This document shows positions 1 to 64,000 of a DNA stretch of 64,000 nt, one piece after another. Origin of the DNA: Lantana camara (Eukaryota; Streptophyta; Magnoliopsida; Lamiales; Verbenaceae). The stretch is from NCBI GenBank assembly GCA_037501455.1, contig CM074862.1:58745501-58809500 (forward strand), read 5' to 3'. Positions within the stretch are counted from its first letter, which is position 1, and every line of letters starts with the position of its first letter. The notes under the pieces were generated by a model. That model saw nothing but the letters and a program-made list of their open reading frames with translations. It did no database searches and was not told where the DNA came from. A program made the position numbers and the translations under genes.

Positions 1-3
1 AGT

Positions 4-50
4 GAGAGAACCCCGTCTGTCGATCACCAATGAGAGAATCCCCGTCTCTC
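4..50 (-). repeat. GAGAGA hairpin repeat, two units at window edge
   Basis: Two units of the form GAGAGA-AxCCCCG-TCTCTC lie at 4-21 and 32-50, about 28 bp apart. The same motif is repeated seven times at 47141-47332 and five times at 54057-54192, in the same place next to the polypurine tract. The array probably continues to the left of the window. Confidence 0.7.
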
Positions 51-1222
51 ACGCAAATAAAATAAATAATCCCAAAAGAATAATTAAATAAATATTCACA
101 CAGTTATTACGTAAGGAGCAGATAGAAAATATCAATTACCATTTATATGGAAGCAATTAAAAAATAACAAGAAATCGTATACAACAATTATAAAATACAT
201 GATGTGCGTGATATGCATGGTGAAGCGTACCGTTCACCGTGGATTGAAATTCTTGCATTGTAACAATTCGGTTGAATACTTGAGTCTTTGGTTGAGATTT
301 CTTCCTATCGTACTACCATGCCTCAAATTCGCGGCGTATATAATCTGATAACCACTCAATCCTCACTCCGCGCTGAAATTCTTTATCCCTCCTAGCACTA
401 CAGCCCAAACTTTTGGCTCTCGAGTGTATACTTGGTTTCAATTTAATTAACTAACCCCTTCCATAATTTATATTTAGTTTCATCATAAATTATAATTAAC
501 CTTCTCGGATGCTCGGGTATTCATTTAATAGCTCAAGTTCCAATCTTTATTAATCTTCATAGTTTTTCTGACTTCTCATGGAAAAATTCACTAACCGGTA
601 ATCCCTCTTATTCATGTTGGGCTTTCCTCCCAAATTTTACCCTATCTTGTCCCGTCAATTTCGAAGCATTCTCTAATATACTATTTCATCTCCTAAAATA
701 CCCACGTCCTCCGATTTCTTGAAACACTTACACCTTCCGATATCCTATCCTTGCTACTACCACGGTTCGGAGTTTTAGCTCTTGATAGTTACCTCATTTT
801 ATTCTTTTAATGCATTTCTACCTAAATATTTCCTTACCAACATCGATTGAATTGAGTCCCACGTCACCTTCTGTGGTATACGTTAATCCTATCAAGTTGC
901 TATTATCCCGTGTCCTTGTAATAATGCAACACCCTTTTGGTCATTTCACGCAGATTTTGAATGACAACCGCCTTTCTTTGTAGGATTTCCATCTTTGATC
1001 AAACTGTGCTCAATCTGCCCACAGAAGTCATTGTCTCTCCCGTTTTTCATCAAATTCCTTTTAGCTTCAACTCGGCTCAAGATATGCCTACTTATGGTTT
1101 TAGGAGTCTCCATTTTGAGAAACTTTAGGCATACGAGATTTAGGATATTAAGGACTCCTTTCACATGGTTCTGATAGAGGGTTTCAAAAAGAATCCCTTT
1201 TTCTTGAAGTTTCACTTCCCTT

Positions 1223-1244
1223 CCCCCCCCCCCCCCCCCCCCCC
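1223..1244. repeat. poly-C tract (22 C)
   Basis: An uninterrupted run of 22 C, so poly-G in the element's sense strand. It is followed 55 bp later by a run of 19 A (1300-1318). The run lengths may be affected by sequencing error. Confidence 0.8.
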
Positions 1245-2203
1245 AAGTGAGGTCCAAACATCAGCTTCATGTTAGTTCCCGACCGACTCTCCCCTTAAGA
1301 AAAAAAAAAAAAAAAAAACTCCTCGAACTTGTTCTACCATTCCTCAAATCAAATTCTCTTCTTTCTAACTCTCTTGAAATTTGGATTGGTTGTCCCTTTT
1401 GTTAAACCTTTCCTATGACATCTTGTGTAGAACCGGATGACCCAATTGCAAAAGATGACAACTAATGCCAAAAAATATTCCTTTTCCTTCTTGCTTCTGT
1501 AGGACTCAAGTTGAAGCGGCCATGGAACATAAGATGAATAGAGAGGAGGTCATCCTAACAATTAAACACTAAATAATTCATGGTGGGTTAAAATGCTAAT
1601 GCACGTATCATACTTGTAAATAATTTAGAGATGCAGGAGCAATTATATTAATTAGAGACGTGCAGATAAATAAAGAAAGTTAAATAATTTAACAATTTAA
1701 ACAATGTACTTAACATATCAAATATGCAATCTTGAATAACAACTATTGTAACATACGTAAATACGAGGAAAATTAAATTAATACATATATGATGCACGTG
1801 CTTATGAATATATGAACCTGTCACCGTAGTAATGCTAGGCTTTAATCTGGCACCCGTTCCCAGTTGGTCGAATTACAAGCTTGTCTCGAACTGTTGATCA
1901 TTCTGGTTTTCCCAAGGTCTTCTAAATTTCAAATTCTCTTGCCTCAACTCATACATTTCCATAGCTTGATTTTGTTAAAATTTCTTGAACCCAACTCTTT
2001 CCCGATTATCGATGTCTGGGGTTTCCCGAACCTTTACCATAACTAATTCCTTGATCAAAATTTCCTGGTAGTACCTTCTGTAGTTTTATGATCCGAGATG
2101 GTAATTCTTGAATTCAAATGCTTCTACTTTCATGCCGTTGATATCTCGACATTTCTCAAAGAGTTAATCTCTATGGTGGTCCTAGTATCCACCCTAGTTG
2201 TCA

Positions 2204-2299
2204 CTTTGCCTTTCTTTATTGTTTCCATTTGTTGCTCCCTATCTTCCAATTCAGCCTCACAACACGATAATTCAATTTGGATCGGGAAAATAGACTCAA
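2204..2299 (-). pseudogene. open-frame segment conserved in the LARD interior
   Basis: Read on the minus strand this segment is open and resembles the frame at 48909-49169. Shared residues include FPIQ, ELSC, a following EL, and MET then KKGK. About 21 of 31 residues agree, and most nucleotide differences change the amino acid, so selection on the protein is not proven. It could be the remnant of a gag-like or captured coiled-coil coding sequence, or simply slowly diverging non-coding DNA. Confidence 0.3.
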
Positions 2300-3208
2300 T
2301 CCGCCCGAATATAGAATCTCAAGCATCTTGGCTTCTCGTAGACTGGTTGTTCAATTCTTCTAGTTGTGGTGTTATAAGTCTAGATTTGATCGATTTCTTA
2401 AACTTTCCAAATCAATCAGAGCCCTGTTTCAAGATCCGAGGTATCTTAACTCCTCTCCAATTTAGTTCCCAAACTTTTACATCGACCAGAATTACTTGAA
2501 TTACTTTCTTCTCACGCACTGATTTCGATTCCAACTAGCTGAAAATCCTCAACTTACCCACAATTCCGAATATGGAATCATTAGTAACCTGAAATCACCC
2601 TTCACATCTTCTTTGAATTAAATAAATCTCCTAACCCGATTGATATACCACTTTTGTAATATAAGTTCCCACGATTTTTTTCCTATTCCGAACCTTAGCA
2701 CTTGAATCCTAACCCGAGGGAAGAAGTCAATGGCCCTCGAATCCTTGTATGAATTTCCCGGCGTATTTTCTCACCCCTCCACGCTAGGGAAGAGATCTTG
2801 TAGTAGGCTGAGGTTGTCATAACGATTGGCCGTGGTTTGATATCATCTTTGCATCCTATAATTCATAGCTCATTTGGAAATAAATGCATGTGGTTAAGGC
2901 ATGCTCATGTCACATAAATGTTGCCAACAACATGAATTTGATTCAAATGCAACAACTAATTCAAGAAAATTGAGAATAAAACACATTGGACATGTAAATC
3001 TTCAAGCAATGTGAGGTCAATTAGTCGACAACTATGGACAAGAATCCATGCAATACACAAGTTATCAAGCAGTTCAAGTAATTCAAATAATTCAAGTAAT
3101 CAAATAATTTCAAATCAAATCCAAGACTCTCAAGTTAGAAATTAATTCCTATGCCGTACAACTTAGACTTGACATGACACGACACTAGAACCTCGGTTTT
3201 GCAACCGG

Positions 3209-3220
3209 GCTCTGATACCA
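3209..3220 (-). other. primer binding site (initiator tRNA-Met)
   Basis: The minus strand reads TGGTATCAGAGC, the usual plant initiator tRNA-Met primer site. It lies eight bases inside the LTR end at 3229 and sets the orientation of the element as minus. Confidence 0.85.
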
Positions 3221-3228
3221 CCTTAAGA

Positions 3229-4070
3229 TGTAGCACCCTATACGCCAAGGCACCACATCCCCAGCACTATAACTTGGTCCACATATGAAATGGATAATCC
3301 GTACATAAACCAAACATATAGTGAACAGGTGACAATACAAGAAACAATCTAGCTAGGCGGGGCTAAACCCCAATTCATTTAAAACCAATACATGAAAATT
3401 CACAAGCGGAAGCATAATCAATATTATTCTAGGCACCATATTCATCCTATATACATTAAAAGTATTTGTTTCCATCATACCATATATGCAAAATTTCTCT
3501 AAAATATAATAATAACCATAACATGATCAATCTATAAGTATCAGGAATATGAAAATGCGATGCTAGACTCAGCTGGACGACAAGACACAACTCTGACTCC
3601 CGCCTAGCACGCGACTGTGATTACCTGAAAAGTGAGGGTGTCAGTCTACCAAAGACTGAGTGAGGGGCATAAATAATATATAAACACAATTGACATGCAA
3701 GTTATAACCTTAGGTAAAGCATTTGAAAATGAAAATACTATAAGTTCAAGAATGACATATTCTTCGCCAGATTACAACTATCAAATTTAACAATTTCTTT
3801 CAATCAATTTCATTCAATCCGTGGTCCGGCGAGTGAGGGCAATCTCCAACCTTTACACCAATAGTGAACAATACATGCTTGATTTAAGTAATCACGTGAT
3901 CATGCAATTCAATTATAGTGCAATCATGTAGCAGTTTCATGAACCCTTTTCCCTCAGGGTGATGGTGGGTTTGCAAAGCCCAGCCATCCATGACATGGTG
4001 TACATCGGGAATACGACTCCCATGCACGAGATTTTTTCCTCCACCAAACCTCCTGGTGGATTCAGAGGTG
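3229..4070 (-). mobile_element. 5' LTR fragment of the LARD-like element
   Basis: The LTR begins TGTAGCACCC and contains the CAGTCT-N5-AGACTG dyad at 3642-3658, followed by TGAGTGAGG as in the other LTRs of the lineage. Weak similarity to the other LTRs (the boxes around AACCTCC and GAGG) runs to about 4065. It is then abruptly replaced by plus-strand pol sequence. The remaining 2-3 kb of the LTR is missing, so a deletion or recombination joined the two elements here. Confidence 0.7.
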
Positions 4071-6739
4071 ATCCCAAGAAGAAAGATGGAACTCTGAGAA
4101 TGTGCATTGACTACCGGGAGTTGAATCGGATGACTGTAAAGAATAAATATCCTTTACCTAATATAGAAGATTTGTTTGACATGCTACAAGGGTCAAGGGT
4201 GTATTCCAAGCTCGATTTAAGGCAAGGATATTATCAGTTAAAGATTAAGGAAGAAGATATTCCTAAGACAGGATTTAATACTCGGTATGGACATTATGAA
4301 TTTGTGGTGAAGCCATTTGGGTTAACCAATGGGCCGGCAGCTTTTATGGACATGATGCACCGGATTTTTCGGCCCTACCTCGATAAGTTTGTTGTGATCT
4401 TCATTGATGATATTTTGGTATATTCGAGGTCGGAAGAGGATCATGCTCGTCATTTGAGATTGGTATTGGAGACTTTAAGAGATAACCAGCTTTATGCCAA
4501 GTTCAGTAAATGTGAGTTCTGGATTGACAGGGTGAGTTTCTTGGGTCATATTATTTCGAGCAAAGGCTTAGAAGTAGATCCTTCGAAAGTAGAGACAGTT
4601 TCTCAGTGGCAGAGTCCTAAGAATGTCTCCGAGATTCGAAGTTTCTTGGGGTTAGCCGGTTATTATCGAAGATTTGTTAAAGTCTTCTCTAAGATTGCGG
4701 CTCCATTGACCCGATTAACCAAGAAAGAGGTTCAGTTCAAATTGGATGAGAAGTGTGAAGCTAGTTTTCAGCTCTTGAAAGATAAGTTAACTTCTGCACC
4801 GATATTAGTCCACCCGGACGGTATTGAAGGGTTGGTGGTGTATACAGATGCTTCTCATGAAGGCTTAGGTTATGTTTTGATGCAAAATGGGAGAGTAATT
4901 GCTTATGCCTCTATGAAATTGAAAGAGCATGAGAAAAATTATCCCACTCACGACCTTGAACTTGCAGCTGTGATTTTTGCCTTAGGGAAGTGGAGACATT
5001 ATTTGTATGGAACCTCTTTTGAGATTTTTACCGATCATAAGAGCCTACAGTATTTATTTTCTCAGAAGGATTTGAATAGGAGACAACGTCGTTGGATGGA
5101 AACTTTCGAGGATTATGATTGTGTGATTAAGTATCACCCTGGTAAGGTTAACGTGGTCGCGGATGCATTGAGCAGGAAGGCTAGTGTATCTAATTTGAAG
5201 GTAAATATTGGACAACCAATGGAGTTGGTTAAGATAAAGGCTCGTATTGGTAACATCTCAGTACGGCCAGAGTTAAGGCAACAAATATTTGAGGCACAAC
5301 AGACAGATATTGAGATTCAGAAGTTGATTGAAAAGGCTCGATCAGACTCCGAGTGTCCGTTTGGAATCGATGACACGGGAATATTTCGGTTTAAGAACAG
5401 AGTGGTAGTTCCAACGGAGTTAAGAAGAGTTATTTTGGATGAAGCTCATAAAACTGCTTATTCTGTACATCCTGGTGGAAACAAGATGTATCGGGACTTG
5501 AAACAGTATTATTAGTGGAACGGGCTGAAGAGAGATGTAGTGAATTATGTGAAGCAGTATCTGACTTGTCAGTTAGTGAAAACTAAGCATCAGAAGCCGT
5601 CAGGATTATTACAGCCACTACCTATTCCCGAATGGAAATGGGAACAGATAGCAATGGATTTTGTATCGGGTTTACCTAGAGTGAAGGGTGGATTCGATGG
5701 AATTTGGGTAATCGTGGACAGATTGACCAAGTCAGCCCATTTTCTTAAAGTTCGGATGTCAGTTAAGATAGGTAAGTTGGCTAAGAGGTATTGTGATGAG
5801 ATTGTTCGGTTACATGGAGTGCCAGCTAGTATTGTTTCAGACAGGGATCCGAGGTTCACTTCTAGATTTTGGCAAGAATTACAGAAGTGTTTGGGGACCA
5901 AGCTTCAGTTCAGTACAGCCTTTCATCCACAGACGGACGGGCAATCTGAAAGGTTAATCAGATATCTTGAGGATATGTTGAGGGCATGTGCGTTGGATTT
6001 CTCAAGTTCGTGGAATGAACAGTTGCCCTTGATTGAGTTTGTCTACAATAACAGTTATCAAGCTTCAATAGAAATGGCACCGTATGAGTTTCTTTATGGA
6101 AGAAAGTTCCGGTCCCCATTGTTTTTCGATTTAGAAGAATGGGAGTGGAGCAAACAGGAAGGTGTGAAAAGAAAGGATAAGAAAGAGAAACCTTCCAAGG
6201 CTATTCAGGATGCTATCGAAAAGGTTTAAATTATTCGGCAAAGAATGAAAGCAGCTCAAGATCGACAGAAGAGTTATGCAGATAAACGAAGGAAAGATCT
6301 TAAGTTCGAAGTTGGGGATAGAGTGTTCTTGAAAGCCTCACCTCGAAAAGGATTCACCCGAATTGGAAAGAGAGGAAAGCTGAATCCCCGATATTTGGGA
6401 CCTTATAAGATTTTGGAGAGAATCGGAGATACAGCCTACAGATTGGATTTACCTCCAAGTTTAACGGGTATCCACAATGTTTTCCATGTGTCACAACTTC
6501 GGAAATACTATCCCGATGAATCAGTGGTACTACCGGTTGAAGAGGTTGAGCTTGAACCGAATCTCACTTCCGTTCAGAAACCAGTTAAGATTCTGGATCG
6601 TAAATTTCAAGAACTTCGAAACAGACAGTTTTCCTTGGTGAAAGTGTTGTGGTGAAGTGATAAGATGGAGGAAGCCACATGGGAAACGGAAGAGAAAATG
6701 AAGAAGTTCTACCCCGAATTGTTTCCAACCGAGCAATGA
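4071..6739 (+). pseudogene. Ty3/gypsy chromovirus (Tekay-like) pol, 5'-truncated
   Basis: This is a remnant of a polyprotein for retrotransposon replication. The order is reverse transcriptase, RNase H, integrase and a chromodomain-like tail. RT starts at [12 protein letters not shown] (about 4079) and has its catalytic FIDD at 4400-4411. RNase H follows from about 4850 (YTDAS, later TDHKSL, VADALS). The integrase zinc region is near 5440-5580, and the DDE core shows AMDF, SDRDPRF and DGQSE. The C-terminus (EEATWE, then KKFYPELF) resembles the chromodomain of the Tekay group. Gag, protease and the RT N-terminus are absent. The single frame is broken by TAG at 5513, TAA at 6227 and TGA at 6653. 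The first zinc-finger Cys after the two His residues reads Tyr (VKQYLTC). Several of these fit C-to-T decay of methylated sites. The open frame reaches left into the unrelated LTR by chance. Confidence 0.93.
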
Positions 6740-6756
6740 ATCCGAGGACGGATTCT

Positions 6757-6773
6757 CTTTAAGGGGGAGAGGT
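6757..6773 (+). other. polypurine tract of the chromovirus
   Basis: The sequence CTTTAAGGGGGAGAGGT lies directly before the LTR start TGTAACGCCC at 6774. It is the expected primer for plus-strand DNA synthesis. The same tract occurs on the minus strand beside the LARD LTRs at 47083 and 53999. Confidence 0.85.
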
Positions 6774-7957
6774 TGTAACGCCCCGTGTTTTCACACGTGC
6801 AGGTAAGTGTTACGTGCGCATTTACATTTAATTATATGATTTTATATTTTGAATTATTAATTGAATTCGTTTCTAATTTGATTTATTTGTTTAAATTCCA
6901 TATGAATGTCAATGTGAGCTATGAATATACGAATGAAATTGTGAGAATGTGAATTTCGTGAATTCGGTGTTAATTGAATGAAATTACGTGTTTCGTGTAA
7001 TCCGTGGGCTTGATTGTAATTTATTTGAATGTTTTGGACTCAATTGGAAATTGAGTTTGGGCTTAATTGCCACTTTTTGAAAGTTTAGGGACCTATTTGA
7101 ATAATAGGCAACCCTGAACGGTTTTCGCGATATCTTGAGCTCCGGACCTCGAAATCGAGATCCGTAAATGGCGTTGAACTTGTTTCGACGATACCTATAC
7201 TTTGAACTTGACCTTGTACCATTTCGATGTCATTTGAACCTTCGACAACGAACCTTTCTATAGCCTCGACTTTATAACTTGTTTGAACTGTTTCTTAAAC
7301 AAACCGGACTTGGACCGACCCGTATCCTACCCGTTTCCTTACTAAATATCAGCATTTTCTTCCTTGTGCTTCCATTTTTGATCGATCAATTCTTCATCTC
7401 AAGAGACAAGGGAAAAGCTCCAAGAAACCCTCCTTTTGATCAACCAAACTTTGAGCTCAAGATCAATCAATCCTCCATCTCTTTCCAAGGTAATTGATGA
7501 TTTGTATTCTCCATCTCCTTCTCTATCTTTTCATCTATGTATAGCTTGGCTTGAGTGGAGGATTCATGTTGTTTTAAATATGAGCATGAATTGGGGTTTG
7601 ATCTTGAACTTGGGATTTTAATGGTTTAAAGTGAGAGTTGAGGCATGGAAATTGTTGCTTGAAGCTTCCTTATCATTGCTATATCTTTAAATTTCATGTT
7701 GGTGGATTATAGCATGAATTGCCGTTGAAGGAGCTTGAAGCTCCATGTTTGATGATCATGAGAATTGATGATGATTTGGCCAATTTTGAGCATGTATTCT
7801 TGTGTTTTAGCTTGGGTTACATGTTATATATGAATTATATGGATTGAATTCGTGTCTAAGTGTACCTAAGAGCTTCCTTGTTGCTGCCCTGCTTCTCCAA
7901 AGCTTTTCCCTCACGAAACAGAGCTTTTGCTCTGTTTTCTCTTTGAAGACGACGAGC

Positions 7958-8003
7958 TGACACGGCCGTGTCAACTTTGAACTGAAAATGGACACGGCCG
8001 TGT
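7958..8003. promoter_or_regulatory. LTR palindrome array, one pair
   Basis: TGACACGGCCGTGTCA (7958-7973) is a perfect 16-bp palindrome. ACACGGCCGTGT (7992-8003) is a perfect 12-bp palindrome. Their centres are exactly 32 bp apart. The 17-bp spacer ACTTTGAACTGAAAATG is almost the same as the one at 55357-55373 in another LTR whose palindromes have different arms. A binding-site role is inferred. Confidence 0.7.
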
Positions 8004-8072
8004 TGGACTCTCGACTTTTGAATTATGATTGATTTATGACCTCAAGGACTATATGAATGCAAGAATGAAAAG

Positions 8073-8716
8073 TAGGGCTGTCAATGGATCGGATTTTAAT
8101 CCGAATCCGGTCCGAATCCGATCCGAATTTTAACATATTCGTCCGATAAAAATGTCCGATGGATCATATCCGATTATAAATATTCGTTATCCGAAATAAA
8201 TGGAGCGAATATGGAATTAACGAATCCGATCCGTTTAGAATCCGAATCCGATTATATATATAATATTTAATTAAAATAAATTATTTATTAGTACATAATA
8301 TTAAGTAAAATGACTAAAATTATAATTTTCACATAATTATCACTTTAAACAACAATAAAATTTGAATTATTTACTCTAAAAGTATATATTTTCCTTTATT
8401 AATAAGTTTAAGTTAACTTATTTTAAACAAATATAAATAAAATCATCAAATAATCCATTAAATAATTATTATTTATTAATATTATGTAATTATATTAATT
8501 CTTTATATTAAATTTGTTAAATAAAAAAATTAAATTTTATTGCTAATCGGGTCGGATCTTTAATCCGATATAATCCGATCCGATTATACATGGATTCAAA
8601 ATAAATGAATCCGAATCCTATAGGATTCGGATTCGGATCCGGCTGTCGGATCCTCTTGTCGGATTCGGATCCGGAATCCCCTGATCCGGTCCGAATCCGA
8701 CCCGTTGACAGCCCTA
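8073..8716. mobile_element. hAT-like non-autonomous DNA transposon
   Basis: The element is 644 bp with terminal inverted repeats TAGGGCTGTCAA and TTGACAGCCCTA. It is flanked by the 8-bp duplication ATGAAAAG (8065-8072 and 8717-8724), the usual size for the hAT superfamily. Both ends are packed with copies of ATCCGAATCCG and its variants in both orientations, like the subterminal repeats bound by hAT transposases. The middle is about 280 bp of very AT-rich DNA. There is no coding capacity, so it must have moved with a transposase from elsewhere. Confidence 0.9.
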
Positions 8717-10121
8717 ATGAAAAGTATGAATGCTATGAACGTGAACGAATACGATTTTATCGTATATTGAACGAAACTTGATGAATTATGTGTTTAATTG
8801 AATTCCATGGTATTCATGATCATATTTGGACATATTCTTATGTTTCAAGCCTATCATAACATGTCATTGCATAGCCGAGCGTCAAATGTGGTCATAATTG
8901 AGTCTCACACTACCTTTGTCACACAGATATTGACCCAGTGGGAGACGGGGTTGAGCAGTGAGAGCTTTGTCGGGTTCTTTGGTCTACCAGGTGGGTTTTT
9001 CTTCTATTAGTTAAAGATATGACCCCAATATACCCAATGTGCGAGATTTTGGCCAAAGCTATATATATCTATATCGAGTTTTCCAACGAATCAATGTTTT
9101 AAGTGTAAAGCCTTTAATTTGAATATCCTACCAAAAGTTTTGGCGAGAAATGAATGTTCACAATGAATGGGGGCTCGGGACTTAGTGTATTGGTGAACCG
9201 GGGAAGCTTGGGCTGACGGGAATCCACATATACTAGTTCCATCAATTTTGGTAACCTAGACTTCTCTAGGAGATTAGTGAAAGAAGGGGGACCCGCGCTT
9301 TTGGGGATTCATGTACCCCTCTAGCACCAATGAATGAGGGTTCGGGCCTTGCAAACCCGTCCCTAACCGGAGGAAGAAGGAGTATATGAATGATCTAATG
9401 AATGTGCACGAAAGAATGAATGCATGAACGAATGAATGAATGAATGATTAACGAATTACACAAGGTGTTGGTTGGAGATAATGCACTCCCCCTCGCCGGG
9501 CCACAAATGAATTGTTATAATCTTATTCGTTGTATTTTAATTCCCACTTGGGGAAAAATGCCTCTAAACCTCGAATAAGGATTATAGCTTGCATGTATGT
9601 GTTTAAATTCCGCTGTATTATAATATTATGCCTATTTTTATACCCACCAGTCTGTCTAAGACTGAACCCGGAGTTGTTTCAGTTTCTTTTTGCAGGAGGG
9701 AATGTTAGGCGGGATACAAGTCGGAGAAGTCTTGCATAGTGTCTAGCATTTCTTGTCTTTACACTGATTTGTTTATGCTTTTGGTATTTTGGATAATGTA
9801 TTTGAATGGAGCGTACACGTTTGTATTAGAATTACTGATTACTTGAACTTACATGTTGGTACCTAGAGCAGCTCAATATATGGAATACATGTTGGTATCT
9901 AGAGCATATAGCTCAGTATATGGTATATGAATTATTGCTTCCGCTTTTCTGTTACTCTGATTGTTGTTGTTGTTGGGGTTTAAGTGATAGGTTAGTCCCG
10001 CCTGGCTTAGCGAGTGTGTATGTCTCCGTTCGCTATGATTTGGCACGTGTATGGAAATCCATTTCATATACAGGTCAGGTCATGGTGCAGGGGATGTGAC
10101 GTCTCGCGCTCGGGCGTTACA

Positions 10122-11875
10122 GGGTTATACGGGTTCTAGATAACTAGCAATTAGACCTCAACTTTATCAACAAAGAAAGTAAGGATACAGCTTATGGAGC
10201 TTGCTCCTCGTCAACGGGAAGAAAATCTGTGCAACAAGGACAAGTGATCGTGAGACACAACTCCCATGAACTATTTAAGACACACGACAAAGTCATGATC
10301 AATATATCATGCAATAACAATTAAAGAATGTAAAATAAGAGCATAATTATCAATAAACCAAGTATATAACTCATATAAGTCACATACGGGAGCCAAGGAA
10401 GTGAAAGGAATGCAATAAGAGAGGTTTTGGCAAAGTTTAGCAAAAATCGACAATTTTTGGAAATACACATTCTGTAGAAAAACTAGAATATATTGACTTC
10501 TAGAAGTTGGAATTAAGTTTTGTTTATTGGATATGAAACTAGACACCTAGACCTTTCCGAGGATATATGGCTCGTATTCTAGCTCAAAACGAGGAGAAAA
10601 TGGTGTATGCTTGAACTTAGGTGAATGCAGGTTGTCAGTGAAGTGGCGACACCAAAAATAATTGATTATTTCTCACAAATGAGAAAAGATATTGAGGTGA
10701 TTCAAATTGGAGAATATTTTAGACTTCAAGGTGTTTCTTTCAATTCAAAAATCAGGTCAATCGGAGCTCGGATGAGGGTGTCGCGGCCGTGACAAAATTG
10801 TACTAAAATGCAGTCGCGACCGTGACAAAATTGCCAACTTCTCGACTTGTTAGTCGTGGCCCCGACCAAAAATGGCCACGAAACTGTTGCGGGCACGACC
10901 CCCAACTCCAGCAGTAGCGAAAGGCTTCGGGAAAACAGGGCAAGGTTTGAATTTTGGCTTCTAAGCCTTCCCACAACAAACCAAGGCAAGAAATCTACTC
11001 CAAACTATCATATATCATGCCTATAACTCAAGTATACCAATTAGACTTCAATTAATCCAAGAAACATGCTTAGATCATCAAGATTTTTCACTTTCAAGTT
11101 CATATATGAATTCATCATATAAGCTCAAATTTTCCAAGAATTCATGCATCAATCTATTGTAAAATCATGTATTCATGCATCAATCACCAAATAATCCATT
11201 TATCCAAGAATTCACAAACCCTAGCTTCAAGAAATATCATCAAGAAATCACATATATATCTAAGTATACCTTGAATAAGAAAGGAGAAGGAAAGAGATGA
11301 TGATTGAGCTTCAAATATGCAATTTCCTTGGAAAATTTTAGCTTCAAGATGATGATTTCCCAAATTTTCCTTTCCTCTTGATTGTCTCGTGAATATGGAT
11401 GCAAGAGAGCAAAGATTGGTATGAAATGAATGAAATGAAATGGAATGGAAGAAGAAGGAATCTTTATACGTAAATTATCTCCTCAAATTTGATGAAAGGT
11501 ATAAATTGCAATTAAGTCCCTCAAAGGTGTATGTTTTGCAATCAAGTTCCATTTCTAGAGAATTGATCACTTTGGTCCAAGAATTTATCATGCAATTTGG
11601 TCCTCACATTTAAATAAAGGTTCAATTAAGGTCAATTCAAGAATTTAAATCACGTTCGGCAATTATTTCACGTATCCCTCATTTCCAAGTCATGCAATAT
11701 TTCTCGCATTGATATGAATTTCATATAATTTCACATAAACATGTCAGAATATAATTTATAAAATTATCATGGAATATATGAATTGGATAAACAAAAGAAT
11801 TAAAATAAATCCTAACTCTCGGAAAAACTCACACATGACGTGCGTACCTGAATATCCGAAAATTGGGGCGTTACA
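10122..11875 (-). mobile_element. LTR fragment, gypsy lineage
   Basis: On the minus strand this LTR starts TGTAACGCCCCAATTTTCGG at 11875. It runs through a palindrome array to a truncation at 10122, directly against the end of the chromovirus LTR. The part at 10130-10270 resembles 29460-29600 in reverse orientation, so the 3' third of the LTR is missing. No second end or target duplication is visible. Confidence 0.75.
10780..10899. promoter_or_regulatory. LTR palindrome array, four decayed units
   Basis: Four 14-bp units of the type GTCRCGGCCGTGAC lie at 10780-10793, 10813-10826, 10853-10866 and 10886-10899. Centre-to-centre distances are 33, 40 and 33 bp. All units carry substitutions that break perfect symmetry, suggesting an older copy. 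Confidence 0.6.
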
Positions 11876-12819
11876 GACATGAACATGGAAGAATTCTTAA
11901 GAAAGCTTCGAAGGTCATCAATGGTGGATTCTTCAAACAAGCATGAAAACAAGAAATTCTTACATCAAATTGTTCCTAGCATCATAAGAGTCATATTTCC
12001 ATTAAAAAATTCGAGTTTAAACCATCTAAGACGAACCCTAGATTCCATATTCAAGCTTCAAGTTCAAAGAAGAAGACCCACATTCAAACTCAAACATTTT
12101 TTACCTTAAGAGCTGATAATCGAAGAGAATCACTCATTCTTCAACCTTGAATCTCTAGCTTCAATCCCCAATCTTGTCTCTTGAAGATGGCTTGGAGGTG
12201 TTCTTGGAGAATATGAATGGTTTTAGAGAGAAGGTGTTGAGAGAAGGTGTTTCAATCTTGGAATTTGCCGTAATTTGAGTTTGAAATGTTAAAATCTGAT
12301 TTATGAAATTGGGTCAGCTATTTGGGTCGTGAACTGGGTCAGTTGGAGCGGGCTATGAGTTAAATTGGGTAAAATTCAAAATTGGGTCGCGGTCAACTGA
12401 TTTGGGTTAAAATGGTTGACTTTTCGTAAAATGGCCATAAATTCTTCGTCCGAACTCCGAATTGTGCGATTCAAGAACCCACGAACTCGCAATCGAATTA
12501 TCTACTCAATTTTATTAGGTTCTATCCAGTTCCAGGCTCAAAAAATAAATTTACCATTTAGTCCCTAAATTATGCTTTAATGTCCAAATAAGCACATTGT
12601 TTCGATCAATCGCAAAGCATGCTACCAAAGCTCAATAGGAACAATAGAAGTACATAATTAACATACCAAATAGTCATGTATTTCATACAAATCATATATT
12701 CCATATAAGCACAAAACAGTTATCAAATTAAGGCATAATTTCACGTAATTCATGCAAAGAAAGGTAAATCATTCACTTACGTAACAAAACTTACCTTGAT
12801 CGAGAAACGGGGCATCACA
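11876..12819 (-). mobile_element. LTR fragment, gypsy lineage
   Basis: The minus strand begins TGTGATGCCCCGTTTCTCG at 12819, a typical LTR start, and extends about 940 bp before ending against the neighbouring LTR at 11876. The region around 12440-12500 has the diverged box seen in related LTRs about 0.4 kb from their start. It is too short to include a palindrome array. Confidence 0.65.
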
Positions 12820-12967
12820 TGGTCACTCCTTGATTTCTTGGAATTTTATGACTTACATGATGGATTCTTGTCATATTTTCTTGCCTTTAGGTGTTTACTT
12901 GAAGCTTTCATGTTTTCCTTTGAGTTTGATTGGAGTTTTTGTCCAGAATCTCCAACTTCCCCTGCTG
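12820..12967 (+). other. short unassigned stretch, possibly plus-strand LTR
   Basis: These 148 bp sit between two minus-strand LTR pieces. Composition and phrases such as CTTGAAGCTTTCATG followed by a C-rich run resemble the stretch just before the palindrome array in plus-strand LTRs. It may be the left part of the LTR whose right part is 15741-17253. No gene is visible. Confidence 0.3.
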
Positions 12968-13689
12968 CCGCGAGGAGTCCATTCCTCGCTAACTCCTAAC
13001 GAGGTCCGGTTACGCTGTTAATTGGTGGAACTAGTGTGAGGGATCACCGTCAGCCCATGCCTCCCCGGATAGCCACTCACACTAAGTCCCTGGGCCCCAT
13101 TCGTGCATTCATTCATTTCTCGCCAAAACATTTGGTAGGATTTATAAAATAAGGGCTTTACGTTGCAAACATTTACTCTTTAAAACGACTCTCTATATAT
13201 ATATTCATTTTGGTTGAAAACTTTTCACATTGATGGTATATATAGGGTCACATAACTAAATAGAAGAAAAACCCACCTTAAACGGCAAAAAGGAGAACAC
13301 AAGAGCCTCACTGACCGGCCTCGTCTCCAACGGAATCAAAATCTGTGCAAGAAAGGTGAAGTGAGACTCAATATGACCATATAAGACGCTCAGCAATGTA
13401 ATGATCATGATATGAATGTATAAAAGATAAGATTATGTCATGAAAATGTTCGTGTGCACTAGTAAGGAATTTAAGGCATATAAACAAGCCATTCATTTCC
13501 ATTCAAATTCATAAATTCATATTTCATATCAATTCAATCCAAGAATTTCAAATATGATCATAGCACGTATTAAATCGCATTTATAATTAGAAATTAGACA
13601 ATTAAATACGTTCATATCAAGATCGAAAATTAAATAAAACATGAAATAGGTAACAATTAAATTCTATAATTCAATTAAATCAAATAATA

Positions 13690-13691
<2 letters not shown>

Positions 13692-13728
<37 letters not shown>

Positions 13729-13759
13729 TACTTAGCAATCCTATGCATGCAAATATATC

Positions 13760-13802
<43 letters not shown>
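13692..13802. repeat. TA microsatellites
   Basis: Two long (TA)n runs, 13692-13720 (ending in CACACACG) and about 13763-13802, lie on the 3' side of the palindrome array in LTR sense. Similar runs hold the same relative place at 44801-44839, 51609-51645, 27103-27140 and 63191-63232. Confidence 0.85.
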
Positions 13803-13807
<5 letters not shown>

Positions 13808-14119
13808 CGTATATAACATGCATGCACATGAAACCTAACAAAAAAAATGCATGCAATTTATCATGCACAAACAAACTTCATGCATGCAATTCAATAATGC
13901 ACAAATTACATGCATACATAATTATATGTATATATATAAATATATACGTAGCTATACATGCTCCCAAATTAACATGCATGAAACATTTAACTTCAAACAT
14001 ATGCATGCCTTATACTCATTCACGTACTGCCAACCAACATGCATTACATGCATTAGTGTAAAGAAAGAAGGAAAAATAAATAGCAGCAGCATACAGCAGC
14101 AAACACTGCTCCAGAATCA

Positions 14120-14246
14120 ATCTCCCCACCCGGGGAGATTTTGTACAGTAAAAGTCCCCGCCCGGGGAGCTTCGTGCAGAAAGCTTCTGCACAAAGGCTA
14201 CCCGGCCGGGCCTTTTCACGGCAAAAATCTCCCTGCCCGGGGAGAT
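14120..14246. promoter_or_regulatory. LTR palindrome array, four units
   Basis: Units are ATCTCCCCACCCGGGGAGAT (14120-14139), TCCCCGCCCGGGGA (14155-14168), CCCGGCCGGG (14201-14210) and ATCTCCCTGCCCGGGGAGAT (14227-14246). Centre spacings are 32, 44 and 31 bp. Between units two and three lies a further dyad around AAGCTT, with arms GTGCAGAA and TTCTGCAC (14174-14192). The related array at 22873-22998 keeps a decayed form of it. The array is GC-rich within AT-rich DNA. Confidence 0.75.
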
Positions 14247-15740
14247 CCATTTCAGACGCGATGCAGAAGCTCAACGCAAGAAAATCCCCTGTATCAATCA
14301 TGAATATGCAATAGAAAAAAGCAGCAACCAAAAGCCATGAAATGCAGCAGCCATATAGCATGAACAACCCACCTAAATGACTAAAAACTGACAGCATTGA
14401 AGCACGGCAAGTAACAGCAATGATAGCAGCAAAATCCAGTCCAAAAACAGGGTAAAATGGGGCAAAAACAGAGCAACAACTGATCTTATTTGTCCCAACA
14501 TATTCAAGTAAGTTAGGCCATCACATATGCAGCAAAGCAACACTAAATCGACATACAAATCAGCCCCAAGGATGCTCAATCGTGAGATGAAGGTATATGT
14601 GTTTATTTCATGAATTTTCCTCAAAGTGTCATTAATGAAATCTCATGAATACTTCAACTACCACATAATCCATGATCATAAATGAGAAGAGGGAGTCAAG
14701 ACAATCATTTTCAAGCTTGGAATCAACCAAAACCATCAAGAATCGAAGGACAACAACATAACTGCTCAATACCTAACTATTCACTCAAGCTAGCAAATCT
14801 CCATGAAAACTAACTCAAAATTAGGGATGAATGGATGAAAATGACCAGGAATGAATGTATATTACAACCCTAAGTTTACCTTGTTGATTGGGTGAAGGTT
14901 GGAAGAGATTTGAGCTCCAAAATCTCCAAGGAAGGCAAGGTTACGGGATGAACTGGAAGTTAGTAGCTTTGGCTGGGATTTCTTGTTTGTGTGAGGATAA
15001 GTTCGGTTAGGGCTGAGTATGGGGAGATATTGGGCTGAACTAGGGTTACAAGGACTCCAACCATAGTTAATTTGGTTAAGGTTTGATAAAGTTATGGTCA
15101 TTTTAGTAAAATGTGGCAGTTTTGGTGCCGTTTCGTTTTTCGGTTGGATTTCAGAGGTTCAAATGATCTCGGAAAAATATATGGTTAAGCTCATTAAACC
15201 CAAATCTTCGATAGGAGTTCAACGAAGTTGACAGAACTCGATTCCGAGTTCCCGAGCTCAAGATATCAATTACGGAACCAAGGGTGCGATGAACCCTAAA
15301 ATATGAAACGAACATATATCCATATTCAAGACATGTATATCTCCGACATACTAAATTCGTACGAAATTTCGGTATCAAATCATATAAAAACGAAGCACAT
15401 TTGTAGCACTCATAAACCATGCATAAATAAATTCAAAGGATTTAACAAAATATAACAAAAATCAAACCCATATTTAAATTTACAAGTGCACGAAATAAAA
15501 TATACTTTTAATATTAAATTGTGCAAATTAATTTAATTCAAGTCAAAGGCACGTATTTACTTTAGTTTAAATTTAAAGTGTACAAATTAAATTGTGTTTT
15601 AATATTAATAAATGTAAAATATATTTAATTAACATTTAATATATAAAATTAAATATATAAAACACGTATAAACGATTATTTCGCACAGTTTGGTAAACAC
15701 GTACGTCATACCTGTACGGCCGAAATATCGGGGCGTCACA

Positions 15741-17253
15741 ACATCCACTTGCATTTGTATGCGTCGTCGTGCGTCTAATTAGTTCATGATTGAGTCTAAG
15801 TCTCGGGTGTTGTGTTCTTTTGTTTCAGAGCCTCTTTCGAGCGTCGTTGAACCCAAGGTTTAGGTGTTCGTTTGCTCCTTTTTGGCCCCGGACTCTACCT
15901 ACTTTTGCTACATAGTGAGTTTTAGGACCTTTTCTTTTAAATAAGCGACCTATGGCCTAAATGTGATGATTTCTCACCCGCATGCGATTATACTATATAT
16001 TTACATACGAGATACGTGGCATATGATATGTTTATGATTTTATCTTACGATTAAAATGTTTTGAACTATAAGTATGAGCGTATATAAGCTTGAAAATGTT
16101 TTGCAACGAGGCTTTGCTCCAAACCGTGTGTTGTCACGCAAGCTAGGATCTATCTCAACATCTTATTGATAAGGAAGACACGGAGAGGTACACGTATAGC
16201 ATATGCCAAGTTGCAAGGTAAGGTATGCTCGATAAGGTACGTAAGTTATGTTTAATTATGTAGCGAGTTAAGTAAGTTTAATGAGATAATTAGTTATTAC
16301 TGGGCCACGGAGACGTGGGTAAGGACGCCCGGGACAGCAAGGGCCGTCAGGTTAAGCCTGTGTACGGTTTCCATTTGGAGTACTTACGCGTGACTCTTGG
16401 AGGTTGAGGATGCGTGGTACTTCAAGCACATTGCGGGTTAGCTACCCCATGGGCATTGGTAATTGTGGTGAGGGTTTGACTCCCGAAATACCGGTGTTGT
16501 TGGGGATGGATACGTTTTTTATATATTTACGTTTTCTTGGTTTTCTTACATTGTAGAGGATTAACGGTTAAGTGCTCGTACTCGTCGAGCTTTTGTACGT
16601 TACGTTGATTATAGAACAGGATAGGATTTTCTTTTAAACTATGTTAAGCTTTATTTTGATGATGAAGTGTAAGTTTGTTTTGAAATGGTTTGGTGTGCAA
16701 AACCCTATTCCCGGTTCATAATATTTTGATTAATTTGTACAATTCTCTATATTTATATAGTGTGTGGGTGTACGTTAACCCCCCCCCCCCCCCCCCTCAG
16801 TCTAGTTGTGACTGACCCCTCTCTTTTCCCACCTTTAGTTGCAGGTCTGCTCGAGTTAGGTGGGGAAGTGCGTCGTGGTCGTGTCGTACTTTCGGGTTTA
16901 GATTGAGTCTGCATTTCATACTTGCATCTTTTGAATATTTTAATATGTATTTTTGAATTAAATTGTACTTTGGAGATTAACACTTCATGTAATATTAGAT
17001 CTATTTTTGGGCCGTGAGGCCATGTATATAGTAATGTGTGTGCTTTTGTTGAGCTCTTATGGATCCTGGTTGATGCTTCCGGATTTTTTGTGTTTGTTTT
17101 GGGTGCTCTGTTGTTGTATTAGCCCCGCTTAGCCTAGAGTGTGTGTGTAGGTCCCCGTTCGCTTAGACTTGGGCTCATGTATGGAAAGCCATTTCATATG
17201 TGGGTTCGGGTTTGGGTGTGGGGGATGTGGTGGCCCGTCGCTCCGGGTGCTAC
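15741..17253 (+). mobile_element. LTR fragment, 3' part
   Basis: This plus-strand piece ends in the lineage-typical boxes: CGTTCGCTTAGACTTGG, then GGGGGATGTGGTGG, then GGGTGCTACA at 17253. It has the CAGTCT-N5-AGACTG-like dyad at 16798-16814, followed by a pyrimidine tract and TTGCAGGT. Its left side is cut by the minus-strand LTR ending at 15740. Confidence 0.75.
16779..16796. repeat. poly-C tract (18 C)
   Basis: A run of 18 C directly before the CAGTCT dyad of the LTR. Related LTRs have no long run at this place, so it is a local expansion. Confidence 0.85.
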
Positions 17254-17778
17254 AGTACTCAAAACTACTCCGTTACAATCAAGGTACTAAGGAAGACTTT
17301 GGTTGTGCGTTGCTAATGGGAGAGTTGGAGCCTATGTCTCAAGGAGTTCTTGGTCACGAGACAAATCCCACTCATGGTTCAGGGGCTTGAAAAACCGGTA
17401 ATGATGTATTGGCACAAGAAGAGATATTGTGGACTTGGGTAGTAATGTCAACGTGCCACCGGTTGAGGATCAGACATCAAGTACTGGTAGGATTCTCTAA
17501 CTACTTCTGAATTTTATTTGCAAATGTGAGCAAATGGCTGAGGACTTTGTGTCTGGTTTACTAAGGCTAAGGGAACTCACTCAGATTCGGAAAATGCCAA
17601 CGGAACTACCGGGATATGAGAAGTCTTCCTTATTTCTAATTGAGGAAGTGGTATCCCGCGGAGTCTACAACTCACTTGGATCAGAGTGGCGCAGCGGAAG
17701 TGTGGAGTTGAATTTGGTCCAGGGTCATTTAGATCTTGCTTCGGACCTGAGGACAGGTCCTTTTGAAGGAGGGGAGTT
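17254..17778 (+). mobile_element. 3' internal remnant of a gypsy element
   Basis: The stretch lies between an LTR end (17253) and an LTR start (17779). It finishes with a polypurine tract, GAAGGAGGGGAGTT at 17765-17778. There is no primer site after 17253, so the upstream LTR is not its own 5' LTR. One frame contains FGCALLMGE, weakly like an RNase H segment, but the rest is unrecognisable. Confidence 0.45.
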
Positions 17779-18384
17779 TGTAACATCCCGCTCGTCCGAC
17801 CGTACAGGTACGCCGTTATGGGAGAGCTACGTGCATATTTTAATTATTTAATTACGTGAATATGTGTTTATTTTATTATTTATGTGATATTCTTTGAATT
17901 ACTTGAATTTTATTTGAACCTTATATGAATTATTTGAACGTTTATGCCCTATTTGCTTCGTTTTCTATCCGTTCGAACTCGTTTTCGATTCTAATTTTTG
18001 TGACTACGTGATATGTATGAATTATATGTGTTATGAACTTTTTTGCATGCTCGTTTTATGTTTTTGAGTTCGTTTGATAAGGTTTTCGAACCGTTTTATT
18101 TGTTAGGGACTCGAAGGCCTAACTAGCTTTAGTGCACCTCGTGTTCCACAAGGCATAACTTGGGCTCGGGAATTCAGATTTGAATTTTGGAAGAAGCTTC
18201 GGACTCATAAAAAAGAAAGGAAGCCAAGGAACCCAACCTTGTAATTTTCTAAGTTCATTTGGACCTCCGAAATTCCACTGAAACTAGCACCTTGCACCAA
18301 AATGACACCCTTTGACTAGTCTTGAGTTTGTGGGACCAACTTAACCTTGATTAAGCCTAAACCATGACTTTTTCACGTTGAGTT

Positions 18385-18426
<42 letters not shown>

Positions 18427-18926
18427 TTATCCTCAGCTATTTGAACCACACACCCCCAAGAGAAGGAAAAAGCTGCTGATCCGAGAGAGAAGAAAGGAGG
18501 AAGAAGAACCCTTTTCATGCCTTGTGATTTTTGAAGCTTAATCTCTTCCATACTTCATCAAATCTTGAAGGTATATATATTTTTGAATTCCTCATCATTC
18601 TATGATGCATTTGATCCTTGAACTTCATGTTTTAATTCAGATTTAATTTGAGATTGGATGCTTGCATGAATAGGAAGGGTTAGACAGAATTCTTGCTTCC
18701 TTGCCTTAGCTTGAGTTTGGGACTGATTTGGTGCATGTTTGTAGGTGATTTGAACTTCTTTACCTTAATTTATGATTCATACTTCATGATAAGTGTGTTA
18801 TGAACGAAATACCATTAAAGACTTTGAAGAAAACCTTGAATTTTTGGGCATGAAAACTGAAAATACAAACTGCTCTTTCTTGAATGAATTGTTGTCAGAT
18901 TTTGGTGATTGAATGGTTGGATTTTG
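17779..18926 (+). mobile_element. LTR fragment, 5' part
   Basis: It starts TGTAACATCCCGCTCGTCC right after the polypurine tract and runs 1148 bp to the point where another LTR begins (18927). It includes an (CT)18 microsatellite and the diverged box around 18110-18190 shared with 19250-19330. It ends before the place where a palindrome array would be expected. Confidence 0.75.
18387..18422. repeat. (CT)18 microsatellite
   Basis: Eighteen perfect CT units within the LTR at 17779-18926, directly after AGTTAA. The neighbouring LTR has only a GAGAGAGA remnant near 19570. Confidence 0.95.
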
Positions 18927-20144
18927 TGACACCCCGACTTTTTGGACTTCCAGGTATGTCTTTACGAGTGAGCTAAGTGTGCTTTTAAATTATTTATTTA
19001 TGCATTTATGTGTTTATTATAATTTTTATATGCTATATTTTGATTTATATGAATTATTTGTTAAAGTATATTATTTGAAATTTTGAACGTTTAGCCCCGT
19101 TTTAATTCGTTTGACCTCGTACTTGTTTCCAATTTTTTTGCAACAACTTGGTATGCATGAATTATATGATTTATGAACTTGTTTACATGCTCGTTTTACG
19201 TTTTAGAACTCGTTTGTAGTGGTCTTCGACTATTTATTTATTTTGGGGACTCGAGGGCCTAACGGAGTTTTAGCGCACGTTGTGTTCCGGAGGCCACAAC
19301 TTGAGATCGGGAATTCAGATTCGAATTCCGAAAGTGGCGTTGGACTCGTAATGAAGATATGGAGCTAAGGAACCTAACCTTGTATTTTTCTAAGCCCCTT
19401 TGAGCCCCCGTATTTTGTTTGAACCGATCTGTACGAGCAGATTCGCCACCTTGGAGTATTTTGGCCATAACCAATTCATTTCTTAACCAAATCACTTGAT
19501 TCTTGAGCTAAATGAACCCTAGTTAAACCCTCTAACCATCCCTTAACCTATAATTTCGAAATCAGACCTGGGGAGAGAGAAAGAAGCTGGTGAACGAGAG
19601 AGAAATGGGAAAAAGAAATCTGCACAGTTCACCTTGCCTTTCCAAGATCAATACTCCATCTTTTTGCCTCAAATTCGAAAGGTAAGTCCATGGTTTTATT
19701 CTTAATCTTCTCCTCTTTCTTTTAAGTGTTTATTTGTTGATTTCCATGGAGATTTGAGTATGCTTTGGTGAAGAACTTAAATAGTTAGGTTTATCTCCAA
19801 ATTTTGAATTCATGAGTTAGCTTTAGTTTTTGTGGATTTTAATGCATGAATCTTGTTTCCCTAAGCACCAATAACTGAAATCATGCTCTTATTTTCATGG
19901 ATTGTAAGTATGTGAATTTTCACCTTGTTTGGAGCTTGGAAACGGGACTGAGAATATGAGAATTTGAAGCATGATTGGAACCTTGTTCTTGTTGCTCTTG
20001 CTGCGTGAGTTTCTGTCAGTTTTGGCTTCTTTTCTTGCTATGTTTGCTACTATTTTTGTTGCTCTGCTGTTGCTGCTACTTTGCCCTATTGTTGCTGCGT
20101 GAGAAGAAGGAAAAACAGAGCTGCAGCTGCTGCTGTTCGTTGCC
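18927..20144 (+). mobile_element. LTR split by nested insertions, part 1
   Basis: It starts TGTGACACCCCGACTTTTTGG. It continues to a CTG-rich stretch and the 5-bp target TTGCC (20140-20144), where the solo LTR 20145-22859 is inserted. The reading resumes at 22865 and again at 27103, so this one LTR is spread over almost 9 kb. Confidence 0.8.
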
Positions 20145-22859
20145 TGCGATGCCCCGACGGAATCCCCGGACCTAGAGGGTCCCGCGGAGTGCCACCCGCA
20201 CGGTCTAGTCAAGGTTTGCTAAGCGCTTACCCTGGTTCAGCCGCATAAGCGTTAAAAGAAACTACGGTAATCTAGGGTAGCAACTCAGAGTCAAAACCAG
20301 AGCAACTGAAAACAGCGAAAACGATAACACAACTTAATATACAAGGTAGTGGTCCTAAAAACAAGAGTCCAAAACAAAATAAAATAACTGAACTTACATA
20401 CCGACCCCGACGAAGACGACGACAAAACAAGTACCAGAAAAAAGCCAACGCCTTCGCCCTTATGCGGGGCTTAAGCTTACAAACCACATAAGTAATACAT
20501 TCCCCGAGATGGGGTGCTGTACGTCAGCAACAAAACGGCAGGTAAGACAGCTCTAACGTTTCTAATCCAAGGGTTGCTCACCTAACTCCGGGCCTCGCTC
20601 AAAAAGATCTGAAATACGAGTCAAAAGAGAGGAGTAAGTCAAACTGACTTAGTGAGGTAGGCGGAAGAATACAAAACAGTAAATAATGACAAAACCATAA
20701 TCGATGCATGAGCAGGCAAGGAACAATATACATACATATGAACGAGCTATGAACAATCTCTCCCCTTTTATCGCCTAAAACCAAAATCATAAAATAACTC
20801 CAAACACCAGAATCGGGGTATCCCCCAACTAATAAAGGTCGAGAGTCCCACATGCCCGTGAGATCATCTCTTCGGCTAATCACTCGAGACCATATCCGAA
20901 TCTCCGAATGGTAGCTTCAACATGTGGTCGTTACCTCGCACAGCTACGACCGCGGCCGCCCAGCCGGTCTGATATTGAGAGTAACCCCGTGGCCCAGAAC
21001 TACCCCGTGGGCGTCCCCATGAGTGCAATCAAATAATAATGGAACAGAATAGCTCGTTAATAAGAACGGTAGATTCGTTTCAAATAAACGAAGGATTTGA
21101 TGCAGTACTTATAGATATGAAATCCTTTTTACTTACAAAATCATTTGTCTTAAAACCAGTAACTAATAACCAAATATTTAGATAAGTAAATATAACATGT
21201 TGGGAATAAAAATCGAAATCATCAAATAAAGGTCTTACGAAGGCTGGCATAATAATATAAATATACGTATTTCAGTTTTAAAGATAAAATTTCCTCACCG
21301 TATTGATTCGCAGCTGGTCCTTGTTTGCATGACAAAAGGACAAACACGACTCTTGGTCAACAAGTGCTAAATCCAAAAATTCTAATCTGACCTTAATACT
21401 CTGAGTAAAATAAATAGGTTTGAAGACCAGTTAAACAAATGCGTGCACATATGCACTAAGTCAACAAAATAGCAAAACAAAGACCAGTTAAACAAATGCG
21501 TGCACATGTGCACTAAGTCAACAAAATTGCAAAACAATCACCTAAATCCTAATTTCGGACCTATCTTATTGAAAAGAGGTACAGAGTATTTCATTTTACA
21601 CTATAACTTGCGATTAATATTAAAATTTATTTTCTAATTCACAGTATCTAACTTCTTTAAATATCACAAAGTGCTTGTTATACATACTAAGTCAAATATT
21701 ACATACATGGCACTTTGCTTTCAACTTAAAATCATCAACCAATTTTAAAATATAAGGTCACACTACGCACACACCAATATTGTAAAAAGTATGTTTAATA
21801 TGAATAGTCTAATTTAGGGCTTCAATCAACTAATTATGAACTTTAATTAAATTATAATTAACGGCTAATCTATCGAAATCATTAGTTAATGGATACTAAA
21901 ATATCCTGAACATATTTAGTACTATAGATCTAAACCCACTATAATTAATATGTAAATGTAATTATGTAATTTCAATGATAAAGTTAATTAAACCAAATAA
22001 TTATTTAAATTTAATATCTGATTGTGATTTGTATATATATACATATATACATGGACGTGTTTTGAGACTTGTGTGTGCAGTCAATTGATAGGTTTGGGGT
22101 GTTCTTGAGATAAAAACAAATAATGATTATAAGAATTAGGAGCATATTCAGTAGTGAATCACAACAAAGTTAAGAAGGAAAAAAAAGAGAGGAATCAACT
22201 AAACAATTTTATTGGAATGTTATGGAAGAAACGTACCTTCTTGTCTGCCCAGAATGAAAGGAAAAGTTAGAATGGATGAAAAGGAAAAGGGACTTAAATT
22301 ATATTTGTTTCTCAAGGATGTTGATTGACGTGGCTTAACCAAAAACAAGTTAGTGGTAGTTGTTTAATAAAAAAAAAATAGATGTATTCCTATCTTAAGG
22401 GCCGGGGAAGAATATTTTCATGACATATATAATAAAATATTAATTATATAAGTGTTATGCAGCAAGTACTTGCACATTAACAACTATTTCTTTTGAATAA
22501 TTTAATTAATGTTGGACTTTAGGAATTATTAATGTTTAGTCTTAAGTTCCGAAACATACATATGGTTATTTTATGTTACTAAAATATTTTAATTGAAACC
22601 TTGTTTTTAGTATTAAACATTTAGTCTATTCTCAACAAATATTTAAGGAAAGTAAAATTTCATATATAGATTTTGTTAAATAAGTAAATATTTATTTTAT
22701 GAATGTATTTAATCAAGTAGCATTATAAATTTAAACAAATAAACTACGCAATCGGTATGCCACGTAATATGTATTCATGTTATGATTTGATATTTTTCCT
22801 AATTTATATTTTCTTACTTTTTTTTTTTTTTTTTTTTTTTTAAATATCAGGGTGTCACA
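20145..22859 (-). mobile_element. solo LTR of a different family
   Basis: The insertion is bounded by TGCGATGCCCCG and GGGTGTCACA and flanked by the 5-bp duplication TTGCC (20140-20144 and 22860-22864). Read on the minus strand it begins TGTGACACCCTGATATTT and is 2715 bp. No internal region is present, so LTR-LTR recombination removed it. It lacks the palindrome array of the dominant lineage. A run of 24 T lies near one end (22818-22841). Confidence 0.88.
21424..21537. repeat. 57-bp tandem duplication
   Basis: Two nearly identical 57-bp units begin at 21424 and 21481, both starting AGACCAGTTAAACAAATGCG. Each contains a short palindrome, GTGCACATATGCAC in the first and GTGCACATGTGCAC in the second. 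Confidence 0.9.
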
Positions 22860-22864
22860 TTGCC

Positions 22865-23092
22865 CCTGCTGTAATCTCCCCGGGCGGGGAGATTTTGTGA
22901 TGGTTGTGTCCTCGGCCGGGGAAACCTTGTGCAGTAGCTTCTGCCTTCCTTCTACCCGACCGGGGACCTTCGTTTGTATTTCTTTCCCCGGGTGGGGACC
23001 TGCGTGAGTTGTGGGTTGTGGTGTGCATGGTTTAATTCTTGCATGCATGTGTGTAATGTGGAGTGTGTATATACATGCATGTACGTGATATA
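22865..23092 (+). mobile_element. LTR split by nested insertions, part 2
   Basis: This is the continuation of the LTR that starts at 18927, after the solo LTR. It holds the palindrome array and the start of a TA/TG-rich stretch. It is then interrupted at ATATA by the solo LTR 23093-27102. Confidence 0.8.
22873..22998. promoter_or_regulatory. LTR palindrome array, four units
   Basis: Units are centred at 22883.5 (AATCTCCCCGGGCGGGGAGA, 22873-22892), 22915.5 (CCTCGGCCGGGG), 22959.5 (CCCGACCGGG) and 22991.5 (TCCCCGGGTGGGGA). Spacings are 32, 44 and 32 bp. The arms match those at 14120-14246, and a decayed dyad GTGCAGTAGCTTCTGC again lies between the pairs. Confidence 0.75.
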
Positions 23093-26000
23093 TGTAGCAC
23101 CCCACACGTGAGGCACCACATCCCCCGCACTAAGGCTCAACACGAGTAACGAAATAGTAAATCCGCACCCGTATCAAACCCTAGCGAATGGGAGACACAC
23201 AGAAAAACCTTTCGAAGCCAGGCGGAGCTAGACCCTGCAATGAAAACCAAACCACAAGGTAGAATGCATCGTAAATCTAAAGTTCAAACATATCGACCAT
23301 AACTAGAATTGGGCTCTTCAGGCCTCTTTTACATCACCAAACCCAGTAAAAGCATTTCAATAACGATTACATAAATATTCAAGTTCATGGTATAATAGAA
23401 CGAATCATACATAATTCCAATACATATATGAGTGCAGAGACTCTCCTAACCTAACTTAACCAACTCAAAGACTCCACACCCCTCCGCCTAGCTCGAAACT
23501 CCAAAGCCAACCTGCACACTAAAATGTTGGGGAGGGAGAGGGTCAGTCTCTAGAAGACTGAGTGAGCAGGAGCGATATACATATATAAAACATGCACATG
23601 CAAGTCATAAATTCCGAACAAGGTTTTATTTGGAATTAGTTCCCAAAAAGGGCAAGAAAATAGATAAACAATGCTCGACTTTTACGACTAATTCATATTA
23701 AATTCATTACTTTCATAAATCATACATAAATATAAGGCTCGGCGAGTGAGCGTGCACAATCTCCAACCAAACTCCGACCGTGTACGACAAATATCATTAA
23801 TATATTGATTAGGCGATCATGCAATATATCATACTACACACAGACCATAAATCATATCATAAACATGTTCGTTTGGGCGATCCAGATCCCGGCCTTCCCG
23901 CACGGTGCATAAACATAACATAACATATATATAAGAAAAGGCGTAAATCATAACCAACCTTCTTCCTCCGGGTGGTGGACGGGCTTGCAAGACCCGGCCA
24001 CCGGTTCAAACATAGGCCAATGGGGGTACATGAATCCCCCAAAGGCACTCAGCTCCCATTCCCCGCTAAACCTCCTAGCGAGGGCCGGTATCACAGTAGT
24101 TTTGTTGGGACTAGTATATGGGATCCCCGTCAGCCCTTGCTTCCTCGGTTAGCCACATATACTAAGTCCCAGGGCCCGTACAATCAGAAATCCTAAATGT
24201 GTCTCGCCAAACATTTCAATTCATACATATGATACATACTATAAGAAATCATACCTTACCGTGTAACTCGACATATGCTATATACGTACCTCTCCGTGTC
24301 ATCCTAATCCGTAGCTAGCATGAACACACACACGGTTTGGAGCATAGCCTCATTACAAAACCATTTTTAAGCTTATATGCGCTCATACGTATAATCCAGA
24401 AGAATTTACTCGATAACTTCATTTGAAAACCATATATATATAATCATAAGGTTTTGGTCAAAGCTTTTCACATAAGGGTTGTAGGGTTTAATACGTAGCT
24501 AAAATGAAAACACCCTCACCTGAACCGTGACGAAACAAGGAACGAGTACCAAGTGCCTGAACAAGATCTCTCCACCCTGGAGACAACTGTACAAAAGACC
24601 ACAAGACGTGTTCGTGAGACTCAAGACTCTTAATAAACCATATATGACGCACGGCAATGAAGTGAATATGACATGAATGCATATATGATCATGTTATATC
24701 ATAAAAATGTTCATGTGCACTATTAATGCAATTAAGGCATATAAACAAGCCATTCATTCAAATACTTTCAAGAAATAAAGGTATCATACTCATTTATTTC
24801 ATATCCTTCATAATTCATAGCAATATCTTACAAAATCTTGGAATCATAATCAAATTATACCTTCAAACATGTTTACATTGAGTATGATACACAAAAAGGT
24901 AAAGAACATCACTTAAGACATCAAAAGAATGCAAGGATGTACTTAATATTTCATATAGAAGCATTCAAGCCACGTCATAGCAATTCACCAAAAGCATGCT
25001 TTAAACCTCATCCAAATGCTATGAAATTAAACCAAAATACTCCTAACACATAGCAAAACAAGTTCATAGTTCAACACGAAAGGAGATAAAGTCATTAAGG
25101 AGGGGAAACAAATCAAAAACCGAAGAGGAAGTAACGAGGACCGCGCAAGGGAAGGGACACGGGGGTGTCACCAACCCTAGCCAAACTGAGCCACGACCGT
25201 GGCTCAGTACAGAGCTGACCAGAAGGTGTGACACGCCCGTGTCTCACACTTATGTGTAAATGAGACACGGGGGTGTCACGGTACAGAACTTAACCGCTCA
25301 CAAAGTTTTACCGGCAAAACTGAACTCATACAAACTCAATCCAAAGGCATACCAAACCAACTCCAAATGCTATGAAACTTAATATACAACATATTTTGCA
25401 TGTAATGAACATATTTCATTTAGAGTGAAAAGGCTAAATCATACATTAAGGCCATCGAATCCATGCAACAAAACTGGGTCGCCAAAAATCACACATATGA
25501 GCCCTAATGATTCCATCATGCCTTGATCAAGTACTTAGGGGTTGAATTTGGATCTGAAACTTTGGGGAATGCATGCTAACATACTAAACAACTAATATAC
25601 TTCATATATATGCAAAATGGTACAATTTAAAGCACATTAGAATGACCAACAAGTTACAAAACGAAACAGCAACAAGTCTGTCATGGAGCATGCATAAAAA
25701 CAGGCCATGTACTTCGGTTTTGAGGCTTCAAATGGAACCAAATACTTAAAACATGAATTCTAACATATAGAAAAATGGGTGTACATCAATTCCATGCAAT
25801 TTCACACGAAGAGAAGGTCATATGATCAAGCTACAACACATAAATTCACACAGCAGTTCCAAAAACAGGGGAAACAGTTTGATCATCAAGTTTGGAGCTC
25901 CATATCTCATAATTTCATTAAAGGGTCAAGAGATAAAATCCTCCTAACATCATATACTATCAGTTGGGAAAGAAATTGGCCAATAAACAAGCTCATATAA

Positions 26001-27099
26001 TCATTTACAAGCAAGGAAATCAGCTGCACAACCAAGCAAGGTCACAAGAACAATTTCCCCCAAAACCCTATTCATGTTCTTAACCCAAACCCTAATCAAA
26101 TCTGATCCAAAACATGATTTAAGTAGATGAAATCAAGTATAATAGAGTAGAGAAGACATAAATATTCATACCTTGAAGATTTGGGAGAGAAAGGTGGTGG
26201 TTTGAGCTCCAAAACCACAAAAATGGCCAAGGGTTTTCTCTCTTCTCCTCTTCTCCTCTCTCTCGTTTCAGTTGCAGCTGAAAATGGAGATATTTGGCTC
26301 GGTTTTCAGAGTTAAAGGGAAGGGAAAGGGGTTAACTCAAGGTACAAGAGTCATGGTTAAAGCATGGTTAAGTTAAGAGGTGTTATGGGGTCCCACCATG
26401 AAGACTAGTCAAAAAAAGGAGTTCTTCTTACACGAGTTGCTCGTTACGGTTGGATTTCGGAGGTCTTAATGATCTCAAAAAGGTATGAGGCTTGTTCCAT
26501 TGTCTCCGAATCGTCGATACGAAGGCAACGGAGGTGTCGGAATTCGAATCCGAATTCCCGAGCTCAAGATATCACGCACGGAACCAAGGGTGCGCTAATT
26601 GCTCGTTAGCCCCCGATTTGGTTCCACAATCAAAATTAAATTCATAAACACGTCAAATGAATCCCAAAAACATAAACCGAGCATAGAGACATGTTCATAA
26701 CACACATATTTACGACATATTAAATTTCCATACCAATCCGATATCATTACATATATGAACGAAGTACAAATAGAACACTCATACGCATGAACGAATTCAT
26801 AACGTTATAATTTAATTACTAAAACTTAATTTCCAATTTAAATAAATTAAAGCCAACTAACAACATGTTGAAATTAATTAACGAAATTACCGAAATAGTT
26901 AAGGTAACACAAAACCTTAATTGAGAATTTAAACACTAAATATCAAAGTAAAATAAAATGAATTAAATTAAATATTAATAGTTTATAGTTTAAATCAAAT
27001 AAAAACACTTATGAACAAGTAATCATATAATTAAATAATTAAATTACGCAATTTATAAACAAATACGCCACATTATCATAACTGAAAAACTGGGGCGTT

Positions 27100-27102
<3 letters not shown>
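23093..27102 (-). mobile_element. solo LTR, gypsy lineage
   Basis: It runs from TGTAGCACCCCACACG to CTGGGGCGTTACA, 4010 bp. It is flanked by ATATA on both sides (23088-23092, 27103-27107); the target is itself AT-repeat DNA, so the duplication is weak evidence. The lineage dyads are CAGTCTCTAGAAGACTG at 23544-23560 and TCTCCACCCTGGAGA at 24569-24583, with a palindrome array at 25156-25277. No internal region remains. Confidence 0.85.
25156..25277. promoter_or_regulatory. LTR palindrome array, four units
   Basis: GACACGGGGGTGTC lies at 25156-25169 and 25264-25277. GACACGCCCGTGTC lies at 25230-25243, extended to GTGTG/CACAC arms. The unit at 25186-25207 has different arms: two perfect 10-bp arms, CTGAGCCACG and CGTGGCTCAG, around AC. 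Centre spacings are 34, 40 and 34 bp. Confidence 0.75.
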
Positions 27103-27146
<44 letters not shown>

Positions 27147-27912
27147 TGTGTGTGAATATGTAATATATATATGTAGTGCATGCATGTAATTGTTTAAGTG
27201 TTGCTACATGAATGAGTGTGTATATATATACATAATATTTATATAGTATATGCATGTACGTACTATAAATATATAATATGTGTATTATAGTTTGAATTGT
27301 TTGCATGAAAATGGGTAATAATTGATGCTACGTCAATGTGTGTGTATATATGTAATATATATATTGTATGCATGTAATTTGTTAATGTTTTGCTGCGTAA
27401 ATATATAGGTAGGATATGTAATCAATGTTTGATAAAGAATTTCATGCAAACTAGTTGTGTGGTACGTTAATTATTTTCCCATGTATATATATGTTGTTTG
27501 AATCTCATTTGTATATATATATATAAATATATTTATACACATATTAATACGAACGTGACTATTTAATTGTATATATATTATATATATTTATATATAATAT
27601 GTTAATTGTATGCAAGTGTGTGCATGTACGTATGTTATAACTTTTGTGATGATGATGAAATAAGGTATTTCATACATGTACGTGTTCTTTATATTCCTTA
27701 ATTGATGCCATGCACCTACTTTGTAATGTTTGTTCCATAATTTAATTATCCGATATGCCTAAACGTGAGCTTATATGAAGTGCATTGCATCATTCGCATT
27801 CATACGTATTTGTCGAGCGTTTCTTTGGTTCATTTTGAGTCTTAGTATTGTCTCTTGTGTTTAGGTGGTCCGAGTGGAGTAGCTCATTGATGTGGAGTCG
27901 CTGCATAGGTGT
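27103..27912 (+). mobile_element. LTR split by nested insertions, part 3
   Basis: TA and TG microsatellites continue the stretch broken at 23092. They are followed by lineage-like sequence (CATTTTGAGTCTTAG near 27831) and a truncation at 27912, where another LTR starts. Confidence 0.65.
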
Positions 27913-29927
27913 TGTAACGCCCAAATTTCCGGAAGTTCAGATAAGCACGCCACGAGCGGGTCTTCGGGAGTTGGGAGGTTTAATTTAATTATTTCTTTCA
28001 TTCATTTATAACTTTCATCATATTATATGTATTACACCTTCATGCATTCGTATGATTTTCATTAACATGAATTATATGAACTAATTGTTATATGTGACCT
28101 AATTGCACTATATGTCCTTGATTGATCCTTTGTGTAAATTTATGGACTTAATTGCATTAAATGAATTGGAGCTACTTGATCATATTCCATGGAATGATAC
28201 TTGATTGAATGAATTCAAATAATTTGAGGACTTATGTGCAAAATGTGATGAGTCATACATATTCTTGCAAGACTTTGAGTATATCATCTATTTCTTCCAT
28301 TTTATTCCAAGATATATAAGAATCTCACACACATACACACACTCATATCGATCAAAACACCAAGAAGAGAAGAAGAAGATTTCATCAAACTCAAGCTATT
28401 TTCCGGAGAAATTGCATACTTTGAAGCTCAATCAACTTTATCACTCCATCCTTTTTCTTCTCTTTCTTATTTGAGGTAAATATGATGAATTCTTGAATCC
28501 ATGATTGAAGTAGGGTTTGAGGAATTTGATGTAATTCCTTGATTATTTGTGGTTAGAAGCATGATCATGATCATTGAACTTGAAAACTTGCTTGAATTCT
28601 TGAGTTATATGGAAGTTGGATACATGGAAATATATAGGGTTGGATGATAATCTCTTGATGAATCAAAGCATGTTTCTTTGGTTTAAATGGTGCTTAATTG
28701 ATATATATGAGATATATGCATAATATATGTTGGTTTTGAGTTGATTCTTGCCTTGGTTTGGTGTTGGGAAGGCTTAGGAGCCAATTCCCGTGCATGTCCC
28801 CTGTTTTCCCTTGTCTTTTCGCCCAGATTACTTCCAAACGCCCTTGTGGTACCCTAGTTATAACACCAAACGCCCGTTTGGGAACCTACTGCCTCACCCG
28901 AGGGCTTCCAAACGCCCGTTTCTTCTTTCAGTTCATTTTTCAAACGGGCGTTTACCCCCTCAAACAAAATCCGATTGACTAGAATTTTGAACCGTTGGAA
29001 ACCTATTGAAGTCTAGAACAGCCTCCAATTAGAATCACCTCATTATCTATTGTAATTTGTGAGATATAATCAATTTGTTTTGGTGTCACCACTTCATCAA
29101 CAATCTGCATTCATCTAACTTCGGGCTTACGCCATTTTCACCTCGCTTTAAACTGGAAAACGAGCCATATATCATTTTAAAGTTCTACTTGTCTAGTTTC
29201 ATTTTCAACAAACAAAACCTAATTCTAATTTCTATAACTTGAGATATTTCCATTTTCCCACAGCATGCGTGTTTTAAAAAATTATCGGTTTTTGCCAAAC
29301 TTCACCAAAACCCTTCTTATTGCATTCCTTTCACTTACTTGGCTCCCGTATGTGACTTATATGAGTTATATACTTGGTTTATTGGTAATTATGCTCTTAA
29401 TTGACATTCCTTAATTGTTATTGCATGACATATTGATGCATGACTTTGCCGTTCGCCTTAAATGGTTCATACGAGTCGAGTCTTCTATACACTTGTCCTT
29501 GTACACAGATCACAGTCCCAGTGTTGAGGAACATGCTCCGTAGGGTGCTTCCTTGCTATTTTTGGTTGGTAAATTTGAGGTTACTTCTAGATATATAGAA
29601 CCATACAAACCCTAAGTGAGTTTTGGACCAAAATGTATACTTATATCTATAGTTTTACAGAAAACTCAAATGTTTTACCACTGTACTACTGCTACTGTAC
29701 TGAACCACTGTTACTGAACTGATTGATTGTTTTGGCGAGTATATTGTTCACTGTGGGCCCGAGGTTAGTGTATGAGCCAACCTGGAAAGCACGAGCTGAT
29801 GGGTAACTCTGCACTTCCCTCACAATATTGGGATGACCCCTAAATCCACTAGGAGATTAGTAGAGGAAGGAGTTCCGGGCATAGGGAATCATGAACCCTA
29901 TGCTCACACTGATTGGATAGCGGGGCC
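27913..29927 (+). mobile_element. LTR fragment with palindrome array
   Basis: It starts TGTAACGCCCAAATTTCCGG and extends 2015 bp until the copia LTR at 29928. It includes the array at 28834-28953 and a conserved block near 29460-29560. The final quarter, with the CAGTCT dyad and 3' end, has been lost or lies beyond the copia element. Confidence 0.8.
28834..28953. promoter_or_regulatory. LTR palindrome array, four units
   Basis: CCAAACGCCCGTTTGG (28866-28881) is symmetric except for its CC centre. Variants lie at 28834-28849 and 28908-28923, and AAACGGGCGTTT at 28942-28953 is the same core in the opposite orientation. Centres are 32, 42 and 32 bp apart. Confidence 0.75.
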
Positions 29928-31358
29928 TGTTAGGAATAGTACCCTAAAAGTCGATTGTATATCGGCTTTGTACTTTTCCTTACTGTAATCACAGACAATC
30001 TTTGAATAAAATAACGAATTGAGGCAACACTTCTTTATATGCTCTTGTTTGGTATGCGTTTACTTAAGTTGTGCATGTATGAGAACTCCCCTAATCCTGA
30101 TGACTTTAGCACTCTACCATTTAGGTGAAATGTTTCATGAAACGAGCCCTATATCACATAAGTCATGATTAGTAAAATACTCCAAGCCAATGAGTCCTAC
30201 AGACAGTGGGAGTGTCAACCTGACTCCTCTAAGGCTTGCTTGTGGGATCACGCCCTTAAGAAGGACCACCTTGTTTCATGGAGGTACAAAGTGTATAGTT
30301 GATACGTGCGTGATACATGAGGGTGCTTACTTCCATAAGTAAGTTCACTGAGGTGCCCCATGTGAGAAGATTCCTAAATGGGAAAGAAAGTTTCTATTTC
30401 AAAAAATGGAAACTTCCAGATTAGGAAATATCTCACCAGTCATTGATGTGATTAATTGATCCTTAGACTTGAGGCTCTATGTCACTTTATGAGTTAACTC
30501 TGTAGTCTTAGGTATAAGCTTTAAAGGGTGTCGCCTTAGACAACTGATTCAAGGCTTATGCTGGGGCTGCACAAGTGATTCATAGAAGTGAATGAGAATC
30601 AAGAAAGGACCTACACTTGCGTTTGCAAGGTGATCTCTTATTGTGTAAGTCATTCATATGCCATATGGAGTCCTTTGCCAAGGCAGTAGATCAAGACATC
30701 AAGAAAAGGGTTTCTTGGATTGAGATCAAATGGATATGAAATGCACTTAGCTTTAAGACCAGATTATTAGGGTTCTGATTATTCCCTTACCCTAGATCAT
30801 GGTTGAGAGATAGTAAGTAGGAGGATTGTATCTCACATGAATCAATGACTTAAAGGTTCTGTCGAATCGATACATTCCAATTCAGCTAGGGGTTAAACAC
30901 CTGTTGCTAGACTATGGTCGTTTAATCTATGGACTGACTAATTAATTAGTGAATTAATTAATTAGGTTCACTGCTAATTGAATTGAGAACCTAGAGGGTC
31001 ACACACAACAACTTGGTTCATGTGTTGAACACCATCCTTTCTCCAAGATAAAATAAACCCTAGGTTAAGCCTAAACACTAACTAGAGAACTAGCATCCTT
31101 ACTAGTTAGATTGATGTCAAGTTAGTGGACTATCTCTAGAGAGCTTCAAGTTAGAAGTTTTGAAGATTCAAGCTTTACCGAGGAGAGGGGATCAAGCCGC
31201 GAGAAGAGCGTTCTTGGGTGGCTTGAAACACTTCAAGAAAGATTATTCAAAAGTAAGTTTCTAATCTCTACAAATTTGGATTCACGATTGCGAGTATTCG
31301 ATCCTTTTGTTGGAAAATTTTTAAATTTTCGCTGCTTTCTGATTCCTGTTTTCTAACA
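29928..31358 (+). mobile_element. 5' LTR of a Ty1/copia element
   Basis: The LTR runs from TGTTAGGAATAGTACC to CTGTTTTCTAACA, 1431 bp, followed two bases later by a primer site. It shares nothing with the gypsy LTRs around it. No 3' LTR is in the window because the element is cut at 35711. Confidence 0.88.
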
Positions 31359-31360
31359 AG

Positions 31361-31373
31361 TGGTATCAGAGTC
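31361..31373 (+). other. primer binding site (initiator tRNA-Met)
   Basis: TGGTATCAGAGTC, two bases after the LTR end, matches the plant initiator tRNA-Met primer site. Confidence 0.85.
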
Positions 31374-31635
31374 ACCTCGTTAATCGTGTTTCTGATTCGT
31401 CTCAATTAAACTGAATTTGGTAGAAATTCTTAGGCTTGATGCGATTGAGTATTTGTAATTGTTTTAGAAAGCCTGAATTACGAAACTGTATTTTTCCTGA
31501 AAGTTTCTGAAAATTGGTTTTGTAAAATTTGATTTGAAAACTGTTTTAGATTTAAAACTGTATAAACTGTTTTTGGATTTCTTGGATTGGTTTTGCTTTT
31601 GAACGAAAACACGAAACAAAAACCCGGATTACGAC

Positions 31636-31870
31636 GAACACGCGAAACTCCGTGGCGTCCCGCCCAGCACCTCCCGCACGGCTGTGCGGGAGCCTCCCGG
31701 GCGCGCCTAGGGGCGCCCGCCCGTCGTCCGCCCACGCTGGGCGAGAATCCCGCAAGGCGTGCGGGATTGCTTGCCCAGCCACCCACAAGCTTTCGACAAG
31801 GGTCGCGCGTAGCAGTGCACTTCGTGCGCGCGCAGCGCGCGCCCAGCCCCTTCGCGTACGGGCCCCGTTT
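31636..31870 (+). other. GC-rich structured leader of the copia element
   Basis: A block of very high GC content in an AT-rich leader. Hairpin-forming repeats are CTCCCGCAC/GTGCGGGAG (31671-31692), a GGGCGC/GCGCCC dyad near 31699-31718, and a long imperfect stem at 31736-31779 (outer arms GCTGGGC and GCCCAGC, inner arms AATCCCGCA and TGCGGGATT, loop AGGCG). GCGCGCG-CAG-CGCGCGC follows at 31826-31842. Open frames across it run in several frames on both strands and reflect composition. A packaging or translation signal is possible but not shown. Confidence 0.6.
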
Positions 31871-31942
31871 TTCTCGTAATCCGTTTTTGTATTTCGTGCA
31901 ATCCAGTCCCAATTTTATTTATTTTATTAAAACTTGTTTTTA

Positions 31943-33531
31943 ATTAAATTAATTTATTTTGAATAAAAATTAAAATTGGGATTTTTTTAAGAAATAGAAA
32001 TGGTTTATAATTTGGGAAAATACATCTTTAATAAAATTATTAATTTTTAGAAATTAATTGGAATTTTATTTTTTTAGTAGTTTGGGATTTATTGAAAACT
32101 TTTATAAATAAGACTCGCATCAAGTCATGCTTTAAGTCATTAGGACTTGAAACGGGAATTTTAATTTATTGGCTAAATTTAAATTCTCGCAAGTTGCATG
32201 TTAGGTGATCATGGGTTTAGACTTATGTATAGTTTTAATTTATGCACATGAATGGTTTAAATTGGGGTTGGAGCCCTATAGTTACGTTTTTCAATTGAGG
32301 TTGGAGTCTCACTTATGTGCGTACTGTTATGTGATTTATTATGTGGCTTTCCATATTATTGTTTTTGAGGCCGGGGTATGCCCCGCGTATTTGTCTAAGG
32401 CCAATATGAAGATTGAGCCTTATTACTTTTCAGTACTTTTTTGTTTTTTTTGAGAGTAGAGATAGGTTGTGAGGTTTTATTTTCATTTTGGAGACAATGC
32501 ACCCATGGAGTAAGATGGACCACATTCAAGTAACAAGGAGGCCATAAGTGAAGACCCCTCAAAATGTTAGGGAGGGGAATCTCAATTGTAAAATGTAATA
32601 GAGATAGGGCTCGTATTTTGTTACCGCTTTCCCTTAGGTGATTTAAACTGTTTATGTGGCATGTATGTTAGAACTTGTGATTGTGGAGTGGCTCCCACAT
32701 ATCACGCATAAGATAGGTAGAACCCATGATCATCTCATGTTAGTTTCATGCTAGGACATGTTATCTGTTTATGTGCTTGTTTGAAATGCATTTAAGTTGT
32801 ACTTGCATTAATCAAGACTAATAAAATTGGATAACATATATGTTGGTGAGGTCGAACCGGACAACTCTCCGGTTGATTCGAAAATTCCCATTAAGTATTA
32901 AGCTGATTTCGAACAAATAGGTGTTTAATTCGAGATGCAAATTTCGAGTTAAATTCCTAGCATTCCATCAACAGGTTTTAAGTTTAGTAAGTGAAACTAG
33001 TTATTGTCCGCGAGTCGTGGGATAGCTAGTGGAGCTTATTAGTTCTTAGTTACCTAATTGATCATTTTAAATGATCAATATTTCGTGATCAATTTTGGCA
33101 AGGGCGATGTCCGCGAGTCGTGGGTCGTTCGAACTAAGTTTTCATCATGATCTTATGATTGATGGGTCTAGCTTAATGCCTAAGTAAATATGGATGTTGC
33201 ACGAGTCGTGGGTCCATATTGAAAGAAAGGTGATGCAAAAACAATTACTAAGAGTTCTAAAGGTGTTAGAATTGGTAAGTTGTATCTACCTAGGGTTCTT
33301 ACTTAGAATGTCCGCGAGTCGTGGGTTCGAGGTAAAATGCCTAGGATCTTAGTACCCATTGGGAAATGTGTTCCTCTTCGATCTTTGGGAATTATAGATC
33401 TTTGAAAAATAGTGGGAGCTACATTAGATTAAAGACCTTATCTTTTGTATATCGTTATAATTCAGCATGCTCACTAGTTCTCTGTCTTACCATTTAGGTC
33501 GTAGATTCTATGATTCTCTACGTGTTTTGAA
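31943..33531 (+). other. long copia leader between the GC block and gag
   Basis: About 1.6 kb without a convincing gene. It contains four copies of a 17-bp repeat (separate entry) and otherwise ordinary AT-rich sequence. The distance from primer site to gag, about 2.2 kb, is long for a copia element. Confidence 0.6.
33005..33325 (+). repeat. four dispersed copies of a 17-bp repeat
   Basis: TGTCCGCGAGTCGTGGG occurs at 33005-33021, 33108-33124 and 33309-33325. A variant, TGTTGCACGAGTCGTGGG, lies at 33195-33212. Intervals are roughly 85-115 bp. The sequences between copies are different, so this is not a simple tandem repeat. Confidence 0.85.
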
Positions 33532-34360
33532 ATGGTAACCAAAAACCCTCTTGTATCGATCCTCGAGTCAAACAAGTTGACTGGTCCCAATTATTCTGAT
33601 TGGCTGAGGAATCTGAAAATCATTTTAGATTCTGAGAAGAGAACTTATGTTCTCTTCGAAGGGGAGCCTAGTCCCGAAGGGGACGCTCCCACTCAGGCCG
33701 AGCGGGACGCGATCCAAAAGTGGAAGGATGATAATCTCCAAGCCCGTTGCCTTATGTTGGCTAACATGTCTCCGGACTTGCAAAGGCAACATGAGGCTAT
33801 GGAATTTGCTTGGGAGATTTATGACCACTTAGAGCAACTTTACCGCCCTCATGAACGTGTTACAAGGTATAACACTTCAAAGGAATTATTCCACTTGAGA
33901 ATGAGGGAAGGTTCCAGTGTCCATGAATATGGACTCAAGTTTCTCGCCCTTACTGAGAAACTTGCTTCCATGGACATGCCACTGAAAGATGAGCTTTCAG
34001 TGGACTTGTTGCTAGCCTCGCTCCCACCATCATTTTAAACCATTTGTCCTTAACTTCAATATGAATCATGTTGGTGCTACTGTAGCTGAGTTGATTAGTC
34101 AGCTTGTGACTACTGAAAGCACGATCAAGAAGGACAATAAGGTTCTGATGGTGAATGCTCCATCTTCCTCTTCTGGGGCTTCTAAAGGTAAGGGCAAGAA
34201 AGCCCAAAAGAAGAAGAAGAAACCCCTTAGGCCCAATGGTGGCGTTTCGAAGGGGAAGGCCCAAAAGAAGAAGCGTGATCAGAAAGAGGATGTTTGCTTC
34301 CATTGTGGCAAAGCGGGACATTGGAGGAGAAACTGCCCAGAGTACAAGGCTACTCTAAAG
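33532..34360 (+). pseudogene. gag: Ty1/copia gag
   Basis: The ATG at 33532 opens a frame with typical copia Gag features: KLTGPNYSDWLRNLKIIL at the start, then KWKDDNLQARCLMLANM and an EQLYRPHERVTRY region. The frame breaks at about 34035, where an extra T turns TTTAAACCA into a stop. It continues in another frame (NHVGATVAELI) to a lysine-rich stretch and a CCHC zinc knuckle, CFHCGKAGHWRRNC, at about 34294-34335. Gag packages the RNA, and the knuckle binds nucleic acid. Confidence 0.9.
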
Positions 34361-35711
34361 AAAGGTATGTTTCTCGTTGAAATAAATCTTTCTACTAATT
34401 CTAGTTCTTGGGTACTTGATACCGGTTGTGGAACTCATATCTGTAATGATGTACATATGCTAAGTGAAGTCCAACAACTCAAAGAAGGAGAATGTGTCTT
34501 GAAGATCGGCGATGGCTCAAATGTTGAACCTCGAGCTTTAGGCACAATTAGATTATATTTAGGTAGTTTTGAGTTAGTTTTAAATAAAGTCCTTTATGTA
34601 CCGAGCATTATTCGTAATATAATTTCAGTTCCAATTTTAGATTGTGAAGTTATGAAACTTATATTAAGAATGGTAAATACTTTATCAAACGGAACAACTC
34701 TTCCGTTCACATCGGTACTCTAAGTAATGGACTTTATCTAACTCAGAATATCAATATTATGAATATACAATGAGAAACTAAACGTAAGAGAGATGACAAG
34801 GTTTCAGCTTCCTTATGGCACGCTAGATTAGGACACATTTCCAAGAACAGAATTAGCAAGATAAACACTTTAGGATCATTCTCTGAAAATGATCTCAAAG
34901 AGTTAACTTCTTGCGAATTCTGTCTCAAAGGAAAGATGTCCAAAGTTCCTTTTAAAGGAATTGTGGAACGTGCCACTAAGGTTTTGGATTTGATCCATTC
35001 TGATGTTTGTGGACCGCTTAGTGTAAGCACTAGAAACAATCATCAGTATTTCATAACCTTTACCGATGACTTTAGTCGATATAGTTATGTATACTTAATA
35101 AAGTATAAATCTGAAGCTTTTGAGAAATTCCTAGAATTTCAAAAGGAGGTTGAGAACCAAACTGGTCACAAAATCAAAGCACTTCGATCTGATCGAGGAG
35201 GCGAGTATCTTAGTGAAGAATTCCTTAATCATCTCAAAGATAATGGGATTATCTCTCAGTGGACACCTCCGGGACCTCAACTCAATGGAGTTTCTGAGAG
35301 AAGGAATCGAACCCTACTCGATATGGTTCGTTCCATGATGAGTTTCACTGACTTACCACCTTCTTTCTGGGGTTATGCCTTAGAAAGTGCAGCAAAGATT
35401 TTGAATCTAGTTCCCACTAAGTCAGTCCCTAAAACGCCCTATGAAATGTGGCATGGTAAAATCCCTAGTTATTCTTACTTAAGAATTTGGGGTTGTCCTA
35501 CTTACGTGAAGAGGGCAGTGGGAGATAAGTTAGAATCTCGTTCAAACTTATGCTACTTTGTAGGTTATCCTAAGGAATCCATAAGATACTACTTCTATGA
35601 TCAATCTGAGCAAAAGGTGTTTGTTTCCAGAAATGCCACTTTTTTGGAGGAACCGTTCCTTAAAGAAAAGAAAGGCAAGATCATAGAATTAGAAGAAGTA
35701 CAAAGTGATCC
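34361..35711 (+). pseudogene. pol: Ty1/copia protease-integrase, truncated
   Basis: The aspartic protease motif WVLDTGCGTHICND lies near 34410-34450, and the frame shifts at about 34660. A stop at 34770 precedes the pre-integrase motif (WHARLGHISKN). The integrase core follows: HSDVCGPL, SDRGGEYL and VSERRNRTLLD supply the DDE residues, and a C-terminal segment runs to 35711. Reverse transcriptase and RNase H are missing because an LTR is inserted at 35712 and the remainder is not in the window. The frameshifts and the stop rule out function. Confidence 0.92.
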
Positions 35712-37754
35712 TGTAGCACCCCGCACGTAAGGCACCACATCCCCCGCACTATGGCTCACCACGAGTAACGAAATGGGAAATCCGTACCCGTATCAAACCA
35801 TAGCGAATGGGAGACAAACAAAATAACCTTCCTAAGCTAAGCGGAACTCAGACCCTGTAATTAAAACCAATCCACAAAACATAACGCAACAGAGAACTAA
35901 ATCCAAACACATGCATTGGCCACGGGCCTGCAGAAATTTAAACACACGAACCGCAAGCATACCTGGGCTCCTCAGGCCTCTTTTTAACTCATAACCAAAG
36001 CCCGGCAAGAGCAATTCAATAGCAAATATACAAAGTTTCAAGTTCATAATCTTACAAGGTTGAATCATGCACAATTTAAATACATAAGTGAATGCAGAGA
36101 CACTTCTAACTTAACTTGACCGACTCAAACTCAACACAACTCCGCCTAGCTCGAAACTCCAAAGCCAAACCTGCACACTAAAGTGTTGGGGAAGAGGGTC
36201 AGTCTCTAGAAGACTGAGTGAGCAGTAGTGATACATATATATATAAACATGCACATGCAAGTCATAAATCCCAAGCAACGTTTTATTTAAAATTAGTTCC
36301 CAAAAGGGCAAGAGAATAATTAAGCAATACTCGGACTTTACGACTAATTATATTAAAATTCATTAAGTTCATAGTTCATACATATACATAAAGGCTCGGC
36401 GAGTGAGCGTGCATTATCTCCAACCAAACTCCGACCGTGTACGACAAATATCATTAATACAGTAAATAGGTGATCATGCAATATATCATAATACACACAG
36501 ATCATATATCATATCATAAGACATAGTCATTTGGGCAATCCATGTCCCGGCCTTCCCGCACGGTGCATATCAGTCATAACATAATCATAATCATAAAATA
36601 AGTTCCAACCTTCTTCCTCTGGGTGGTGGACGGGTTAGCAAGACCCGACCACCTCATACATAGGCCAATGGGGTTTCATGACTCCCCCATGGGCACTCAG
36701 CTCCCATTCCCCGCTAAACCTCCTAGCGAGGGCCGGTATCACCGTACATGTGGTGGGACTAGTACAAGGGATCACCGTCGGCCCTTGCCTCCCCGGATAG
36801 CCACTTGCACTAAGTCCTTGGGCCCATGCAATCATAACATACATACATAATCTTGCCAAAACATTTTATTCATACCAACATAACATATTTCATAATTCAT
36901 TTGAAAAGGGTTTACTCGATCAATATTTACTCGATGACTCTACTTTAAAAGTAACATATGTATATATACATAAGGTTTTGGCCAAACTTGTCACGTAAGG
37001 TTGTAGGGTTTTGTATGTAACTAGAACGAAAACACCCTCACCTGGAACATGGCGATACAAGGATACGAGTTACCGAGTGCCTAGTTGATCAAGATTTCTC
37101 CACCCTGGAGATAACTGTACAAGAGCCAATGTAACGTGTTCGTGAGACTCAAGACTCCAAATGGACCATATATAACGCACGGCATGCAATGAACATGATA
37201 TGAATGCATAAAAATGATAGTATGTAACGAACACGTTCATGTGCACTATTAATGCATTTAAATCTCATAAACGAGCCATTCATTCGTTCAAGGAAGAGTA
37301 CATAACCATTTAAGTCATGAATTTCATATAACAATTAAAACTCAAATATATCAAGTTTTCAATTATAAATATAAATAAAACAAAGGCAATTAAATCATTT
37401 AAATATGTAAAACATAAAATAGATAACAATCAATTCCATAAATTAAGTCCATAATTAAAAGGTCACATTTCATGAAATAATATTACTATCTTAGTCTCAT
37501 AATTTCATTTCAAATTTATATTTTCACATTTTATATCAAATGAATCCAAAAATTGCATATAATGATCATAACACGTACTATTTCACGTTTACAATTACAA
37601 AATAGACAAATAAAAATATTCAAGTCATTAAATATATGAGAATATGAGATAGATAGCAATTAATTCCATAATCCAAAATAAATTAAATAATTCATAACAC
37701 ATATATATATAATATATGTATACAATTCATAGGTATATATATATATATACGTAT

Positions 37755-37924
37755 CTATGATGCACGGACACTTCTAAAAATATCATTTTGCTATGTTGTG
37801 TCGGACACTCGTGTCCGACACCGTGTCCGACACTCTTTACGTGGGAAATTCAAGAAAAAATTTGTGTCACCGTATCCGTGTCGTGTCGTGTCCGTGTCGC
37901 CGTGTCCGTGTCCGTGCATCATAG
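37755..37924. mobile_element. short hAT-like MITE
   Basis: The element is 170 bp with 17-bp terminal inverted repeats CTATGATGCACGGACAC and GTGTCCGTGCATCATAG. It is flanked by ATACGTAT on both sides (37747-37754, 37925-37932). The interior is built from GTGTCCG/CGGACAC units in both orientations. The duplicated target is itself a palindrome, so the border could be placed slightly differently. Confidence 0.75.
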
Positions 37925-37956
37925 ATACGTATACATCCATGCATAATTAATACTAC

Positions 37957-37959
<3 letters not shown>

Positions 37960-38016
<57 letters not shown>

Positions 38017-38116
38017 ATACTAAATATTACATAGATGTATATATATATACTCACGCACCCATACATTCACAACATATTATAAATACATAATACACCTGTA
38101 CACACATTGTACACAC

Positions 38117-38170
<54 letters not shown>
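37960..38170. repeat. TA microsatellites
   Basis: Two long (TA)n runs, about 37960-38014 and 38122-38170, separated by about 100 bp of short AT/CA-rich sequence. Confidence 0.85.
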
Positions 38171-38173
<3 letters not shown>

Positions 38174-38190
38174 CACGTACTATATATATA

Positions 38191-38747
38191 TTGGTATTGG
38201 GTTTCACGGCAAGTACGTTGGGTTCGTATCATTTGGTATCAAGAGCTTAGGTTTCCATATAAGGTTACTTAGCCTTATCTTTATTTTTTGTGGAATTTCG
38301 TTTCTCTTGTTATTTTGACTGCAAAAAGATCAAAAAAAAAAAGAGAGAGAAGATCTTCGAAAAAGGCATAAAAACGCAAAAAAAACAAAAAAAAAAAGAG
38401 AAGTAAAAGTCGAGTTATTAAAAAAAAAAAAAAAAAAGAGAAGAGAGCAGCTTTATTTAAATTCCGCATTGATACGTTCGTTTGTGACAATTTTTTTTTT
38501 TTTTTTTTCCGCACCTTTGGGTCCATTCATTTTAAGGGATTATTTGGTTGAGGAATTTGAAACTTCTTGTGACTTTCTTCAAAGAATTGAGAGTAAAGAG
38601 TGGAAAAAGGCGGGAGATTGTGAGCCTAATAGAGGGAAAAAGCCATAACTTTGAGTGATACACGAGGGGAGTGAACACCATAGAGTGTAAACACGTCAGG
38701 GAGTGATTGTGAGGTGTTTTCGCTAACCTTAGTTTTGCAGGTACATA
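38191..38747 (+). mobile_element. LTR end, primer site and leader of another gypsy element
   Basis: A short LTR remnant ends GTTCGTATCA at 38231. A tRNA-Met-like primer site, TGGTATCAAGAGC, follows at 38234-38246. The leader is marked by A-rich and T-rich runs (18 A at 38420-38437, 18 T at 38491-38508). It leads directly to a gag start at 38748. This is a different family from the long-LTR elements. Confidence 0.7.
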
Positions 38748-39139
38748 ATGGTCGAAGATCAACCTCCAAGGGACATGAATTTCGTGGTACAAGCCATGCA
38801 ACAACAATTTGAACAAATAAATGTGCAATTCAATGAGATCCGAGACCGTTTGGATCAAAATGATGAAAGGATGACTCAAATTCAAAACGGAAGGACAGAT
38901 CAAAGGCAACCTAACCCACGGAATGAGTTTGAGGATGATTCCCTTGATGAGGCAGCCTCAAATGCATCCTCAAGAAGGAACGAAGACGACCAAGGCACCA
39001 TCAACCACGTAGGGGAAGAGAGGGAATTGATAACAATCTTGGTTCTATTAAACTCTCTATTCCTTCATGTAAAGGACAAATTGATCCGGATGTCTATATT
39101 GAATGGGAGAGAAAAGTGGAAATGGTGTTTGAGTGTCAT
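38748..39139 (+). pseudogene. gag: gypsy gag N-terminal fragment
   Basis: The ATG at 38748 opens MVEDQPPRDMNFVVQAMQQQ, a glutamine-rich, coiled-coil-like start. A one-base frameshift lies at about 39020. In the other frame the sequence continues as GIDNNLGSIKLSIPSCKG and DPDVYIEWERKVEMVFECH, the well-known retrotransposon Gag core. It is cut at 39139 by an LTR insertion. Only about 130 residues of Gag survive. Confidence 0.85.
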
Positions 39140-39806
39140 TGTAACGCCCCAGTTTTTCAGTGGTTTAAGCATGACGTATGTGTTTACCAATATGTGCTAT
39201 TAAATTAATTATATATGATTTTATTATAGATTCTTTTATTAGTTTTATTGTTTAAATATGAATTCTTGAACGTTTATGCTTGTATGCTTAGGTTTAAGTA
39301 TCGTTCTTATTCGATTTGATTTTCGTTTTTCGTGAAAACATGGCATGAGTGAATTATATGTCTTATGATCATGTTTATTTACTTGTTTCATGATTTTTCG
39401 TGGAATATTTTACGAGTTATGATTTAATATATCATCAATGCTCCAAGTACGTGCATATATGGATTTTTGCTATCAATATGAACCCTACTTGCGTATTTAT
39501 CTTTTCTTTTATGATTCATATGAATTGTATACTTGTTGAAATATGTGTTATGGTCTTTGTTCAGAATTAACGGATGGATTTGATACTATACATAGGAGAT
39601 ATGAACTCGAGTGACTATGATAGCTCCAAGAATGAATGAAATGATTAATTATGTGCCTTAATGCATCTCCATGCCATGACTTCCTCTCTTATGCATATCA
39701 TAAGACTTTCATTACATTGTCGTGCATCATATATGGTTCATTTAGAGTCTTGAGTCTCACAATGCATTGTATCATCTTGTGTACAGTTTTCTCCAGGGCG
39801 GAGATA
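39140..39806 (+). mobile_element. LTR fragment, 5' part
   Basis: It starts TGTAACGCCCCAGTTTTTCAG inside the gag frame and runs 667 bp. It includes GAGTCTTGAGTCTCAC near 39748 and the dyad TCTCCAGGGCGGAGA at 39790-39804. The LARD tandem begins two bases after that dyad. Most of the usual 0.9-1.8 kb before the dyad, including the array, has been deleted. Confidence 0.7.
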
Positions 39807-41130
39807 TGTAGCACCCGAGCGCAAGGTAGCACATCCCCCGCACCGAGACCCGACCCGTATATGAAACGGACAATCCATACCGGAGCTAACTCACGACGAA
39901 CGGGTACATACACACTCGCTAAGCTAGGCGGGAGCTAACTTTCGCAAACAAAGAGACAATAAAATAGAGAGAATACCGATGCTGAAGCGAAGTACATACA
40001 TAAATAACAAGATAAGCAAATCACAACGGGTTCAACTAGCATAGGTACCTAATCCCGAAATTCAATAAAATCATAAAGCATCAATTCCAGATTCTTTCTA
40101 TTCTTGTAAGCTTATCTTTAGTTCATGATAAAAGTAACGATCAAAACAAATCTTACGTCTTTACACTTAAACAAATCATGAATCAAATGCACATGGACCG
40201 ACTCTGACCTAACCGAAAACTTAAAAGACTTGACTTCCCAACTAGCACTCCAAACCTGCAAGAACACTGAAAACAATCCGGGTTCAGTCTATAAGAGACT
40301 GGTCGGTATAAAACAGGGCATATATATTATATAGGACAATATTTAAACATTCACATGCAAGTTATAATCCCAAATGAGGTTTTATAACATTTCCCAAGTG
40401 GGTGAAATAGATAATTCATCAAAAGGGATTATAACGTTCATTTTCATTCTTTAGGTCTTTTGTGGCCTGGCGAGTAGGCGTGCATTATCTCCAACCAACA
40501 CCTCGTGTAGTTCATTAAACATTCTTTCTTTTTTCATTCATTCATGCATAACATTCTTTTGTACCCATTCATGAACATTTACACCTTCTTCCTCCTGGTG
40601 ATGGCCGGGTGATCGGCCCGAACCATCCATTCATTGACCAAAAGGGGAACATGACTCACCAGATGGCAAATGAAAATAGCGATACACTCTAAAAAAAAGT
40701 CAAGGATAAGCTTCCATTCTAAAAGCGGTAGCTTCCCGCCTCCTTCGGTGAGAAGTTCCCTTCCCTTTTCTAAAATGACTGATTGGTCTACTCAGCAAAG
40801 GTACAAAGTGGGCTGCAGTTTGGCTGACCCTCTTCTTCCTATTCGGGTTGGGTTGACCCAGAAGTACAGTAAGAAGGAACGGTAGGTTTATGTTCAGCAA
40901 CAAAAAGAGGTGAGGTTCCGCTTTCTTACCCGAGAATATTGACAAGGGGGAAGCCCCGAAAGGCATACGAGTGCGCCTCTCGTAGACGAATACCGACTCA
41001 ATCCACTCCTACTGCGCGGGAGTATCAGCCGGTCGGTGTCGGGTCGGCCCTTAAGGCACTATTCACCTTTGGAGTGGTTCGACCAGCAAGCTACTTTGTG
41101 AGGTAGGGGCTAGACTGGTGACTGCTGCAG

Positions 41131-41412
41131 TTGTTGTTTGCAGGGTATGTGAGACCCCAGAAGTTTATAGCTAAGCTAGCGTGTAGAGAGTGGTGTTCTC
41201 TTCCATTAGGAACTGTTGGTCTTATGGAAGTAACCGGTGTTGGATGTGGTCTTCCGAACCGACATTCACTTTGGAAAAAATTTACCAAGCTCGGGTACAG
41301 AAAATGGAAAAGTAGGCAATTACTTGAATCGGAATTAGTCACTAGACTCACTAGAGTAGTTCGTCTGGCTGCTCTTGCTGAAATCATTACTCTTCATTCT
41401 CCCGTGCGCTAG
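41131..41412 (+). pseudogene. unidentified open frame in mitochondrial insert
   Basis: A 93-residue frame beginning MLFAGYVRPQKFIAKL and ending with an arginine- and leucine-rich stretch (LVTRLTRVVRLAALAE). The composition looks coding, but I do not recognise the protein. It may be a fragment of a mitochondrial open reading frame. Nothing indicates expression in the nucleus. Confidence 0.25.
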
Positions 41413-41995
41413 CAATTGCGCTCCCTAGACCACTACCATGTAGTTAGGTAGGGACAATCAATCTGTAGTGATGGGAATCTAGGAATGAATAGGGATCCCA
41501 ATCAATAGTGTTGAATATAGTTTTAGAGTTTTCTCCCTTTCTCTCACTCAATAGATCTATCTGGTCTGATACGGTATAGTACAATACGAGACGATGGAAT
41601 GCAATGGGATAGATGGTAGAGGGCTGCCTATGCCCAAAAGCGATGATTCACTTGTCCCCTTGTCCATAGGGACCTCGTGGCATACAGCCGAAACGACTTC
41701 CGCTAGATAGGCGCCCCTTTCTCTCTTTTTAAAGGTGATTTTCTCCTGAAAAGTTGTCAATGATTCCCAAAAGTAGAAAATAAGAAGAGGAGCCCTTGAT
41801 TCCTTGTTCTTAGGAGTCTCCTAGACTTGAAGACTGCTGCTGAGAGTGAGTTGAAGCCAGGCGAAATAGAAGCTAGAGATCGCTAGCTTCACACCTAAGG
41901 ACAGAAAGACAAAGCTAAGGCACGAAAGCAAAGAGAGAGGTATTAGATCAACTAGAATAATAAGGTATCCGTCTTAGAGAGAAGGCAGGCTAGGA

Positions 41996-42345
41996 AGGAC
42001 AGTTAGAGTTACTGCCGCCGTTTACCGGGGTTTCCATTCAAAGCAACTAACACTTCTCCTTCCGACCTTCCAGCACTGGGCAGGTGTCAGACTCTATACA
42101 TCGTGTTACCACTTAGCAGAGTCCTGTGTTTTTAATAAACAGTCGCTACCCCCTGGTATGTGCCGCTTTCCTAATCAAAAGATAGGAGAGCACCCCTTCT
42201 CCCGAAGTTACGGGGTCATTTTGCCGAGTTCCTTCGACATGGTTCTCTCAAGCGCCCTAGTATACTCTACTTGTTCACCTGTGTCGGTTTGGGGTACGGT
42301 CAGTTCACCGGGAGGATCGCCCTCCCAATTCAAAGTTTTTTCCTA
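41996..42345 (-). pseudogene. rrn26: mitochondrial 26S rRNA fragment
   Basis: On the minus strand, near-universal large-subunit rRNA sequences appear in order: ACCCCAAACCGACACAGG, then AGGAACTCGGCAAAATGACC, then ACTGTTTATTAAAAACACAG, then GGTAAACGGCGGCAGTAACT. The intervening sequence is of plant mitochondrial rather than plastid type. Homology ends abruptly after AACTGTCCT at 41996, where the conserved TAAGG should follow, so the gene is truncated. It may extend past 42345 into less conserved sequence up to about 42500. Confidence 0.9.
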
Positions 42346-43046
42346 GAAGTTTCAATCTTGTTAACTATGAAAAGAGTCGCGAATATAAAGAGGAATAGGC
42401 CAGCTTGCCGTGCGCCAACCGCTTCATTAGTCCATTTTCCCACTCTATACGTTCGTCGGTCAAACACCAACTATGATATACTAGTCTCAGGCACATAAAC
42501 GTATTAAAAACGTAGAAGAAATGAGCTTATTATGGTACGGGCAGTCTCTCGCTCACGACTTCGGTGCTTATTGGGCAACCTGGGGCTGGTGTCATTGCAT
42601 TGGCATTCCCTTTCTTTTCTTCTTTATTCACCCCGGGAACCTCCCTTCTGACATAAACCGAGCCGGAAAGAGAAAGTAGAAGAGGAAAAACGAAAAAAGC
42701 TCTCGAGGGGGGGAGGGAGTGGGATTCGAGAACAATGGAAAGCCCGTATTATGGTTATTTCGGAGGATTTCCTAAACCTAAAGTGGCACGAACTTGCTTT
42801 GGTCTTCTATTCTTTCGATGCATGAATCTGCAATTGATGGGAACGACCGATCTCATCTCATATAGCGGATACTAATTCTAAGAGAAAAAGTAATGGCCAT
42901 CTATCGGTGGCCGATTTCAAATCAAAATAGTAAGAGTCCGCCAACGAATACATCAAGAAGTTTGGTTTGATGGAATGTACCTTCTTCAGTTATCTTCCTC
43001 AAAACCTGCACCACTCATGGAGAGGCCTCATAAGCCTTTTCTTGAT

Positions 43047-43238
43047 CTAGTTACCAATGGCGAATACCCTCCTTTTGCCCGCACCTTCAAGACTACAGCT
43101 TAGCTTACCTGCGATCGCGGGTATTCCCAGTTGATCACAACTTGGCAAGTAGGGTCCCAAACTCTTTTCAAACCAATTAAGGTCTATAGGTGCTTCGGCT
43201 TTTTGTCCTGTTGGACAGACATGAGGAACCCCGTTCAA
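43047..43238 (-). pseudogene. mitovirus RdRp-like fragment within mitochondrial DNA
   Basis: A 63-residue minus-strand frame includes LGIPAIAGKL and then EGAGKRRVFAIGN. This resembles the conserved region preceding the polymerase core in mitovirus RNA-dependent RNA polymerases. Non-retroviral mitovirus pieces are known in plant mitochondrial genomes and in their nuclear copies. Only this short piece is visible, without the catalytic GDD motif, and it ends in a stop, so it is inert. The identification rests on a short motif. Confidence 0.5.
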
Positions 43239-43390
43239 TCAGAGATCCTGGTAGAAGATGCCATTCCCTAAATAAGTCTAATCATCGGCTTGGCTCGAAG
43301 ACCTTTCCTTTTGGCTTGTCGAAATCCCATTGAAGTTGATTGATTGAACGGGGTTCCTCATGTATGTCCAACAGGACAAAAAGCCGAAGC
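43192..43390. repeat. inverted repeat, 49-bp arms
   Basis: The arms at 43192-43240 and 43342-43390 are reverse complements with one mismatch and 101 bp between them. The first arm overlaps the mitovirus-like frame. It may have arisen in the mitochondrion or during joining of fragments at insertion. Confidence 0.9.
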
Positions 43391-44790
43391 TATTTTTCAA
43401 GAATCGCTGGGGATGCAGTAAATAAGAGATTTGAACATTCTTGACCAGGTGACCCCCCAGGGAATTACTATGGAATTGTTGGGGATGGTGGGGAGCTTTA
43501 CGAGAGAAGGTATTCTCTTAGGGCAGCTGCAAGAGAAACCCAAAAAGAATAAATTTAACTAGATGCCCCTAGCACTCAAAATGTTTAATATTATTTATAA
43601 TCTAGGAGGACAACCACTTTTACTCGGTCTATTGGTACAGGCACTGATGGAAAAAGAAAAGGGAACTGTCTTACTGGCTCTAGAAACTAAGCTAAACAAG
43701 AAAAAGATTATTCCCTCCCTTCAAAGTACATTGCAGTTCCTTAACTAAACGGACATTCATTCTTTACAACCAAATGAGATTCGAAAATGAAAGGTCAAAA
43801 GCGACTCTTTATCCATAAAGAAAATGTTACCGTCTCCGTCTACTTACAGAAAGTCGCCCTGGCATGGAATAGGATAACCACCCTTCTCTATTAAGCCAAG
43901 TTTTACTGAATCTTGAAAAGAGATTTCTTTTAAAAAAAAACAGCAGATGCTCAATGGAGAATGACTCTTCTTTAGTAATCGGCAGGAATGCTTCATATAA
44001 ATATCGAGCGAATCTTTGATTGGGAAATTTAGAAAGAAAAATTGGATCAAAGGAGCGTCCATTCCTTGCTAACTCCAAACGAGGTCCGGTTACGCCGTTC
44101 ATTGGTGGGACTAGTGTGAGGGTTCACCGTCAACCCATGCCTCCTCGGGTTACCACTCACACCAAGTCCCTGGGCCCCATTCTGTGCATAACATTCATTC
44201 TTTTCTCGCCAAAACATTTGGTAGGTTCATAAAATAAAGGCTTTACTTTTAAAATCAGTGACCCTTGAAAACGATTCTATATACATATATATTTTTGGCT
44301 TAAATCTTTACACATTGGGAGTATATAGGGCCATTTATCTAAATAGTACAGAAACCCACCTGTACGCCTCTTACCGAACAATACCAAAAGAAAGGAGACT
44401 CGAAAATGTCCTATGAACCCGACATCTCCACCCTGGAGAAAACTGTACAAAGGACAACGTAACATGTTCGTGAGACTCAAGACTCCAAATGAGCCATATA
44501 TGACGCACGGCATGCAATGAACATGATATGATTTCCTAATAGATGATATTATGGAATGAACATGTTCATTTGCACGATTAAAGCATTTAAATCATATAAA
44601 CGAGCCATTCATTCGTTCAATGAAACGTTCATATTCGTTAAGTTCATATAACGATCATATCACGTCCTAAATCACCTTTACAATAGAAGATAGGCAACAA
44701 TTACATTCAATTCAATATTGGAAATTAGAAAAGGTCATGAAATAGGTAACAATTTAATTTCCATATTTCAATTAAATCAAATAATATTTA

Positions 44791-44842
<52 letters not shown>

Positions 44843-45272
44843 CACGTACATTATACCATGCATGCACAAAAATATGCACAAAATATAAATTTCATGCATG
44901 CAATTAAAATCATTATATGATTCATACCACTCATGCATGCATTACATTATATATATATATCTCCACGTACATAAAAATGCATGCAAGTAAGATATATATA
45001 TATATATTATATACACATCACATGCACAGGTTATATACCACAATTATATAGATAAACGTACTTAATATATTATACATGCATGCATAATATGTAATATATG
45101 TCACAGCCATGCATATTCACAAATAAAACACACACACACATATATATATGGATATACGTACACCTGCATGTAATTCCATATATATACCTACACATTCTAA
45201 ATGTTATAGTATAAAAGAAAGATGCAGCAGCAAATGAAGAAGAGAACAGCAGCAGCAACTGTAAAGCTCCTC

Positions 45273-45318
45273 CCCGGCCGGGCACTTTTTTGCCCAAAAA
45301 TCTCCCCGCCCGGGGAGA
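45273..45318. promoter_or_regulatory. LTR palindrome array, one pair
   Basis: CCCGGCCGGG (45273-45282) and TCTCCCCGCCCGGGGAGA (45301-45318), centres 32 bp apart. The spacer reads CACTTTTTTGCCCAAAAA, conserved in LTRs B and C. This LTR subgroup has one pair only, corresponding to the last two units of the array at 14120-14246. Confidence 0.75.
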
Positions 45319-47082
45319 GACATTACAGACGCAGGAAGGCAGCAATAACACAAAACTTTCCCCTGTTTCTTCCTTCTCAAACACACAGCAGCAGAAGACC
45401 ATCAACGCAGCAACAAAATAACAACATTAAAGCAGGCATTCAAGGTAACAAATATCACAAAGCAGCACGCAGCAATGACAGCAGCAACGTAGCAATTACA
45501 GCAGCTTCAAACAAGCTTTAAGTCATCACATATATAGCTGAAAATGGATGAAAAACAGGGTAACACATAGGGAAACATGTATACTCAACAACCATGCCAA
45601 TATTACAAAGGAAACAGCACCAAGTATCCCTATTTCAGCCCCAAAATCATACGCAGCAGCAGGCCAAAGAAGAGCAGTCATGTTCATGCGTAAACCTTCA
45701 AGTTTTATGAAGTTCAACAATGGTGGGTTCTCATACACTTAACATACATCAAATTAAAGTTCAAATATACGTACTAGGAGCTGAAGTGATCAGATTTCAT
45801 GCACAATTTCTCAAGAAAAACAGAATCTAAATCATGAAATCAAACATGGAGTCATAACCTAACTATTCACTCATGCCTTCAAATCTCCATGGATTCATGC
45901 TCAAAATTAGGGATGCATTGCTTAAAATGGCACATATTGAATATATATCACAACCCTAAACTCACCTTGTGAATTGGATGCATGACGAAAGAGATTTGAG
46001 CTTGAATCTCGAAGGTTGAGCATGGTTACGGGGCTGGAATTGGAGCAGAGACTTTGGACTGATATTTCTCTTGTTTGTGAGGGTTATTTCGGTTTAGGGG
46101 GATAAGGGATAGTGGCCTTAACTAGGGTTCCAAGGAATCAAATCATGGTTAATTTGGTCAAGGTTTGTGGAAGATATGGCTCTTTAAGTAAAAGGTGGCA
46201 GTTTTGACGAACGTAGCACTTTTCGGTTGAATTTCGGAGGTCCAAATGGTCTTAGAAAAATATGAGACTAAGTTCATTAAACTTGAATTTTTGTTACGAG
46301 TTCATGGAAGTTGACGAAACTCGAATCCGAGTTTCCTAGCTCAAGATATCACATACAGAACAAAGGGTGCGCTAATTGCCCGTTAGCCCCCGATTTGGTT
46401 CCACAATTCAAAATAAATTCGTTACCACATGAAACGAAGTCGAAACCATAGAACGAGCATATAAACATGTTCATGACACATAAGTCTACAATATACTAAA
46501 TTTTCATAAATTTTTGATATCAATTCGAATAAAAACGACATTCAAACATGTCACACATGTGCATATAGTTCAAGAATTCAATTAAATTAAAATAATTTAA
46601 ACATTTCATAACATATAACAAAAATTAAATTCATTGATAAAATAAATCAAAGAGCACGTATTAAACATAATTTAAATCAAAGTTTACTAATTATATAAAA
46701 TTTTTAAAGTGAAATTTCACGGATTAAGTTAAATTTTAATTTTAATATTAGTAAACTTAAAATATAATCATTTAACATTGTAATAGTCAATATAAGATTT
46801 TATATATACAAAATACTTATAAACAATTAATTTGCGCAACTTGTCACGGAAATGAAAATCGACCAAGAATCCTTTTTAATTATTATTAAATATATAACAA
46901 AATGCATATAATGGAGAAACTAATGAAAGTTACAATTAGTAATTATCAAAATGATTAATTAAATAATTAAATAATTTAAATGATTGCATATATTTCTGTT
47001 AATCACATAATTAAATAATTTAATTGCACAATTTATAAACACATACGACATATTAGTACAAAAGAAAAACCTGGGCGTTACA

Positions 47083-47097
47083 ACCTCTCCCCCTTAA
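47083..47097 (-). other. polypurine tract of LARD copy A
   Basis: The minus strand reads TTAAGGGGGAGAGGT immediately before the LTR start TGTAACGCCC. Together with the preceding TCCGAGGACGAATTC it matches the chromovirus end at 6740-6773 almost base for base. Confidence 0.85.
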
Positions 47098-47140
47098 AAA
47101 GAATTCGTCCTCGGATTCACTACTCGACCAAACAAATAAT

Positions 47141-47332
47141 GAGAGATACCCCGTCTCTCGCAAGCAACAAGGAGAGATCCCCGTCTCTCGAGCAACAACA
47201 ATGAGAGAACCCCGTCTCTCCAACAACAATGAGAGAACCCCATCTCTCAAGCAGCAGTGAGAGAACCCCATCTCTCGTAAGCAAAGAGAGTACCCCGCCT
47301 CTCGAGTAAAAATAAGAGAATCCCCGTTTCTT
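47141..47332 (-). repeat. GAGAGA hairpin array, seven units
   Basis: Seven units of the form GAGAGA-ACCCCG-TCTCTC start at 47141, 47172, 47203, 47231, 47259, 47286 and 47314. Periods are 27-31 bp, and CAA-rich spacers separate them. Each unit is an inverted repeat with 5-6-bp arms and a six- or seven-base loop. The array sits about 45 bp from the polypurine tract. Copy B has five units. Confidence 0.85.
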
Positions 47333-48908
47333 ACAAACAACAACAAAGCAAGGAAGTCTCCAATACTCCCGAGCAACACAACGCAAAACAATAATTAAAG
47401 TCACTTAAGACACCCAAAATAGGTAATAGCTATCATCCATGTTGATCATCAATTACTCCAAGTAAGTTGACATAATAAGGAATCAAAGCACCTAACATAA
47501 AATATTTTAAGTTAAATTTGCATGGATGCATGTATCATGGATGCTTCATGTACCGTTCACCGTAATTGCATAATTTAGAGTTGTGAGTTTTGGGGTCCAA
47601 TGCATGATCTGTCCCAAAAGTCAGTTTAGTGCTCGACTTGTCTCTAAGCTCTTCAGGGTACCCCAGCAAAGCAATTGATAGATCCTCTAAGGATTTTATT
47701 CTTTATTCCCTTCTGACTTGTCCTGCTTCCAATATTCTTCGATCTTTCATCATTTCCCATAATCTTCATTCAACTAATCAACTCTTTTTACTTAGTTGAA
47801 CTTGACCTCCCCGAATACCCTTAATCCATCTGTCCCAAATTCAGATCCATAGATATTTTCTTTTCCCGTATCAAAACCTAACCTACCAATGAAGATAACT
47901 TCCCTTGGCGTCTTTAAAAGTTTATGCCCGACCTTAATACATATTACCCAATCTTTCCCTATCTTCCGTTCAATTTTCCTCACTCCCTTTAAACCTTCAA
48001 GGAAAGTTTGGTATTCGTCTCCTACAATTCCCTAATCGGAGAAAGGATGTTCTTGATGATTCTTGAAGTTTGATTTAAATCTTCCTAATGTTCATCCTTG
48101 CCGGTTTGTTGCTTCTGAAATCTCTTTCCGAATTCATTGAACCAAACTTTATTGACAGCATCCCTTTTCTACGATAACTTGAATCGATTACCTCTTGACA
48201 TCGCAACGTAGGAGTTTCCTTAAACTTCTTCATAACTCCCTTGTCTTCCCTAAATGTATTTCCGTTATGTCTACTCATTATTTCTTCAGCCACAACTTCA
48301 AGTTTAAATTCTCCTCTCGGTCATCCTCTCCCTCTTAAAATATCTCTCATCTTCCTTGTCAGGTGTCATCCCATTATTTCTTTTCCTCTTAACTCAGAGG
48401 TGGCCAGTCGAAAAGATACTTGATAAGTGAGGTGAAGGAATTTCCCACCATGTAAACACTAAAATGCATGTCGGGTAAAGATGTCAATGTACGTGGCACA
48501 TTTGAAACAATGAAATATGCAGCACCTTAGAGCAACGAAATCAAATAGAGATACGCGCAAGAACATAAATAAAGAAGAATAAATAATTTATGCAAAGTAT
48601 GATGCACGTGCTATGAATGTTTTGGAACCTGTCACCAATGTGGTATGTTGTTAGCTCGATAGCTTTTACTTGTTCCTCCAATCACGAGGTTACTTCGACT
48701 TGCTGATTATTCCTTGCCTCTCCCACGGTCTTCAAGTTTCCATGAATCTTTGTGACCACTTGTATCTTCCACGGTCCGGAATTGCAATTTCTCAATCCCT
48801 AACGTCTTCTGCATCCATGGAATTAGCATCCAAATTTCTCCTCGAAAATCGCCCTTCAACTTTGCCCAAGTTCTATTACATAATTGAACCCTAATGTAGT
48901 TCTGAACC

Positions 48909-49169
48909 TTACTTCTCATCATTACCTTGATCAAGACTCCCGTGTTTATCCTTTACGAGTTTAGATTGGGAATATAACTTACTTTCCAATTGCTCCCACT
49001 TGCGCGCATGCTTTCCTTCCAAAACGTCTTTGCCTTTCTTTACCGTTTCCATTCGTTGCTCCATATTTCCCAATTCACCCTCCCAACACGACAATTCAGC
49101 TTGGATTGGGAAAACGAACTCAAATCTTGCTCGTAGTATTATCACCTTCCATGAACTTGTATTTTCCAC
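48909..49169 (-). pseudogene. coiled-coil-like open frame in LARD interior A
   Basis: An 86-residue frame rich in Glu, Lys and Gln (CWEGELGNMEQRMETVKKGK), with spacing that could form a coiled coil. It is repeated at 58350-58610 with two changes, and part of it aligns with 2204-2299 at about 84% DNA identity. No known domain is recognised. It could be a relic of gag or of a captured host exon. Confidence 0.3.
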
Positions 49170-49980
49170 ACTACTTGGCTCCTTCCAATCCCTTCCCGAC
49201 TCGTTTTTCCATCTTAGTTGAAACTTAGGGCTCCCGTACTTACTTCTTCCCGACCTTGACCACTTTTCTATTCATTAGGTTTAGTTAGACATTCCCCTTT
49301 TTACAACTCTTGGTGCATAACTACCGTCGAACGTGTTTTAGCTTGAATCTTTACAATTCTCGCTATCTCTTCCATAATCCGAACCCTGAGTTAAGGTACC
49401 TTCAAAGTGCGTTCACTCCATTCCTTAATTTGAATGGCCCCGTTGAGTCCAATTATGGCTTCTTATGTAAGAGAGCCGCATATGTCAATCTTCGGAGTCA
49501 TAAATATTTTCCCGATCAATTCCTATTTCTACAAATGTCCCTCTATAGTTGCATCTCTTAAGTCGAACTTCCAATTCAGCTCCTATCCCTTGAACTCTAG
49601 CTCTATCCATGAGAACTACGCCTCTCGAACTCTCTATATCTATCCCCGATGCATCGTTCCTATCCTCCATGCCTCAGAAAGAACTTGCAATAAGGCGTTG
49701 TTAGCATGATCCTTGGTCGTGGTTTGATAGTATCTTCATAACCTGTAATTCATAACTTATTTCAAGGATATATGCATGCGATTAGCGCATGCTCATGGCA
49801 CGTATTCAACACGAAAGGCACTAATCCAATGTAAGAATGCAACAAATAATTCAAAGCAATTCAAAAAGGAAAGAAATACATATTCAAGATCAATGCAATG
49901 TACACATTGTCACGTAGTTCCTAAGTCGTACGACCTAAACTGACTCAATCACGACACGAGAACACCGGTTTTGCAACTGG

Positions 49981-49992
49981 GCTCTGATACCA
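49981..49992 (-). other. primer binding site (initiator tRNA-Met), LARD A
   Basis: The minus strand reads TGGTATCAGAGC, eight bases inside LTR B, which starts at 50001. Confidence 0.88.
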
Positions 49993-50000
49993 CTAAAGGA

Positions 50001-51606
50001 TGTAGCACCCGAGCACAAGGCACATCCCCCGCACCGAGACCCGACCCGAATATGAAACGGACAATCCACACCCGAGCTAAATCACGACGAACGGGGACAT
50101 ACACACTCGCTAAGCTAGGCGGGAGCTAACTTTCGCAACCAAAGAGACAATAAAATAGAGAGAATACCGATGCGGAAGCGAAGTACATACATAAATAACA
50201 AGATAAGCAAATCACAACGGGTTCAACTAGCATAGGTACCTAATCCCGAAATTCAATAAAATAATAAAGCATCAATTCCAGATTCTTTCTATTCTTGTAA
50301 GCTTATCTTTAGTTCATGATAAAAGTAACGATCAAAACAAATCTTACGTCTTTACACTTAAACAAATCATGAATCAAATTCACATGGACCAACTCTGACC
50401 TAACCGAAAACTTAAAAGACTTGACTTCCCGCCTAGCATTCCAAACCTGCAAGAACACTGAAAACAATCCAGGTTCAGTCTATAAGAGACTGGTGGGTAT
50501 AAAACAAGGCATATATATTATATAGGATAATATTTAAACATTCACATGCAAGTTATAATCCCAAATGAGGTTTTAGAACATTTCCCAAGTGGGTGAAATA
50601 GATAATTCATCAAAAGGGATTATAACGTTAATTTTCATTCTTTAGGTCTTTTGTGGCCCGGCGAGTAGGTGTGCATTATCTCCAACCAACACCTCGTGTA
50701 GTTCATTAAATATTCTTTCTTTCTTTCATTCATTCATGCATAACATTCTTTTGTACACTTTCATGAACATTTACACATTCTTCCTCCGGGGTGATGGCCG
50801 GGTGATCGGCCCGAACCATCTATTCATTGACCAAAAGGGGAACATGACTCCCCAGATGGCACTCAGCGTCCATTCCTCGCTAAGTCCTAACGAGGTCTGG
50901 TTACGCCGTTCATTGGTGGGACTAGTGTGAGGGTTCACCGTCAGCCCATGCCTCCTCGGGTCACCACTCACACCAAGTCCCTGGGCCCCATTCTGTGCAT
51001 AACATTCGTTCTTTTCTCGCCAAAACATTTGGTAGGTTCATAAAATAAAGGCTTTACTTTTAAAATCAGTGACCCTTGAAAACGACTCTATATACATATA
51101 TATTTTTGGCTGAAATCTTTACACATTGGGAGTATATATGGCCATTTATCTAAATAGTAGAGAAACCCACCTGTACGCGTCTTACCGAACAATACCAAAA
51201 GAAAGGAGACTCGAAAATGTCCTATGAACCCGACATCTCCGCCCTGGAGAAAACTGCACAAAGGACAACGTAACGTGTTCGTGAGACTCAAGACTCCAAA
51301 TGAGCCATATATGACGCACGGCATGCAATGAACATGATATGATTGCCTAATAGATGATATTATAGAATGAACATGTTCATTTGGACGATTAAAGCATTTA
51401 AATCATATAAACTAGCCATTCATTCATTCAATGAAACATTCATATTCGTTAAGTTCATATAACGATCATATCACGTCATAAATCACCTTTACAATAGAAG
51501 ATAGGCAACAATTACATTCAATTTAATATTGGAAATTAGAAAAGGACATGAAATAGGTAACAATTTAATTTCCATAATTCAATTAAATCAAATAATATTT
51601 AATATA

Positions 51607-51649
<43 letters not shown>

Positions 51650-51818
51650 TATATATATAAATGTGTACGTACATTATACCATGCATGCACAACAACATGC
51701 ACAAAATATAAATTTCATGCATGCAATTAAAATCATTATATGATTCATACCACTCATGCATCCATTACATTATATATATATATATATCTCCACCTACATA
51801 AAAATGCTTGCAAGTAAG

Positions 51819-51852
<34 letters not shown>

Positions 51853-53998
51853 GTGTGTATATATATATATATATATATTATATATACATCACATGCACAG
51901 GTTATATACCACAATTGTATATATAAACGTACTTAATATATTATACATGCATGCGTAATATGTAATATATGTCACAGCCATGCATATTTACAAATAAAAC
52001 ACACACACACATATATATATAGATATACATACACCTGCATGTAATTCCATATATAGACCTACACATTCTAAATGTTACAGCATAAAAGAAAGATGCAGCA
52101 GCAAATGAAGAAGAGAACAGCAGCAGCAACTGTAAAGCTCCTCCCCGACCAGGCACTTTTTTGCCCAAAAATCTCCCTGCCCGGGGAGAGACATTACAGA
52201 CGCAGGAAGGCAGCAACAACACAAAACTTTCCCCTGTTTCTTCCTTCTCAAACACACAACAGCAGAAGACTATCAACGCAGCAACAAAACAACAATAACA
52301 AAGAAGGAATTCAAGGTAACAAATATCACAAAGCAGCACGCAGCCATGACACCAGCAACGTAGCAATTACAGCAGCTTCAAACAAGCTTTAAGTCATCAC
52401 ATATATAGCTGAAAATGGATGAAAAACAGGGTTACACATAGGGAAACATGTATACTCAACAACCATGCCAATATTACAAAGGAAGCAGCACCAAGTATCC
52501 CTATTTCAGCCCCAAAATCATACGCAGGAGCAGGCCAAAGAAGAGCAGTCATGTTCATGCGTAAACCTTCAAGTTTCATGAAGTTCAACAATGGTGGGTT
52601 CTCATACACTTAATATACATCAAATTAAAGTTCAAATATATGTACTAGGACCTGAAGTGATCAGATTTCACGCACAATTTCTCAAGAAAAACAGAATCTA
52701 AATCATGAAATCAAATATGGAGTCATAACCTAACTATTCACTCATGCCTTCAAATCTCCATGGATTCATGCTCAAAATTAGGGATGCATAGCTTAAAATG
52801 ACACATATTGAATATATATCACAACCCTAAACTCACCTTGTGAATTGGATGCATGACGAAAGAGATTTGAGCTTGAATCTCCAAGGTTGAGCATGGTTAC
52901 GAGACTGGAATTGGAGCAGAGACTTGGGACTGATATTTCTCTTGTTTGTGAGGGTTATTTCGGTTTAGGGGGATAAGGGATAGTGGCCTTAACTAGGGTT
53001 CCAAGGAATCAAATCATGGTTAATTTGGTTAAGGTTTGTGGAAGATATGGCTCTTTAAGTAAAAGGTGGCAACTTTGACGAACGTAGCACTTTTCGGTTG
53101 AATTTCGGAGGTCCAAATGGTCTTAGAAAAATATAAGGTTAAGTTCATTAAACTTGAATTTTTGTTACGAGTTCAGCAAAGTTGACGAAACTCAAATCCG
53201 AGTTTCCTAGCTCAAGATATCACATACAGAACCAAGGGTGCTCTAATTGCCCGTTAGCCCCCGGTTTGGTTCCACAATTCAAAATAAATTCGTTACCACA
53301 TGAAACGAAGTCGAAACCATAGAACGAGCATATAAACATGTTTATGACATATAAGTCTACAATATACTAAATTTTCATAAATTTTCGATATCAATTCGAA
53401 TAAAAACGACACTCAAACATGTCACACATGTGCATATAGTTCAAGAATTCAATTAAATTAAAATAATTCAAACATTTCATAACATATAACAAAAATTAAA
53501 TTCATTGATAAAATAAATCCAAGTGCACGTATTAAACATAATTTAAATCAAAGTTTACTAATTATATAAAATTTTAAAGTGAAATTTCAAGGATTAAGTT
53601 AAATTTTAATTTTAATATTAGTAAACTTAAAATATAATCATTTAACATTGTAATAGTCAATATAAGATTTTATATATACAAAACACTTATAAACAATTAA
53701 TTTGCTCAACTTGTCACGTAAATGCAAATCGACCAAGAATCCATTTTAATTATTATTAAATATATGACGAAATGCATATAATGGAGAAACTAATGAAAGT
53801 TACAATTAGTAATTATCAAAATGATTAATTAAACAATTAAATAATTTAAATGCATAATTAAGGAGCACACAATTTATTTATATTATTCCAATTCCATTAT
53901 TGCATATATTTCAGTTAATCACATAATTAAATAATTTAATTGCACAATTTATAAACACATACGACATATTAGTACAAAAGAAAAACCGAGGCGTTACA
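50001..53998 (-). mobile_element. LARD LTR B, shared by two internal regions
   Basis: A 3998-bp LTR from TGTAGCACCCGAGCAC to GAGGCGTTACA. A primer site abuts its left end and a polypurine tract abuts its right end. It therefore serves as 5' LTR for 47083-50000 and 3' LTR for 53999-59441, the mark of a tandem made by recombination. The dyads lie at 50476-50492 and 51236-51250, the palindrome pair at 52143-52189, and (TA)n at 51609-51645. It shows the uninterrupted version of the site where LTR A has mitochondrial DNA. Confidence 0.9.
52143..52189. promoter_or_regulatory. LTR palindrome array, one decayed pair
   Basis: CCCCGACCAGG (52143-52153) and TCTCCCTGCCCGGGGAGA (52172-52189), centres 32 bp apart. 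Compared with LTR A, the differences fall at CpG or CCGG positions, consistent with decay of methylated C. Confidence 0.65.
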
Positions 53999-54290
53999 AC
54001 CTCTCCCCCTTAAAAAGAATTCGTCCTCGGATTCACTACTCGACCAAACAAATAATGAGAGATACCCCGTCTCTCGCAAGCAACAAGGAGAGAGCCCCGT
54101 CTCTCGAGCAACAACAATGAGAGAACCCCGTCTCTCGCAAGCAAAGAAAGTACCCCGCCTCTCGAATAAAAATAAGAGAATCCCCATTTCTTACAAACAA
54201 CAACAAAGCAAGGAAGTCTCCAATACTCCCGAGCAACACAACGCAAAACAACAATTAAAGTCACTTAAGACACCCAAAGCCATCCACGTT
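53999..54290 (-). mobile_element. LARD internal region B, 3' part
   Basis: The polypurine tract (53999-54013) and the five-unit GAGAGA array are followed by sequence matching 47330-47440. A solo LTR is inserted at 54291, with ACGTT (54286-54290) as its target. The interior continues at 56886. Confidence 0.88.
54057..54192 (-). repeat. GAGAGA hairpin array, five units
   Basis: Same repeat as at 47141-47332, but with five units instead of seven. The two missing units are the CCCCATCTCTC variants in the middle, so the arrays changed by gain or loss of whole units. Confidence 0.85.
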
Positions 54291-55191
54291 TGTAACGCCC
54301 CGATTTTCAGACAGTCAGATACGCTCGACACGTGTGGGTCTTGAGCGTTAGGATTTTATTTTATTATTTTCGTTTATTCAATTGATACGTGTTATATTAA
54401 ATTTTATAAATTGTGTTCAACATGATTACGTGGAAATTGTATGAAATTCATTTCATTTTGAGAATTATTGTATCAATGGAATTTAATTGTCACATGAATT
54501 AATTGTCCAATTTGTATTAGTTGCTTAATTGTCCCTGAATGATTATTCTTGTAAATGTGAGGGCCAAATTGCATGGTTATTTCTTGGACCAAATTGATCT
54601 TTTTCCATACCTTATGTACCTAGTTGCATAATTTATACAATTGAGGGATTGAATCACAAATATTACATATTTCCCTAAAGTATCACGGTATAAGCATCTC
54701 TTCTCCATGCCTTCACTTCATTTTTCATCAAATTTATGAATTCCAAGTCATGATCATGAAGGAATTAGGAGCTTTGAAGCATCATCATCTCATCTCATCT
54801 CATCTCTTTCTTTCTTCCTTTCAAGGTATATGATTGATATTTTATGATTTCTTGAATTAACATGTGAAGCTAGGGTTCATGAATTAAATGTGATAGGTTG
54901 TGTATCTAGTGTTAGAAGTATGATTACATAGTTATAGCTTGAATTGCATGCTCAAATCTTGAGAATTATGAGATACTATGATGAGTTTATATTTGAGCTC
55001 AAGTTGGGAATTATGGAGATTGAAGCATGGATGGTGTGTTTATATTGTATCTTTTGTTACCTAAAGCATGCAAGTATATTTCTTTTCATGAATAATAATG
55101 TTTGGAATTGATTATGTGAGCTTTGAGGAGCTTTAATGGTGGTTCGTGCATCCTCTGTTCTTCTCCCCTGTTTCTGGACTGTCTGCGTAAC

Positions 55192-55387
55192 GGGAACGGC
55201 CCTTCCCGTTCCCTTTGTAAATGGGGAACGGCCGTTCCCATTATTTGAACAATGTGTCAGGCGGCGAGGAGGGGAACGCCCGTTCCCACTTTGTCTCACA
55301 GACGGGAACGGCCGTTCCCATCTTCGGGGAGCCCGACAGCGGGAACGGCCATTCCCACTTTGAACTGAAACCTGGAACGGCCGTTCC
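55192..55387. promoter_or_regulatory. LTR palindrome array, six units
   Basis: Units of GGGAACGGCCGTTCCC: perfect at 55224-55239 and 55304-55319, one mismatch or a changed centre at 55192-55207, 55272-55287 and 55341-55356, and a perfect 14-bp core at 55374-55387. Centres are 32, 48, 32, 37 and 32 bp apart, forming three pairs. This is the clearest array in the window. Confidence 0.85.
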
Positions 55388-55850
55388 CAGCTCTCTGGTA
55401 GTGCAGAAACTTTCTGCATAAAATTGGAATTTTGGGACGTCGTTCCAACGGTTTATTTGACCCCAAATTGCTATTATACGATCGTTTACATGCCAAAATG
55501 TGATATTTTACATGCTACATTGTGTATTGCTCGATGTCTCGTATATGATCATGCCGTGCGTCTTATATGAAGTAATTGTCTTGAATTGTGGTCTCATGCA
55601 CGTACATTGTCCCGTTTCTTGTCCAGTTATTCTCCAGGGCGGAGATTGTGGGTCATGAGCACGTTCACGCATTCACGAGTCGTGTGTCGCCTGTCAGGTG
55701 AGGTTTAATTTCTAGTTATATAGAACCCGTATAACCTTTACGTGATTTTTGGCCAAAGGTATTTATATTTATAATTTCATGAAATCACTTGTTATTTCAA
55801 GCATGTTAGTGTTCACGAATCAAGCATGCCATGTTCATGACAGCAAGTAC

Positions 55851-56159
55851 GTGCGTTCTCCTGGCCAGGCTCTCCTTAGTGAGGGTGTTGGGCTGGTCTT
55901 CGGGCTGGTGGTTGTCCGTCCAACTACAAGAAGAACAATACTCTATCGTGTATGTGTGTTCTCTTGGCTAGGTCCTCCTTAGTGAGGGCGCTGGGCTGGT
56001 CTTCAGGCTGGTGGTTGTCCGTCCAACCACAAGAAGAACAAAGCCTTATCGTGTACCTGTGTTCTCCTGGCCAGGTTCACCTTAGCGAGGGCGCTGGGCT
56101 AGTCTTAGAGCTGGTGGTTGTCCGTCCAACCACAGGAGGAACAAACCCTATCGTGTTAC
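55851..56159 (+). repeat. three tandem copies of a 103-bp unit
   Basis: Units begin at 55851, 55954 and 56057, each with GTTCTCYTGGC near the start, GAGGGYGYTGGGCT in the middle and GGTGGTTGTCCGTCCAAC before the end. Other LTRs of the lineage have one diverged copy of this region (for example 50875-50995 on the minus strand). Confidence 0.9.
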
Positions 56160-58349
56160 AAGCAAGCCATGTATTGATTGCATGATTTCCATTCCATGAA
56201 TGTGCTAATTGATTACAATATCGCACGATTGCACGATAATTGAATTGCATGATCACCTAATGATTAACAAGCAAGCAAGCATGTTATCGATTGTATGAAA
56301 AGAACAAGTACTTAATATTGATAGTTGTATTCTCGGGCGAAGCTATATTATTATTGAACTTGTATATTTACCTTTTATAAATCTTTACCCGAGAATATAA
56401 CTTGCATGTTATCTGCGCTAATATATATGTAAACCCCTCACTCGGTCTTCATAGACTGACACCTCCACCTTTCAGGTTATTGCAGGTGCGTGCTAGGCGG
56501 GAAGTGAGTCGAGTCCAGTTGTTAGAGTTGAGTCAAACACGGTGCATTTATTTGATTGTTTATTATTGTTCGAGAAAATCATGTTTACGGTTATATGTTA
56601 TGTATTTTAGGAGATGATAATATATTGATATGTAAGCTAGAATATATTTTATTTGGAAGATGAGAAATGTCATGATTGGATAAATGGAAATAGTCGATAA
56701 TGTTCTGTTTATGCTTCCGCTTTATTATGTCACATGTTCGAGTATCCCACCTAGCTTGTCGTGTATTGCATTGTCACCCGTTCGCTATAGGTTGGTTCAT
56801 GTACGGATTGGCCGTTTCGTATGTGGATTGACCTATAGTGCGGGGGGGTGTGGTACCTTCACGTGTTAAGGGGTGCTACAACGTTGATCATCAATTACTC
56901 CAAGTAAGTTCACATAATAAGGAATCAAAGCACCTAACATAAAAATTTTTAAGTTAAATTTGCATGGATGCATGTATCATGGATGCTTCATGTACCGTTC
57001 ACCGTAATTGCATAATTTACAGCTAAAGTTTTGGGGTCCAATGCATGATCTGTCCCAAAAGTCAGTTTAGTGCTCGACTTGTCTTTAAGCTCTTCAGGGT
57101 ACCCTAGCAAAGCAATTGATAGATCCTCTAAGGATTTTATTCTTTATTCCCTTCTGACTTGTCCTGCTTCCAATATTCTTCGATCTTTCGTCATTTCCCA
57201 TAATCTTCATTCAACCAATCAACTCTTTTTACTTAGTCGAGCTTGACCTCCCCGAATATCCTTAATCCATCTGTCCCAAATTCAGATCCAAAGTTATTTC
57301 CTTTTCCCGTATCAAAACCTAACCTACCAATGAAGATAACTTCCCTTGGCATCTTTAAAAGTTTATGCCCGGCCTTAATACATACTACCCAATCTTTCCC
57401 TATCTTCCGTTCAATTTTCCTCACTCCCTTTAAACCTTCAAGGAAAATTCAGTATTCGCCTCCTACAATTCCCTAATCGGAGAAAGGATGTTCTTGATGC
57501 TTCTGGAAGTTTGATTTAAATCTTCCTAATGTTCATCCTTTCCGGTTTGTTGCTTCTGAAATCTCTTTCCGAATTCATTGAACCAAACTTTATTGACAGC
57601 ATCCCTTTTCTACAATAACTTGAATCGATTACCTCTTGACATCGCAACGTAGGAGTTTCCTTAAACTTCTTCATAACTCCCTTGTCTTCCCTAAATGTAT
57701 TTCCGTTATGTCTACTCATTATTTCTTCAGCCACAACTTCAAGTTTAAATTCTCCTCTCGGTCATCCTCTCCCCCTTAAAATTTCTCTCATCTTCCTTGT
57801 CAGGTGTCATCCCATTATTTCTTTTCCTCCTAACTCAGAGGTGGCCAGTCGAAAAGATACTTGATAAGTGAGGTGAAGGAATTTCCTACCAAGTAAACAC
57901 AAAAATGCATGTCGGGTAAAGATGTCAATGTACGTGGCACATTTGAAACAATGAAATATGCAGCACCTTAGAGCAACAAAATCAAATAGAAATGCGCGCA
58001 CGAACATAAATAAAGAAGAATAAATAATTTATGCAAAGTATGATGCACGTGCTATGAATGTTTTGGAACCTGTCACCAATGTGGTATGTTGTTAGCTCGA
58101 AAGCTTTTACTTGTTCCTCCAATCACGAGGTTACTTCGACTTGCTGATTATTCCTTGCCTCTCCCACGGTCTTCAAGTTTCCATGAATCTTTGTGACCAC
58201 TTGTATCTTCCACGGTCCGGAATTGCAATTTCTCAATCCCTAACGTCTTCTGCATCCATGGAATTAGCATCCAAATTTCTCCTCGAAAATCGCCCTTCAA
58301 CTTTGCCCAAGTTCTATTACATAATTGAACCCTAATGTAGTTCTGAACC

Positions 58350-58610
58350 TTACTTCTCATCATTACCTTGATCAAGACTCCCGTGTTTATCCTTTACGAG
58401 TTTAGATTGGGAATATAACTTACTTTCCAATTGCTCCCACTTGCGCACATGCTTTCCTTCCAAAACGTCTTTGCCTTTCTTTACCGTTTCCATTCGTTGC
58501 TCCATATTTCCCAATTCACCCTCCCAACACGACAATTCAGCTTGGATTGGGAAAACGAACTCAAATCTTGCTCGTAGTATTATCATCTTCCATGAACTTG
58601 TATTTTCCAC
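58350..58610 (-). pseudogene. coiled-coil-like open frame in LARD interior B
   Basis: Second copy of the 86-residue frame at 48909-49169, with two residue changes. The high identity follows from recent duplication and says little about function. Confidence 0.3.
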
Positions 58611-59421
58611 ACTACTTGGCTCCTTCCAATCCCTTCCCGACTCGTTTTTCCATCTTAGTTGAAACTTAGGGCTCCCGTACTTACTTCTTCCCGACCTTGA
58701 CCACTTTTCTATTCATTAGGTTTAGTTAGACATTCCCCTTTTTACAACTCTTGGTGCATAACTACCGTCGAACGTGTTTTAGCTTGAATCTTTACAATTC
58801 TCGCTATCTCTTCCATAATCCGAACCCTGAGTTAAGGTACCTTCAAAGTGCGTTCACTCCATTCCTTAATTTGAATGGCCCCGTTGAGTCCAATTATGGC
58901 TTCTTATGTAAGAGAGCCGCATATGTCAATCTTCGGAGTCATAAATATTTTCCCGATCAATTCCTATTTCTACAAATGTCCCTCTATAGTTGCATCTCTT
59001 AAGTCGAACTTCCAATTCAGCTCCTATCCCTTGAACTCTAGCTCTATCCATGAGAACTACGCCTCTCGAACTCTCTATATCTATCCCCGATGCATCGTTC
59101 CTATCCTCCATGCCTCAGAAAGAACTTGCAATAAGGCGTTGTTAGCATGATCCTTGGCCGTGGTTTGATAGTATCTTCATAACCTGTAATTCATAACTTA
59201 TTTCAAGGATATATGCATGCGATTAGCGCATGCTCATGGCACGTATTCAACACGAAAGGCACTAATCCAATGTAAGAATGCAACAAATAATTCAACGCAA
59301 TTCAAAAAGGAAAGAAATACATATTCAAGATCAATGCAATGTACACATTGTCACGTAGTTCCTAAGTCGTACGACCTAAACTGACTCAATCACGACACGA
59401 GAACACCGGTTTTGCAACTGG

Positions 59422-59433
59422 GCTCTGATACCA
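59422..59433 (-). other. primer binding site (initiator tRNA-Met), LARD B
   Basis: The minus strand reads TGGTATCAGAGC, eight bases inside LTR C, which starts at 59442. Confidence 0.88.
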
Positions 59434-59441
59434 CTAAAGGA

Positions 59442-62400
59442 TGTAGCACCCGAGCACAAGGCACATCCCCCGCACCGAGACCCGACCCGAATATGAAACG
59501 GACAATCCATACCCGAGCTAAATCACAACGGGAACATACACACTCGCTAAGCGAGGCGGGAGCTAACTTTCACAACCAAAGAGACAATAAAATAGAGAGA
59601 ATACTGATGCGGAAGCGAAGTACATACATAAATAACAAGATAAGAAAATCACAACGGGTTCAACTAGCATAGGTACCTAATCCCAAAATTCAATAAAATC
59701 ATAAAGCATCAATTCCAGATTCTTTCTATTCTTGTAAGCTTATCTTTAGTTCATGATAAAAGTAACGATCAAAACAAATCTTACGTCTTTACACTTAAAC
59801 AAATCATGAATCAAATGCACATGGACCAACTCTGACCTAACGTAAAACTTAAAAGAGTGACTTCCCGCCTAGCACTCCAAACCTGCAAGAACACTGAAAA
59901 CAATCCGGGTTCAGTCTATAAGAGACTGGTGGGTATAAAACAGGGCATATATATTATATAGGACAATATTTAAACGTTCACATGCAAGTTATAATCCCAA
60001 ATGAGGTTTTAGAACATTTCCCAAGTGGGTGAAATAGATAATTCATCAAAAGGGATTATAACGTTCATTTTCATTCTTTAGGTCTTTTGTGGCCCGGCGA
60101 GTAGGCGTGCATTATCTCCAACCAACACCTCGTGTAGTTCATTAAACATTCTTTCTTTCTTTCATTCATTCATGCATAACATTCTTTTGTGCACATTCAT
60201 GAACATTTACACCTTCTTCCTCCGGGTGATGGCCGGGTGATCGGCCCGAACCATCCATTCATTAACCAAAAGGGGAACATGACTCCCCAGATGGCACTCA
60301 GCTTCCATTCCTCGCTAACTCCTAACGAGGTCCGGTTACGCCATTCATTGGTGGGACTAGTGTGAGGGTTCACCGTCAGCCCATGCCTCCTCGGGTTACC
60401 ACTCACACCAAGTCCCTGGGCCCCATTCTGTGCATAACATTCATTCTTTTCTCACCAAAACATTTGTTAGGTTCATAAAATAAAGGCTTTACTTTTAAAA
60501 TCAGTGACCCTTGAAAACGACTCTATATACATATATATTTTCGGCTGAAATCTTTACACATTGATAGTATATAGGGCCATTTATCTAAATAGTAGAGAAA
60601 CCCACCTGTACGCCTCTTACCGAACAATACCAAAAGAAAGGAGACTCGAAAATGTCCTATGCACCCGGCATCTCCGCCCTGGAGAAAACTGTACAAAAGA
60701 CAACGTAATGTGTTCGTGAGACTCAAGACTCCAAATGAGCCATATATGACGCACGGCATGCAATGAACATGATATGATTGCCTAATAGATGATATTATGG
60801 AATGAACATGTTCATTTGCACGATTAAAGCATTTAAATCATATAAACGAGCCATTCATTCGTTCAATGAAACGTTCATATTCATTAAGTTCATATAACGA
60901 TCATATCACGTCCTAAATCACCTTTACAATAGAAGATAGGCAACAATTACATTCAATTCAATATTGGAAATTAGAAAAGGACATGAAATAGGTAACAATT
61001 TAATTTCCATAATTCAATTAAATCAAATAATATAGATATATCTATATATATATAAATGTGTACGTACATTAAACCATGCATGCACAACAACATGCACAAA
61101 ATATAAATTTCATGCATGTAACTAAAATCATTATATGATTCATACCACTCATGCATGCATTACATTATACATATATCTCCACGTACATAAAAATGCATGC
61201 AAGTAAGATATATATATATATATTATGTACACATCACATGCACAGGTTATATACCACAATTATATATATAAACGTACTTAATATATTATACATGCATGCA
61301 TAATATGTAATATATGTCATAGCCATGCATATTCACAAATAAAACACACACAAACATATATATATAGATATACGTACACCTGCATGTAATTCCATATATA
61401 TATACCTACACATTCTAAATGTTACCGCATAAAAGAAAGATGCGGCAGCTAATGAAGAAGAGAACAACAGCAGCAACTATAAAGCTCCTCCCCGGCCCGG
61501 CACTTTTTTGCCCAAAAATCTCCCCGCCCGGGAAGAGACATTACAGACGCAGGAAGGCAGCAACAACACAAAACTTTCCCCTGTTTCTTCCTTCTCAAAC
61601 ACACTGCAGCAGAAGACCATCAACGCAGCAACAAAACAACAACAACAAAGCAGGCATTCAAGGTAACAAATATCACAAAGCAGCACACAGCAATGACAGC
61701 AGCAACGTAGCAATTACAGCAGCTTCAAACAAGCTTTAAGTCATCATATATATAGCTGAAAATGGATGAAAAAAAGGGCAACACATAGGGAAACATGTAT
61801 ACTCAACAACCATGCCAATATTACAAAGGAAACAGCACCAAGTATCCCTATTTCAGCCCCAAAATCGTACGCAACAGCAGGCCAAAGAAGAGCAGTCATG
61901 TTCATGCGTAAACCTTCAAGTTTCATGAAGTTCAACAATGGTGGGTTCTCATACACTTAACATACATCAAATTAAAGTTCAAATATACGTACTAGGAGCT
62001 GAAGTGATCAGATTTCACGCACAATTTCTCAAGAAAAACAGAATCTAAATCATGAAATCAAATATGGAGTCATAACCTAACTATTCACTCATGCCTTCAA
62101 ATCTCCATGGATTCATGCTCAAAATTAGGGATGCATAGCTTAAAATGACACATATTGAATATATATCACAACCCTAAACTCACCTTGTGAATTGGATGCA
62201 TGACGAAAGAGATTTGAGCTTGAATCTCCAAGGTTGAGCATGGTTACGGGACTGGAATTGGAGCAGAGACTTGGGACTGATATTTCTCTTGTTTGTGAGG
62301 GTTATTTCGTTTAGGGGGATAAGGGATAGTGGCCTTAACTAGGGTTCCAAGGAATCAAATCATGGTTAATTTGGTCAAGGTTTGTGGAAGATATGGCTCT

Positions 62401-62560
62401 TTAAGTAAAAGGTGACAGTTTTGACGAACGTAGCACTTTTCTGTTGAATTTCGGAGGGCCAAATGGTCTTAGAAAAATATGAGGCTAAGTTCATTAAACT
62501 TGAATTTTCGTTACGAGTTCAGCGAAGTTGACGAAACTCGAATCCGAGTTTCCTAGCTCA
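59442..62560 (-). mobile_element. LARD LTR C, truncated
   Basis: LTR starting TGTAGCACCCGAGCAC, with dyads at 59912-59928 and 60671-60685 and a palindrome pair at 61491-61536. It matches LTR B to TTTCCTAGCTCAA at about 62560, then changes abruptly to plus-strand LTR sequence. About 0.8 kb of its 5' side (LTR sense) is missing. The (TA)n run is much shorter here than in LTRs A and B. Confidence 0.85.
61491..61536. promoter_or_regulatory. LTR palindrome array, one pair
   Basis: CCCGGCCCGG (61491-61500) and TCTCCCCGCCCGGGAAGA (61519-61536), centres 32 bp apart. Each unit has one change relative to LTR A. Confidence 0.65.
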
Positions 62561-62902
62561 AATGGGATTCGGTTTTGATTGTTTTAAATCATGAAAGTGA
62601 TCACTTTAACTTCTTTCTTGCATTTATGGACTTGTATTTTGTGGTAATTGAGGTTTAGTTGAGATACCATTAATGAACTTTGGTAAGAAACGCATGAAAA
62701 CGGAACTTGATTCTCCTTCTCGCGTGTATGAAGTTTGCTACGGTTTTAAGGCATGAATAGGGATTGAATTGCTGAGTATTTTTTGTACCTTCTTACCTTG
62801 ATACATTAGCTTGATTGTTGGTTGAAGCTTTGTGTTGATGTACCCTGTTTTGTTCTTGCCGAAGACCTGTTGTAGCTGCTGTTATGTTTCGCGTCTGTGC
62901 CC

Positions 62903-63026
62903 TCTCCCCGGGCGGGGAGAGTTGTGCTTGAAAAGTCCCCGGCCAGGGACTTACCCATCAGTTTTGCCCAATATCTTTTTCCCGGCCGAGGAGATGTGAA
63001 GAGGAAATTTCCCCCGGGCGGGGAGA
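62903..63026. promoter_or_regulatory. LTR palindrome array, four units
   Basis: TCTCCCCGGGCGGGGAGA (62903-62920), GTCCCCGGCCAGGGAC (62935-62950), CCCGGCCGAG (62981-62990) and a unit centred at 63017.5 (CCCCCGGGCGGGGAGA, 63011-63026). Spacings are 31, 43 and 32 bp, the same rhythm as at 14120-14246 and 22873-22998. Confidence 0.75.
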
Positions 63027-63190
63027 TCCATTTTTGGAGTTTAACTGCTACACTTTTCTTCCTTTGCATGTCTGTGTTGTATATATATATATTTATATAC
63101 TTATACTATGTGCATAGCTGTATATTTGCTTATGAGTGTGGTGCATATTATATATATATATATATATCTATGTATATAAACTTTGCATGC

Positions 63191-63235
<45 letters not shown>

Positions 63236-63289
63236 TAAATATATGTGTGCAATTAAGGTATATATATATAAATTCTATATAATTAATGT

Positions 63290-63336
<47 letters not shown>
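63191..63336. repeat. TA microsatellites
   Basis: (TA)n runs at about 63191-63232 and 63293-63336, with shorter ones at 63416-63440, on the 3' side of the palindrome array. Confidence 0.85.
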
Positions 63337-63340
<4 letters not shown>

Positions 63341-63494
63341 TTTGTATACGTAAATATAGATATAAATATATGCATGGCTAACAATATATCTGTTAGATAT
63401 CTTATTTGCATGAAGTGTATATATATATATATATATATTATGTTTTAATTACATGCATGCATATCTAAATTATTACCTTATTGCATACATGTAA

Positions 63495-64000
63495 TGAGGG
63501 TTATCTCGGTTTGGGGTGATAAGGGCTGGTTAGAGGGTTGAGTTAGGGTTCTAAGGAATCAAACCATAGTTAATTTGGTCAAGGTTTGAATAAGATATGG
63601 TCATTTTAGTAGATTGCGGCTGATTTGCTTTCCGTTTCGTGTTTCGGTTGAATTTCGGAGGTTCAAATAACTCTGGAAAAATATAAGGCTAAGTTCCTTA
63701 AACTCGAATTTTCGTTGCGAGTTCAGCGAAGTTGATGAAACTCGAATCCGAGTTTCCTAGCTCAAGATATCAAATACGGAACCAATGGTGCGCTAATTGC
63801 TTGTTAGCCCCCGATTTGGATCCACAATTCAAAATAAATTCGTTACCACGTCAAACGAAGTCGAAAACATAAAACGAGCATATAAACAACACATAAATCT
63901 ACAACATACTAAATTTTCATGAATTTTCGATATCAAATCATGTAAGAACGACGCACGATTGAAACACTCATGCGCAAACGTAACAATTTCATAACATTAC
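63495..64000 (-). mobile_element. LTR fragment, gypsy lineage, cut by window edge
   Basis: From GAGGGTTATCTCGG onward the sequence follows LTRs A and B (46079 onward) but with more differences, so it belongs to a sister subfamily. It includes the box ending TAGCTCAAGATATC and runs out of the window. Confidence 0.75.

Follow-up and report, generated by a model that had tools for sequence, protein, structure and literature searches.

Results

Gypsy Elements and Palindrome Arrays of the Window

The 64-kb Lantana camara window (the whole stretch of DNA that was analysed) carries, on the plus strand at 3932-6652, reverse transcriptase, RNaseH and integrase domains (Pfam). They belong to a Ty3/gypsy element whose 5' part is missing and whose 3' LTR, L1 (6774-10121, plus strand), lies downstream of these domains, starting at 6774 with TGTAACGCCCC after a purine tract and ending in CGGGCGTTACA. 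Both the gypsy RT-RNaseH-integrase domains and the primer site TGGTATCAGAGC (at 3220, 49992 and 59433) were found; we take the primer site to be of the tRNA-Met type and the host element, from the character of its sequence, to be a plant Ty3/gypsy chromovirus, presumably Tekay-like. Relatives of the pol protein had 43-76% identity among the 120 matches listed and were mostly from plants where a source was named. One decayed autonomous relative (L030) showed no long extra frame, domain tests having covered its pol.

Site scans of the window found a palindrome array at all eleven positions given by the initial annotation, and its range of two to six palindromes per array agrees with our counts (2, 4, 4, 4, 4, 4, 2, 2, 6, 2 and 4, from left to right), which are a hand selection from a longer list of matches and leave out weak ones such as L5 25252 and 25224 and hits scattered elsewhere in the LTRs. 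The L1 array (7958-8005) consists of two palindromes, TGACACG-GC-CGTGTCA and GGACACG-GC-CGTGTTG, centred 32 bp apart at 7965 and 7997. L2 (minus strand, 11875 to 10122) has four sites with half-site TGTCRCG, two of them weak, at 10779-10900 (gaps 33, 40 and 33), and L3 (plus strand, TG at 27913) has four with CAAACG at 28834-28955 (gaps 32, 42 and 32). CTCCCCG is the half-site in L4 (15740 to about 12958 on the minus strand; array 14121-14245, four sites, gaps 32, 44 and 31), in the LTR fragment K (22860-23092; array 22875-23000, four sites, gaps 32, 44 and 32), in the LTR piece G (from 62562 to the window end on the minus strand; array 62903-63026, four sites, gaps 31, 43 and 32) and in D (47082 to 39807 on the minus strand, apparently interrupted by 3385 inserted bp at 40669-44053; array 45270-45318, two sites 32 bp apart). 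E and F are nearly identical to D, and each has two sites 32 bp apart: E (minus strand, 53998 to 50001, with a primer site at 49992) at 52141-52189, and F (minus strand, match ending at 62561, CA end at 59442) at 61488-61536. The other two arrays lie in solo LTRs: four sites at 25155-25278 in L5 (minus strand, 27102 to 23093, TSD ATATA; gaps 34, 40 and 34), with half-site GACAC[G/C] plus one GCCACG site, and six GGGAACG sites at 55192-55388 in J (plus strand, 54291-56880, TSD ACGTT; gaps 32, 48, 32, 37 and 32). A reading frame spanning the J array had no match in a protein search.

Dinucleotide-matched shuffles had been proposed as a control, and site density proved far above their expectation: the window holds 18 CG-NN-CG palindromes scoring at least 6 (mean 0.32, maximum 2 in 100 shuffles) and 25 scoring at least 5 (mean 1.37, maximum 4), in a scan that scores single palindromes and does not require equal arms. 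All 11 arrays include a site scoring 5 or more; 2 of these 25 sites, and 1 of the 18, fall outside the arrays (positions 31673 and 31711). A paired scan (gaps 24-60, CG not required, GC at least 0.4) gave 19 pairs vs. none in each of 20 shuffles; 15 of them come from nine arrays, the two missed being E and F, which fall below its threshold, and the other 4 are other repeats (8634, 21449, 47239 and 54097). Run without the GC filter, the same scan gave 1,372 hits, not individually inspected, vs. 0-2 in shuffles.

The arrays do stand in AT-rich surroundings, as had been described (GC 0.51-0.60 vs. 0.30-0.38 in the 500-bp flanks of seven LTRs), and their centres are 0.91-1.94 kb from the TG end in the eight cases where that end is known, near the 0.9-1.8 kb first given. 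The CG-SS-CG centre holds for most sites; 25 of 150 have an AC/GT centre, and CG is missing from some half-sites. To place an array in every surviving LTR core was too broad, because some pieces apparently end ahead of the array position (3229-3931, 18925-20144, 35712 to about 37441 and 39140-39806 look cut). The solo LTR at 20145-22859, said to be array-free, gave no S-centred pair in the paired scan; it did give one pair, at 21449, with gap 57 and centre AT. A MITE-like element at about 37760-37930, with GTGTCGGACAC palindromes, was rejected as the array of L6, its terminal repeats marking a separate element.

Pair Spacing and Abundance

Among the 27 gaps between neighboring sites in the window, a set that includes the near-identical D, E and F, 19 measure 31-34 bp and 8 measure 37-48 bp. 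When window and sample were pooled, 73 of 132 gaps fell at 31-34 bp, 44 of them at 32, with seeds allowed 20-60 bp; this pool was counted before seven candidate clusters (W 8634, W 47105, W 54096, L024 9763, L025 527, L028 1272 and L028 1601) were dropped as MITE-like, as GAGAGA repeats, as satellite-like or as being without a CG core. Their removal gave the set of 34 arrays, to which E, F and one L5 site had been added by hand.

An array was present in 14 of 20 hand-placed 10-kb samples. Throughout the plant's own 1.27-Gb genome, exact ACGSSCGT pairs spaced 20-44 bp number 22,071, vs. 322 for the reversed pattern; by spacing, pattern and reversed pattern give 460 and 172 at 20-30 bp, about 16,015 and 111 at 31-34 bp (obtained by subtraction), 416 and 11 at 35-38 bp, and 5,180 and 28 at 39-44 bp.

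The viral contigs searched held no pol relative; a single viral contig, with GC 0.70, had a match to the pattern. Genome contigs of other organisms yielded 12 pol loci, six of which (L002-L006 and L011) we judged, from identity alone, to be probable plant contamination. These six held no S-centred pair except a low-scoring one in L011 (gap 37), and a whole LTR was established in none of them. Since plant-like L002 has no pair in the 1.74 kb after its TGTAACATCCC start, the feature may not be general. Cotton sequences may have similar CACACGGGCGTGTG strings.

Arms and Spacers

Over the five outer positions, half-sites of different arrays have an identity of 0.41, as against 0.84 for those of one array and 0.85 for the two of one palindrome, the likeness within arrays being partly imposed by the search procedure. 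At alignable sites the arms differ. The common spacer TTTCAGTTCA lies between TGTCRCG arms in L2, CAAACG arms in L3 and GACACG arms in L040; the first 14 bases of the L1 intra-pair spacer (ACTTTGAACTGAAAAT, 7974-7989, plus strand) recur in J, in the spacer of its third pair (55357-55372), although the arms are TGACACG in L1 and GGGAACG in J; and L4 (CTCCCCG) and L032 (GGTCGCG) differ in their arms, with flanks 75-82% identical on both sides. Comparisons with physically overlapping 1.2-kb flanks (W 22883/25162, L040 4963/6295 and L030 859/2755) were not counted as swaps, and a cassette swap between L034 and G was rejected, the L034 array falling outside the matching LTR.

The inner CG is retained in 114 of 136 outer half-sites and in 91 of 136 inner ones. 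Spacers share a weak common motif (score 248 vs. 192 ± 9, maximum 210.7, in 20 shuffles), which has no steady orientation and points in either direction along the LTR; a coherent spacer orientation inside arrays failed on test. As a core-promoter candidate, CCAAA-TATA was rejected, with matches in just 2 of 7 LTRs.

Discussion

On balance, we lean slightly toward reading these arrays, from their sequence, as DNA sites, locked in their spacing, at which a dimer-of-dimers protein would bind, one with a specificity that has repeatedly changed and a probable role in the control of LTR activity. Each array would be a composite DNA operator within the LTR, its predicted unit a pair of 14-16 bp palindromes with half-site NNNN-CG and two free central bases, the paired centres set about three helical turns apart across a 15-18 bp AT-rich spacer that carries the weak common motif. 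A protein dimer may occupy each palindrome and join its partner dimer across the spacer on the same face of the DNA, so that one to four pairs would form a dense landing site. The reader protein, or the family member used, has probably switched repeatedly, because the half-site differs from family to family and has changed at the sites of an array together. The likeliest role would be control of LTR transcription or chromatin, by activation or by relief of silencing. Protein binding, the dimer-of-dimers geometry and regulation are all three what we infer.

The initial annotation proposed a DNA site read by a two-fold-symmetric protein. This is still the best reading, and the 31-34 bp pair spacing together with the coordinated arm differences makes it stronger; no protein was found. 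A dedicated partner encoded by the element, one of the candidates first suggested, was not seen in L030, the one decayed autonomous relative, and this counts against the operator. The variety of arms is large for a single protein family, and this weighs against a DNA operator, as do the inter-pair gaps of 37, 38 and 47-49 bp, which are non-integral helical turns. Paired operators also have against them that the number of sites is even in just 13 of 23 sample arrays (automatic scan) and that 14 of 150 sites are unpaired.

A more elaborate form of the operator reading, which the sequence suggests and which we put forward only tentatively, would make of the arrays a modular address in a large group of plant gypsy LTRs: the core and spacer of its spacing-locked paired operators would stay constant, the arm code would be switchable, and each arm class would have a reader, with families controlled separately. 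The readers would be members of a rapidly diversifying, putative DNA-binding family, and the separately controlled families would include D, E and F, which look non-autonomous and have arms common to L4 and G.

It is rather unlikely that the arrays act in RNA, whether as hairpins with a GSSC-type loop, as a longer hairpin formed by a pair, or as duplexes joining two genomes for dimerisation and packaging, in which the arms would be free to vary and complementarity alone would count. The 3' copy of U3 is present in the RNA whatever the start position, which counts for this reading, and the earlier argument against RNA from short or absent loops is weak, since four arrays, folded as RNA, reach z values of -5.5 to -9.1 vs. 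dinucleotide shuffles. In predicted folds each site of a pair base-pairs with its partner, and in L4 the array folds into a single long hairpin. Palindromes would, however, fold well anyway, as any palindrome array does, and the DNA reading is still preferred; a whole-array hairpin constraint gave a mixed result. The symmetric arm differences between families agree with a role in RNA. Complementary centres (23 of 68 pairs vs. 15.8 permuted, reached by 1.5% of permutations), self-complementary spacers (0.310 vs. 0.253 in the control, sd of mean 0.018) and inverted likeness of adjacent spacers (0.428 vs. 0.382 shuffled) suit either RNA or a whole-pair dyad, and whole pairs are in some cases dyad symmetric in L5, L030 and L038. 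However, equal centres are commoner than complementary ones (29 of 68 pairs vs. 15.9 permuted), and adjacent spacers resemble each other more in direct comparison (0.479 vs. 0.416 shuffled) than in inverted, the direct likeness being the greater in 21 of 35 comparisons and the inverted in 10. Moreover, the spacer motif is found in both directions relative to the LTR, the 31-34 bp spacing is kept across unlike spacers, and hairpins need no equal arms across the palindromes of one array.

Quite improbable, in our estimate, is a functionless by-product of replication, in which template switching during reverse transcription perfects and homogenises the palindromes. That the palindromes are alike and their spacers different would follow from it, as would the GG and CC centres at sites that seem to correspond between L4 and K. 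It leaves unexplained the retention of the inner CG, the 31-34 bp spacing and the presence of arrays across many families. Least probable of all is a handle by which a host repressor reads the arrays to silence LTRs, with arm change as escape: an arms race is compatible with the coordinated arm differences and with CpG-rich sites in AT-rich DNA, but an escaping element would be expected to lose its array rather than rebuild all its sites, and LTRs with 6- and 8-site arrays exist.

If the sites do bind protein, as the operator reading has it, this genome would contain binding arrays by the many thousands, already in place and with a code that can be read. They would lead directly to a regulator of a genome component of very large size and make the coevolution of transposons and their controllers examinable. 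The exactness of the architecture leaves the hypothesis open to direct testing.

Comparison With Known Systems

Clustered symmetric protein sites, as here, occur in the heat-shock elements of ONSEN and other stress-response boxes of plant LTRs, which are fixed host motifs; to our knowledge these boxes have neither variable arms nor a 32-bp pair rule. Gammaretroviral leaders use paired self-complementary palindromes as dimerisation signals in RNA, and we know of them as one pair in the RNA leader, not as arrays. The Su(Hw) site is a fixed motif for one zinc-finger protein. Repeated sites lie in the Lantana LTRs as well, there for a putative protein. Drosophila gypsy, a Ty3/gypsy element, carries the Su(Hw) insulator, of the enhancer-blocking type, in its 5' regulatory region as twelve binding sites of a single protein, and family-wise arm switching and palindromic pairs are not described in the available text (PMC5666082).

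The initial annotation knew of no described system of this kind, and the open-access literature, among the matches listed, likewise contains none: such palindrome arrays are absent from the available portions of PMC6911290, PMC11656987, PMC11963269, PMC5735166, PMC3605345, PMC12477314, PMC5666082 and PMC10398659. Insertion-target palindromes, as far as the accessible part of PMC6911290 goes, concern target sites and not arrays within LTRs.

The VANC target arrays of Arabidopsis VANDAL elements, which are anti-silencing targets whose binding leads to a loss of DNA methylation, differ from those of Lantana in form and in the kind of element that carries them. VANC21 motifs, in the excerpted text, are 9-bp sequences that all point the same way, frequently within tandem repeats (PMC5735166), whereas the Lantana sites are spacing-locked paired palindromes with mostly unlike spacers; and the VANC reader is encoded by a DNA transposon (same excerpt, PMC5735166), whereas here the arrays lie in gypsy LTRs and no such gene was seen in L030. 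The VANC motifs are read by a sequence-specific protein, and, as in Lantana, the motifs of one copy diverge together and related families differ (PMC5735166, available text). In both plants, so far as the available parts of PMC5735166 and PMC10398659 describe the Arabidopsis case, dense clusters of short, co-diverging motifs occupy the noncoding DNA of transposable elements.

Host elements and arrays in the window

The window (C8:58745501-58809500, in a genome of 1.27 Gb and 378 contigs) consists of plant DNA with LTR retrotransposons nested in one another, which we catalogued from LTR ends and self-alignment. LTRs of the dominant group start with TGTAACGCCCC and end with GGGGTGCTACA or close variants, and the elements carry the primer site TGGTATCAGAGC, which we take to be of the tRNA-Met type, together with a gypsy RT-RNaseH-integrase; among 120 protein relatives listed, the named ones are mostly plant gypsy pol. 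A splice-donor-like CAGGTANG lies about 25-30 bases past the TG of the LTRs starting at 6774, 15740, 11875, 17779 and 18925. At 39807-62561 there is a tandem of LTR-internal-LTR-internal-LTR (LTRs D, E and F) with solo LTR J inserted, likely a product of unequal recombination; for the one frame tested in the 2.9 kb of internal sequence, Pfam showed no match.

The initial annotation had claimed eleven arrays of GC-rich palindromes in these LTRs, and all eleven are present, with a clear excess of palindromes over dinucleotide-matched sequence. We scanned for palindromes centred on CG-NN-CG, with one decayed CG permitted and one central S required. Sites scoring at least 5 numbered 25, versus a mean of 1.37 over 100 dinucleotide-preserving shuffles, and those scoring at least 6 numbered 18, versus 0.32 expected; of the 25, two fall elsewhere than in the arrays. 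A paired scan that ignored CG gave 19 GC-rich pairs versus none in each of 20 shuffles; 15 fall in nine of the eleven arrays and four (8634, 21449, 47239, 54097) are other repeats. With the GC filter off, the paired scan gave 1,372 matches (a bulk count) versus 0-2 in shuffles.

Other repeats were seen as well. Inverted GAGAGANCCCCGTCTCTC units, with measured spacings of about 27-32 bp, form a second array at 54055-54190, 47140-47300 and 1-52. It immediately precedes the start of the 3' LTR in the D/E element and reappears where the window begins; it also recurs near 9763 of L024, a 10-kb stretch of the same genome. Another such stretch (L028, 1272-8534) holds satellite-like AATCGCG-type inverted pairs, 21-24 bp apart, dispersed across 7 kb. 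A MITE-like element occupies 37760-37930 (terminal repeats TACGTATCTATGATGCACGG, inner palindromes GTGTCGGACAC), and two imperfect GC-rich palindromes lie at 31671-31722, upstream of a putative copia-like element, so labelled from its reading frames.

Pairing and spacing

The palindromes of the window arrays occur as pairs, and all eleven arrays have an even number of sites. With sites hand-picked from the scan, centre-to-centre gaps run, array by array, 32; 33, 40, 33; 32, 44, 31; 32, 44, 32; 34, 40, 34; 32, 42, 32; 32; 32; 32, 48, 32, 37, 32; 32; and 31, 43, 32, so that 19 of 27 are 31-34 bp and eight are 37-48 bp. Twenty further 10-kb stretches on seven contigs, at round coordinates chosen by hand (not random), yielded 23 more arrays in 14 stretches; the automatic scan gave an even site number in 13 of the 23, a count affected by arrays decayed or cut by a stretch end. 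One sampled array (L041) alternates 32, 43, 32, 43, 32, 43, 32. Among 60 S-centred pairs in the sample, the gap is 30-34 bp in 40, 20-29 in three and 35-60 in 17; five shuffles gave none. In the pooled window and sample, before any candidate was removed, 73 of 132 gaps are 31-34 bp, the rest mostly 37-49 and some 73-78. Removing seven candidates and adding by hand the arrays E and F and a single L5 site gave the final set of 34 arrays, 150 sites and 68 pairs (136 sites).

Genome-wide, exact ACGSSCGT-N-ACGSSCGT matches at centre spacings of 20-44 bp, which cover ACG-type half-sites and leave the CCCCG and TCGCG classes outside, number 22,071 versus 322 for the reversed pattern: 460 versus 172 at 20-30 bp, 416 versus 11 at 35-38, 5,180 versus 28 at 39-44 and, by subtraction (inexact should a start have two partners), about 16,015 versus 111 at 31-34. 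Of 50 taken from the matches listed, 38 are spaced 32-34 bp. Many of those at 20-30 bp form a separate class, 20-21 bp apart around GGATTTTTGACCC (e.g., G000:C1:20324863).

Arms, centres and spacers

Arm classes in window and sample include GGGAACG, CAAACG, CGAAACG, CTCCCCG, GGTCGCG, GACAC[G/C/T], GGTGACG and AACACG; GTAACG comes from the whole-genome match lists, where some matches (e.g., C1:5325974) mix two classes. Half-sites agree at 0.84 across the palindromes of one array, 0.85 within a palindrome and 0.41 between arrays, an agreement partly built into the search, and the same agreement appears in the site-scan list, where equal arms were not demanded. Spacing roughly tracks arm class: most classes have 32, TCGCG mostly 33, and the GACAC class has 34 in L5 and in the sampled L029, L038 and L040 (32 in L1). 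CG is retained in 114 outer and 91 inner half-sites, out of 136 each. The two central bases (n=150) are GC in 53, CC in 35, GG in 29, AC in 15, GT in 10, others in eight and CG in none, under a filter favoring S-rich centres.

Arms differ at alignable places. In the related LTRs L2 and L3, whose array regions align, TGTCRCG replaces CAAACG at both sites of the second pair while the spacer TTTCAGTTCA(A)TTTT is still recognisable, and at the corresponding places L040 (at 9246) carries GACACG, a third class. Although the arms are TGACACG in L1 and GGGAACG in J, 14 bases of the spacer between them are identical in the two LTRs. A sampled stretch, L032, matches L4 at 82% over 357 bp on one side of the array and at 75% over 521 bp on the other, with partly decayed GGTCGCG-type arms at 33 bp versus CTCCCCG at 32 bp; the two arrays themselves do not align. 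Neutral drift does not easily account for a simultaneous change of arm at every site.

A weak motif close to WAGYWCAAAAT recurs at the centre of the spacers, scoring 248 versus 192 +/- 9 (maximum 210.7) in 20 shuffles. It was found with 40 of 68 spacers, the remainder being too alike, and with fewer restarts for the shuffles; it has no fixed orientation relative to the LTR, even inside one array.

DNA sites or RNA structure

That the arrays act as RNA is a rival reading. Four arrays folded as RNA gave z of -5.5 to -9.1, which would be expected of palindromes anyway. Paired centres are complementary in 23 of 68 pairs versus 15.8 permuted (reached by 1.5% of permutations) and equal in 29 versus 15.9; 15 self-complementary pairs count as both, and without them 14 are equal versus eight complementary. 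Adjacent spacers exceed shuffles in both direct (0.479 versus 0.416) and inverted likeness (0.428 versus 0.382), direct being better in 21 of 35 and inverted in 10, and spacers are mildly self-complementary (0.310 versus 0.253). Judging from sequence, we lean toward putative DNA sites rather than RNA structure, mainly because of the fixed spacing and equal arms.

Candidate readers and known systems

In an autonomous relative, L030, the primer site is at 8787 and pol matches run from 6861 to 4680. Its LTR begins near 4136, with the splice-donor-like CAGGTANG again present past this start, and the second of its arrays, at 2755-2864, sits some 1.27-1.38 kb inside the LTR. In this one decayed copy, with domain tests covering pol, no long extra frame was seen, the antisense frames noted being of 91-134 codons, and thus a dedicated element gene was not seen there. 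The array survey covers one genome; a partial LTR of another plant (L002) was without paired palindromes. L002-L006 and L011, contigs from assemblies labelled bacterial, contain plant-like gypsy pol, likely contamination.

Among the open-access papers listed in searches aimed at such palindromes, we found no account of these arrays. Of known systems, VANC (PMC5735166) comes nearest in the way it works, although the present arrays depart from its type in orientation and tandem structure, and the Su(Hw) sites of Drosophila gypsy (PMC5666082) come nearest in anatomy.
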